Below, piece by piece: positions 1 to 45,062 of a DNA stretch of 45,062 nt (the stretch's first letter is position 1; each line of letters begins with the position of its first letter). The position numbers and the translations under genes were made by a program. The stretch lies in the NCBI GenBank assembly GCA_946480785.1, contig CAMLLD010000055.1:1-45062 (forward strand), read 5' to 3'. The notes under the pieces were generated by a model. It made no database searches, was not told the origin of the DNA, and saw only the letters and a list, made by a program, of their open reading frames with translations. The DNA is from an uncultured Blastocatellia bacterium. GTDB taxonomy: Bacteria; Acidobacteriota; Blastocatellia; Pyrinomonadales; Pyrinomonadaceae.

Positions 1-244
1 AAAATATTCAATTTACCGTTCCCCCGACCCTATGTATAATTTCTAGTTATCTCAAATGAAAGATCGATAATCAGGTCGGGGTGGAGGGGTTCGTCCTGAG
101 AATGTCTTCGCCGGACGGGTGCGATCGGAGTTGATTGAGGATCGCTGTGGGCCACCGCGGCCAGTTTTGATTCAACCGTTCAGCCGCATTTTAGCACGGC
201 GTGGTCGCGGCGGCACACGATTAGTTGGTGATGTTCAGTTCGAT
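1..244. other. Intergenic stretch downstream of the caspase gene
   Basis: No convincing gene is visible. The segment holds the 3' flank of the caspase-like gene, including a diverged copy of the end of its coding sequence at 221-244. Near its left edge is an orphan promoter-like sequence reading rightward. The rest shows no terminator-grade hairpin with a T tract. Confidence 0.5.
12..40 (+). promoter_or_regulatory. Possible sigma-70 promoter reading rightward
   Basis: TTTACC at 12-17 and a perfect TATAAT at 35-40 are separated by 17 bp, which is the ideal spacing. No plus-strand gene follows, so if used it would make an antisense or small RNA against the end of the caspase gene. A perfect -10 hexamer can arise by chance in a locally AT-rich stretch. 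Confidence 0.25.
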
Positions 245-2305
245 CTACCAGTTCGCAATGTTTAGTTCGATCTGCGTTGTAGTCCAGCCCCGACTCGGGT
301 ACGCCGCAGGGCTGAGATTTCGCATCCGCGGCTGATCATCGCTGATGGCGTCGAATAGTAGATCCAATCCCGACGGGCTGCGCTTCGCATCCTTCGTCCG
401 GCGATCTCCGCAGTCGAGACTCGGCATTTCGAGCCAGCGATAGTTCGCGCTTTTCAAGCTCGCAAAAACCTTCAGAATGTCGCGTCCCGTCTCATACCCA
501 TAGGGCAGATCCGCGCGCAACGGCACCAGCTCCTCGCAATGAGCGTCCAACTCCAAAAACAACTCCGGTGGCTCTGGAAACACTTGAGTTATGCCCCAAT
601 CCGGCTGCAGATCCAGCACGACGACGCGCAGCAAATTGTCCGAGAGATTCTTCACTCTCACAAACACCCAGTCGCCGGGTTTCACCACCGGCCCAATCTC
701 TTGCACGAACGGTATCGGCATCGGCTCCTCACCGTATTCAAACTCGTGCTGATAACCTGCCCATTGGACCGACAACTTTCGTGCAAGCGGCGAGCGTGTG
801 TCGTGATTGTCGATCTCCTGAATGATTTGATACTTGGTGAGATGTTCGAGCCGGCTCACAACTATTTGTCTCGTCTGGTCGGCAAGCGGCATATCGGGCG
901 TCAGTCTGTTACCGGACGAGTCGAGGATTTGCAGTTCATCATCTTCGCTGAACGCCACCTGATAATGCGCCGGCGTTTTTTCGTCCACCAGCTTCAACCA
1001 CGCATTCTGTTTGATCGCATCAACGATTGAGTCGACAAGTGACTCGTGCTTTTTCCAAATCTCTTCCTTGTCCGCCTCCTTCAGCAAACGCACGTTCTTC
1101 ACGAGATGAATTGCTCCCGGGTTAATCAAGACCGCCTGGTCTCCCGGTTCGACAGCTTCAATGCTCGCGCTTGTACTGCTGAACATGGCCCACGAGTCGG
1201 TTGCGCCCAGCCTTTCAACAGTAGCGACACCGAGACGCCCCTGCTCGTCATCGAGATCGCGCTTCGTCAATGATTGAATCGCGAACTCCGAACCACGACG
1301 CACGCCCTGCGCCTGGCCCACACTCAACAGGACCTGGCCACTGTCATCATCGACCGACGTGACGACCGCGGCATACGACGCCGGAATTCGATCGAGGCCG
1401 AACACGACCCGGTCACCGTCTCCTTCCAGATGCGGTGTTTGGCTGGCAAATTGACTGTGAACCTTCGCCATCACGCGGTTGTGAAGTTGCCGGTAAGTAA
1501 GACTGAGGCCCAACTCACCCAGAGAATTCAAAAACCAATAAGTAAGCGCGCCGTTACTCTCAACACCGTCGAAGGCATACTCATACGCCAGTTCCGACGG
1601 CCCGCACGCCGAGAGCACGACCGTTCCCGCCGAAGCAGGCACCCACGGCGCGCCACTCACATTCCGTGCGGTCGCTCCTCCGGTTTGCCGCCACGACTCC
1701 GCCAACTCGTCGATCGTTCCGACCAAACTGTCCGTCGGACGTTTGGCTTTATCGACCACGCCCGTGCCGCGAATTCTCGCATCCGGCCCACGCGTCATAC
1801 CGGAGGAATGACACGAGTCGAGCACCACGGTCACGAAGAGTTTGCGCTCGGCCATCATGCGCAAGTACCTTGCCAGCTCGAGGTCGCGGAAGTAGCGCGA
1901 GGCGGAACGGCCGATGTTTGTCGGTACCAGAGCTTCATCGAGTCCGTTCGACTTGAGCTGTGGCACAAGGCTGTCCACAACTCCTCCGTGCCCGGAATAG
2001 TGAATGTAGATCTGATCGCCAGGCTGGGCTCTATCGATCAAGCCGCGGAATCCCGCCACGATGTTTTCGTACGTGGGCCAAAGCGGGCGCGGTTCGGCCG
2101 GTTGCGTTTTGCCATTGTCGCTGGCCGTAAGTTTGAAAATGTTCTGGCTCGGCACGCGCAGTGTCGTGAGCAGGAACTCTTCTACGTGATTGATGTCTCG
2201 CACACAACCGGAAAGATCTCGATAGTAACAACCGTCCGGCAGTAGATTGTCGAGGTATTTATCAATGCCGATCAGTAACGCGTGGCAGTTTGGCGTGGGA
2301 CACAT
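245..2305 (-). CDS. Caspase-like (C14) peptidase with C-terminal DUF4384-like domain
   Basis: This 686-residue protein opens with a caspase/metacaspase p20-like domain (about residues 6-290). The catalytic dyad is visible as His106 in HYSGHGG and Cys165 in DSCHSSG, each after a hydrophobic strand, as in active family C14 enzymes. Prokaryotic members usually cleave after Arg or Lys rather than Asp. The C-terminal half contains a DUF4384-like beta domain (about residues 530-630, from the GDWVFVRVKN segment), a module often found beside bacterial caspases. No signal peptide or membrane segment is apparent, so it is probably cytosolic. It is the last gene of a minus-strand set with TPR-CHAT, sigma and anti-sigma genes, 24 bp after the anti-sigma gene. 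The last residues (IELNIAN) are repeated after the stop codon in the same frame, which is odd. The peptidase call is firm; the substrate is unknown. Confidence 0.9.
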   Translation of the reverse strand: MCPTPNCHALLIGIDKYLDNLLPDGCYYRDLSGCVRDINHVEEFLLTTLRVPSQNIFKLTASDNGKTQPAEPRPLWPTYENIVAGFRGLIDRAQPGDQIYIHYSGHGGVVDSLVPQLKSNGLDEALVPTNIGRSASRYFRDLELARYLRMMAERKLFVTVVLDSCHSSGMTRGPDARIRGTGVVDKAKRPTDSLVGTIDELAESWRQTGGATARNVSGAPWVPASAGTVVLSACGPSELAYEYAFDGVESNGALTYWFLNSLGELGLSLTYRQLHNRVMAKVHSQFASQTPHLEGDGDRVVFGLDRIPASYAAVVTSVDDDSGQVLLSVGQAQGVRRGSEFAIQSLTKRDLDDEQGRLGVATVERLGATDSWAMFSSTSASIEAVEPGDQAVLINPGAIHLVKNVRLLKEADKEEIWKKHESLVDSIVDAIKQNAWLKLVDEKTPAHYQVAFSEDDELQILDSSGNRLTPDMPLADQTRQIVVSRLEHLTKYQIIQEIDNHDTRSPLARKLSVQWAGYQHEFEYGEEPMPIPFVQEIGPVVKPGDWVFVRVKNLSDNLLRVVVLDLQPDWGITQVFPEPPELFLELDAHCEELVPLRADLPYGYETGRDILKVFASLKSANYRWLEMPSLDCGDRRTKDAKRSPSGLDLLFDAISDDQPRMRNLSPAAYPSRGWTTTQIELNIANW

Positions 2306-2329
2306 GAGAGTTTCTCACTGGTTTGAGAC

Positions 2330-3160
2330 TTACAAAATGGTGAAGTTATAGCCGCCGAGATCATCTACGCGTCCGTCACTCGCAATGCCCTTGACGAGCA
2401 GCCGATATTCTCCGGAACCGAGATCGCCGGCCGGAACCCTGATCACGAGCAGTTTCCGATTCCCTGAGCTAACGGGAACACGATCAGCGAGTGTAAAGAG
2501 TGTCGCGTCAGGCTCGCGAATCAGCGTCGTCTCATACTTCGCATACGAACCATCCTGGACGGGCAAGCGGAGCTGGACCACGGTCAACCCCTTCGGGATT
2601 GTCGCGCGCTGTTCCGGCACGTTCTCTCGCGGGTCCGATCGAAGTCTGAGAGCGGGAAGCTCAATTGCAAAATCGGATTGCATATCAACACCGGGCCCAT
2701 TCAGCGAAGCAACGGAACGGCTCAGTGACGTCGAGCGAATGGCCCAGATCCCGACTGCAACCGCGACGATCACCGTCGCGGCGACTGTCAACATCCAACG
2801 CGAGTCAACAGTTCGACCGAGCTTTGGCGGCGGCGCCGGGGTTACCATCGTAGCCGGTTCCATCACGGCGTCCGAATATTTTTTTAACGCAGCCGACATT
2901 TGCAACTTCTGCCTCTGTTCCGGGGTGCGTATCAATCGATCCGCAACGATCTCCGCCTCTTCGGGCGGGAGAATGTTGAAATAGTAATCTTCGAGCAGCT
3001 CGTCTTCGGTCATCTGGACCCGTTCGAAGAAGGCGGGCTCGCTGAATATCCGTTCCTCGAAAAGCTCACGTTCCGAGCCGCTCAGCCGCCCTAAAAGGTA
3101 GCTGCGAATATAGTTCTGATCTGGGTATTGCTCCTTCATTCGCGAATGCCGCTCATTCAC
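2330..3160 (-). CDS. Single-pass membrane anti-sigma-like protein
   Basis: The 276-residue protein has a helical, acidic N-terminal domain (about 1-100) rich in Glu and Leu, like the sigma-binding domain of anti-sigma factors but without the Cys/His zinc ligands of the zf-HC2 type. One membrane helix follows (about 122-142, in the LTVAATVIVAVAVGIWAI segment). A roughly 130-residue beta-rich domain after it would be periplasmic. It follows the ECF-like sigma gene by 30 bp in the same direction, the usual arrangement for a sigma and membrane anti-sigma pair. Inference: it holds the sigma factor at the membrane and releases it on an envelope signal. A second Met at residue 8 could be the true start. 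I found no strong Shine-Dalgarno sequence for either. Confidence 0.7.
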   Translation of the reverse strand: MNERHSRMKEQYPDQNYIRSYLLGRLSGSERELFEERIFSEPAFFERVQMTEDELLEDYYFNILPPEEAEIVADRLIRTPEQRQKLQMSAALKKYSDAVMEPATMVTPAPPPKLGRTVDSRWMLTVAATVIVAVAVGIWAIRSTSLSRSVASLNGPGVDMQSDFAIELPALRLRSDPRENVPEQRATIPKGLTVVQLRLPVQDGSYAKYETTLIREPDATLFTLADRVPVSSGNRKLLVIRVPAGDLGSGEYRLLVKGIASDGRVDDLGGYNFTIL

Positions 3161-3190
3161 GCCATCAACTAATATGATTTTGGCGTCAAT

Positions 3191-3781
3191 TCATTGCACG
3201 AGACTTTCATCCATGCATTTTTCCATACATTTATAGAGCGCGGACCGGATCCTGAATACCCGCACGCGCAGGTTTTCCACGTCCACACCGATTCTTTCCG
3301 CAATCTGCCGCCGAAAGTTGATCTTGGCCCGCTTGTCTTCCTGGTAATAGTCAATAATCAGATCACGACTGTCGGCGGGGAGTTCGCCAACGCACTTTTC
3401 CAGGCAGTCGAACTTGCGATCGATCTCGTCGGCATCATCGAGGCAAGGTTTACCACCAGCGAAACGCGACTCCAGCGAGTCTGGCAGGTTAGAAACGGTA
3501 TCCAGCCGGTGCCGCTCTTTTAACAACATCTTCGCCACGCCGTAAAAATAGAGCGCCGGATCGCCAGAATAGTTGATCGCGATCTCCGGCACCTTTTTCA
3601 TCACGCGGTCGATGGTTTCGTCCGCCAAGTCTTCCGCATCCCAATACCCGTTCCAAACGAACAGCTTCACCAAACTCTGCCGAATGCATTCATACTTGCC
3701 GCCAGGATCGTCGGTATTTGAGCCGAGCCAGCTCAGCAAACCATCCAACTTTTCTTTTGTAAGGACCAGGTGTTTGCGCAT
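3191..3781 (-). CDS. ECF-like sigma-70 family factor
   Basis: The product (196 residues from the ATG at 3781) has a helical N-terminal region with an acidic DLADETIDRVMKK segment that resembles sigma region 2. A C-terminal helix-turn-helix (RQIAERIGVDVENLRVRVFRIR, split here by position at about residues 155-180) resembles region 4. A longer reading frame starts upstream at 3856, but that would overlap the TPR-CHAT gene by 68 bp. The ATG at 3781 lies 7 bp beyond that gene's stop codon and gives the compact operon. The anti-sigma-like gene follows. Sigma factors sitting with CHAT and caspase genes suggest the island is transcribed by its own holoenzyme; the direct target promoters are not proven. 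Confidence 0.75.
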   Translation of the reverse strand: MRKHLVLTKEKLDGLLSWLGSNTDDPGGKYECIRQSLVKLFVWNGYWDAEDLADETIDRVMKKVPEIAINYSGDPALYFYGVAKMLLKERHRLDTVSNLPDSLESRFAGGKPCLDDADEIDRKFDCLEKCVGELPADSRDLIIDYYQEDKRAKINFRRQIAERIGVDVENLRVRVFRIRSALYKCMEKCMDESLVQ

Positions 3782-3788
3782 TCTTGGT

Positions 3789-6700
3789 CTAGGCGAGCTC
3801 TCTCGTTTCTGTTCGAGCGTTGCGTCGTAACCTTCGCCGGTAATAGTAGCCGCCAAGCAGCACGAGCACTAAAGCTCCCATCAGTGCTGCGACTTTCGCG
3901 TACGTCCTCGAACGATCCGGCTCACGCGCGATCGTTCCGGCGTATTCACCCTGAATCTCGAATGCCGCCCAGTAAAACGGGTGATGCCAGCGAGGATGCC
4001 GCCACATCTTCTCCTTCGCGGCGCGGAGGGCAGCCGCTGGTGATAGCCCCTCGTTGAGCATGGCACCGTAAAACTGTCGCATCAACTCAGTGGTGGCATT
4101 GTCATCTACTTTCCAGAGACTGGCGACGGTGCTTTGAGCTCCAGCATACATGAAGGCTCGCGTTAACCCGATAAACCCCTCGCCTCTGACGTTTTTCCCC
4201 AGTGCCGTGCTGCAAGCGCTCAGCACCACCAAGCGCGCCGACAGCTTGAGGCTGTAGATATCGTGGAGTTGAAAAAAGCCGTCTTCAGGCGAACCCGACT
4301 CGTTCACCATCGACAAAATGATACCGGAGAGTTCCGGATGCTCCGTATCGACGACGCCGTGAGTAGCAAAGTGTATTATCTGAAAACCTTCCAGCTCTTT
4401 ACTCGCGACGCGCGAACGATTCGCGTTGAAACCAAGAGCCATCACGCCCTGACCGCGCGGAACGAGACCGATGATGGCTTCACCCTCAAGCTTAGTCGAA
4501 GGCAATCGAGGAATCGACGCGCGATTGGCGACTGAAATGTCGCGCCCCGAACCACCGACGGCAACAACCTGTCCGTCGTCCTTCAGTGTGGACGGCGAGC
4601 GATTGTCTCGCGTAACGCGTGGATCAGTTTCAGCGAAAACGGGATCGGCAAAAACAGCCAACAGCTTGTCGGCTGTTGCGACGCGGAACTTTTGCTGGCG
4701 CAGCGAATAGAGCGTCGAAGCGGAAGGCAGATCGATGATTTCGTGCGTCAGTATTAAAGGCCGTGGTTCGCCGGAGTTATCGTTTGCAACCGTGGGTTCG
4801 GGTAAGGCTCCAAAGGGTACGAATTGCAGCGCGCCGTCCGTTACGAGCAACAACCGCTTGCCGGCAATTGCTGCCGCCAATGGACCAAGCAACTGATTAC
4901 TCAGCAATGCAGCTTGTCGCCAATACTCGCCATCCGCGGTCGCCACTCGTTTTTCGTAAGTCGGCTCGTCATCATCTGGAAGAGGTTGACGCGCGGTGAC
5001 GAGTTCATAGAACTTTCGTGCCGCACCCTCGAGCTCAGCCCGGCTCGCCAATTCGTAAACCCGCAGGTCTTTGTTACTGACGACCCAGACGTAACTCTTT
5101 TCTTCGCCCAGCAAATACTCGAGCAACACCGTATCGTCGTCGAGTAACTTCGCCTGAATCTCCTTCGTGTTCGGCAAGTCAGGTTTCGTCAACTCGGCGT
5201 AACGCGGACTCTGCGCTCGAATCCGGGCCTCGATCTCAGAATAGTCGTTCGTGAGCCCGCGCAGTTCTTTTTCGAGTTCGTTTGCTTCGCTCTCCGTCCG
5301 TTGGTTGTTCTTCAAACGCAAGTAATAGCGCCCGCGCGCACTGAGCTGCGCTTGCAGCTCGCGTTCACGTCCCAGCAATTCCGGCGACACGCCGGCGCGA
5401 ATATCGACCTTCGCCTCGGTGAGTATCTCTCGCAGTGAACGGGCGCGCGTGCTCTCGCTTGCCTCAAACGCGGCGGCGACCAGTTGCTGGTCCGAGTTCT
5501 GTTTGTAAAGCTGCATCAGCAGATCGACGTAGAAGGCGTAATACTCCTGCATCAACGCGAAGTAAGAGTAGCGGAGTTCGTATTGTGCAAGACTCGATCG
5601 CAGCGACTCGACGATCTTCATTGCTTCGCGAACCTCGGCGAGCGCCTGGTCCAACGAGCCCAGGCTTTTGTCGGCCCGCGCGATATTGACGCGCGTCGCA
5701 GCTTCGCCCGCGCGATCGTCGCCGGCTCGGTTGAACACCAGCGCACGATTGAAATACGTCTTCGCCACGGAGGCGTGCCCCGAGTGCTGATAGATCGCGC
5801 CGATACTGTTGAGCGTTTGCGCCTGGCCTCTGCGATCGCCGATCGTACGATATAGTCGCAACACGTCGTTCAGCAGGTTTAAGGCCTTCGCTTGTTGACC
5901 TTCACTGTCGAAAATCGTAGCGACGCCTCTCTGGGCGTAGGCTTGCAAGCGGCGGTTGAGGATCGCGCGACTGATCGCGATCGTTCGATCGTAGTGTTGC
6001 AAGGCGGCGGTTGAATCATTCATCGCCCGGTGAACGCGACCGACATAAAGCTCGGCCAGCGCTTCAAATTCGCGACTACCGATTCCCTGACACAACTGCA
6101 ACGCTTGCTCGTAATTGTCCAAGGCAGTCTTCAGATCGTTCGACTCTTCGTGGACGCGGCCGAGACCGTTAAGCGCCGCGGCCATTCCCTGTCGATCGCC
6201 GATACGTTCAAACACTCGCAGCGCTTCGGTGTGTGCGTCCAGGGCGAGTTGTCGTTCGCCGACAAACGAGTGGATTCCGCCGAGCGCGGTTTTGGTGAGT
6301 GCTTCACCTCTGATTTCATCGGTCACAGTCCACAATGGAAGGGACTTTTGGTAGTGTGCAGTGGCCGCCTCAACGTCGCCCATGTCGTAGTAGACGTAAC
6401 CGATATTCAACTCGGCCAACGCCTGCCCGCGACGATCGCCGGCCGTCGCCCACAACGCGAGCGCGCGGTTGAAAAAATCCATCGCCTGCTTCAAGTCGCC
6501 CAACGAGTAATGAGCCTCGCCGAGGTTGTTGAGAGTGGTCGCCTCCAACCGCCGGCGCGTGTTTGCCGGCGCCGAATCCGGCACTTGGCCGCGCAATTCA
6601 AACGCGTGGTTGAAGTAAGGAACTGCCTGCTCGTACTCGCTCAGGTAAATATGAACGTATCCGATGCCGTTCAACGCCTCGATTTCGTGAACTCGATCCG

Positions 6701-7400
6701 CATTGAGCCTCGCCTCTTTACGAGCTTGAGCGAAAAAATCGATCGCCTCTTTGTAGTCGCTCAGCATGAAGTGAACTTCGGCGATGCTTAGGAGCGCAGT
6801 AACTGCTTCGGGCCGATAAGTCGTCGTTGGTAGAGCCGATCGCGCTTCGGCGTATTTCTCGATTGCCGCTTGCAAATCATTTTTGTCCCACTGCGCGCGC
6901 AGACGTTCGGCCTCGAGAAACGCGGCGGCACTCTTCACGATGCGCGCGTCTTCCGCCGTCGCCGGCCGCGAAGTTTGGATAGCGACTTCATATGGCGTGC
7001 CGATGCTCTGCTTTTCAAAGGGCGTTACCGTCAAGTCATATGAGCCGGTCGCATCGCTTATAAATCGCAGCACCAAATCTTCGTATCTTCCGGTTCGTGT
7101 TTCAATGACTACCTGCCCAGTGGAGTCGCTCAAGCGAACCAGTAGAATCGCATCACCGTCGCGATGCAGACGCAACTCGACATAGTGTTGAACTGCTAAC
7201 TTGAGGCGCTGCGTTTCGCCAGTCTCCTTCACTACCAGATGGGCCAGGTCGGAGCCCGGATCGGCCGTAAGCAGCTCTTCGCGAGCTGCGGCGGCATTGT
7301 TGTCCACACTCGAAAGAGGACTAACGAGCAAGACACTCGTTAGCAAGATGGCTCGCAGTGAGGTTTGGTAGAAATCGAAAGGAACGCGGTCGAAGACCAT
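3789..7400 (-). CDS. Exported TPR-CHAT peptidase with C-terminal membrane anchor
   Basis: The protein is about 1203 residues from the ATG at 7400. A further in-frame TTG lies two codons upstream. An N-terminal hydrophobic stretch (RAILLTSVLLVSPLSSV) looks like a signal peptide. A beta domain (about 40-150) and roughly ten tetratricopeptide repeats (about 200-600, e.g. LNNLGEAHYSLGDLKQA) follow, then a helical linker and a CHAT (caspase family) domain. The CHAT dyad is His1014 in HFATHG and Cys1063 in LSACSTA. A transmembrane helix with a basic tail (about 1165-1200) ends the protein, so it should sit in the envelope facing the periplasm, if the signal is used. This exported architecture is common in Acidobacteria and cyanobacteria. 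The TPR region is likely the sensing or partner-binding part. It heads the sigma/anti-sigma/caspase operon. Confidence 0.88.
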   Translation of the reverse strand: MVFDRVPFDFYQTSLRAILLTSVLLVSPLSSVDNNAAAAREELLTADPGSDLAHLVVKETGETQRLKLAVQHYVELRLHRDGDAILLVRLSDSTGQVVIETRTGRYEDLVLRFISDATGSYDLTVTPFEKQSIGTPYEVAIQTSRPATAEDARIVKSAAAFLEAERLRAQWDKNDLQAAIEKYAEARSALPTTTYRPEAVTALLSIAEVHFMLSDYKEAIDFFAQARKEARLNADRVHEIEALNGIGYVHIYLSEYEQAVPYFNHAFELRGQVPDSAPANTRRRLEATTLNNLGEAHYSLGDLKQAMDFFNRALALWATAGDRRGQALAELNIGYVYYDMGDVEAATAHYQKSLPLWTVTDEIRGEALTKTALGGIHSFVGERQLALDAHTEALRVFERIGDRQGMAAALNGLGRVHEESNDLKTALDNYEQALQLCQGIGSREFEALAELYVGRVHRAMNDSTAALQHYDRTIAISRAILNRRLQAYAQRGVATIFDSEGQQAKALNLLNDVLRLYRTIGDRRGQAQTLNSIGAIYQHSGHASVAKTYFNRALVFNRAGDDRAGEAATRVNIARADKSLGSLDQALAEVREAMKIVESLRSSLAQYELRYSYFALMQEYYAFYVDLLMQLYKQNSDQQLVAAAFEASESTRARSLREILTEAKVDIRAGVSPELLGRERELQAQLSARGRYYLRLKNNQRTESEANELEKELRGLTNDYSEIEARIRAQSPRYAELTKPDLPNTKEIQAKLLDDDTVLLEYLLGEEKSYVWVVSNKDLRVYELASRAELEGAARKFYELVTARQPLPDDDEPTYEKRVATADGEYWRQAALLSNQLLGPLAAAIAGKRLLLVTDGALQFVPFGALPEPTVANDNSGEPRPLILTHEIIDLPSASTLYSLRQQKFRVATADKLLAVFADPVFAETDPRVTRDNRSPSTLKDDGQVVAVGGSGRDISVANRASIPRLPSTKLEGEAIIGLVPRGQGVMALGFNANRSRVASKELEGFQIIHFATHGVVDTEHPELSGIILSMVNESGSPEDGFFQLHDIYSLKLSARLVVLSACSTALGKNVRGEGFIGLTRAFMYAGAQSTVASLWKVDDNATTELMRQFYGAMLNEGLSPAAALRAAKEKMWRHPRWHHPFYWAAFEIQGEYAGTIAREPDRSRTYAKVAALMGALVLVLLGGYYYRRRLRRNARTETRELA

Positions 7401-7742
7401 TTTCAACCGTACACTTGTGCTAACACCCGCAGCTCCCGAGGAATGATCAAAGGGAAGCAGTTGAGAGTCTTTAGGGCGACTGAGTGGATTGTTTCTGGTT
7501 CAGAGGACGAAAGTGTAGCGCTTCCGTTGTGAACCAACGTCCGGAAGCCGACTACTTAACATGAAACGCGCACAAAATTCAATGTGGCGGCATGGATGTG
7601 GACGAAGTGGTGGAATGGGATAGCAAAGCGAAGGTGAGGCTTCGCTTTGTTCGCCAGCCGTAACTGTAATGCACTCGGCCGCCAGGCACGCTACCCACAC
7701 TTCTTCATGAACGGGCCTATCAACTAAACCCTCAACGCCAAA
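7401..7742. other. Intergenic region upstream of the TPR-CHAT gene
   Basis: This 342-bp spacer separates the repeat-protein gene from the TPR-CHAT gene. A minus-strand frame at 7500-7700 (66 codons) has no Shine-Dalgarno sequence and a low-complexity Cys/Pro/His-rich translation, so I do not call it. No copy of the GTAATGTTTT element found before neighbouring genes was seen here. The TPR-CHAT promoter should lie in this stretch, but I could not pick it out. Confidence 0.4.
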
Positions 7743-8024
7743 CTAACCTCGGCGACGCGGTTTTGGTGTTGCGCCTTTGCCTGACACGTCGCCACCACCT
7801 CGCGGCTTCGGTGTCGCGCCTTTGCCCGACACGTCACCACCTCCTCGCGGTTTCGGTGTCGCGCCTTTGCCTGACACGTCACCACCTCCTCGCGGTTTCG
7901 GTGTCGCGCCTTTGCCTGACACGTCGCCACCTCCTCGCGGTTTCGGCGTGGCGCCTTTGCCTGATACATCGCCGCCTCCTCGCGGCGTATACGCATTCGT
8001 GCTCGCCCTCTTCCTCGAAGTCAT
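7743..8024 (-). CDS. Small repeat protein of five 15-residue units
   Basis: The product is 93 residues: a 13-residue basic leader (MTSRKRASTNAYT), five identical units PRGGGDVSGKGATPK, and a short PRRRG tail. The start at 8024 has an excellent Shine-Dalgarno sequence, AAGGAGA at 8031-8037, six bases upstream. A GTAATGTTTT element lies 75 nt upstream. The gene follows the CHAT gene by 98 bp on the same strand. The units differ at several nucleotides, yet every difference is synonymous, so the protein sequence seems conserved. The protein has no hydrophobic core, is rich in Gly, Lys and Arg, and should be disordered. The function is unknown. Its position between two CHAT genes suggests a protease substrate, a decoy or a multivalent ligand; this is inference. 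Confidence 0.75.
   Translation of the reverse strand: MTSRKRASTNAYTPRGGGDVSGKGATPKPRGGGDVSGKGATPKPRGGGDVSGKGATPKPRGGGDVSGKGATPKPRGGGDVSGKGATPKPRRRG
7761..7985 (-). repeat. Five tandem 45-bp coding repeats
   Basis: There are five head-to-tail 45-bp units with no spacers. They differ only at wobble positions of the minus-strand frame. Because of the frame register those same sites are also wobble positions of one plus-strand frame, so the substitution pattern alone cannot tell the strand. The ribosome site and operon direction favour minus. Confidence 0.9.
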
Positions 8025-8096
8025 TAACAGTCTCCTTTCCGGATCAGCATAGTCGCTGTCCGCAGCGGTTTGGTTTTCAAAATGGATGGCATTATG

Positions 8097-8109
8097 CGCA
8101 AAACATTAC
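8097..8109 (-). promoter_or_regulatory. GTAATGTTTT element before the repeat-protein gene
   Basis: Read on the minus strand this is GTAATGTTTTGCG, identical over 13 bases to the element before the adjacent CHAT gene. It is followed 8 bp later by CATCCATT (8081-8088), also shared with that site. The decamer ends 75 nt before the start codon. It could be a promoter -35 region for the island's sigma factor or an operator. Confidence 0.5.
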
Positions 8110-8122
8110 GTGAGGGAGAAGG

Positions 8123-9250
8123 TCAACTGCGATAGACGTTCTCGGCCACGATATTGGTTTCGCCTTCTTGCTTGATAACAATGTGTTTTCTCTGCTTCGG
8201 GTTTTTGCGCGTTGATTCGTCGACGAGGTTTGTGAAAAGCACGGGTATGGCCCAGTACGGAGCATGGTAACGCGTAATTCCCTTGCGAGCTTCCGTCATG
8301 CAGAATTCGAGCGAGCGCCGCTGTACCAGTACTTCATAAAAAACTCTCGCGAACTCGGCCGCGACATCATCTCGCACGACTGTGGACATCGCCACCACTG
8401 CCGGAACGCCGATGACGAGAGTGGCCTCCGCCACTCCCTGCGTGCTCTCTACCACCGACGGGACCGCCGTTTCGCAGCAATTGAGGAATAAGAGGCGCAC
8501 GCTCGTGTCCGTCAGAAACACGCCGAGCGTTGCCGAATCTATCAGATCCGCGCGGCCGGTCTCGTCTTCCAACACGAGATAACCACGCGAACCGTCGAAT
8601 ACGCCGTGACCAACGTAGTGGACGATGTCGTAGTCTGCTTCTCTCAACTTCGCTTGTAGAGATTCTCTGGTGGCATGAGACAGGAGATCGCAGTAGCCGA
8701 TTTCGCGACGTTTCCGCAAGCGATACAGGTTGTGGAGAATCGCCGCCGCTTCCGCGTCTACGTTCGGTAGCGCGGTGGCATTCCTGGGCGTGGCGGTGAC
8801 GAGCAGAACGTTGGGCGTCGAACTACCGTCGCGATAACGCGGCCGCCGATGATTCGACAAGCAACGCACGATCGGTGTGGTTATGGTTTGTGCGAGGTAG
8901 ACGTGACCGTCATGCATGATCTCCCACGGAACGGCGGCCAGCGCGGGCGATCTGATGTCGAGCCGCACTCGCAGCCCGCCTCCATTATGAATTGATCCGC
9001 GCGACGATTCCCAAAGACGCAGAATATCTCCGCTGAAAAGTGCGGCGAAAAGACGTGTGCCGACTCGCAACGTGTCGCGCGCAGTCGCGCGATCATCGGC
9101 GAGTGCCTGCTTCCACGCGCGAATCTCCGCAGCCGGAAGATCTAACTGTCTATGATTCGTTCGTTGGAGACTGGGCGCGTGTAATACCTCGGCGTAGTAG
9201 CCGGAAGTTTCGTCACCGGCGAGCTTTATCTCAAATTGCTCGTATGGCAT
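8123..9250 (-). CDS. Compact CHAT-domain peptidase
   Basis: The 375-residue protein has a small N-terminal beta and helical region (about 1-120, including the VPWEIMHDG segment typical of the start of CHAT-associated domains) and a CHAT domain. The catalytic residues are His215 in HYVGHG and Cys259 in LNCCETA. No signal peptide, membrane helix or TPR region is present, so it should be a cytosolic peptidase. A short tail (about 350-375, ending IKQEGETNIVAENVYRS) lies after the CHAT core and could bind a partner. The ATG at 9250 is preceded by GAGGG four bases upstream. It is transcribed away from the zinc-ribbon gene at 9426 and is followed by the repeat-protein gene. CHAT enzymes in defence systems are activated by partner proteins and cut specific cellular targets; the target here is unknown. 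Confidence 0.9.
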   Translation of the reverse strand: MPYEQFEIKLAGDETSGYYAEVLHAPSLQRTNHRQLDLPAAEIRAWKQALADDRATARDTLRVGTRLFAALFSGDILRLWESSRGSIHNGGGLRVRLDIRSPALAAVPWEIMHDGHVYLAQTITTPIVRCLSNHRRPRYRDGSSTPNVLLVTATPRNATALPNVDAEAAAILHNLYRLRKRREIGYCDLLSHATRESLQAKLREADYDIVHYVGHGVFDGSRGYLVLEDETGRADLIDSATLGVFLTDTSVRLLFLNCCETAVPSVVESTQGVAEATLVIGVPAVVAMSTVVRDDVAAEFARVFYEVLVQRRSLEFCMTEARKGITRYHAPYWAIPVLFTNLVDESTRKNPKQRKHIVIKQEGETNIVAENVYRS

Positions 9251-9301
9251 GGAGCCCTCAGCACAGTCATGTCCCGCTTCTCTTAATGGATGCGATCGAC
9301 C

Positions 9302-9314
9302 CGCAAAACATTAC
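9302..9314 (-). promoter_or_regulatory. GTAATGTTTT element before the compact CHAT gene
   Basis: Minus-strand GTAATGTTTTGCG, ending 54 nt before the ATG at 9250. CATCCATT (9285-9292) follows 9 bp later, as at the copy before the repeat-protein gene. With the plus-strand copy at 9340 it forms a 10-bp inverted repeat across the divergent promoter region. Confidence 0.55.
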
Positions 9315-9339
9315 CTGGCTCACGCGTTTCACCACCCGC

Positions 9340-9349
9340 GTAATGTTTT
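9340..9349 (+). promoter_or_regulatory. GTAATGTTTT element before the zinc-ribbon gene
   Basis: Plus-strand copy of the decamer, ending 76 nt before the ATG at 9426. It faces away from the copy at 9305-9314, with 25 bp between them. All three copies point toward the gene they precede, which suits a promoter element better than a symmetric operator. Confidence 0.5.
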
Positions 9350-9425
9350 CTTCGCCTTTCGCATAGTGAATTGAATCTTCCCCCGCAGATGAAATTGTAC
9401 GAAGTCTCTTTGTTCGGTGGACGTC

Positions 9426-12140
9426 ATGGATAATCATTGTCCGAAGTGCAAAGCTGAACTCAGTGAAAATCAGGAATGTACGAAATGCGCAGCCCTTCCT
9501 CAGTCTGTCGCTCCGCCAGCTGGTGTAACTGCGCTCCCGCCCGCAAGCAGCGACGGTAAGAAAGAAGAGGCTACCGACGCAGCGAGTGTAGAACGTAATC
9601 TCACCTCGCCCACTCCCGACAATCCGGAAGCGAAAAAAGAACCGGCTACAAAAAAGTCCGGCGATGAAAAGCCGCAAGTGAACTCACCCCAGGCAGCAAA
9701 GCAAGACCGCCCTCACGCCGCTCGGCAAGATCCCGGGCTCCCCTTCCTCGCAAAAGAGGTGAGTGACCTCGAGCCGATCGCGCTGCGAATTAAACAAAGG
9801 GGAGCCCGGGAAAATGTCGTCGCGGGGACCTACAAACGAAAGAAGAAAGTTAAAAAGACAAGCATCGAAGAGGCGAACTTCTTTTTCCAGGGGCAGGAAA
9901 ACCGCACGATCGAGCAAAAGATTTCGCTGATGGAATTGGCAGGCAAACTGCCGCGACGCGAACCGCAGATACCGGATGGAAGTTCGTACTGCGTCGATCA
10001 ATACGTTGCCAAACTCAAACAGCAACATTTGCTCTTTATAAGTTGTGCGGACAGTGACGTCGCGCTGGGTGCAGCCTATTCCGTGCTCGACGCGATGGAG
10101 ATCAACGCCGACCAAAGACTGCTGGTCAACTTCGCGAGTAATCCGCAGAAGTCGAACTCGACGATTCAGTTCTTCACGGGACTTTCAAATAAAGACCGGC
10201 AGAAACTCACCGCGATCGTCATCGACGGGTTTCACCCCGAAGCACGAACATTTTTGGATTGGTTGCGAGCGAACACGACGATCGGCGCCGGGCAAGCACG
10301 GCAACATCTGGCAGACAACAATTTCTTCCTGCTCTGTCTCGTCAACCCGAAGTACCTACAGAATTACGTCAACGCTGATTCACCCGTAAACCCGTTCGCC
10401 ACCTGGGCCGTTCCCTGCCTGCAGCCATTACTCAAACTCCATTTCCCGGATAAAGCCGAGTGGCTCGAACGAGAAATCCGCGCCCAACAGAAATTCGGCA
10501 AGTGGAAAGAATCCGACGCCGAACTGTGCAACGAAGTTCGTTCCCTACTCGACGACGGGCTCGTGCAAGTCATCGAGCAGCGTCGCGCTGCGGACATGAC
10601 GGAGGTCCCATCCGTTGCTCCCGAAATAATCTTCAAGGGCGAGCACTCGATCGAAGACACGTTGCTCTACGTCGGCACGTACTTCCCTGACCTGGCTCCG
10701 CACGAATTCGACCACCTTGTTGAATCGCTGCTTGCCGACAGGACCACCGCCGTTTCAGTGAAGACGCAACATCACAACCCCGACGGCACGATTCAAACGA
10801 TCGAGACCGAGATTGAAAAGCCGTTGCGAGATTTTTGGAGCAACAATCCGGATCGATACATGACGAACTGCCAACTCGAAGCAATGCCCGAAAAAAACGG
10901 GACGGTTTCGATCAGGTTCGCCAGCGAGAGTTATCGCCAAACACTGAAGACGCAGCTCGAACGGCGTCACCCTGTTTACCTGATGCGCCAGTTTAGACTG
11001 CTGCAAAGCAACGGCTTCCTCACGTCTACCGGAAAGATTAGCGATCGAGCGATGGATCTCAGCATTGAGATGGCGCTGGCGTATCCAAGTTCGTTTGGTA
11101 AGGAGTGGTTGCTCAACATCATTGTCGAGACTCGTAAGCACTGGGAAGCAGCGGTCGAATCGGAACACTCACGCGACATCTCGGATCGGCATAAAGCGCT
11201 GGAACGAATCGCCTTGTTTTGCCGGCTAATGCTCGAGCATCCGCCGCTGGGAGAGATCGTGGAAGCCGTGCTCAAAGATCTCATGAGTCGAGGCATGCAC
11301 GACACGGTTCTGTTCCTCGTGCGCGGCCTGCAATTCGCGCCCGGCTTCGATGAGTTTTATTGGATGAAGCGGCTCGTCGATGAAGGCGACGACGAGTTGA
11401 TCAAGCCCGCCACTTACTATCATCTCTATTCCTACACGAAGAAAATCGGAATCTATCCGCTGCTGGCGAAACTCGAAGCGTGGATACCCACGGACAATAG
11501 ACCGCTCGATAGTTATCCACCGTCGTGCGTCTACAGTTTGCGGCTGCTCGTCGAGTACTGCGCGGAAGTAACGGAAGCTTTCGAGAACGACCCGCAAACG
11601 CAGCCTTCGCATCCTTTGTTTACGTTCGTTGATGAAGCAGCGGCTAAGGAAAACTGCCGGCGTCTGGTTGGCTGGTTCTTTCATCCGGCAATGTGCAGCG
11701 TCTTTGCCCCGCTCAGCGGCGTTTTCACTGACGAAAAACCCGAGGCTCGCGTGCTGCGATTCATCTGCGAGTTAGTACTCGAATGGATATTTGTTCTGCG
11801 ACAGCAACAGGAGTCCGCGCAAAGCGGCAACGCGGACACTGCGGGAAGTTCTCTGACGAATGACGATCGCTTCCTCGACGCTGGAAAAATCCAAAACATC
11901 TTGATCGACAGCCTCGCCGTGATTGCCACCGCTAATCAACACGACTACATGCTCCGCTACTGGGAGCGACTGCGAGACTTCACCGGTTGGATCGTCAGCG
12001 ACGAAGCGAGCGATTGGATCGAGCCACTTGAATACAGTGAGAAGTCCGCAATTCGCGCCACACGTTTAGTGGTCCGCGAGCTAATCAAAGAGTTTCGCAC
12101 GGCGATCAGAAACGCGCGGCTGCGGCCCGCGGCAGCCTAG
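9426..12140 (+). CDS. Zinc-ribbon protein with inactive STAND-like P-loop domain
   Basis: The 904-residue protein begins with a four-Cys zinc ribbon (HCPKC and CTKC within about 20 residues). A charged low-complexity linker follows (about 25-105). Around residues 185-310 is a Rossmann/P-loop-like region: a strand LLFISCADSDVALGAA where a Walker A loop would sit, then LTAIVIDGFHPEA resembling Walker B with its Asp. The GxxxxGK[ST] signature is absent, so ATP hydrolysis is unlikely. The rest (about 330-904) is helical and unrecognised. I chose the ATG at 9426, which has GGTGG five bases upstream, over a GTG three codons earlier. It heads the operon with the SPFH-like and ZorAB-like genes, 166 bp or more from the divergent CHAT gene. 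Likely role: sensor or scaffold. The family assignment is by pattern only. Confidence 0.65.
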   Translation: MDNHCPKCKAELSENQECTKCAALPQSVAPPAGVTALPPASSDGKKEEATDAASVERNLTSPTPDNPEAKKEPATKKSGDEKPQVNSPQAAKQDRPHAARQDPGLPFLAKEVSDLEPIALRIKQRGARENVVAGTYKRKKKVKKTSIEEANFFFQGQENRTIEQKISLMELAGKLPRREPQIPDGSSYCVDQYVAKLKQQHLLFISCADSDVALGAAYSVLDAMEINADQRLLVNFASNPQKSNSTIQFFTGLSNKDRQKLTAIVIDGFHPEARTFLDWLRANTTIGAGQARQHLADNNFFLLCLVNPKYLQNYVNADSPVNPFATWAVPCLQPLLKLHFPDKAEWLEREIRAQQKFGKWKESDAELCNEVRSLLDDGLVQVIEQRRAADMTEVPSVAPEIIFKGEHSIEDTLLYVGTYFPDLAPHEFDHLVESLLADRTTAVSVKTQHHNPDGTIQTIETEIEKPLRDFWSNNPDRYMTNCQLEAMPEKNGTVSIRFASESYRQTLKTQLERRHPVYLMRQFRLLQSNGFLTSTGKISDRAMDLSIEMALAYPSSFGKEWLLNIIVETRKHWEAAVESEHSRDISDRHKALERIALFCRLMLEHPPLGEIVEAVLKDLMSRGMHDTVLFLVRGLQFAPGFDEFYWMKRLVDEGDDELIKPATYYHLYSYTKKIGIYPLLAKLEAWIPTDNRPLDSYPPSCVYSLRLLVEYCAEVTEAFENDPQTQPSHPLFTFVDEAAAKENCRRLVGWFFHPAMCSVFAPLSGVFTDEKPEARVLRFICELVLEWIFVLRQQQESAQSGNADTAGSSLTNDDRFLDAGKIQNILIDSLAVIATANQHDYMLRYWERLRDFTGWIVSDEASDWIEPLEYSEKSAIRATRLVVRELIKEFRTAIRNARLRPAAA

Positions 12141-12196
12141 AACTCCATTTGAAATGAGTATTGAACGTAACCGGAAGTAAGCCCATGGAGGAAAAC

Positions 12197-14509
12197 ATGC
12201 AAACCGTTCGACCGTTGGATGCAATCATTCGTCGCGTACCTGCGCGCCCGCGCGCTGTGTCGGCGTTCGAGAAGTTCGTAATGATCGACTGCAAGACGAA
12301 GAAGGCCACTACGGCGAGGCCATGGTTTCGCGAGGTCAAAAACTTTGTCGTCGTCAATCGCAACGCCGACGGTCAGGTCGTCGAATACGATCTGCCGACA
12401 ATCGAAGTCCGTGACCTGGAACACGACCGCGGCATCGGCCTGAATTTCAAGTGCTGGGTCAGTTGTCCCGCGGGTAACGAGGAGCGAGCGGTTGAGGCGC
12501 TGTTCGACGCGGAACAGAATGCGTCGGACGTTTTCGAGCGCAAAATTCGCCAGTGGGTCGATGAATTTATTGGTGGCCGGCGCGGCGACTTCATTCATCG
12601 TTACTTCGAATTGAAGAGCGACTTGCTTTCCAAACTCATCGCTCGCGCACGTGACGAGATGGGCTTGGATCTGCAAATGCGCGTTTCGCTCGATGGGGAA
12701 ACCAGGAGCTTCAGCGTGCTCGAGTTTACGGTCGATCCGCTGCTCGTTCGCGTCAAGGATTACCACGAGCCACAACACCTAAAGATCAATTGCCAACTCG
12801 AAATCGATCCGGATACGAAGATCTACGCCAACGTCTATCGCCGACGCGCAGGCGAGTTGAAAGACGCGATCGGACCACAGGCGCGATCGTTCTTCGAACA
12901 CAACGTCACGCTCGAACAGTTTTACGACGACCTCAATCACCCCGACGTGATCGAGCCGTTCAAGAAAGTCCTGAACGAACGGTTAAGGCTGGAAGGACGT
13001 CGCGTCGGTTTTTTTCACCTGTCCAGCACGTCTTCGGATTCCGCCTTGAAACAATTCGAGTTCGAGCTGGACGTGAAGGTAAAACTCCAGGAGTTTCCGG
13101 AGCAGATCACGATCAGTAACCACGCGCGGATGAAACGCCGCAACATCGCCGTTTACAAAGCAAAAGGTTCACGAAAACTAAATGAGTGGTTGACGGAGCA
13201 ACTGAGCCAAATCATTCCCGACGTGTTGTTCTACGAGAAGTACATCGACTTATTGATCGACTTCCATCGTGAAGATACCGAGGAGGGTAACGGGTCGACT
13301 CTGAAACGCACCATCAGAAACCGGCTGAGCAACGAAGCGCAGAAGATCGGTTACGAGCTGAAGTACCTGACCACCATTCCGAACGTGAAGCCGCTTACGT
13401 GGCTCGACTTCTTCACGATCACCGTCGAGGGAAAGTTTGAGACCAACATTTCTAACTTCTTCGTGAAGCTCAGCATTCCGATCACTGTGCGACTGCAAAC
13501 ACTCGAAGACGAGAAGGTCCGCAGCCGGCTGAATAGGTTGGAAGACATTCCCGAGCTGATGCGCAAGAAGGCGCACACCGTTGTCAGCCAGTTTCTGCAT
13601 ACGGTTGATCCGGAACGCTTCTACACGACGTTCTTGTTTCCGAATCCCGAGAAGTATCCGAACAAGCAGGCCATCGAACAGGAGATCATTGACCGCATCA
13701 CGGAAGTATTGGAGCAGTCGTTTGCGGCGGAGATCGCTAGCATCGTCCCGAAGATAGTCGATACCGAGCCGATCATTCGTTGGCGCGAACTCCAGGAGAA
13801 AGTGTGTGACTTCGACTTTGAAGTGACGCCGCTGAGAGGGGGCGAACCGATAAAGTTCAAGGGCAAATTTCAGGTCGAACACATCGCGGAGAACGGTTGG
13901 TACAAGTTTGAGTCGCGCAAGGCGACGATAGACGACATTCGCAAATACCTCGAAGCCGACCTTTGCGCAAAATTGAAAACAGCCTCAAAAGAGGAGCTCT
14001 TATTCAAGGGAAACCGCCACCTGCAAGCACTGCATGACGAGATCGACAAGTTCGCCGTCAAGGCAATCGAGGAGGTCTACGGCATCGTTATTAAACTCAC
14101 GATGATCGATCGCGATCTCACGCTTGTCGAAGCGGCAATTAACGAAGAGATCATCGGACGCAATCACTCGGCGATCCTGGGCGCGCAATATCGCCGCGAG
14201 GCCGCGGTCGCAGCCGACCGGCACTTTGCCGAGAAGAAGGAAGAAGAAGTCAAGATGCTGATCGACGAGCGTCTGAGACTCGGCGTGGACGGTCCCGAAG
14301 ATCAGATCGAAGAGTTTGAAAACCGCTTGAAGGAAGAGCGCGCGAAACTGAATCCCGACCGCGTGCCGTCGATCGAGTCGGTTGAAGAAATTCTCAACCC
14401 CAGCCTTGCCGGCGAGAAGACGTTGATCGACGTAACCTCGTTCCGTCTACTCAAGGCACAGGAACCGGAGGCAAACAACGGCAACGGACAGGATCATGGC
14501 GATGAGTGA
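12197..14509 (+). CDS. Tandem SPFH/band-7-like repeat protein
   Basis: The product is 770 residues from the ATG at 12197, which has GGAGG five bases upstream. An ATG at 12185 and a TTG at 12161 also lie in frame but have weaker sites. The chain seems to hold about five similar units (starting near residues 20, 160, 270, 405 and 555). Each has beta strands (e.g. FEFELDVKVKLQEFP) followed by amphipathic helices and a closing strand (e.g. VYGIVIKLTMID), the layout of SPFH/prohibitin domains. A charged coiled-coil segment (about 665-720) follows the last unit. No membrane helix is evident. It overlaps the ZorA-like gene by 14 bp, so the products are probably made together. SPFH proteins build ring scaffolds at membranes; a scaffold around the ZorAB-like channel is my inference. 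Confidence 0.5.
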   Translation: MQTVRPLDAIIRRVPARPRAVSAFEKFVMIDCKTKKATTARPWFREVKNFVVVNRNADGQVVEYDLPTIEVRDLEHDRGIGLNFKCWVSCPAGNEERAVEALFDAEQNASDVFERKIRQWVDEFIGGRRGDFIHRYFELKSDLLSKLIARARDEMGLDLQMRVSLDGETRSFSVLEFTVDPLLVRVKDYHEPQHLKINCQLEIDPDTKIYANVYRRRAGELKDAIGPQARSFFEHNVTLEQFYDDLNHPDVIEPFKKVLNERLRLEGRRVGFFHLSSTSSDSALKQFEFELDVKVKLQEFPEQITISNHARMKRRNIAVYKAKGSRKLNEWLTEQLSQIIPDVLFYEKYIDLLIDFHREDTEEGNGSTLKRTIRNRLSNEAQKIGYELKYLTTIPNVKPLTWLDFFTITVEGKFETNISNFFVKLSIPITVRLQTLEDEKVRSRLNRLEDIPELMRKKAHTVVSQFLHTVDPERFYTTFLFPNPEKYPNKQAIEQEIIDRITEVLEQSFAAEIASIVPKIVDTEPIIRWRELQEKVCDFDFEVTPLRGGEPIKFKGKFQVEHIAENGWYKFESRKATIDDIRKYLEADLCAKLKTASKEELLFKGNRHLQALHDEIDKFAVKAIEEVYGIVIKLTMIDRDLTLVEAAINEEIIGRNHSAILGAQYRREAAVAADRHFAEKKEEEVKMLIDERLRLGVDGPEDQIEEFENRLKEERAKLNPDRVPSIESVEEILNPSLAGEKTLIDVTSFRLLKAQEPEANNGNGQDHGDE

Positions 14510-16007
14510 CGCACTAATGCTCTCTTCTTCACTACCCACAACCGTGGCGGAGTCGTCTCCAGGCAGACTGCTGTTCCGCGCGTGGTTCTGGTTGTCGCAA
14601 CGTCTGTTCTTGTTGATATGCGCGCTCGCCGTGACGGCGTTCACGCTACTGGCGCCGTACACGTACCAGGACGTTGGCAACTTCTTTTATCTCACGCTGT
14701 TCATTCAGGGACTCGCCGTGTGGGGCGCATTTCTGACGATCAAGTCGATCGCCGAACTACACGTGGAGCTGGCGATACTCGAAGTGATCGAGGATCGCGC
14801 CTCGAATCTGTTGCGCTCTCTCAAAGCGAAACAGATTGCCACCATCGAGCTTGATTCTTTGGAAGCGCGAGTGCTGCCTGACAACGTGACTACGCCCGTG
14901 CCGGCGATGATCCGTCTGTTTCAGCACATCTGCAAAGAAGCGCGCGATCGGAAATTCGAGTCGAGCGTGAATCTGCTCGATTCTTATCGCGAAGAACCAC
15001 TTGAGGCGCTGTTCAAGCTGCAACACTTGCAGAAGATCGCGCTGTGGCTCGGGATTCTCGGCACGTTCCTCGGCCTGATGCTCGCCATTCGCGCCGGGAA
15101 TATGAACGATTCGGACGCGATGCAGCGGTTTGCGGGAATCGTGCAATCGATGTTTGCCGACCTGAACATTTCGTTTAGCGCGAGTCTCGCGGGCCTCGAA
15201 GTGGCTGTCATTCTCGGCTTTTTTCTGCTGCTGTTGCGCAGGAAACAGAAGTTGTATTTCGAGCGCATGGAGAGCTCGGTAATTACCATGCTCTCTTTGG
15301 CGAGAAACTCTTTGAATCGCGACGACTTCCTCGCCGAGTTCAGTCAGGTGTCTACCGCGATGAGCCAACTGACCGAAAGCGTCTCGGCGCAAACTACCGT
15401 CCTGTCCAACCGGATGAACGATCTACAGCAACAGATTATGCTCCAAAACACGCAGATCGCCGACGGCCTTCAGAAATTGATGCACACGGGAAAAGAGTTC
15501 GACGGCTTTCTCAACGGCATGACCGACGCGCAGCGGCAGTTTATCGACGACGTGCGCACTGTTTACAACGCCGTTTCCCTGAAGAAGCTCGGGACTACTT
15601 TGCAGCAAACGATCGTTCAGGCAAGCGACGAGATGGCGAAGACCATGAAGCCGAATCTCACTGTGATCGCGGACAGCCTGGCGAATTTCAATCGGCTGGT
15701 GAACAGCCTGAATGAAACGCTCGAGAGTCGCGGGCAGAACGTTTCGGAGAATTTGCAAAAGCTCGGTGACGAAGTGAAACGTCAGAACTCAAACAGCAAG
15801 GTCAATCTCGAATCGTTTCAACGGCAAGTGACCGCCGAGTTAACACGAGCGTCAGTTATAAACAAACGCGAAGTCGATGGGCTGCGTAAAGATCTCACCT
15901 CACTGAATGACAGCGTGCAGCGGCTGAACCGGGTTGCTTCGCAATCGTCGGGTGGTTTTATGGACAAGGTTCGCGGGCTTCTCGAGCGGCTGCGCGAAAC
16001 CGTATAA
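14496..16007 (+). CDS. MotA/TolQ/ExbB-family channel subunit, ZorA-like
   Basis: The 503-residue protein has four predicted membrane helices, near residues 34-54, 60-84, 178-200 and 225-250. Helix 3 carries GILGTFLGLM and helix 4 carries SFSASLAGLEVAV, matching the conserved G-x-x-GT and A-GL motifs of MotA/TolQ/ExbB proton channels. A cytoplasmic loop of about 90 residues lies between helices 2 and 3. After helix 4 a tail of about 250 residues, rich in heptads (QLTESVSAQTTVLSNRMNDL), should form a long coiled coil, as in the ZorA subunit of Zorya defence, and unlike TolQ or ExbB. It overlaps the preceding gene by 14 bp; a second ATG at 14502 would overlap by 8 bp. The ZorB-like gene follows 32 bp later. 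Role: ion-driven stator or motor that passes envelope movement to cytoplasmic partners (inference from the family). Confidence 0.8.
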   Translation: MAMSDALMLSSSLPTTVAESSPGRLLFRAWFWLSQRLFLLICALAVTAFTLLAPYTYQDVGNFFYLTLFIQGLAVWGAFLTIKSIAELHVELAILEVIEDRASNLLRSLKAKQIATIELDSLEARVLPDNVTTPVPAMIRLFQHICKEARDRKFESSVNLLDSYREEPLEALFKLQHLQKIALWLGILGTFLGLMLAIRAGNMNDSDAMQRFAGIVQSMFADLNISFSASLAGLEVAVILGFFLLLLRRKQKLYFERMESSVITMLSLARNSLNRDDFLAEFSQVSTAMSQLTESVSAQTTVLSNRMNDLQQQIMLQNTQIADGLQKLMHTGKEFDGFLNGMTDAQRQFIDDVRTVYNAVSLKKLGTTLQQTIVQASDEMAKTMKPNLTVIADSLANFNRLVNSLNETLESRGQNVSENLQKLGDEVKRQNSNSKVNLESFQRQVTAELTRASVINKREVDGLRKDLTSLNDSVQRLNRVASQSSGGFMDKVRGLLERLRETV

Positions 16008-16039
16008 CGAGCCACGTTCCCGGCGGAAAGACAAACATC

Positions 16040-16663
16040 ATGGGCCAGTTAAAAGAATTCTTAACCGAGGACAGCAATCAGTACGGACCAGGCACTGACT
16101 TGATGGTCTCGTTGATGTCTTTTCTGCTGGTCATTACCTTTATCAACGGCTTCCTCTACAAACAGGCGAAGAAAGAAAACAAAGGCAAAGAGGATCATTT
16201 CAAGATCGCTCACGACTCTTTTAGTGCCGGAGACTTCAAACCAAAACCCTTTCGAGAATTCCAGGACGAGCAAGCCGCGCGCGACAGAATTAAGGCTATC
16301 GCGCGCGAGTATGAGACGGTGAAAGAACGTTATCCTTACATCTTCGTAATCGGGCACGCGAGTGAACTCGACGTGCCGAATCCCGCCGACCCGAGCCCGC
16401 CTGCAAGATGGGAACGCAACTGGAATTTCGCCGGTGAGCGCGCGGCGCTCGTGTCTCGATTTCTTCAGCAGGCATTGAACCTTGAAGATCGCGATAAACT
16501 CGTGGCTGTGAGCACCGGAGAATTCGACAAGCGAGATTCCATTCCCGACTCGCAGGCGAATGCCTGGGTGCAGGTCGTTTTTGGGTCCGAGTGGAAGCCG
16601 AGGATTTACGACGGGGCGGACAGGAGGTATTCTCAAGGCAACACAAAGAATGAAGAACACTAA
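16040..16663 (+). CDS. MotB/OmpA-like partner, ZorB-like
   Basis: The 207-residue protein has one membrane helix (about 20-38). The conserved channel Asp of MotB/ExbD/ZorB is at its start, in GPGTDLMVSLMSF. After a charged linker comes an OmpA-like periplasmic domain (about 95-190): IFVIGHASE matches the GHTD strand, NWNFAGERAALV matches the N-x-x-LSxxRAxxV helix, and STGEFD matches the G-GE turn. The usual C-terminal NRRVE is replaced by NAWVQ, so peptidoglycan binding may be altered. It sits 32 bp after the ZorA-like gene, with GGCGGAAAG upstream of the ATG, and overlaps the DUF4256 gene. Together the two genes look like a complete ion-conducting stator unit. Confidence 0.78.
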   Translation: MGQLKEFLTEDSNQYGPGTDLMVSLMSFLLVITFINGFLYKQAKKENKGKEDHFKIAHDSFSAGDFKPKPFREFQDEQAARDRIKAIAREYETVKERYPYIFVIGHASELDVPNPADPSPPARWERNWNFAGERAALVSRFLQQALNLEDRDKLVAVSTGEFDKRDSIPDSQANAWVQVVFGSEWKPRIYDGADRRYSQGNTKNEEH

Positions 16664-17222
16664 GCGCGACAAAACCCTATCGCCGGAACAACGTCCGGAA
16701 TTACTCGGAACCCTGAAAGCCCGTTTTGAAAAGCACCCGAACCGCCACAAAGGTATCGAGTGGGCGGGGATACAAACAAAGCTGGAGGCAAATCCGGAAA
16801 AGCTTTGGTCGCTCAACGAAATGGAAATGAGCGGCGGTGAGCCCGACGTTGTGGCGCAGGACAAAAAGACCGGCGAATACGTTTTTTATGATTGTGCGGC
16901 GGAGAGTCCGAAAGGTCGCCGTAGTCTCTGTTACGACCGTGCAGCGCTGGACGCGCGGAAAGAACATAAACCGAAGGACAGCGCTGTCGATATGGCCATC
17001 GCCATGGGCATCGAACTGCTAACCGAAGAGCAGTATCGAGAGCTACAGCAACTGGGAGACTTCGATACCAAGACGTCGAGTTGGGTGAAGACTCCTGCCG
17101 AGATTAGAAAACTTGGTGGCGCGCTCTATTGCGATCGACGCTACGATCACGTCTTCCTCTATCACAACGGCGCTGAATCTTATTATGCCGCGCGAGGTTT
17201 CCGCGGCTCGCTGAGAGTCTAG
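16650..17222 (+). CDS. DUF4256 family protein
   Basis: From the ATG at 16650 the product has 190 residues, the normal size of the DUF4256 family. It carries that family's conserved segments: GGEPDVV, YDCAAESPKGRRSLCYDR, SSWVKTPAEIRKLGGAL and YHNGAESYYAARGFRGSLRV at the very end. The biochemical role of the family is not known to me. An upstream extension to 16560 would run inside the ZorB-like gene and has no similarity to the family. The chosen start overlaps the ZorB-like gene by 14 bp, so it looks translationally coupled. DUF4256 genes are usually met alone in genomes; finding one fused into this operon is unusual. It may be a passenger, an effector or an immunity factor. Confidence 0.85.
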   Translation: MKNTKRDKTLSPEQRPELLGTLKARFEKHPNRHKGIEWAGIQTKLEANPEKLWSLNEMEMSGGEPDVVAQDKKTGEYVFYDCAAESPKGRRSLCYDRAALDARKEHKPKDSAVDMAIAMGIELLTEEQYRELQQLGDFDTKTSSWVKTPAEIRKLGGALYCDRRYDHVFLYHNGAESYYAARGFRGSLRV

Positions 17223-17297
17223 CTTTGGGCGGCGGTAAGTAGCTGGCCGACGCTTCGAAGGATCACGCGAAGCGGCCTTCGTCAGTGTCCTCAATTT

Positions 17298-17340
17298 GTT
17301 GACTTCAACGGGGTCTGCACATATGCTGACCGCCGTCAAC
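17298..17340 (+). promoter_or_regulatory. Sigma-70-type promoter for the second operon, with flanking inverted repeat
   Basis: TTGACT (17299-17304) and TATGCT (17322-17327) are spaced by exactly 17 bp. The 6-bp inverted repeat GTTGAC (17298-17303) and GTCAAC (17335-17340) brackets the core and could bind a repressor. The coding start at 17415 lies about 80 nt downstream. The 192-bp gap 17223-17414 holds no other gene. This suggests the second operon can be expressed apart from the ZorAB-like one. Confidence 0.55.
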
Positions 17341-17414
17341 GGTACCTCCAGGAACCTCTGCGATCCCTGCGAGTTGTTTAGTCTGATTCCGCGTTTCTCT
17401 GTCCTTACCCGACC

Positions 17415-18866
17415 ATGAAGAACGAGTTTCAAGCCGTCATCCGTCGCGAACAAACCACCCAGCAGCTCGCAGTGGTGTCGCAGCAGATCAAAGACGAACT
17501 CGCCACGCTTGGAGCGACCGATGAGTTGGGCCTGCACAAGACGCAGTTTGACGCCGTCAGGACTGTCTTGCACATCGCCATTAGCGAATTGCAAACGCAT
17601 CTCAACGCGCTCGACGTAAAGGAGCTCGATCTCGAAGACGTTTACGACGCCTGCCGCGAGTTTGATGAAGCGACGATCTGGTTACAGCGATTCTGGAGTT
17701 ACCTAAAAGAGAAGTTTGACCAGCGCAAGGAGCCGGCTGAGCTTGCGAGCTTGCTTAAAGCGGCCGACGAAGTGGTTTGGAGTTGCTTCCACAGCGTGTT
17801 GGAAAGAGCCCTGGGCAAGCATGGTCCCGCACCTTTGACGTACATCGAGCCGGAGTATTCCCCGGCGACCATTCAGACCGAAAAACCGTTGCCGGCAAGC
17901 CTGTATCTCGAAGCGGATCTCGAGTTTCTCGATCAGTGTCTGGAGAAGTTGCCGGTTCCCATTCTCAGGTTGCCGCCGACCTGTATCTCTTCGCCGTGGT
18001 GGCTGATCTTTATCGGCCACGAGATCGGACACCACGTGCAATACGCGTTGTCGCTCGTCCGCTACTTTCGCGAGGGACTTGTCGCTGCCGCGGAGTCGAA
18101 AAATTTTTCTGCCGCGGACGCGGCGTTAACGTGGGGCAACTGGGGCGAGGAAATATTTGCCGACGTTTTCTCCATACTAATGATGGGTCAATTCGCACTG
18201 CGCGCGATGTTCGAGATGGAGACCGGCTCCGCCGAAAAGATGGTCAAGCGAAAAGCAAACTACCCGTCTCCGGTGGTGCGGTTGGCGTTGATGAAAGACG
18301 TAGCGGAAAAATTGGGACTAAAAGTCAATGCGGATTTGTTGAGTATCGATCTGGCCGCGATCGCGAACAGCGATCCTGTCGCAGCGAAGGACTACGCCGT
18401 GGTGCCGGCAGCCGTCGAGTTCGCGTTGCGGCCGCTCCCGGATGGCCGCCTGCTGAGCGAGTTGTGCGGCTTCAACACCAAAATCTTCGCTGATGACGGC
18501 AGACTGCGCGTTTGGTGCGGAATGCTCGGGTCCGAGGGAGATGTCGTACTCGACAAGAACGAAATGCTGAAGTTGACCACGGCGCGCGACATCGTCTGCG
18601 GTTCGATGCTGGCCTGGATGGAGCACGCCGATGGCACTGACAAGCAGGACGAGGCAGCCGGCTTTGCGGAACGAACCAAACTACGCGAACGAATCAGAAA
18701 CAATACCGTCAACGCGCTATTGTCGAGTGGTCCGCGGGAAACACGTACGGGACAGGCGCCTCAGGAGTGGGATTCCGAAAAAACAGGAAAAGAACTCGCC
18801 AGGCTGTTAGAGAGCAGTTTGAAGCGATTCTCAGGAAAGGAAAAACAAGGTGCAGTTCAGGGTTGA
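17415..18866 (+). CDS. Gluzincin-like zinc metalloprotease
   Basis: The 483-residue protein has a helical N-terminal third (about 1-130) and a zincin core with HEIGHH (His202, Glu203, His206). About 40 residues later comes WGEEIFADVFS, where Glu246 and Asp250 fit the third-ligand ExxxD motif of gluzincins. An aromatic strand (SPWWLIFIGHEIGHH) leads into the motif. No signal peptide is present, so it should act in the cytosol. The C-terminal part (about 300-483) is unrecognised. The ATG has no Shine-Dalgarno sequence (the bases before it are TTACCCGACC), yet it lies about 80 nt after a good promoter. It overlaps the next gene by 17 bp, so the two are coupled. It may mature or activate a CHAT partner, or act as an effector; neither is shown. 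Confidence 0.78.
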   Translation: MKNEFQAVIRREQTTQQLAVVSQQIKDELATLGATDELGLHKTQFDAVRTVLHIAISELQTHLNALDVKELDLEDVYDACREFDEATIWLQRFWSYLKEKFDQRKEPAELASLLKAADEVVWSCFHSVLERALGKHGPAPLTYIEPEYSPATIQTEKPLPASLYLEADLEFLDQCLEKLPVPILRLPPTCISSPWWLIFIGHEIGHHVQYALSLVRYFREGLVAAAESKNFSAADAALTWGNWGEEIFADVFSILMMGQFALRAMFEMETGSAEKMVKRKANYPSPVVRLALMKDVAEKLGLKVNADLLSIDLAAIANSDPVAAKDYAVVPAAVEFALRPLPDGRLLSELCGFNTKIFADDGRLRVWCGMLGSEGDVVLDKNEMLKLTTARDIVCGSMLAWMEHADGTDKQDEAAGFAERTKLRERIRNNTVNALLSSGPRETRTGQAPQEWDSEKTGKELARLLESSLKRFSGKEKQGAVQG

Positions 18867-21258
18867 CGTAAACAGGGCGGATACGTCCTGGCAAGTGGAA
18901 ATTACGAATGTCGCAACCGGCACACTGCTGCTGGACGGGCAGGGCAAACCTTTCAAGCGCACCCTGGAGAGCGTCGGCGAAAAGACGTCGGCCTTTCCTC
19001 AGCCGCCTCGCGCTGAAGCGCAGAACATTCCCGACAACGCCGACAACCCTCACCACGAACTCTGCACCACCAGCGATGCTTCCCTTATCAAGGCGGTCTA
19101 CGACAAGTACGTTAGACGTGAAGGAGAAGACGTCGTCAAGTTTGGCCGCTACCTTTTCGCCACGTTGCTCGGCGATGCCGTTTGGGAAGCGATCAATAAA
19201 GCCGCCGGAAACCAGGCGATTGAATTAGCGCTGACGTGGAAAGACGATTATCTGATCAATCGCCTGCCTTGGGAGATGATGCACAACCATCAGCGCTTCC
19301 TCGCGCAAGAACCTGAGGTGGCCATCACGCGGCGCATTGCCGGAACGACGCAAACTCTGGCGGAGTTGTCCTCACCGCGCGTCCTGTTCGTCGTCGGTTC
19401 GGCCCTCAACCAGGATGTGATCAAACCGGGGGCTGAATATCTCGGCCTGCTCCGCAACTTGTCGATCGGCGCGCGCCGCCGGCTCAGCACGCATCTGCTT
19501 CTGGAGGCGAGTCCAAAGCGTTTGAAGGCCGCCGTAGAAGTGTTTCGACCCACTGTGGTCCACTTCATCTGCCACGGCGCGTCTGGTCTCGATCAGGAAG
19601 TTTTTCTTCAACTCAAGAGCGACGAGGGGAACGGTGAAGAAAACGTTAGGGCCGAGGCCCTGCTGAATCTGCTGCGCCCCGATCCCAGCTACCCTTTGCC
19701 GCAGGTGGTGATTCTCAACGCGTGCTACACCGCTTCGCAAACGGCGCACTTGTTCACGAAGTCAGGACAAGCGGCGTCTCCGATCGCGGCCAGGTTAGTC
19801 GCCGGCGATGGCGCAAACTCCGGTGTTCCGATTGTAGTCGGCATGGCCGGTGAGATTGCCGATCAAGCGTGTCGTTTGTTCACGCGCTGTTTCTATCAGG
19901 CGATCCTTGAAGGCCGTGAAGTCGCACAGGCCGCGGCTGACGGGCGGCGCGCGGGTATCATCGTGGACGGCTTGACGGATCCGAACAACAGCATCGACTG
20001 GGCGCTCCCGACACTGTTCATGTCCAGCGCCGTAGAGAAAGCGGTGCTCGTGGTCAAGCCTAACGCCGTCGAAGAGCAGTGGTATGACGGCGCGTCCGAT
20101 TTTGCACCCGCCGAGTATCCCGTCTTCTGCGATCGTTTAGGTTTTTTCGAGTGGTACGACTGTTTGATGGCCGAGGATCTACCTGCACCGCAAAGACTCA
20201 ATAACGACTTACAAACACTCGCCGTTTTACTCAGGGAAAGAAAGACAAAATTTACCGGGGCCAAGCTCGGCCTTACGTCACTGCTAAAACAGTTTGCCTT
20301 CAACGCCGCGCTTCAGGGACACCTGCCGGTCCTGAATAGTACCGTTGCGATCGGCAAAGCAAAGGAGAGTTATCCCAAGAACCATCACGAGTTGATCGAC
20401 GACTTCAGACGCGCCATGACGCGCAGCGCGCAACGGTTCGATCTTAATTTCACGCCCACTTATCTCGACCTGGTGGCACGCTTGACCGAGGCGGCGCCGT
20501 CCGGGCAAACGCGGACCCAACTGCCTGACGAGTTAAAACAAGAGTTGGACCAGGCGCCCAAAGATCTCCGGAACGCCTATAGCGAAGACAAGCAATGGGA
20601 TGGACCACAGGTTCAATTCACCGCCCTGCGCCTCGACTTGCTGACGCTGCTGCAACTGGGAAGAGAAAAGCTCGGTTACAAGAATGGAGAGAACAACGGC
20701 GAGTATGAAAAGAAGAAGTTACGGCCGAAGCTCCTGTTGCTCGTGGACGATGTCCATCAGATGGATAAAGCCACCAGTTCCCTGCTCAACGTCTTCTTCT
20801 CCGGAACGTACGGCTTGAGATCGATTACGCCCCTGTTTCCTGGTGGTCCAATCGCGAAGCGCGATATTTGTGTCGTCTGCACCTGCGATCTTTCCGTCGG
20901 CCTCGGTGAAGAGAACACGATCACAACGTGGTTAACGATGCCCGGCGTCAAGGACGTGCCGTTAGGAATATTTCAACAACCGGAGGATCGCCTGGCCTAC
21001 GAGTTTTTCCTTTCCCGTTGGAAAGACGACGGCAAGGAGACACCTCTGGCGGTGAATCACCGAGCCCATCCGGATTTCGTAAAGAGTTTTTTCACCTCGC
21101 TGCATAAGCACGTCGAGGGAGTACCGGAACGACTGAAGTCGGAAGGCGCGTCCGCGGTGATCTCCGCGCAGCTCGACTTGCCCAACGAGTACCGGGTGTT
21201 ACGGCCCATCAACGATGAAGACCGGATCAGGCTGATTTCACAGATGAAGAGAAATTGA
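18850..21258 (+). CDS. CHAT peptidase fused to an inactive NTPase-like domain
   Basis: The 802-residue protein starts at GTG 18850, with AAGGA about ten bases upstream. A beta N-terminal region and a helical segment lead to LPWEMMHNHQ and a CHAT domain. His242 in HFICHG and Cys292 in LNACYTA form the dyad. From about residue 430 comes a P-loop-like domain. It has a clear Walker B, LLLLVDDVHQMD (about residues 626-637), but in the Walker A position only GAKLGLTSLL, where the Gly-Lys pair is gone. Nucleotide hydrolysis is therefore unlikely, while STAND-like folding may remain. It overlaps the metalloprotease gene and ends 2 bp before the giant STAND gene. Inference: a CHAT effector held by a dead NTPase arm that senses or binds the active STAND protein encoded next. 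Confidence 0.8.
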   Translation: MQFRVDVNRADTSWQVEITNVATGTLLLDGQGKPFKRTLESVGEKTSAFPQPPRAEAQNIPDNADNPHHELCTTSDASLIKAVYDKYVRREGEDVVKFGRYLFATLLGDAVWEAINKAAGNQAIELALTWKDDYLINRLPWEMMHNHQRFLAQEPEVAITRRIAGTTQTLAELSSPRVLFVVGSALNQDVIKPGAEYLGLLRNLSIGARRRLSTHLLLEASPKRLKAAVEVFRPTVVHFICHGASGLDQEVFLQLKSDEGNGEENVRAEALLNLLRPDPSYPLPQVVILNACYTASQTAHLFTKSGQAASPIAARLVAGDGANSGVPIVVGMAGEIADQACRLFTRCFYQAILEGREVAQAAADGRRAGIIVDGLTDPNNSIDWALPTLFMSSAVEKAVLVVKPNAVEEQWYDGASDFAPAEYPVFCDRLGFFEWYDCLMAEDLPAPQRLNNDLQTLAVLLRERKTKFTGAKLGLTSLLKQFAFNAALQGHLPVLNSTVAIGKAKESYPKNHHELIDDFRRAMTRSAQRFDLNFTPTYLDLVARLTEAAPSGQTRTQLPDELKQELDQAPKDLRNAYSEDKQWDGPQVQFTALRLDLLTLLQLGREKLGYKNGENNGEYEKKKLRPKLLLLVDDVHQMDKATSSLLNVFFSGTYGLRSITPLFPGGPIAKRDICVVCTCDLSVGLGEENTITTWLTMPGVKDVPLGIFQQPEDRLAYEFFLSRWKDDGKETPLAVNHRAHPDFVKSFFTSLHKHVEGVPERLKSEGASAVISAQLDLPNEYRVLRPINDEDRIRLISQMKRN

Positions 21259-21260
21259 TC

Positions 21261-24200
21261 ATGGACGCTGAACCGTCAGTTTCGCTGGAGACTTACGAAA
21301 AACTGATCGAGCAAAAGACCGCCGAAGCGAAAAGCCGCTACCGCTCGCGGAAGCTTGAAGCGCCTGACTCGAACCAGCTCTTATGGACCGCCTTGTTGCC
21401 GGGTTGGACCATTCCGTTGGCCCAGGCAAGCGGGTTTCCCGCCGATGACGTAACGGGTTACTTCGACAACCTGCAAAAACAGCACATTGTCCAGAAATCA
21501 GAGCTGCGTGACGAAAACGACAAGCAACAGGCAACGCTCTACACGATGGATGAAGTCGCGCGGACAGATCTAATCAATGCGTACCTCGAAAGCGACACCC
21601 GCTACGAGCGGCTCAAAACAACATTAGGGGAAATTGGTTCCAGTATTCTCGATGCCACTGGCCTACGCGCCAGATTGAACAATACGCCGGAGCGCCTCTT
21701 CGACCAACTCGCCAATGCCACACCCGCGGTCGCGCGGTTTGCCGTGCTAGCCGCACACGCCACCAATCGAACGGCGCTGGTGGCGGAGTTTGAGAGCCGA
21801 GTTGAGCTGGCCTTTCGCAGACGTGAATCCGCGGCCATTCGGGACTGGATCAATACCGCCTTGCCGTTTTCCTCACTGCTGCTTCGTCTCGGCGACGACA
21901 GTATGAAGCAGGCGCTGCAACGAGCGAGCCAACGAGTGATACTGCTGCGCCGCGAAGAAACCGACCGCCGTCACCTGACGAATTTCTACCAACGCGACGA
22001 ACAACTCAAAGCATTCGAGGAGTTGATGACCGGCGACGACAGTTCGTGGGCACTGCATTTTCTCGGCGCAGGCGGCGTTGGGAAGACGATGTTGATGCGC
22101 AAGATAACTGTCGATTGGGCCAAGAAATATGACGCTGTTGCCGCGCGCGTAGATTTCGATTATCTCCGCGCCGAATATCCGACGTTGGATCCGGGAATGT
22201 TGCTTTGGGCTTTCTCGCAGGAGTTGCGAGCTTACGCAAATTCGGAGTCCATCAGGTTCTTCAACAAGGCGGACCGCACGTTCGAAGATTTACGGAGCCA
22301 GATTCAATCCGAAATCCAAAAAGGAGTGCGCGAGCGCGCAACCGATCGCAGGGAGTTTGCGGACGCCATTTCCGCTTACTGCGACGCTTTGCGACTAATT
22401 CCGCAACGTGTGCTGTTGATCGTCGATACGTGCGAGGAACTGGCGAAGATCGGAATGGGCCTGACGCCGGTTCAGAACATTCATGAGACCTTCCGCATTC
22501 TGCGCGCGCTGCACGATGGTCCAGCGACCTTGAAAGATGGGCCAGCGCAGCCCGGCAATGGTGTGCCGTCCTTGCGCGTGATCTTTTCCGGACGGCGTCC
22601 GCTGGCCAAGGCCGGCATAGATTGGGTTTGTCCCAACGCGGCCCAACTCGATGAGCGTCCTTTCTTGAAGTTGAGTCAAATAAGCGGGTTCACGAAACCC
22701 GAGGCAGAGAGTTTTCTACGCGGCACGTTGAAAGTCGATCCGAAATTGATTCCGGCAATTATCAAACGGAGCCCGGAGACTTGTAACGCGATCAAAATCG
22801 AATCGACCAAAGTATTATTCAAGCGGGATAAAAAACCTCGCTTCAACCCCTACGATCTGAAGCTCTATGCTGATTGGTCCAAAGAAGCGCCGCCGCCGAC
22901 CGTAACTCAAATTCTGGAAACACCTCCCGCGACGCAGTACGTGGAACTACGCGTGATCCGCCGGCTACACCACGAGTCGCTCAAGGAAGCACTGCCCGCC
23001 GTTGCGTTGCTCGGCCATTTTGACAGACGCGTGCTTCAGCATGTGTTTCCCCGGAAAACGCCGGACCAGATCGAGGAGCTTTTTGAGCTGCTGCAACAGG
23101 AAGAGTGGATTAACCAACGCAGCGTGCAGGACGAAGCGGAGGGTTCGAATCTGATTCTGGACATCGAACCGGGAATACGGACCAGGCTGTTTGTCTATTA
23201 CAAAGACAATGCGGCGCTGCGAGACATTCAGCCGCTGGCAGCGGAGTACCTCGAAAAACTCACTCTCGAAGGCAATCCGAGTCGTCATGACTGGTCCCTG
23301 TTTGACGCTGCGCTGACCGTTCTGGAAGCCGACCGCGATCGCGAACGCGTGGTGCGCTGGTGGAAGCAAGTTGACGCGCTGATGTTCGCGAACTGTCTGC
23401 CGGAATGGATTCGGAACGTAACGGATCGCATGCAGAACGAAGGCGGCGCTGCTGCCCGGCGCGATCCTGATGCGCCGTCGGACGTACCGCCTGAAAGTCG
23501 CTTGCGGCCGGCAGTGTTGGCGACGTATTCGTCAGCGTTGCTGCGTTCGACACCGCGGATTGAGTTGCGTAACGCATGGCGCGAATTGAAGGACGTATGG
23601 GTTGAGATGTTGAAGAGCGCCGGCACGCTGGCCGACCAGATGCCGGAACTCGAAGCGCGGGCGCGCGCAGGATTCATCTCGGCCAGTTTACAGAGTGGTG
23701 AAACAACCCTCGACCCTTACGAAATTCGACGCTTCTGGGACATGGTCCGGAAGTTTGCCGCTGGTCCATATCAAGCCTTAATTGTCACTCTACAGGTGTA
23801 TGCGTCGATCGTGGCGGCGTTTGAAGCGCTAGTCGAGTATGCCGAGACGAGGACCTGGAGCGAACGCACGATCGATCCTTTCACCAGAAAAGATCTTTTG
23901 GAGCTGGAAAGACTTTTCGCAATACCGCGGGAGACCTTTAAAGACAAACCACAGATCAAACAACTCGCGGGTTTCGCCCTTTGCCTCCTCGGTCGCGCCG
24001 TAGCGGTACTGGAACCTTTCAATCATTTCGAAAGCAATCCTAACCTCGAACCTGACGACTTCTACTTGTTCGTTCGCGCGCTCGATCTCTGCGAGTTTGC
24101 CAAACCCACACCCGGCAAAACGGCGCCATGGCTGGACTGGGTACCGCCTGAAGATATTGCTTCCCGGGTTCGCCTGGAATTCATTCGGGTCTCGGGAGCA

Positions 24201-27200
24201 AGAGCGCCTTTAAAACGAATCCAGAATGAAATGCTGACGAGCGCATCGCTTTTTGACGTCGAGGATCAGTCCTTCTCGATACCGCTGCGGTTATCCAACG
24301 TCGATAACGACCGCTTACACTCAGCCTACCTGCGGCTCTTATCTGCTGAACGTCCGCTCGCGGACAACGAACTCGTGCGGTACGAGCGAGCTTTAGCAGC
24401 ATTGCCGGATGATCTCACAGCGAATCAGCAGCGCTCCAGTTCACGCCGAGCGCGTGATGGAGAATTGATCTGCAATGCTCATCGACTGACGCCGCCGCTC
24501 TTCGTTACTGTCGCTGAATTGCGCGCTGGGCGAGGACATGCGGATGAAGTGTTGTCGAAGCTGGCCGCCGTTCTCGGCTCTCGGTCGAAGGTCGATTACG
24601 AAACACAACTCCACATCAGTCGCGCTTGTGCGCAGATCATCGGGCAATTTCGTTTGCGCGAAGTGGGAGAGAAAGGTGGCCATCTACTTGGCGGATCCAG
24701 GAGCGATGTCGCGGATCGGGCATTGGTGTGGAAACTCGATGCGCAGGAAGGCGCGAGAGTCGCTCAGACCATTCCCTCACTCCCTCCCGAGCTGACACCC
24801 TTCACAAAACGGCCGCGTCCCGAACGGTTAGAGCCGGGTGACGTCGAGACATTGAAGTGGCTGCACGCGATCTGGCAAACGCGATACGTCGGCGATGAAC
24901 CATCAGCGACGCCCGTGCTGGAATGGGCCAGACAAAACCTCAATGACGAGATTGATTTCGCTCCCGCAAAGACTAGCTACGAGTTGCTTTCGGTTCAGCT
25001 CGATTGTTTGGAAGCGCTGGATCTCGCAACCGAGTATGAATTGCTGTTCAGGCCCAGTAAGTGGTTGCTGACACGATTGACACCCAAAGACTTTGCTGGC
25101 GGCGGCCACTTGTCGGCCGAGCAGTCACTCAGATTGTGGTTACGCTGGTTTGCACGCGACCGAGCGCAAGTTGCTCGAAATCCAAAGCCTCCGGAATGGA
25201 TCCTCACCGTCCTTGGCGAACGACGGGCGGCCGAGATCGCCCTGCACGAAGCTGATCTGCTCGCCCTTAGATTTCCCGAAAGAGCCGCTTCTCTCTACCG
25301 CCAGGCTCGACATTGGTTTGAACTGGTTGCCGATTTCACTAACGCGTTCGTGGCCGTCACTGCCGAAGGGATGTGTATGCCGGGAACTAAGGCGAAGGTG
25401 CTGGCGACGGAAGCAACGGAGATCTTCGATCTGCTTCGCATCAGCATGGCAGAGCCGGCTGTCGAATTGATCAAGCACCGTGAAAAGCCGCCTGAGAACT
25501 GGGCGCCGCAATGCTGGCGACCCTTACTCACCCGCTACTTGCTCTTGCAGGCAGCGGCAACCTCGAAACGCGACATCGCCTCAATCTCGAGCGAGATCAT
25601 TGAGAATTATCTGCCCGGCGCGATGTCCCGACGCTCTGATTCAATCGACACCCCGGTGAAGTGGTCCGCCGATCTGGCGACGTGGCTGACCAACGCCGTT
25701 CAGCCTCCGACCGTGTTGAGTCGCTTCTGGAGTGCAACCAAGCAAGTTGGCAGCGTGATATTGGTGCTGGCCTCCATCTTTGTGATTATCGGCTTGCTAT
25801 TTCGCGCTTTCCGCTGGGCCTTCAGTTTCGTTGTTCCCACTTTCGCTAGACACAATCAGGGTTTGCAATTCGTAACCCTCGCACTGGGCGTGACCACATT
25901 AACCCTGGCGATTCGCCTGGTGAGTAAAGTACGGCGACAGAAAGCGAGTCTCATACACACAGCTGCCGAATCTCTCGACCTCACGGTATCCGAGGAAGCG
26001 CCGGCCGAAGAAACCGTAGCGGAGTATTCGACGTGGAAGCTCTGGTTAGACTTCGCTCTTGTCTGGATCTTTTTTGCACTCTTCATCGGACCTTACTTCA
26101 GCGAGTTGGTCCAACGTTGGGGTCCGCCTCTACTCGGCGGAATCGTTGGCGCCGCCGCAGTCCTCAGCATGATTTACGTTTTCCGGGGACGCTTTTCCCG
26201 ACTCACCGACTACGTGACCGAGATCTTCCTCGTTCTTTATTGGCTCGTCTTCACGAAAATCTGCAAGCTGCAACTTACGATTTCTCCTGCTACACATGAA
26301 AGCACCTCCACCTATGAAACGCCCTCCGAAGTGCCGCCGCTGAATGTTCGTTTGCGACGCGAAGTAAGCGGGAGGATTCTCGGTTTACTGTTGGGCTTCT
26401 CCACCAGAGAGCTGACGCTTGACAAACCAATTCAGGCGACTGGCTTGGAGCCATACGACGCTTTACACGAAGAGTTCTTCGCCAAATCAGTACAACGCAC
26501 GCGCAGTGAAAGGCGGATGTTATTGGGCCTTTATCCGTTCGGCGGCAGCGTCTCCAAAGGTTCCGCCTTGCCCATCAGGAAGCCTCAGTCTGAATTCCTT
26601 ACCGGTCTCAACCTCTCCTTGCTTCGCGACGGGTTCGGATCATTTGCGAAGTTCGTTCGCAGGCACCCGCTGCGAGTGGAGATCGACATACCGGAAGGTC
26701 CCGCGAATGGCGTGTGTTGGGAAGCCATCGTCCACACTGATCCCGACTCCGTTGACGAACGCGACTATGCAACCTCTGCCTGTTATCGACGGGCCCTGAT
26801 TCAACGACGCCGGATGCGCGAACGGACGAAAGAATTGTCCGGACTTTTCTTTGGTGAAAGTGAACTCGCACGCTCGCTGGTCACGAGTTGGCCCAAAGAT
26901 AGCTTTCGCGTTGCTTCGAGGGACGTGCTAGTCGAACACCAACCACAGATTTCGATCGTCCACCTCGTCGGCGGCATCGAAAGCAGTTACACCAGTGTGG
27001 GCATTCGACTCGAGGAAGAAAGTGCGCGGCTGAACACCGCGATGACGGAAACAGTCGTTGCTTCCGATTCGCTGATTCGAGCCGAGGATCTCGTTCGTGC
27101 GTTTCCGAATTTACAAATCTGTGTGCTTCAGGAAGAGCCGCGGCCGATACGCGCTCAGCGCCTCGACGGAGATCGCCGCGACGCTTACAGCGCGCGTCTG

Positions 27201-27473
27201 TTTGCTTCACAAATCGCCGCCCTCGGCGTTGCGTGCGTGCTCGCGCTACCTCCGCTCGACAAAGCCTGGGCGGCGGAACTGTTAGCGAGCTTTACGAACG
27301 TTTTGACTCGCGACGAAATCAGTAGATCTGAATTGCTCGTGACTCTGACCGCTGCTCGCCGCCGGATTGACGAATACATTCGTGAACAGAACGTGAGCAG
27401 GGAGACGCAACAGGAGTTACCACAAGACATCTGTCTGTACCTGGACACGGAATGGAACGGTCGCCTCATATAG
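21261..27473 (+). CDS. Giant membrane STAND NTPase with degenerate C-terminal CHAT-like domain
   Basis: The protein has 2070 residues from the ATG at 21261; an in-frame TTG two codons earlier overlaps the previous stop. The N-terminus (about 1-110) looks like a winged-helix module. A STAND-type NTPase follows: Walker A GAGGVGKT at about 269-276 and Walker B RVLLIVDTCEEL at about 383-394. A very long helical region (about 560-1480) could be TPR-like but has no clear repeat. Four or five membrane helices lie at about 1497-1665. The last 380 residues resemble a CHAT domain (HPLRVEIDIPEG lead-in), but the catalytic His segment reads VHLVGGIES and the Cys segment reads ICVLQEEP, so both catalytic residues are missing. 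It is likely the energy-using sensor of the operon, tied to the membrane, with a pseudo-CHAT domain that docks CHAT partners (inference). Confidence 0.82.
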   Translation: MDAEPSVSLETYEKLIEQKTAEAKSRYRSRKLEAPDSNQLLWTALLPGWTIPLAQASGFPADDVTGYFDNLQKQHIVQKSELRDENDKQQATLYTMDEVARTDLINAYLESDTRYERLKTTLGEIGSSILDATGLRARLNNTPERLFDQLANATPAVARFAVLAAHATNRTALVAEFESRVELAFRRRESAAIRDWINTALPFSSLLLRLGDDSMKQALQRASQRVILLRREETDRRHLTNFYQRDEQLKAFEELMTGDDSSWALHFLGAGGVGKTMLMRKITVDWAKKYDAVAARVDFDYLRAEYPTLDPGMLLWAFSQELRAYANSESIRFFNKADRTFEDLRSQIQSEIQKGVRERATDRREFADAISAYCDALRLIPQRVLLIVDTCEELAKIGMGLTPVQNIHETFRILRALHDGPATLKDGPAQPGNGVPSLRVIFSGRRPLAKAGIDWVCPNAAQLDERPFLKLSQISGFTKPEAESFLRGTLKVDPKLIPAIIKRSPETCNAIKIESTKVLFKRDKKPRFNPYDLKLYADWSKEAPPPTVTQILETPPATQYVELRVIRRLHHESLKEALPAVALLGHFDRRVLQHVFPRKTPDQIEELFELLQQEEWINQRSVQDEAEGSNLILDIEPGIRTRLFVYYKDNAALRDIQPLAAEYLEKLTLEGNPSRHDWSLFDAALTVLEADRDRERVVRWWKQVDALMFANCLPEWIRNVTDRMQNEGGAAARRDPDAPSDVPPESRLRPAVLATYSSALLRSTPRIELRNAWRELKDVWVEMLKSAGTLADQMPELEARARAGFISASLQSGETTLDPYEIRRFWDMVRKFAAGPYQALIVTLQVYASIVAAFEALVEYAETRTWSERTIDPFTRKDLLELERLFAIPRETFKDKPQIKQLAGFALCLLGRAVAVLEPFNHFESNPNLEPDDFYLFVRALDLCEFAKPTPGKTAPWLDWVPPEDIASRVRLEFIRVSGARAPLKRIQNEMLTSASLFDVEDQSFSIPLRLSNVDNDRLHSAYLRLLSAERPLADNELVRYERALAALPDDLTANQQRSSSRRARDGELICNAHRLTPPLFVTVAELRAGRGHADEVLSKLAAVLGSRSKVDYETQLHISRACAQIIGQFRLREVGEKGGHLLGGSRSDVADRALVWKLDAQEGARVAQTIPSLPPELTPFTKRPRPERLEPGDVETLKWLHAIWQTRYVGDEPSATPVLEWARQNLNDEIDFAPAKTSYELLSVQLDCLEALDLATEYELLFRPSKWLLTRLTPKDFAGGGHLSAEQSLRLWLRWFARDRAQVARNPKPPEWILTVLGERRAAEIALHEADLLALRFPERAASLYRQARHWFELVADFTNAFVAVTAEGMCMPGTKAKVLATEATEIFDLLRISMAEPAVELIKHREKPPENWAPQCWRPLLTRYLLLQAAATSKRDIASISSEIIENYLPGAMSRRSDSIDTPVKWSADLATWLTNAVQPPTVLSRFWSATKQVGSVILVLASIFVIIGLLFRAFRWAFSFVVPTFARHNQGLQFVTLALGVTTLTLAIRLVSKVRRQKASLIHTAAESLDLTVSEEAPAEETVAEYSTWKLWLDFALVWIFFALFIGPYFSELVQRWGPPLLGGIVGAAAVLSMIYVFRGRFSRLTDYVTEIFLVLYWLVFTKICKLQLTISPATHESTSTYETPSEVPPLNVRLRREVSGRILGLLLGFSTRELTLDKPIQATGLEPYDALHEEFFAKSVQRTRSERRMLLGLYPFGGSVSKGSALPIRKPQSEFLTGLNLSLLRDGFGSFAKFVRRHPLRVEIDIPEGPANGVCWEAIVHTDPDSVDERDYATSACYRRALIQRRRMRERTKELSGLFFGESELARSLVTSWPKDSFRVASRDVLVEHQPQISIVHLVGGIESSYTSVGIRLEEESARLNTAMTETVVASDSLIRAEDLVRAFPNLQICVLQEEPRPIRAQRLDGDRRDAYSARLFASQIAALGVACVLALPPLDKAWAAELLASFTNVLTRDEISRSELLVTLTAARRRIDEYIREQNVSRETQQELPQDICLYLDTEWNGRLI

Positions 27474-27497
27474 CATAAGTCAAAGGAGTCGGGACGA

Positions 27498-30371
27498 ATG
27501 TCGCTCTTGGATTCAATCTCGCAATGGATCGATAAAGATCGGGAACAACTCACCTATAGCTGGATTCCTCAAGCGCAAGTTGACGCGCCGACGGCAACGC
27601 GGACACTGACGGCCGGCGTTCACTACATCCGTCTCCGCCTTGCGAGCATGTGTCTCAAGAAACAGACCGAGTGGTTCACGTCCTGGTATCCGGCGGTCCA
27701 TTCCGTGGTGCGGTTCGAATTTGGTAACCAAGTCGTAGAGATTCCGAACATCGCCGACGAAGCCAAGGTGGCTATGCAACGTACTCCTAACGGGAACATA
27801 GTCGCGCGAAATTTTGTGCTCACACCGTTGATGCCTTTTCAGGGAGGCATCGTCTCACTCAGCGCCGGATTGTTTGCCGTCCAGGGGCAGAATTATCTGA
27901 AGTCGGTGCTGAAGGTATTGGGAAAGTTTTCGAGCATGTTGAGCGTGCCGCAACTCTCACTTGCTTTGAACGTGGCTGAGCCGTTGGTTTCAGGCATTCA
28001 GGAAATATTCACCACCGCGAGCACGGGTATGCACCTCGGATTGCACGACTCGTTTTCAGAGGGACAGTTGCAGGACGGCTACTTTGCCGTGGTCCGTCGT
28101 CCGGCAGGCGCAGTCAAGCTCAATGAACTTTTTGTTGTCAATGACGTGCTTCATCAAGGCACGAGTCTCACGAACTCGCAACCATTTGCAGCGGCGGATC
28201 ACATGCTCTTCCGAGTCGAGTTACTGGATAAGCGTGACGACTGGGAAGGTTTGAGTTCGATTCAGGAACCTTTCAACGACGCGCTCAGGGCCCTGCCGGA
28301 TCAGACTCAGGCAACGCACTTCATGCGCACGGCGCTATTGCGCGCTACGTTATCACCCGACTTGACGGCCGTAGACAAACGCCGAGTTGTCGATCGCTTG
28401 CAGGAAAAGTATCAGCAAGCGAAAAAGATGCTTAGTTTCAGCGGCGCGGTTGAGACGACGGAAACACTCAAGCAGGTTATGCGGCAGCCAATGTCGGTGG
28501 AGTTAGCACTGGGACAAGGCGTGCCGACAGTTCCTGAAGTCTTTGCCTTCGGAGACTCAGAGAACGGACGTGCTATGCGACGCGCTGTAAATCCATACGA
28601 TAGGCTCGGCAAGGTACTTGGTACACGGGGTGGTCAAAACGTGAGCGGCCGTTTCTACGTTGAGCAAGCCTTCGAGGCCGGGAGAGTAGCCGGGACCAAA
28701 CTAATCGATTTGGACGAGCCCGAGTCGCCGTCTGCGAAAAAAGCTTCCTTCTACTTTGAAACGATAGGAGACGGAGTGCGAGGCAATCGCGTGAAGTTCG
28801 GCGCTGCGTTTGATCTCAGTTTCAATTACGGCGTCAACGGATCTCCATTGCTCATCATCGTCTCCGGCAAAGAGCTCTCGAAGTTAGTAGAAAGTGAGAA
28901 GGCCGAACTGGACGTCATAGTTATTCCGCGTGGCTTCACCCTGACAGACAGCAAATGGGCCCAACGCGCAACCTTCATCGACGGCGTGCTCCAGAACGAC
29001 GTCGTCTTTCATCTAAAGGCGCCGACTGAAGCCGTTGACGGCGCGGGCCTGAACATAATCTTCGAAACGAAAGGCGCAACGCTATACGAATTTTTCATTC
29101 CTTTCGAAATCGGAGCAACTCTCGATGACGCGGACGATACGCAATTCGAGGCGCCAAGCTTCGATCTTGATGATGTGGCCGTCGCGCGTGGATTCGAACA
29201 ACGCACGGCCCGCTTACTACTCTTCGCAGACGGAGAGAAACTGGTCGGGAGTTTCGAGAACCTCGACACGGAGGTCTCGTTTCCGATCCAGACTAAAAAC
29301 CTCACGCGTTCGTCTTTGGCTGACAGCCTGGCAGCGATCAAAGAGATTCTCGAGCCCGTAGCTTCACACACGATCTGGAACATCCTCGACGATCCGCTCG
29401 GAAAACCCGGCAACGCGGAACTCTTTGAGGGCTTCGTCGAGCAAGTGGCTACGGCGGGCTGGCAGTTGTACGAAAGCCTCGCCAGCGATCCGGAATTTGC
29501 GAAGGTCCTGAGCGCAATCGAGAGTCTGCCCCCGGGTAGCACGTTGAGCATCAAGACTGACTGCGCGTTTCTTCCTTGGGAGATCCTGTATCCCTCCGAC
29601 TTCAACTGGAAATATTCGCCGGAGATCAAAGCTCAACAACCAGTCCAGCCGCAGAGTTTTTGGGGCAGCCGCTTTGTCATCGAATGTCTGTTATCGGGTG
29701 CGCAGCAGACCTACAAGGTTCCCGCGATCACTCATAAAAATAGCCGGCCGTATGTGAGCCTTAATATTTATCCGCCGCTGGACGAAGATTTTCAGGGCCG
29801 CGAGTTTCTTCCCGGCGAGTCACACGAAAAGTTGCGGGCGGAGTTAGAGCCATTGATGCAGGCGGAATTGCACCGGAACGAAGCCGACATCAGACACGTC
29901 TTCGACGCGGCGAACTACAAGCCCACTGTGATCTACTTGTTGTGTCACGGCCAGAACGACAGAGCGCTCGATCCGAAGCAGCGCGAAAAGCTCGAGATAG
30001 ATAAGGAAAAATTCGTCGAGCCCGCTCAGGTGTACGTCAACAATAAATATCCCTGCGGGCCGATCATGTTTTTGAATTCGTGTAGCTCGGGCGCGTTTTC
30101 TCCTTTAGCGTTCTCCAGCTTCTTGACCAGATTTCGCAACAAGAACGCGGTCGGACTTATCGGCACCAGTTTTCCCGTGCCCATAACCTTCGGCTCGGCT
30201 TTTGGCCAGGAGCTAATACGCCGCTACCTGAAAGATCACCAGCCAATCGGACAAGCTCTCTACGAGTTGAGACGCGAGCAGATGATGAACGGGAATCCGA
30301 TTGGCCTGTTCTACACACTCCAGTGTCCGGCGGACATTACCTCGTTTAAACCAGAGGAAGTGACAATATGA
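27498..30371 (+). CDS. CHAT peptidase with large unrecognised N-terminal region
   Basis: The 957-residue protein has a C-terminal CHAT domain from about residue 655: FLPWEILYPSDF lead-in, His817 in IYLLCHG and Cys862 in LNSCSSG, so it should be active. The first 650 residues match nothing I recognise. They include beta-rich parts (about 30-110 and 420-570) and a hydrophobic but not clearly transmembrane stretch (about 115-180, with GGIVSLSAGLFAVQG). The ATG has AAGGAG ten bases upstream. It lies 24 bp after the giant STAND gene and shares a 4-bp ATGA overlap with the phosphoesterase gene. The N-terminal part probably gives target or partner specificity. Confidence 0.8.
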   Translation: MSLLDSISQWIDKDREQLTYSWIPQAQVDAPTATRTLTAGVHYIRLRLASMCLKKQTEWFTSWYPAVHSVVRFEFGNQVVEIPNIADEAKVAMQRTPNGNIVARNFVLTPLMPFQGGIVSLSAGLFAVQGQNYLKSVLKVLGKFSSMLSVPQLSLALNVAEPLVSGIQEIFTTASTGMHLGLHDSFSEGQLQDGYFAVVRRPAGAVKLNELFVVNDVLHQGTSLTNSQPFAAADHMLFRVELLDKRDDWEGLSSIQEPFNDALRALPDQTQATHFMRTALLRATLSPDLTAVDKRRVVDRLQEKYQQAKKMLSFSGAVETTETLKQVMRQPMSVELALGQGVPTVPEVFAFGDSENGRAMRRAVNPYDRLGKVLGTRGGQNVSGRFYVEQAFEAGRVAGTKLIDLDEPESPSAKKASFYFETIGDGVRGNRVKFGAAFDLSFNYGVNGSPLLIIVSGKELSKLVESEKAELDVIVIPRGFTLTDSKWAQRATFIDGVLQNDVVFHLKAPTEAVDGAGLNIIFETKGATLYEFFIPFEIGATLDDADDTQFEAPSFDLDDVAVARGFEQRTARLLLFADGEKLVGSFENLDTEVSFPIQTKNLTRSSLADSLAAIKEILEPVASHTIWNILDDPLGKPGNAELFEGFVEQVATAGWQLYESLASDPEFAKVLSAIESLPPGSTLSIKTDCAFLPWEILYPSDFNWKYSPEIKAQQPVQPQSFWGSRFVIECLLSGAQQTYKVPAITHKNSRPYVSLNIYPPLDEDFQGREFLPGESHEKLRAELEPLMQAELHRNEADIRHVFDAANYKPTVIYLLCHGQNDRALDPKQREKLEIDKEKFVEPAQVYVNNKYPCGPIMFLNSCSSGAFSPLAFSSFLTRFRNKNAVGLIGTSFPVPITFGSAFGQELIRRYLKDHQPIGQALYELRREQMMNGNPIGLFYTLQCPADITSFKPEEVTI

Positions 30372-31714
30372 ACGACAAGACCGTAACGCTCATCATCAGC
30401 GATCTGCACGTTGGCGGAGGAGAAAAGGATCCCGGCGACGATCATGTGTTCGACCAAAATCAGTTGAGAACTTTTGTAGACGAACAGGCCCAGACACCGG
30501 AAGGCAAAAAGGGCGACGTTGAATTGATCATCAACGGCGACTTTCTGGAATTTGCGCAAGTCTCCTCCAGTGTTTACAAGCTCGGCTCGGCCAGGTACTG
30601 GTGCTCGGAGGCGGAATCGCTGCAGAAGCTGCAAACGATCCTTACCGGACATCCGGACATTTTCGAAGCGTTCAAAAGATTTCAGGATTTAGGTAACCGT
30701 GTGACGATCGGCGCCGGAAACCATGACGTGGATCTCTATTGGCCCGCAGTGCAGGAACAACTGCGCAAGGTCGGCGGTCCCATCAACTTTGAAACCGGCG
30801 AGGTCTGGTACTCTCGTTACCAGAACAGGCTGCGCATCACGCATGGGCATATGTTCGATCCGGCGAACAAGTTCGAGCGCTGGAACGATCCGATTATTCC
30901 CAACGCTGACGGCGGCGTCGCGCGGTTGGAGATGTGTCCCGGAACGTTGTTCATGGTGAAATTCGTCAACTGGCTCGAAGAGAATGGTTACCCGTTCGCC
31001 GACAATCTGAAACCGGTCACGGCGTTGGGCAGAATTCTTTGGGGAGAAAAGAAGCTGGGTTTCCTGACCGTCGGTTGGATGCTGACGAGATTCACCACCC
31101 GTCATCCGAAAGTAGCGGCCAATATCAAGGAGCTAAACCAGCAACTGGGCCAAAAGCTGGTCGAGAAAATCAAATACGATCCGGAATTTGCGGCCGAGGT
31201 CACGGAATTGTACCGCCGTGTTCGCGATCCGCAAGCCACGGTAGAGGCAGTGCAATTGACTCTCGACAACGAAGACGCGCTGTTTCAATTTCTGACTGAG
31301 TTGTTACCGCGACTGGACCCGCAGGAATGGATGCCGGTATTCGATCGTTTCAGTCTCGGAGGCTCGTTGGGAATCCACGGTCCGGGCCGCACGCTGGCGA
31401 TTCAGGCGGGCAATAAGGTAGACAAAGAGTTTCTTTGGCAAAGGGCGGACGAGCAGTTTTTGCTCGACGGCGGAACGCAAATCATCGTCATGGGTCACAC
31501 CCATCAACCCGACGAAAGGCGCTCATCCACGGGCGGCGTTTATTACAATCCGGGTTCGTGGACGAGGTTTGTGGACTACGAACAGCACCCGGACCTGACG
31601 TTAAGCGACCTCACCAACGAAAAGGACTTCAGTTACGAGCTAAACTTCATCCGGGTCGAGCAACTCAACGACTCGCGCCTGACAAGCGAGAAAGTTACCT
31701 ACCGGACGCCCTGA
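30368..31714 (+). CDS. Calcineurin-like metallophosphoesterase
   Basis: The 448-residue protein has all the metal-binding motifs of the family in order: SDLHVGG (Asp12, His14), NGDFLEF near 57, GNHD near 118, HGH near 160 and GHTH near 376-379, followed by YYNPGSW. It is larger than a typical 250-residue member; an insertion at about 180-330 has helices and could bind a substrate or partner. No signal peptide or membrane helix is seen. The substrate cannot be read from the sequence; the family includes phosphodiesterases, nucleotidases and nucleases. The ATGA overlap with the CHAT gene shows it belongs to the operon, and it is the last gene of the island. Confidence 0.88.
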   Translation: MNDKTVTLIISDLHVGGGEKDPGDDHVFDQNQLRTFVDEQAQTPEGKKGDVELIINGDFLEFAQVSSSVYKLGSARYWCSEAESLQKLQTILTGHPDIFEAFKRFQDLGNRVTIGAGNHDVDLYWPAVQEQLRKVGGPINFETGEVWYSRYQNRLRITHGHMFDPANKFERWNDPIIPNADGGVARLEMCPGTLFMVKFVNWLEENGYPFADNLKPVTALGRILWGEKKLGFLTVGWMLTRFTTRHPKVAANIKELNQQLGQKLVEKIKYDPEFAAEVTELYRRVRDPQATVEAVQLTLDNEDALFQFLTELLPRLDPQEWMPVFDRFSLGGSLGIHGPGRTLAIQAGNKVDKEFLWQRADEQFLLDGGTQIIVMGHTHQPDERRSSTGGVYYNPGSWTRFVDYEQHPDLTLSDLTNEKDFSYELNFIRVEQLNDSRLTSEKVTYRTP

Positions 31715-31746
31715 GCCCCCGCAGTCTTCTTTACCCCATAAAGAGC

Positions 31747-31776
31747 TTGACGAAAATGAAGCACAAAGCGTAAGCT
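31747..31776 (+). promoter_or_regulatory. Possible promoter for the FAD oxidoreductase pair
   Basis: TTGACG (31747-31752) and TAAGCT (31771-31776) are 18 bp apart, just before the oxidoreductase gene. The -10 is a poor match. A small AT-rich hairpin (TCTTTA-CCCCA-TAAAGA, 31728-31744) lies upstream and might end the previous operon. Confidence 0.3.
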
Positions 31777-31805
31777 TTTCCGGTTGCTTTGCGAGGTAAA
31801 GACCT

Positions 31806-32957
31806 TTGAGTGATTCACGAACTAGTTGTGACGTGACCATCATCGGCGCTGGACTCGCCGGTCTTCAGTGCGCCCGCCTGCTCGCCCGCAGAGGCTTGCG
31901 CGTCCTCCTCGTCGATCGCAAGAACGCGCTCGATCAAAAGATTCATACGACCGGAATATTTGTGCGCCGCACGCTTCTCGATTTCGATATTCCCGACGAC
32001 TGTCTGGGACCGCCCATTAAACACGTCACGCTCTATTCACCCGCGCAGCGTTCCATCGAATTCGTCAGCGAACACGAGGAATTTCGTGTCGGACGCATGG
32101 GCCAACTTTACCAGCGTTACTTACAGCAATGCGTGCTCGCTGGTGTTCAGTGGCTGCCGGAAACGAGTTACCTCGGACATGTTTCGTCGAATGGCCAACT
32201 CACAGTCCGTCTCTCCGCGGGAGACGTCACGACGCGCTACCTGATCGGAGCTGACGGCGCCCGCTCTCGCGTCGCTCGCGACTTACAGCTCGACCAAAAC
32301 CGCGAATGGATCGTTGGCATCGAACAAGTTTTTTCGGGCGCTGTCCACGATGGTCCACCGCGTCTACTTTGTTTTCTCGAACCCGACCTCGCTCCTGGTT
32401 ATATCGCCTGGATCGCACACGATGGCGAAGAGACACATCTGGGCGTCGGCGGTTATCCCTCGCGCTTCGATCCGTCAACTGCGCTCGAAACATTCCGCGC
32501 GCGTGTCGCCAATATCGTCGACCTCAAGAACGCAAAACAGATCGAGCGTCGCGCCGGCTACATTCCCGTCGGTGGCGTGCTACGAAACATCGCCAACACT
32601 AACGGACTGCTGCTCGGCGACGCCGCGGGCGCAGTATCACCGCTCACCGCGGGCGGATTGGATCCATGTATGCGGCTCTCCGCCTTGGCCGCGCACGTCG
32701 TGGGCGAGTATTTGTCGAGTGGCAACCCGCAAGCGTTGAGCGTCTATTCGGGAGAGTTGTTCCGGGCCAGGTTCGCCTCGCGCTTATGGGCGCGTCGCAT
32801 TGCCTCCACACTTACGCAGCGCCAACTGCTTGAGTTAGGCTGCGCCGTCCTGCGTCTGCCACTACTCAACCGGCTGGCTCGGCACGTTTTCTTTGGCCGC
32901 GGTTCGTTTCCGGATGTTGAGGTAATGGAGAGTCATGCTATTTTTGAAAACACATGA
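31806..32957 (+). CDS. FAD-dependent oxidoreductase, geranylgeranyl-reductase-like
   Basis: This 383-residue flavoprotein shows the N-terminal dinucleotide fold IIGAGLAGLQCARLLARRG with an acidic strand end at VLLVDR, then LIGADGARSRVAR and GLLLGDAAGAVSPLTAGGL. These are the three FAD motifs of the PHBH/geranylgeranyl reductase superfamily. The substrate is not evident. The start is a TTG at 31806 with GAGG nine bases upstream; a GTG nine codons later is an alternative. It overlaps the next oxidoreductase gene by 4 bp (ATGA), so the pair probably acts in one pathway. Nothing ties it to the upstream peptidase island except direction. Confidence 0.8.
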   Translation: MSDSRTSCDVTIIGAGLAGLQCARLLARRGLRVLLVDRKNALDQKIHTTGIFVRRTLLDFDIPDDCLGPPIKHVTLYSPAQRSIEFVSEHEEFRVGRMGQLYQRYLQQCVLAGVQWLPETSYLGHVSSNGQLTVRLSAGDVTTRYLIGADGARSRVARDLQLDQNREWIVGIEQVFSGAVHDGPPRLLCFLEPDLAPGYIAWIAHDGEETHLGVGGYPSRFDPSTALETFRARVANIVDLKNAKQIERRAGYIPVGGVLRNIANTNGLLLGDAAGAVSPLTAGGLDPCMRLSALAAHVVGEYLSSGNPQALSVYSGELFRARFASRLWARRIASTLTQRQLLELGCAVLRLPLLNRLARHVFFGRGSFPDVEVMESHAIFENT

Positions 32958-34123
32958 ACACGGATTTGCTAATCATTGGCGCGGGGCCGTTCGGGCTCGC
33001 GCTGGCGGCGCAGGCGGCGCACGACGGAATAGAGCACGTTATCGTAGGTAAGCCGATGGGGTTTTGGCGCGAGAACATGCCCAAGGGTATGTTTCTGCGC
33101 TCCGCGTGCGATTGGCATCTCGATCCGCAGAACGAGCATACGATTGAGGCGTTTCTCCGCACGCAGGGTAAGACACCGAAAGATGTGGAACCGCTCTCGC
33201 TCGAGTTTTATCTTTCGTATGCGGAGTGGTTTCGACAACAGAAGAATATTGAACCGCTACCTGTTTACGTCGAACAGATCGATCGTCTGCAAACTAACGA
33301 CTTCTCTGACGAGACTCACGGTTTCATCGCAACCACCGCTACCGGCGAAACGATAGAAGCAAAGCGCGTCGTGCTTGCGCCGGGTTTCAAACACTTTGCG
33401 AACTTTCCAAGCGAGCTGACAGTCAAACTACCGCGCGGTCGTTACCAACACACCTCAACTTTCGTCGACTTCCGCAACGCCAACGACAAACGCTTTCTCA
33501 TCATCGGCGGACGACAAAGCGCTTACGAATGGGCGGCACTCCTCCTCGAAGCGGGCGCAAAAGCAGTGCACCTTTCACACCGCCACGCGAGCCCCGCCTT
33601 CGACGTCGCCGACTGGTCCTGGGTGAATGAATTGGTCGACAACATGGCCGCAGATCCCAATTGGTTCCGCCGTTTGTCGCAAACAGAAAAAGACGAGGTC
33701 AGCCATCGCCTGTGGGCCGAAGGTCGCCTGAAACTCGAACCATGGCTCGCGCCGCGTCTCAACGACGATCGCGTCCACATCCACCCACAGACTCAGCTTG
33801 TTACTTGCAAAGAAACAGCGAACGGCGATCTCGAAGTAGTGGTCAGCAACGGCGAAACGATCAACGTCGACACGATAGTTCTCGCCACCGGTTACAAAGT
33901 CGAGATCACACGGTTACCAATTCTCTCGCCCAACCTCATGACGAGACTCGAAACTCGCAACGGCTTTCCCGTCCTCGACAATCACTTCGAAACTTCCATT
34001 CCCGGCCTGTTCATTACCAGCATGCCGGCGGCGCAAGACTTTGGTCCGTTCTTCGGCTTCACGATCTCCGTACGCACCTCAGCGAAGTTGATCTCCCAAC
34101 GACTGCTCGCACCCCGAAGCTGA
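32954..34123 (+). CDS. Flavin-dependent monooxygenase-like NAD(P)/FAD oxidoreductase
   Basis: The 389-residue protein has an FAD motif at the N-terminus (LLIIGAGPFGLALAAQAA), a second dinucleotide motif near residue 180 (FLIIGGRQSAYEWAALLLEAG) for NAD(P)H, and VLATGYK near 310, the ATG-type motif of flavin monooxygenases and lysine/ornithine N-hydroxylases. FWRENMPKGMFLRS fits the substrate/FAD region of that group. The exact substrate is unknown. Its ATGA overlap with the preceding flavoprotein gene suggests coupled synthesis. Confidence 0.78.
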   Translation: MNTDLLIIGAGPFGLALAAQAAHDGIEHVIVGKPMGFWRENMPKGMFLRSACDWHLDPQNEHTIEAFLRTQGKTPKDVEPLSLEFYLSYAEWFRQQKNIEPLPVYVEQIDRLQTNDFSDETHGFIATTATGETIEAKRVVLAPGFKHFANFPSELTVKLPRGRYQHTSTFVDFRNANDKRFLIIGGRQSAYEWAALLLEAGAKAVHLSHRHASPAFDVADWSWVNELVDNMAADPNWFRRLSQTEKDEVSHRLWAEGRLKLEPWLAPRLNDDRVHIHPQTQLVTCKETANGDLEVVVSNGETINVDTIVLATGYKVEITRLPILSPNLMTRLETRNGFPVLDNHFETSIPGLFITSMPAAQDFGPFFGFTISVRTSAKLISQRLLAPRS

Positions 34124-34202
34124 CAATTTCTTCTCCTCCAACCAGCTTCAGTGATATAACTCCCCCGCCGTCTCTTAATTCATCACAACAGGAGGATCGC
34201 TC

Positions 34203-35243
34203 ATGCTCACCTGCTTTCCGGCCGAAGTTTCTCTACCCATCGCACGTAAACTGATGCTCATCGTTGCAACCCTCTGCCTTCTCGCAGCGCCGCTGTACGC
34301 TGCGGCAAACAAATCAGGCTTTACATCATTCATCGTCGGTAATCCCGCTGACGCGCAACAGTCGCCAAACCTCAGCCCCGGCCTCGTGCTGATGGGCGGC
34401 GGCACCGACGTCGACGCCGCGTTCCAGTGGATGTGCCAACGCGCGGGCGGCGGAGATTTCGTCGTGATCAGGACCACCGGCACCGACGCTTACAACCCTT
34501 ACATTCAACAACTCTGCCCGCAGATGGATTCGGTGGAAACCATCATCATCACCAGCACCACGGGCGCGAACTCCGCCTACGTGAGTAGTCAGATTCAAAA
34601 CGCGGAAGCGCTCTGGATCGCGGGCGGCGACCAATCAACTTACGTCAACTTGTGGCGTGGAACTGCTGTGCAAACAGGCGTGAACTTTCTGCTCAACTCG
34701 AAGCACGCTCCGGTCGGCGGCACAAGCGCCGGACTCGCGGTGTTAAGTCAATTCATTTACACAGGGGAACTCGGTTCGGTCACGTCGAGCCAGGCGCTCG
34801 CGAATCCGTTTCACCGTTACGTCACGCTTGATCGAGATCTCTTCCAATCAACGTTGGGCCAGGCGAAGCTCTACGACTCGCATTTCGTCACACGCGATCG
34901 CCTGGGAAGGTCGCTCGTTTTTCTCGCGCGTATCGTCGATAACGGTTGGGCCGCACAACCGCGCGGTATCGGTATCGACGAGGAAACCGCGTTGCTCGTT
35001 CTACCGAATGGGTCTGCGTCGATGGTGGGAGTCGGCGCGGCTTATTTCCTGCAAGCGCCTGGGCCAGCACAGGTACTCGCAGCGAAGACTCCGCTGACTT
35101 ATCTGAACATCGGCGTCTACAAGTTGCCGCAGGGTGGGACCTTCGACTTCTCTACCTGGAGTGGAACGGGCGGAGTAGCCTACACGTTGAACGTCAACAA
35201 CGGCGCAGTGACTTCAACACAGGCCGGCGGAAACATTTATTGA
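34203..35243 (+). CDS. Exported cyanophycinase-like serine peptidase (S51)
   Basis: The 346-residue protein has a signal peptide (KLMLIVATLCLLAAPLYA). It then has the S51 core: LVLMGGGTDVD, WIAGGDQSTY and the nucleophile motif GGTSAGLAV with Ser175, followed by DSHFVTRDRLGR. These match cyanophycinase, which cuts the beta-Asp-Arg polymer cyanophycin. No cyanophycin synthetase is in the window, so it may use external polymer or another peptide. The ATG has AGGAGG (34191-34196) upstream. It is the last plus-strand gene before a convergent pair and a hairpin terminator. Confidence 0.85.
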   Translation: MLTCFPAEVSLPIARKLMLIVATLCLLAAPLYAAANKSGFTSFIVGNPADAQQSPNLSPGLVLMGGGTDVDAAFQWMCQRAGGGDFVVIRTTGTDAYNPYIQQLCPQMDSVETIIITSTTGANSAYVSSQIQNAEALWIAGGDQSTYVNLWRGTAVQTGVNFLLNSKHAPVGGTSAGLAVLSQFIYTGELGSVTSSQALANPFHRYVTLDRDLFQSTLGQAKLYDSHFVTRDRLGRSLVFLARIVDNGWAAQPRGIGIDEETALLVLPNGSASMVGVGAAYFLQAPGPAQVLAAKTPLTYLNIGVYKLPQGGTFDFSTWSGTGGVAYTLNVNNGAVTSTQAGGNIY

Positions 35244-35251
35244 TCGCACAG

Positions 35252-35277
35252 GAGGGCCGCACACAGCGGCGGCCCTC
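35252..35277. terminator. Bidirectional hairpin between convergent genes
   Basis: GAGGGCCGC (35252-35260) and GCGGCCCTC (35269-35277) form a perfect 9-bp stem with an 8-base loop between the cyanophycinase-like and NTF2-like genes. There is no long T tract on the plus strand (the flank reads ACTTCC). The stem overlaps the stop codon of the minus-strand gene. Confidence 0.65.
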
Positions 35278-36184
35278 ACTTCCCCGAGTCCATGTGCCAA
35301 CCGACATTCACCAGCTCGTCGCCGCGCCTGACGAACATCTCGGTCGCGCGGCCGCTGGCGGTGGTGCGTTGTCCTTTAACGTCGGTCTCGTAAACGTAAG
35401 TCGTATAAACCAGCACCGTGTTGCCATAAACCTGAATCTCTGTTTTCGGAAACTCCAGCCGCACGAGTTTTCCGCCACTCTCCGCGAAGCGTTGCGCGCC
35501 GGCAAAAACCTCGGCCCGATCGGACCAACCCTCGCCGCCGTTATCAATAGCGATCACTTCTTCCGGTATCAACTTCTCCAACGTCGCGCGATCGTTTGCA
35601 AACCACGCGCGCCACACTTTCTCACGCACCGCAAGTATGCGATCGCGCATCCCTGGACCAATCGTCAGCGGCTTCGACATCTGCTCCGCGCGCCATTCCG
35701 GATCAATCACTGTGTGCGACGCGACCTGAATCCAACTTCCCTTTCGCTTCCCGTAGACGTCCATGATGCGGAACCGGCGCAGCGTCACTCCGTCGCGCAC
35801 AAACTCGCCGAAGAACGAAGCCACCGCCAACTCCGGACTATAAAACTGCACGTCGAAATCACTGACTTTGTACGTCGTGCCGTTCGGAAAGTATGGCCCA
35901 GGCTTCGGCGCGTTCGCCGGCTTGGGCCAATCGATGCCGTTCGCGCGCATGTACTCGTCGATGCCTTTGATCGGCGTGCGCGAGCCTTCGAGAAAGCCGC
36001 GCCAGTCTTCCGAGTGCGTGGCGAAGATCTTCTGCTCGTCGCCGTCGATAAAAGCCTGAAAGATGCTTTCGATGTGTGCGCGAATCGCCGCCGCATCAGC
36101 CGCCCGATCCTTATCGTCGTTCGCGATCGAAGCGTACGCCCCAACACTCAAACTCAGTACTAACACGAGAGTTCTTAGCGACAT
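35276..36184 (-). CDS. Exported protein with two NTF2/SnoaL-like domains
   Basis: The 302-residue protein starts with a signal peptide (LRTLVLVLSLSVGAYA). It has two NTF2-like halves: about 28-155 (IRAHIESIFQAFIDGDEQKIFATH, then a beta sheet ending WIQVASH) and about 185-300 (VREKVWRAWFANDRATLEKLIPEE, ending VNVGWHMDSG). Such DUF4440/SnoaL-type folds bind small ligands or act as enzymes; nothing specific can be read here. GGGAGG precedes the ATG by seven bases. It follows the VOC gene by 15 bp on the same strand, probably one operon. Confidence 0.75.
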   Translation of the reverse strand: MSLRTLVLVLSLSVGAYASIANDDKDRAADAAAIRAHIESIFQAFIDGDEQKIFATHSEDWRGFLEGSRTPIKGIDEYMRANGIDWPKPANAPKPGPYFPNGTTYKVSDFDVQFYSPELAVASFFGEFVRDGVTLRRFRIMDVYGKRKGSWIQVASHTVIDPEWRAEQMSKPLTIGPGMRDRILAVREKVWRAWFANDRATLEKLIPEEVIAIDNGGEGWSDRAEVFAGAQRFAESGGKLVRLEFPKTEIQVYGNTVLVYTTYVYETDVKGQRTTASGRATEMFVRRGDELVNVGWHMDSGK

Positions 36185-36199
36185 GATTTGTCCTCCCGA

Positions 36200-36568
36200 T
36201 CAGTCTTCCTCTTCCTCTTCCAATCCTTCACCGATACGAAGCCGGTGTTCGTCGAGATCGCCCACCAGCATCTCGCGCATGTTCCACGGATAGTCCTGCG
36301 GCGGCTCGAGGATAATCGCGCCGCGCTGCTTGTACTCCTCGTACAATGCATCGACGTCGCCCATGAAGATCGACATCCACGTTCCGGGCTGACCCTGTCC
36401 ACCCTGGCAAAAGAAGATCTCGACCTTGCCGCGCCGCACACAACCAAACGTCGGCGGATCGCCCCAATCCCAGAGCTTTTCAAACCCAAGCTTCTGAACG
36501 TAGTACTCCATCGACGCTGGCAGATCCTTCACATTGAGGATCGGGAATACTTCTTCAAAGTCCTTCAC
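36200..36568 (-). CDS. VOC superfamily (glyoxalase/bleomycin-resistance-like) protein
   Basis: The 122-residue protein is one VOC chain made of two beta-alpha-beta-beta-beta units: VFPILNVKDLPASMEYYVQKLGFE opens the first and WMSIFMGDVDALYEEYKQRGA the second, with MREMLVGDLDEHRLRIGE giving the last strands and the metal-region Glu/His. The acidic tail (EGLEEEEED) is unusual. The function within the superfamily (isomerase, dioxygenase or binding protein) cannot be told. It lies first in a two-gene minus-strand operon and is divergent from the histidine kinase gene. Confidence 0.85.
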   Translation of the reverse strand: MKDFEEVFPILNVKDLPASMEYYVQKLGFEKLWDWGDPPTFGCVRRGKVEIFFCQGGQGQPGTWMSIFMGDVDALYEEYKQRGAIILEPPQDYPWNMREMLVGDLDEHRLRIGEGLEEEEED

Positions 36569-36685
36569 CTTGGGTAATTTCCTTTAAGGTTTACGAACTT
36601 GACCGGTCGCCGCACATCCTAGTCGTCCAACCAGGAACTCTCAACTATTAATACGCGAGCGGCGCTTGAGATGACGTGAACGGTC

Positions 36686-36714
36686 GCGCGCGCGAAATTC
36701 TGTTGCGCGCGCGC
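36686..36714. repeat. CG-rich inverted repeat before the sensor kinase gene
   Basis: GCGCGCGCG (36686-36694) and CGCGCGCGC (36706-36714) can form a 9-bp stem with an 11-base AT-rich loop, 23 nt upstream of the kinase start. It may act on translation of the kinase mRNA or as a terminator-like structure. Alternating CG sequence can also arise by chance in GC-rich DNA. The remainder of the 169-bp divergent gap shows no clear promoter to me. Confidence 0.35.
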
Positions 36715-36737
36715 TGGACCAAGGATAGTGTGACGCG

Positions 36738-37865
36738 GTGCGAATGCCACGCCTGCGTCCCTGGATGATCGTGTCGGCGGCTTGGATTGTGCCCGCCGTG
36801 TTCGCGGTCATCAATCGCCTTGCGCAAGCGCCGCTGCAAGGCTGGGAACCCGCCACGACGCGCGAACTGCTGTTCGAGTTCGGCGACTGGCTGATGTACG
36901 CGATCCTCACGCCGGGCGTGTTCGCCGTTTCCAAACGCTGGCCGCTGACGCGCCCGCACCTCGCGCGACGCATCGTGCTGCATCTCCTGTTTTCGCTGTT
37001 GTTCTGCGTGGCCTGGGCCACCTGCGGTCAACTCCTGCGGCTCGTCCTCGTCAGTATCTTCGCGCCGAAGTTATTTCAGAATGCAAACTGGTCCCAGATC
37101 GGTCTCGAATGGCTGAGCTGGATCTTCATCACCCTGCCTTTCGGAGTGGCGGTGTATCTCTGCATGGTCGGCATCGAACACGCGACGCGTTACTTCATCG
37201 AAGCGCGCGAACGCGAAGTGCAGGTCGCACGACTCTCGGAACAACTCTCAAGCGCACGCTTCGCTGCTTTGCAAGCGCAACTCAATCCACATTTTCTTTT
37301 CAACACGCTGAACACGATCGCCGTGCTGGTCCGCGATAACGAACGCGCCGGCGCCGTGCAGATCGTCGAACATCTCAGCGAGCTCTTGCGCAGCACGCTC
37401 ACACGCCATCAGGCCAACGAGGTAACGCTCGGCGAAGAGCTCGAGCTCGTGCGGCAGTACGTCGCGATCGAACAGGCTCGCTTTTCAGATCGCTTGCGAC
37501 CGGAGTTCAGAATTCCCGACTCGCTGTTGTCCGCGGCGCTACCAAGTTTTGCGCTGCAACACCTCGTGGAAAACGCGATCCGTCACGGCATCGCGCGCCG
37601 CACGGAGGCAGGCTTGTTGATCGTTGTCGCGGAGCGCGACGGCGAGTTCTTGCAGTTGACCGTGATTGACGACGGTCCCGGCATCGATCCGCAATTCGCG
37701 CCACCAGCGGGTCACGGCATCGAGAACACGCGCGAACGTCTGCGCGCGCTTTACGGCGACCACGCCTCGCTCGTAGTCACGCGACGTGTCGAAGGCGGTA
37801 CAATCGCGACGTTGCGCGTGCCCTACCGCGAGATGCGTCCCGCAGCAGAAGATGAAACCAGGTAA
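36738..37865 (+). CDS. LytS/YehU-type sensor histidine kinase
   Basis: The 375-residue protein has four membrane helices in its first 155 residues, with no extracellular sensing domain to speak of. The His_kinase family motif follows: LQAQLNPHFLFNTLN, with the phosphoacceptor His185. LVENAIRHGI (N box), then IDDGPGIDP and GHGIENTRERL (G boxes), make the ATP-binding part. The start is GTG at 36738; an ATG two codons later is equally possible. It overlaps the LytTR regulator gene by 14 bp, so it is the partner kinase. Confidence 0.93.
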   Translation: MRMPRLRPWMIVSAAWIVPAVFAVINRLAQAPLQGWEPATTRELLFEFGDWLMYAILTPGVFAVSKRWPLTRPHLARRIVLHLLFSLLFCVAWATCGQLLRLVLVSIFAPKLFQNANWSQIGLEWLSWIFITLPFGVAVYLCMVGIEHATRYFIEAREREVQVARLSEQLSSARFAALQAQLNPHFLFNTLNTIAVLVRDNERAGAVQIVEHLSELLRSTLTRHQANEVTLGEELELVRQYVAIEQARFSDRLRPEFRIPDSLLSAALPSFALQHLVENAIRHGIARRTEAGLLIVVAERDGEFLQLTVIDDGPGIDPQFAPPAGHGIENTRERLRALYGDHASLVVTRRVEGGTIATLRVPYREMRPAAEDETR

Positions 37866-38592
37866 ATGGACAGCGTTGATTGCCGACGACGAGCCCGCCG
37901 CGCGTCGCGGCGTGCGACAACTGCTGGCCGCGTTTCCGGAGTTTGCGGTCGCGGGAGAATGTCGCAACGGCGCTGAAGTGCTCGCGGCGCTCGACGCTTC
38001 AACGCCCGACGTACTCTTCCTCGACATTCAGATGCCGGGTGTCGACGGCTTTGAAGTGATCAAACGACGTACGGTCGAGCGCATGCCCGCAGTCGTGTTT
38101 CTCACGGCGTTCGATCAGTTTGCGATTCGGGCTTTCGAAACGGAAGCACTCGATTATTTGGTTAAGCCGGTGAGCGAGGCGCGCTTTGCCGCGACGATGA
38201 AGCGTTTGCGCAAACGTTTGCAATCAAGCGGTGGGCCGGCGCGCGATGAAACGATCGTCGTGACCACCAGCCGCGGCGCAACTGTGCTGCACCTGAACGA
38301 GATCGATTGGATCGAAGCCGCGGGAAACTATTCGCAACTCTGGGTTGGCACGCGCAGCTACTTCCTGCGCGAGTCGTTGCAGTTGCTCGAAGAGCGCGTA
38401 CAGCAGCACGGTTTTGTGCGTGCACATCGACGCGCGCTCGTTCGGCTCGACGCAGTGCGTGAGCTAAGACGCACTCAGACGGGAGCGTTGTTCGCGATAC
38501 TCGAGAGCGGAGTTAAGGTGCCAATCTCGCGGCGGCGAGTGGGCGCGTTTAATGCGGCGATGCGACAACGGGGGATCGCGGCGGTGGAGTAA
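37852..38592 (+). CDS. LytTR-family response regulator
   Basis: From the ATG at 37852 the protein has 246 residues. The receiver domain (about 6-120) has ADDEP at its acidic pocket, the phosphoacceptor Asp58 in LFLDIQMPGVDG and the late KPVS motif. A LytTR DNA-binding domain fills about 135-235 (IDWIEAAGNYSQLWVGTRSY, FVRAHRRALVRLDAVREL). It overlaps the kinase gene at its start. Its end overlaps the convergent YndJ-like gene by 44 bp. The earlier frame start at 37786 lies inside the kinase gene and adds nothing recognisable. Confidence 0.93.
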   Translation: MKPGKWTALIADDEPAARRGVRQLLAAFPEFAVAGECRNGAEVLAALDASTPDVLFLDIQMPGVDGFEVIKRRTVERMPAVVFLTAFDQFAIRAFETEALDYLVKPVSEARFAATMKRLRKRLQSSGGPARDETIVVTTSRGATVLHLNEIDWIEAAGNYSQLWVGTRSYFLRESLQLLEERVQQHGFVRAHRRALVRLDAVRELRRTQTGALFAILESGVKVPISRRRVGAFNAAMRQRGIAAVE

Positions 38593-39571
38593 ACGCATGG
38601 TCTTTTGCGCTTACGATGGACCACGCGACGAGACTACACGTCGCAAAGCCAAACGCGTTGAGTAGGCCATGTGTCATCGCCATCGTCGGGATTCTGAGAA
38701 TCAACACGTGGGCCACGAGGCTGTAAGAGTAGAGTGAAGCGAGCACCATCGCCACACAACTCGACAGCGCGCCTACCACAAGCAGCACGCGCGCGCTTAG
38801 CGAAGCAATGGCCCGCTGCACTCTTGCGATCGTTAGCAGCGCCAGCAACACGAGTCCGATCGAAAGCAGCAGCGTGCCCGCCAAACCGAGCCACGGTGAA
38901 AACGTGATGCCCGCCGCTACCAACGGCATCGCGGCAATTAGCGCCACGACGATCGGCGGAAACAACTTCCCTATTCCCACGTCGCTCCGCGCCAGATATC
39001 GTCCGACCATCCCGGCGATGATGGGCGCCGCAAATCCCGCGAAGTGAAAGTGGACCACGGTGAGCAGGATGATCGTTTCGCCGTAGTCGAAAGGCTGAAC
39101 GCCGAGACGATAAACGATCAGCCACGCACCTCCGACGGGCAGATACAGCAAACCCGCGTCGATGCTCGTTTCGGGCAAAGAATGAAGCCCGCGCGAGAGC
39201 AATCGAGTCACGCCAAACAACGCGACGATACCCGTGAAGACAAACCACGTTGCCGCGAGCGCCGCCGATGCCGGACCTTTTCCGACAAAGAAAGAAACGA
39301 TCGCGATTACGGCGGCGAGTGGTTGCAGAAACACCGCAACGCGATACAGACCCAAACCAGCCGTCTGCCCTCCGGGCGCGAGCGACAATCCCAACGGCAC
39401 GATCACAAGGAACGCAAAGAACACGACTCGATGAATCAGCTCCGTCTCGTGTGAATCAGTCGTGACCGCGAGCACGAGCAACACCCACACAACGACACCG
39501 ACCGCAGCGCTTCGTCTCGCAAACTCACGAAGTCGCTGCGGTGTTTGCACAGAACGTGTCGTTTCAATCAT
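38549..39571 (-). CDS. Multi-pass membrane protein, YndJ-like
   Basis: The 340-residue protein has about nine to ten hydrophobic helices and little soluble sequence. The HFHFAGFAAPIIAGM segment near residue 180 resembles the conserved histidine-rich motif of YndJ-like proteins. No enzymatic signature is visible, and the family has no firm function that I know. It follows the amine oxidase gene by 13 bp on the same strand, so the two are probably co-transcribed. The C-terminal end converges on the LytTR gene. Confidence 0.6.
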   Translation of the reverse strand: MIETTRSVQTPQRLREFARRSAAVGVVVWVLLVLAVTTDSHETELIHRVVFFAFLVIVPLGLSLAPGGQTAGLGLYRVAVFLQPLAAVIAIVSFFVGKGPASAALAATWFVFTGIVALFGVTRLLSRGLHSLPETSIDAGLLYLPVGGAWLIVYRLGVQPFDYGETIILLTVVHFHFAGFAAPIIAGMVGRYLARSDVGIGKLFPPIVVALIAAMPLVAAGITFSPWLGLAGTLLLSIGLVLLALLTIARVQRAIASLSARVLLVVGALSSCVAMVLASLYSYSLVAHVLILRIPTMAMTHGLLNAFGFATCSLVAWSIVSAKDHAFTPPPRSPVVASPH

Positions 39572-39584
39572 TCAACAATTCGTC

Positions 39585-41240
39585 TTAACGGCCCTGCACC
39601 AAGCGTCGTGTGTTCGGAGCGTGTTTGATCTGCGGCACTTTCAGCAACCGCTTGCCCCCGATCTGCTCGACGACGTGTTGCACCGACATCATCGCCCCTT
39701 CCTGCCAACCCGGAAGTTGCGACACCTGATCGCCGGTCACGTAGAAACGCCGATCCGGCGCCAGCAAACGCGCATACGCTTTCGCGTGATCTTCGCTGTT
39801 GGGATCCCAGTTGGCCCAACCGCCGCCCATGCTGGGAATATTCTGCCACGCGATCGAGACTGCTTTGTTAGACGGGACCAACCGCTCGTCGGCAAACTCG
39901 GGATGAAACTTGACCGCGCCCTTGCGCGCCATCTTGATTCTGTCCTCGAGACTCATCTCGCCAAACTCAAGCGCATCGTTGTCGTAATTATAAACGCCGG
40001 TCAACGTCCCATTCTTCGTGAAATAGTCGTACGACGGGTACCACATCTGCGTGATCGCATCGTCGGTGTAACTGATGCCGCCGTAGATCTGGTTCTGATT
40101 GTTTTCCCAAAAACGACTGTTTGCCTGCCAACCGAGTTTGCACGTCGGATCGTAAACGCATTTCGACACCGCATCCGCGAAGTCTGCCGCGAAGTTGTTA
40201 CTGATCTTGTAGAGCAGCGGCAGCGGGATGTTGCTGATGCAGTAATCGGCATTGATGTTACTGCGCGCTCCGGTTTTCAAATCGCGAATCGAAACCGTCA
40301 CGCCGTCGTCGCGAGTTTGGATGTGCAAAACTTCCGTGCGGTACTGCACGAGCCGACCCACCTTGTTGATGAAACCATCGACGATCTTGTCCATGCCGCC
40401 GACGGGTTGAAAGAGCGTCGGCTGCCATTCGTACTCGAACGATTGATAGAAGCGATGGCCCCAGAAGTTGGAATCGAGCAGTTGGTTCAGCGGCAGCTTT
40501 GGTCCCGCCTCGCAGGGTTCGTAAACGGTGATCTCGCAGCCGTCGCGCGTCGAGCCGGTGTAACTGTAATTCGATTGCAGATCGCCGAAGCTCTGGAGCA
40601 GCGAAAGCAGCTTGGTCCGATCGTCTCCGCTCAACTCGTCGTTGAGAGCCTTTTGATTCACCGCTTTCGCCAACATCTCCGAGATGTAGCCCTGAATGTC
40701 ATTGTAGATATGTCGCCGAATCTGCGCCTTGCCGCCGAAGGCTTTGTTACTCTGAAACAGATTGGCCATCGTTTCCATGACATAGATTTCGAGCTTCACG
40801 TTGAGATCCTGACAGTAGTGAAGTACGCGACGGTGATGATACGGCAGCCGCCCTGGTCCAAGATTGATATAGAGACCTTCGTCGAAGTTGCAGACTTGCC
40901 GCAGTGTTTGACCCTTCTTGTTCTTTTCAATCAGCACCGTGCCGCGGCGACCGGTGTGGTTACGTCCGCCCGGCCGTTCCGTCAACTCGATTACCTGGCA
41001 CGTGTAACCCGCGCGCATCAACTCGTAAGCGGCAGTCAATCCGCCGATGCCGGCGCCGAGAATGATCACTTTCTTGCCCGCGCCCGAACCGGCGCTGAGT
41101 TGCGGTGGTCCGGCCCATGCTTCGGGTATATTGATCAACCCGAGCGCGGTCATCGTTTCGTAAAGCGCCGCGGAGCCGCCGGCCAGGCCCACGCCCTGAA
41201 GAAAACGCCTGCGCGTCAAGCCGTCTTTTCGTTTTGTCAT
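39585..41240 (-). CDS. Tat-exported flavin amine oxidase
   Basis: From the ATG at 41240, with GGGAG about ten bases upstream, the product has 551 residues. The N-terminus carries a twin-arginine signal (LTRRRFLQG then GLAGGSAALYETMTAL). The FAD motif KVIILGAGIGGLTAAYELMRAG ends at VIELTERPGGR, the amine-oxidase signature; VGGMDKIVDGF is the usual substrate-domain entry, and PGWQEGAMMS closes the FAD site near the C-terminus. It resembles L-amino acid oxidases and related monoamine oxidases, which deaminate amines with oxygen and give peroxide. The exact substrate is unknown. A farther start at 41285 is possible but has no better ribosome site. Confidence 0.88.
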   Translation of the reverse strand: MTKRKDGLTRRRFLQGVGLAGGSAALYETMTALGLINIPEAWAGPPQLSAGSGAGKKVIILGAGIGGLTAAYELMRAGYTCQVIELTERPGGRNHTGRRGTVLIEKNKKGQTLRQVCNFDEGLYINLGPGRLPYHHRRVLHYCQDLNVKLEIYVMETMANLFQSNKAFGGKAQIRRHIYNDIQGYISEMLAKAVNQKALNDELSGDDRTKLLSLLQSFGDLQSNYSYTGSTRDGCEITVYEPCEAGPKLPLNQLLDSNFWGHRFYQSFEYEWQPTLFQPVGGMDKIVDGFINKVGRLVQYRTEVLHIQTRDDGVTVSIRDLKTGARSNINADYCISNIPLPLLYKISNNFAADFADAVSKCVYDPTCKLGWQANSRFWENNQNQIYGGISYTDDAITQMWYPSYDYFTKNGTLTGVYNYDNDALEFGEMSLEDRIKMARKGAVKFHPEFADERLVPSNKAVSIAWQNIPSMGGGWANWDPNSEDHAKAYARLLAPDRRFYVTGDQVSQLPGWQEGAMMSVQHVVEQIGGKRLLKVPQIKHAPNTRRLVQGR

Positions 41241-41273
41241 TGGGGGGATCTCCCTTGCGGAGTCGGTGTGTGA

Positions 41274-41309
41274 GAGCACGCTCATCGTATCACACGGACA
41301 AGCGTGCTC
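41274..41309. repeat. 9-bp inverted repeat before the amine oxidase gene
   Basis: GAGCACGCT (41274-41282) and AGCGTGCTC (41301-41309) are perfect complements with an 18-base loop. The element lies between the ThuA-like gene and the amine oxidase gene on the minus strand and may be a terminator or an operator. No T tract follows on either strand. Confidence 0.4.
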
Positions 41310-41350
41310 GTTTCAGAATCTTGATTGAGGATTGCGTTAGCGGGCGAAGG

Positions 41351-42235
41351 TCAGCGTGGCGACAACCAGCGCGCTGCGTTAGCGACGTAAGTCTTGATGT
41401 CGTTCAGCCGCGCGGGATCGCGCTTGATCTCGTCGCCTGGGGGTTCGAGCAGAAAGCTGGGACAGCCGTGCGCGATGTCCCAGTTGTAATCGGCGAAGTG
41501 ATGAAAGCTCGACTCGGCAATCGCGCGGCCGCGCTGATTACCGTGCGCATCGATCTGGTTTTCAAGTGCGACTACCAGATTGAAATGCTTACCGGTCGTT
41601 TGACTCACGCTGGTCGCGACGACGCGGCCGTTCTTCATGTCCGCAGGCACGCCGACGCCGCCTTCATGCGGGTGCGCCGGGAAATACTCGATCACACCGG
41701 TGCCGTTTCTGAGTAGCTCGTGAACCGGCTCGACGGGCGTAACGCGTTGGTAGTTGCCGTTCGGGCCCGAGTGATAGTTGGGCCAGGAGATGTCCTGGTT
41801 TCCTTCGTCGTCACGAACATGCCGCGACGCGTCGGGATCCTGGTTTTGCGAGTGAAAGAAATGCGCGCGGCCGATGCCGCCCAACGTGCACAACGACGAA
41901 CCGAGATCGTGATGATCGCGCGTCGAGAGTATGCCGCCGCCTCGTTTATGAAACCGCGTGATGGCTTCGCAGTCTGTCTTGGTCAGACCGTCGCCGGTAT
42001 CGACGGCGAAGAGCCAGAGCTCGTCGAAGTCTGTCTCGTCAAGCTTGCTTAGAATTGCATCGTCGCCCGCAGCATTCGTTTCGCGATTGCGGGCGGTGAC
42101 TTGATACAGCGGCGTTCCTTGTTCGTCAGTGAGCGAACTCAGGTGTTCGCGCAACAGCGAAAACCGGTCGATGTTCCAATCATCTTCGGTCGCGGGGATA
42201 GTGGTCTGTAACAGGATCTTAATCGGCTTGCTCAT
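41351..42235 (-). CDS. ThuA-like / class I amidotransferase-fold protein
   Basis: The 294-residue protein starts IKILLQTTIPATEDDWNI and has FDELWLFAVDTGDGLTKTDCEAITRFHKRGGGILSTRDHHD (given here as positions about 70-110), the layout of ThuA-like trehalose-utilisation and glutamine-amidotransferase folds. Late motifs include VIEYFPAHPHEGGVGVP and SSFHHFADYNWD. The catalytic Cys of amidotransferases is not at the expected place, so enzymatic activity is uncertain. No signal peptide is seen. It lies upstream of the amine oxidase gene on the same strand, with an inverted repeat between them. Confidence 0.55.
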   Translation of the reverse strand: MSKPIKILLQTTIPATEDDWNIDRFSLLREHLSSLTDEQGTPLYQVTARNRETNAAGDDAILSKLDETDFDELWLFAVDTGDGLTKTDCEAITRFHKRGGGILSTRDHHDLGSSLCTLGGIGRAHFFHSQNQDPDASRHVRDDEGNQDISWPNYHSGPNGNYQRVTPVEPVHELLRNGTGVIEYFPAHPHEGGVGVPADMKNGRVVATSVSQTTGKHFNLVVALENQIDAHGNQRGRAIAESSFHHFADYNWDIAHGCPSFLLEPPGDEIKRDPARLNDIKTYVANAARWLSPR

Positions 42236-42298
42236 ATCGAGGACAGTCTACATCCGACCAGCGTTTTCGGCTAAGGCTTGGTGAAAGTGAGCTGGCGC

Positions 42299-43513
42299 TT
42301 ATGGCCACTGGATGACTTTGGCTTTGGTCGTGGAGCTTTTTGCGGGTGTGATTAACTGCGGACTCAGAGGGGCAGTTGCTTTTGGTTTCGCGGGCGCTTC
42401 GACGCGTGGGGGCTCTGGCTTCTCAACTGGAGCCGCAACAGGCTGAACAGTTTCATCCGCTACAACTCGCGTCGCGCCACGATGCGAACTCACGACGCGC
42501 GAGCCAGCGCTATATCTCCGAGTGCCAACCGTCGGATTATTGTTCCCGGCAACAGGCGGAACGGCCGGCTGGATCGTAGCCTCCGGCGTTGTGACAGTTT
42601 CAGTAGCGACAGGAGCAACTTCAGTAGCGACAGGAGCTACCGGCTGCGTCACGGGTTGCGCAGCGTTGTCGGGTTGAGAAGCAACGGGTTGAGATATGGC
42701 AGGTTGAGATGTGTTAGCGAGTGGCGTCTCGCTTGTCCGTTCACTGCGCGCCTGCACGCCACGCAATACAAGCACACCCACGACGCACATGCCGATCAAA
42801 ACCAGCACAGTCGCCGCACGAAACGCGAACCCATTCTTCATCGACTGCAACCGCGTCAAAAAAGCCGAACGCGCATCAAAACCTCGCGGCGCTTCATGGA
42901 CCAGGTCCCAGATCTCCGGCGGATCTTTGAGCGTTCGCACAACCACCGGTCCTGCTGGTCTCACAGCACGCGCTTCTCGATTCATAGCAGGCGTTTGTGG
43001 AGTCACAGCCGGCGCTTCCCGAATCACAGCAGCCGTAATTCGACCCACACGAGCCGCAGGCTTTGGCTTAACCACAGCCAGCGGTTCGACAACCGGCGCT
43101 GATGCTACAGGTCGTTCAAGTTGATCGACGACCTCATTGAACGTACGCGCCGTGGCCCACATCTGCGGCGACGTTCCACCGCGAGTCGATGCCCGCAAAT
43201 CCGCGCCATGCTCCATCAACGTCCTGACGACTTCCGTATGTCCGAAGAACGCCGCGAGCGCCAACGCCGTGAACTTGTCGTTGCGCTTGATGTTCGCATC
43301 AGCGCCGTGTTCGAGCAGCGCGCGCACCATCTTCACACGCCCGTTCTGCGCCGCCCGCATCAACGCCGTCACACCGTGTTCGTTGCACGCGTTAATGTCC
43401 GGCACACGCCGCAGCAGCGGCGCGAGTTCTTCAACGTTGCCATCTTCCGCGACGCGCCACAGCTCAAGCGTCGCAGCATCAGGCGTTGCCCATTTTCTTT
43501 CCGCGGAAGCCAT
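42299..43513 (-). CDS. Single-pass membrane ankyrin-repeat protein
   Basis: The 404-residue protein has three ankyrin repeats at about 14-115 (GVTALMRAAQNGRVKMVRALLEHGAD and FTALALAAFFGHTEVVRTLMEHGAD are canonical). A linker rich in Pro, Ala and Val follows, then one membrane helix (about 232-252, ATVLVLIGMCVVGVLVL). The last 150 residues are low-complexity Pro/Val/Thr/Gln (TQPVAPVATEVAPVATETV), resembling a periplasmic spacer such as that of TonB. The ankyrin part should be cytoplasmic. It is 2 bp after the polysaccharide-export gene, so the two are linked in one operon. The role is unknown. Confidence 0.8.
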   Translation of the reverse strand: MASAERKWATPDAATLELWRVAEDGNVEELAPLLRRVPDINACNEHGVTALMRAAQNGRVKMVRALLEHGADANIKRNDKFTALALAAFFGHTEVVRTLMEHGADLRASTRGGTSPQMWATARTFNEVVDQLERPVASAPVVEPLAVVKPKPAARVGRITAAVIREAPAVTPQTPAMNREARAVRPAGPVVVRTLKDPPEIWDLVHEAPRGFDARSAFLTRLQSMKNGFAFRAATVLVLIGMCVVGVLVLRGVQARSERTSETPLANTSQPAISQPVASQPDNAAQPVTQPVAPVATEVAPVATETVTTPEATIQPAVPPVAGNNNPTVGTRRYSAGSRVVSSHRGATRVVADETVQPVAAPVEKPEPPRVEAPAKPKATAPLSPQLITPAKSSTTKAKVIQWP

Positions 43514-43515
43514 AG

Positions 43516-44883
43516 CTAATTCACGATCATGATCCGGTCACCGGGACGAACCACCGGGTCCGGCACTTTCCCCGAGTCGATGTCTTTCAATTTCAAACGC
43601 GTAACAGTCAGAAACCCGTGGCCGTCATCGCGGCCGAGCCGCGCCTCTTTCGCTTTCGGTGTCACACCGCCCGCAGCGATGATCGCCTGCGTCAGAGTCA
43701 GTCCGCGCCGATACGTCTTCTCACCCGGAGACTTCACCTCGCCGCCGATGTACAAAAACTGCTCGACATTCGGTTGCAACGAGATCACGTCGCCGGGACG
43801 CACCAGCAGATTCATCTGCGCCGGCTCGCCGAGGTCGATCTCATAAGTTTCGTTTGCTTCAGCGCGCAACACCGTTACACGCGCTGCTTCGGGCAACGGC
43901 TGCGCGTCGGCCACGACGACATAAAGCGGAATCGCCTCGCGGCGCAAAATCTTCGTGCCCGAATCCTTCACGAGGCCGCTGACGAGTATCGTATGGCTCG
44001 CGTAATCACGAACGCCCACCGAGACTTTCGGACTCTCGCTCAGCGCGCGGCGTTTCAGATCGGTTTCGATGGCCGTGCCGATCTCTTCGACACTCAAGCC
44101 GCCGACGTGCAAAGGCTCGGCGAGCAGCGGATGTTCGAGTAGCCCCGCCGGTGTGACCGTAAACAAAGTGGACTGCGGCGACGCTGCATCGTTGATCCGA
44201 ACGTCCAGCACGTCGCCTGGTCCAACACGATAGAGTTTTGTGAGGGCGACTTCTTTAGCGGCGGCGTTCGCGTTTGCGTTGGTTGTTTCAGTTGATTCAC
44301 CAGTTGGAGTAGTCGAAGTCTCGCTGGTCGAAGGTTCCTTCGCTGAAGTTTCGGTCTGACTCGTCGAAGCGCCCGCGGTCGCCGGCGCCGGTCTGACCGG
44401 AGCGACTGGTATGGTGTTGAGTGAAACCTGTTCGCCGACTGGTTCAGGCGACGGCTGAGTCCTGGGAAGCTCTTTTTTCACCGGCTGCTTCTCAGGCTTG
44501 TGACCGGTCTGCCGCGCCAGCATGTCGCGCGCTTGTTCGAGACGGTCCTGCGCCTCGACATCGTTCGGGTTCAGCTCGACGGCTTTTTGGAAACTGTCGA
44601 TCGCATTCTGCCAGCGGCCCATGTCGGCGTACGCGTGACCGAGCGAGAAATGCGCGTCGGCAAAATGCGGATCGAGTTTCACCACTTGCTGAAAAATCTG
44701 TGCGGCCTGGGCATACAAACCCGCCAGCGCATACTTCACACCTTCGTGATACAGACGCTTCGACTCGGAATAAGGCTCCTTCGACGACGGCGCGAAATCT
44801 CGATAAAGCGTCGACTGGGCCGAGGCCGAAAGCGAAAGGCTTGTAAGCACCATCACGAAGGAAATGATGAGCCGTTTGAGCAT
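43516..44883 (-). CDS. TPR protein fused to polysaccharide-export (Wza-like) SLBB domains
   Basis: From the ATG at 44883 the product has 455 residues. AAGGGG seven bases upstream and a signal peptide (KRLIISFVMVLTSLSLSASA) decide the start; an earlier frame start at 44994 adds a non-signal leader. TPR units fill about 40-130 (ADAHFSLGHAYADMGRWQNAI). After a Thr/Ser/Glu-rich linker comes a poly-export domain (YRVGPGDVLDVRI near 220) and SLBB repeats (LYIGGEVKSPGEKTYRRGLTLTQAIIAAGGVT near 385, split by position; VRPGDRIMIVN at the end). Wza-like proteins form or feed the outer-membrane pore for capsule or EPS. The TPR fusion is not in classical Wza, and no lipobox Cys is seen. Confidence 0.85.
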   Translation of the reverse strand: MLKRLIISFVMVLTSLSLSASAQSTLYRDFAPSSKEPYSESKRLYHEGVKYALAGLYAQAAQIFQQVVKLDPHFADAHFSLGHAYADMGRWQNAIDSFQKAVELNPNDVEAQDRLEQARDMLARQTGHKPEKQPVKKELPRTQPSPEPVGEQVSLNTIPVAPVRPAPATAGASTSQTETSAKEPSTSETSTTPTGESTETTNANANAAAKEVALTKLYRVGPGDVLDVRINDAASPQSTLFTVTPAGLLEHPLLAEPLHVGGLSVEEIGTAIETDLKRRALSESPKVSVGVRDYASHTILVSGLVKDSGTKILRREAIPLYVVVADAQPLPEAARVTVLRAEANETYEIDLGEPAQMNLLVRPGDVISLQPNVEQFLYIGGEVKSPGEKTYRRGLTLTQAIIAAGGVTPKAKEARLGRDDGHGFLTVTRLKLKDIDSGKVPDPVVRPGDRIMIVN

Positions 44884-45062
44884 AGTGAGTCCCCTTGAAC
44901 GGACGTAGTTCGACGAGCGGGGGAAAGTCTTAAAACGGGGGTCGTTCAGGTAGCGGGTGCATTGCTTATACCACGATTCGCAACGCAATTCCACCTTTGT
45001 CCGCGGCGGGTGACGTCAAGCAGCTTGTGTAAAAACCTCGAGGGTGCGGGTTTTCCATTCCA
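44884..45062. other. Upstream flank of the export gene at the window edge
   Basis: No gene start is visible. On the minus strand a TATAAG hexamer (44965-44970) could be a -10 element for the export gene, without a clear -35. A weak inverted repeat AAAACC/GGTTTT lies at the very right edge. Confidence 0.3.

Follow-up and report, generated by a model that had tools for sequence, protein, structure and literature searches.

A Zorya-like motor cassette with an exchangeable protease lies between two other peptidase modules in an uncultured Blastocatellia bacterium

Results

In this study, we analysed a window of 45,062 nucleotides from an uncultured Blastocatellia bacterium (contig CAMLLD010000055.1), within which a stretch of 31 kb is made up of three separate peptidase modules, A, B, and C, placed side by side, and not of one system. 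The middle one, module B (8123-16663), for which we report gene set, gene order, conservation, protease exchange, motor signatures, and predicted folds, is a conserved and modular cassette of five genes, coding for a CHAT protease, an adaptor, a tandem SPFH protein, and ZorA-like and ZorB-like proteins; it may act in phage defence. Six genomes with the ZorA-like gene were read; in five of them (G001, G002, G003, G575, and G645) the contig is long enough to show the neighbourhood, and all five preserve the order of the five genes. The protease slot holds a CHAT enzyme in the window and in two acidobacterial loci, L001 and L027, whereas the three loci of the Thiomargarita/Beggiatoa order (L002, L003, and L033) have a trypsin-like enzyme there. 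The L027 protease occupies the same gene position as the 375-aa CHAT of the window (E 7e-24), and the L033 trypsin-like enzyme matches the PADLOC models LmuA, RT-protease, and Avs1b. Distribution is sporadic (1/396, 1/162, 2/148, and 3/42 genomes, in overlapping samples); plasmids and phages gave no match, and in viral contigs none of 14 pattern hits to the ZorA-like protein was a relative. The combination of motor and protease appears in no paper among the open-access full-text matches listed. The initial idea of an undescribed conflict system is supported for module B, as a conserved cassette undescribed among those papers, and not supported for the island as one unit.

Each gene of the cassette carries its own signatures. 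The CHAT protease (375 aa; 8123..9250, minus strand; PF12770, 5.3e-30) has the dyad H215/C259 and a short C-terminal tail; the remaining four genes lie on the plus strand. The 907-aa adaptor (9417..12140) consists of N-terminal cysteine pairs (Zn-ribbon-like, by eye), a disordered linker, an AAA+/STAND-like domain, whose predicted fold is tentatively STAND-like, and a helical superhelix; it has no Pfam match, and none of the 17 aligned members of its family, the window's included, shows the Walker A pattern. In the 782-aa SPFH/Band-7 protein (12161..14509), which ends in a coiled coil, the predicted fold matches at least three tandem SPFH domains, hydropathy indicates no membrane segment, and a profile search of solved structures by sequence found none. 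The ZorA-like motor subunit (14496..16007), with four hydrophobic regions, matches PADLOC ZorA3 at 9e-12; of the aligned members of its family 35/36, the window's among them, match one ZorA3 model at 1e-3 or better; the columns of T190 and S230 are invariant. Its score against NCBIfam ZorA is far below the cut-off, and the best 60 of 154 profile matches to solved structures are mostly coiled-coil noise, although one of them reaches ZorA (8qyd, E 0.15) through the tail only. The ZorB-like subunit (16040..16663) shows an OmpA-like domain (0.004, below cut-off) and the motif GPGTD, whose Asp 20 sits at the TM helix. GPGTD recurs in 7/7 ZorB-like proteins, five of which match PADLOC ZorB at 4e-12 or better, that of L001 being marginal and the window's own giving no match. 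The ion-motor pair proposed initially is borne out by the ZorA3 matches.

Among the structures that the SPFH protein resembles in fold is the FtsH-HflKC protease complex which, like the OmpA-like domain and the absence of plasmid or phage matches, would suit a non-immune module for envelope stress or protein quality control, where a TolQ/ExbB-type channel, an SPFH scaffold, and a protease clear damaged envelope proteins. We regard this as unlikely: the ZorA-like protein of the window reaches 9e-12 with ZorA3 and 5e-4, below cut-off, with Pfam MotA_ExbB (different libraries), the sporadic distribution is unlike housekeeping, and protease exchange next to a STAND-like adaptor resembles conflict systems.

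The C-terminal tail of the protease bears a suggestive resemblance to a motif in the N-terminal linker of the adaptor. With 45-residue tails and whole N-regions, a first test gave p about 0.003 for L002 and L003, no significance for L001, and, on another alignment, a weak p of 0.04-0.08 for the window. In two further tests, not blind, as windows and three tail lengths were picked after viewing the sequences, the matched protease-adaptor pairing came top of 24 pairings with four systems, and with six systems 2/720 pairings, the matched one included, reached the matched total, the window and L001 being weak alone and controls giving up to 24. The protease is perhaps recruited via this short tail.

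Module A (245-7406, minus strand) comprises a TPR-CHAT protease (1205 aa; 3789..7406; Pfam CHAT, 3.6e-67; dyad H1016/C1065) with hydrophobic segments at its N- and C-terminus by hydropathy, an ECF sigma factor (3191..3856), an anti-sigma factor with one hydrophobic segment (2330..3160), and a caspase (686 aa; 245..2305; PF00656, 1.7e-18; dyad H106/C165). NCBIfam matches (9e-10 and 1.5e-5, respectively) agree with the sigma/anti-sigma pair named at the outset, but both fall under the curated cut-offs. Relatives of the TPR-CHAT protein occur in L020, L021, and L029.

Module C (17415-30371, plus strand) opens with a 483-aa protein (17415..18866) with HEIGH at residue 202 and EE about 43 residues further on. 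Its gluzincin-like label is a motif call, since sequence searches of solved structures with three module C-side proteins, this one included, turned up no informative match. An 802-aa CHAT protein follows (18850..21258; Pfam CHAT, 8.9e-25; dyad H242/C292), with a P-loop-like domain suggested by a weak AAA_16 match (0.015). Of the two P-loop domains reported as having no Walker A, both indeed have no such pattern, but this second P-loop call is weak. The 2072-aa STAND NTPase (21255..27473) carries Walker A GAGGVGKT at residue 271, about four hydrophobic segments (residues 1498-1643), and a NACHT match just below cut-off (6.5e-6; score 26.5 versus 26.7); these fit the STAND assignment, and the protein is presumptively rather than demonstrably active, as it had been called. 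Its C-terminal CHAT has neither His nor Cys. The module closes with a 957-aa protein (27498..30371) with a C-terminal CHAT/C25 domain (Peptidase_C25 in Pfam, 6.2e-8; dyad H817/C862). In the aligned domains, the four CHATs with complete dyads (the 1205-, 375-, 802-, and 957-aa proteins), the one caspase with its dyad, and the one dead CHAT of the initial annotation were all confirmed, and its description of the content as conflict-system-like is supported. By tblastn, L037 holds relatives of the gluzincin-like protein (E 6e-48; also with no Pfam match), the CHAT/P-loop protein (E 7e-98), the STAND protein (E 1e-84), and the N-terminal part of the 957-aa protein (E 2e-58).

The suggestion that the whole island forms one system was rejected because modules A, B, and C recur apart, its parts being found in other genomes as three modules. 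Matches to the module A caspase occur in 10/396 genomes of one phylum, and a motor match in 0/10 of these, the two scans having scored at most 3 and 2 candidates in each genome. All five readable genomes have the whole motor cassette, and their fetched flanks (total 14 to 38 kb, short in some genomes) gave no tblastn relative of modules A or C; tblastn detected sigma/anti-sigma relatives in no fetched locus, so the flank result says nothing on those two genes. Module C is found again as a block in a single genome, G530, with no motor match. An exception to this separation is G528, where some 6 kb separate a distant ZorAB-like pair from an A-like sigma/TPR-CHAT cassette; therefore, modules may cluster.

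A 10-mer count revealed three occurrences of GTAATGTTTT in the window versus 0.01 expected: two in the divergent intergenic region 9305..9349 (9305-9314, minus; 9340-9349, plus) and a third at 8100-8109 (minus). They lie upstream of a small repeat ORF, the 375-aa CHAT gene, and the 907-aa gene. The shared promoter-like element proposed to join two arms is therefore real in its copies, but none precedes a gene of the sigma/TPR-CHAT/caspase arm. A coordinated 31 kb, with the sigma factor turning on all three modules, would draw on this element, common to the repeat ORF, the CHAT gene, and the B operon, on the continuity of the genes, and on G528; given the separate recurrence of the modules, the position of GTAATGTTTT outside module A, and the motor count in caspase-bearing genomes, it is very improbable. 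Cooperation of B and C in this genome, with the membrane STAND of C as sensor and B as motor arm, is also improbable: the B operon and C are codirectional and each has a CHAT and a P-loop-like protein with no Walker A, but the C-like block of G530 has no motor match, B has no C relatives in the fetched flanks of five genomes, and a DUF4256 gene plus a 192-bp gap separate the two.

This DUF4256 gene (16653-17222) was discarded as a component and treated as a passenger because no fetched locus has a tblastn relative. The 94-aa repeat ORF (8024-7740, minus) was likewise dropped from the core, having no tblastn match in the fetched loci; a tandem-repeat scan of 8 loci (arrays untranslated) found no recognisable array as its counterpart. 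A calcineurin-like phosphoesterase (30368..31714, plus; PF00149, 2.5e-6), for which tblastn at 1e-5 found no relative among the fetched loci, overlaps module C and may or may not belong to it. In L003, a Metallophos protein is encoded close to module B. The DUF4256 gene, the repeat ORF, the phosphoesterase, and the tandem SPFH protein were not named initially. No RNA element matched Rfam at gathering scores.

Discussion

Zorya is a flagellar-type motor adapted for defence, and its described effectors (types I-III) either target DNA or belong to other classes. We give roughly even chances to module B being an ion-driven sensor of the envelope, related to Zorya, with a protease effector instead of a nuclease or helicase. 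From trigger through signalling and protease activation to substrate and defence, its working would then be as follows. An inner-membrane ZorA-/ZorB-like ion motor, predicted to be anchored to peptidoglycan, would be coupled to the protease; envelope perturbation, likeliest phage entry, would release or alter the motor, and the coiled-coil tail of the ZorA-like protein would act on a cytoplasmic tandem-SPFH scaffold. In response to the scaffold, the degenerate STAND-like adaptor would change state and, via its linker motif, gather and activate the CHAT or trypsin-like protease; cleavage of cell targets could thus stop the infected cell. A bolder version, tentative and rather unlikely, makes this a new class of motor-driven immunity, in which an ion-powered ZorAB-like rotor senses envelope damage and signals via a tandem-SPFH cage to a dead-NLR adaptor that seeds the protease by tail-to-tail templating, the slot being swapped between caspase-like and trypsin-like folds. 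If an NLR-like adaptor does tie the motor to a protease, this would suggest that the motor senses the envelope in a general way and that its outputs can be exchanged, and motor-based and caspase-like immunity would be joined in one machine; signalling from the ZorA tail to a soluble effector becomes testable.

Among known systems, Craspase is the TPR-CHAT of type III-E CRISPR. The module A protein is likewise TPR plus CHAT, but differs in its hydrophobic terminal segments and in its sigma, anti-sigma, and caspase neighbours. Module B shares with SPFH protease scaffolds (HflKC-FtsH, prohibitin, flotillin) the SPFH fold, the coiled coil, and a protease gene nearby, yet its protein has at least three tandem SPFH domains and no membrane segment, and the protease is CHAT or trypsin-like. 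With STAND/NLR defence using proteases recruited by EAD or amyloid motifs, it has in common a protease, a STAND-like protein, and possibly look-alike short tails; bacterial amyloid motifs were reportedly treated by Dyrka in 2020. The adaptor of module B, on the other hand, has neither Walker A nor a Pfam match and is genetically tied to an ion motor. Recruitment of a trypsin-like protease through homotypic EAD8 contacts has been proposed (PMC10907252). Module B shares with Zorya the ZorA-/ZorB-like membrane motor, the conserved Asp, the invariant Thr/Ser, the coiled-coil tail, and the OmpA-like domain. In Zorya, a ring of Ser/Thr residues from ZorA surrounds an Asp of ZorB that packs against it and on which defence crucially depends, and type-specific parts are ZorC/ZorD (type I), ZorE (type II), and ZorF/ZorG (type III) (PMC11890865). 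When 15 proteins of the window were compared with the PADLOC models, with E 0.1 as the limit, none matched ZorC/D, ZorE, or ZorF/G; unlike Zorya I-III, module B carries a protease, a STAND-like adaptor, and a tandem SPFH protein in place of the type-specific effectors.

Results

ORF and domain scans of the window yielded, from left to right on the minus strand, the caspase, anti-sigma, ECF sigma and TPR-CHAT genes (module A, 245-7406), followed by a 94-aa repeat ORF and a 375-aa CHAT protease. On the plus strand come the genes for a 907-aa adaptor, a 782-aa tandem SPFH protein, and ZorA-like and ZorB-like proteins, in this order, which together with the CHAT protease we call module B (8123-16663), and then the DUF4256, gluzincin-like, CHAT/P-loop, 2072-aa STAND, 957-aa CHAT and metallophosphoesterase genes, the four from gluzincin-like to 957-aa CHAT being module C (17415-30371). 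Family matches for sigma, anti-sigma, NACHT, OmpA and MotA_ExbB fall below curated cut-offs. In the aligned domains, His/Cys dyads are present in four CHATs and the caspase and lost at the C-terminus of the STAND protein, so the genes and catalytic residues were correctly read in the initial annotation. Module C is preceded by the DUF4256 gene (16653-17222, plus; PF14066, 1.9e-93), which overlaps the 3' end of the ZorB-like gene and is apparently a passenger. Some close homologues are assigned to Pyrinomonadaceae in their source records (P0002, P0035, P0089, P0151), which makes an acidobacterial host probable. Outside the island, an ankyrin-repeat gene (42299-44994, minus) adjoins a TPR and polysaccharide-export/SLBB gene.

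Module B recurs elsewhere. A genome-contig scan gave three relatives from 100 pattern-matching stretches, and in overlapping genome samples motor matches occurred in 2 of 148 genomes (G575, G528) and 3 of 42 (G645, G002, G003); G001 was the sole match in either the 396- or the 162-genome sample, the former search, with at most three candidates scored per genome, possibly missing some. The order protease, adaptor, SPFH, ZorA-like, ZorB-like is intact in five of these six genomes, the contig of the sixth, G528, starting just before the ZorA-like gene. The protease slot is occupied by a CHAT in loci L001 and L027 and by a trypsin-like protease in L002, L003 and L033; in L002 and L003, additional small genes separate adaptor from SPFH gene. 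The protease is codirectional with the other module B genes in all five loci and divergent in the window, which argues somewhat against its assignment to module B. Five CHAT2-like frames in other loci (L020, L021, L023, L038) extend 512-1028 aa beyond the match start without a short C-terminal tail, the first of L038 being a CHAT plus TPR; being longer and tailless, they favour placing the window's 375-aa CHAT in module B. In the Parabeggiatoa locus, a calcineurin-like phosphoesterase (L003:11213-12754; 1.4e-7) lies downstream of the ZorB-like gene; the window also has a phosphoesterase, yet tblastn did not link the two.

Among 36 aligned ZorA-like members (chosen from 120 listed of 146 matches), T190 and S230 are invariant and 35 match one ZorA3 model. 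GPGTD opens the hydrophobic segment in all seven ZorB-like proteins examined, of which five score 4e-12 or better against ZorB models, that of L001 matches marginally (0.0075) and the window's own does not. In Zorya, according to PMC11890865, defence depends crucially on the ZorB Asp, which is packed against a ring of Ser/Thr from ZorA. The 15 window proteins scanned gave no match to ZorC, D, E, F or G.

The initial annotation had inferred that the island genes form one block from their continuity and from a promoter-like element shared by its two arms; neither the block nor the sharing was supported here. GTAATGTTTT is present in three copies over the 45 kb (0.01 expected), upstream of the 94-aa repeat ORF, the 375-aa CHAT and the 907-aa gene, and never upstream of a sigma/TPR-CHAT/caspase-arm gene in the 45-kb window: it ties the CHAT to the motor operon instead. 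The element is local, since even its first 8 bases were found just once across four relatives (L001, L002, L027, L031), within the L002 SPFH-like gene. The 94-aa ORF (7740-8024, minus), with five copies of the 15-residue unit PRGGGDVSGKGATPK from a 45-bp tandem repeat, had no tblastn relative in the fetched loci; its product could be a protease substrate. As for the block, a search of 396 genomes that scored at most two candidates in each matched the caspase in 10; the motor search of this sample matched none of the ten, nor did G337 and G389 give a motor match when searched again with fuller scoring. TPR-CHAT, C25-like peptidase and caspase genes are consecutive in G389 (L021:3760-12139), with a CHAT-bearing gene next to them; in G337 (L020:8709-14697), TPR-CHAT, a C25-like protein (below cut-off) and caspase are consecutive, the CHAT-bearing gene lying about 6 kb further. 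By tblastn, neither locus matched the motor proteins or the STAND protein, and these rows look like a separate peptidase cascade. The 957-aa protein was matched in 3 of 145 genomes: G530 carries gluzincin-like, 802-like, STAND-like and 957-like genes in the order and strand of the window, the last short and with an internal stop, and in G605 and G557 the match is confined to the CHAT end. G530, absent from the two matches of the 148-genome motor search, is taken as lacking a motor match. At a threshold of 1e-5, tblastn found no relative of DUF4256, metallophosphoesterase, sigma or anti-sigma in the fetched loci.

The G528 locus is an exception. About 6 kb from a distant ZorAB-like pair (26% identity) lie ECF sigma, TPR-CHAT, C25 and TIR genes and, in place of anti-sigma, a gene that has no Pfam match; the pair, a TPR-S protein and the ECF sigma/TPR-CHAT/C25/TIR cassette fall within a 17-kb stretch (L029:295-17226). 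A-like and motor genes can therefore adjoin, which is explained most simply by conflict genes clustering together.

Within module B, a motif at the C-terminus of the protease resembles one in the adaptor linker, and these motifs vary between loci. In four systems the matched pairing was the best of 24 for tails of 20, 25 and 30 residues (combined shuffle p = 0.017, 0.016 and 0.0008, respectively), and in six systems 2 of the 720 pairings, counting the matched one itself, reached the matched total at each tail length. Where L002/L003 have TIG, L033 has TTG, on the tail and linker sides alike; these three trypsin loci are kin, and their tails and linkers cross-match one another. Taken alone, the window tail is borderline (0.02-0.17) and that of L001 is not significant (0.21-0.43), scoring higher against the L033 linker than against its own. 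Control tails reach 24 against the L027 linker, equal to its matched score at 20 residues and below those at 25 and 30 (27 and 34). An earlier, broader tail test gave a weak result for the window and a non-significant one for L001. These sequence likenesses offer a lead towards homotypic recruitment of the protease by the adaptor.

Discussion

Module B, whose components are observed or predicted, would act as an ion-driven envelope sensor, its signal passing to the protease via the SPFH scaffold and the degenerate STAND-like adaptor; all the steps linking these components we infer. Envelope quality control is a real rival for its role. The sporadic occurrence of module B and the trypsin-like protease, which matches defence models, lean towards conflict; module B had no matches in plasmids or phages, so mobility lends the conflict role no support. 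Among the open-access papers listed as matches, none describes the combination. Module B lies outside Zorya on the effector genes, to which the scanned window proteins gave no match, but resembles it in the motor, and we rate it a new Zorya-type variant.
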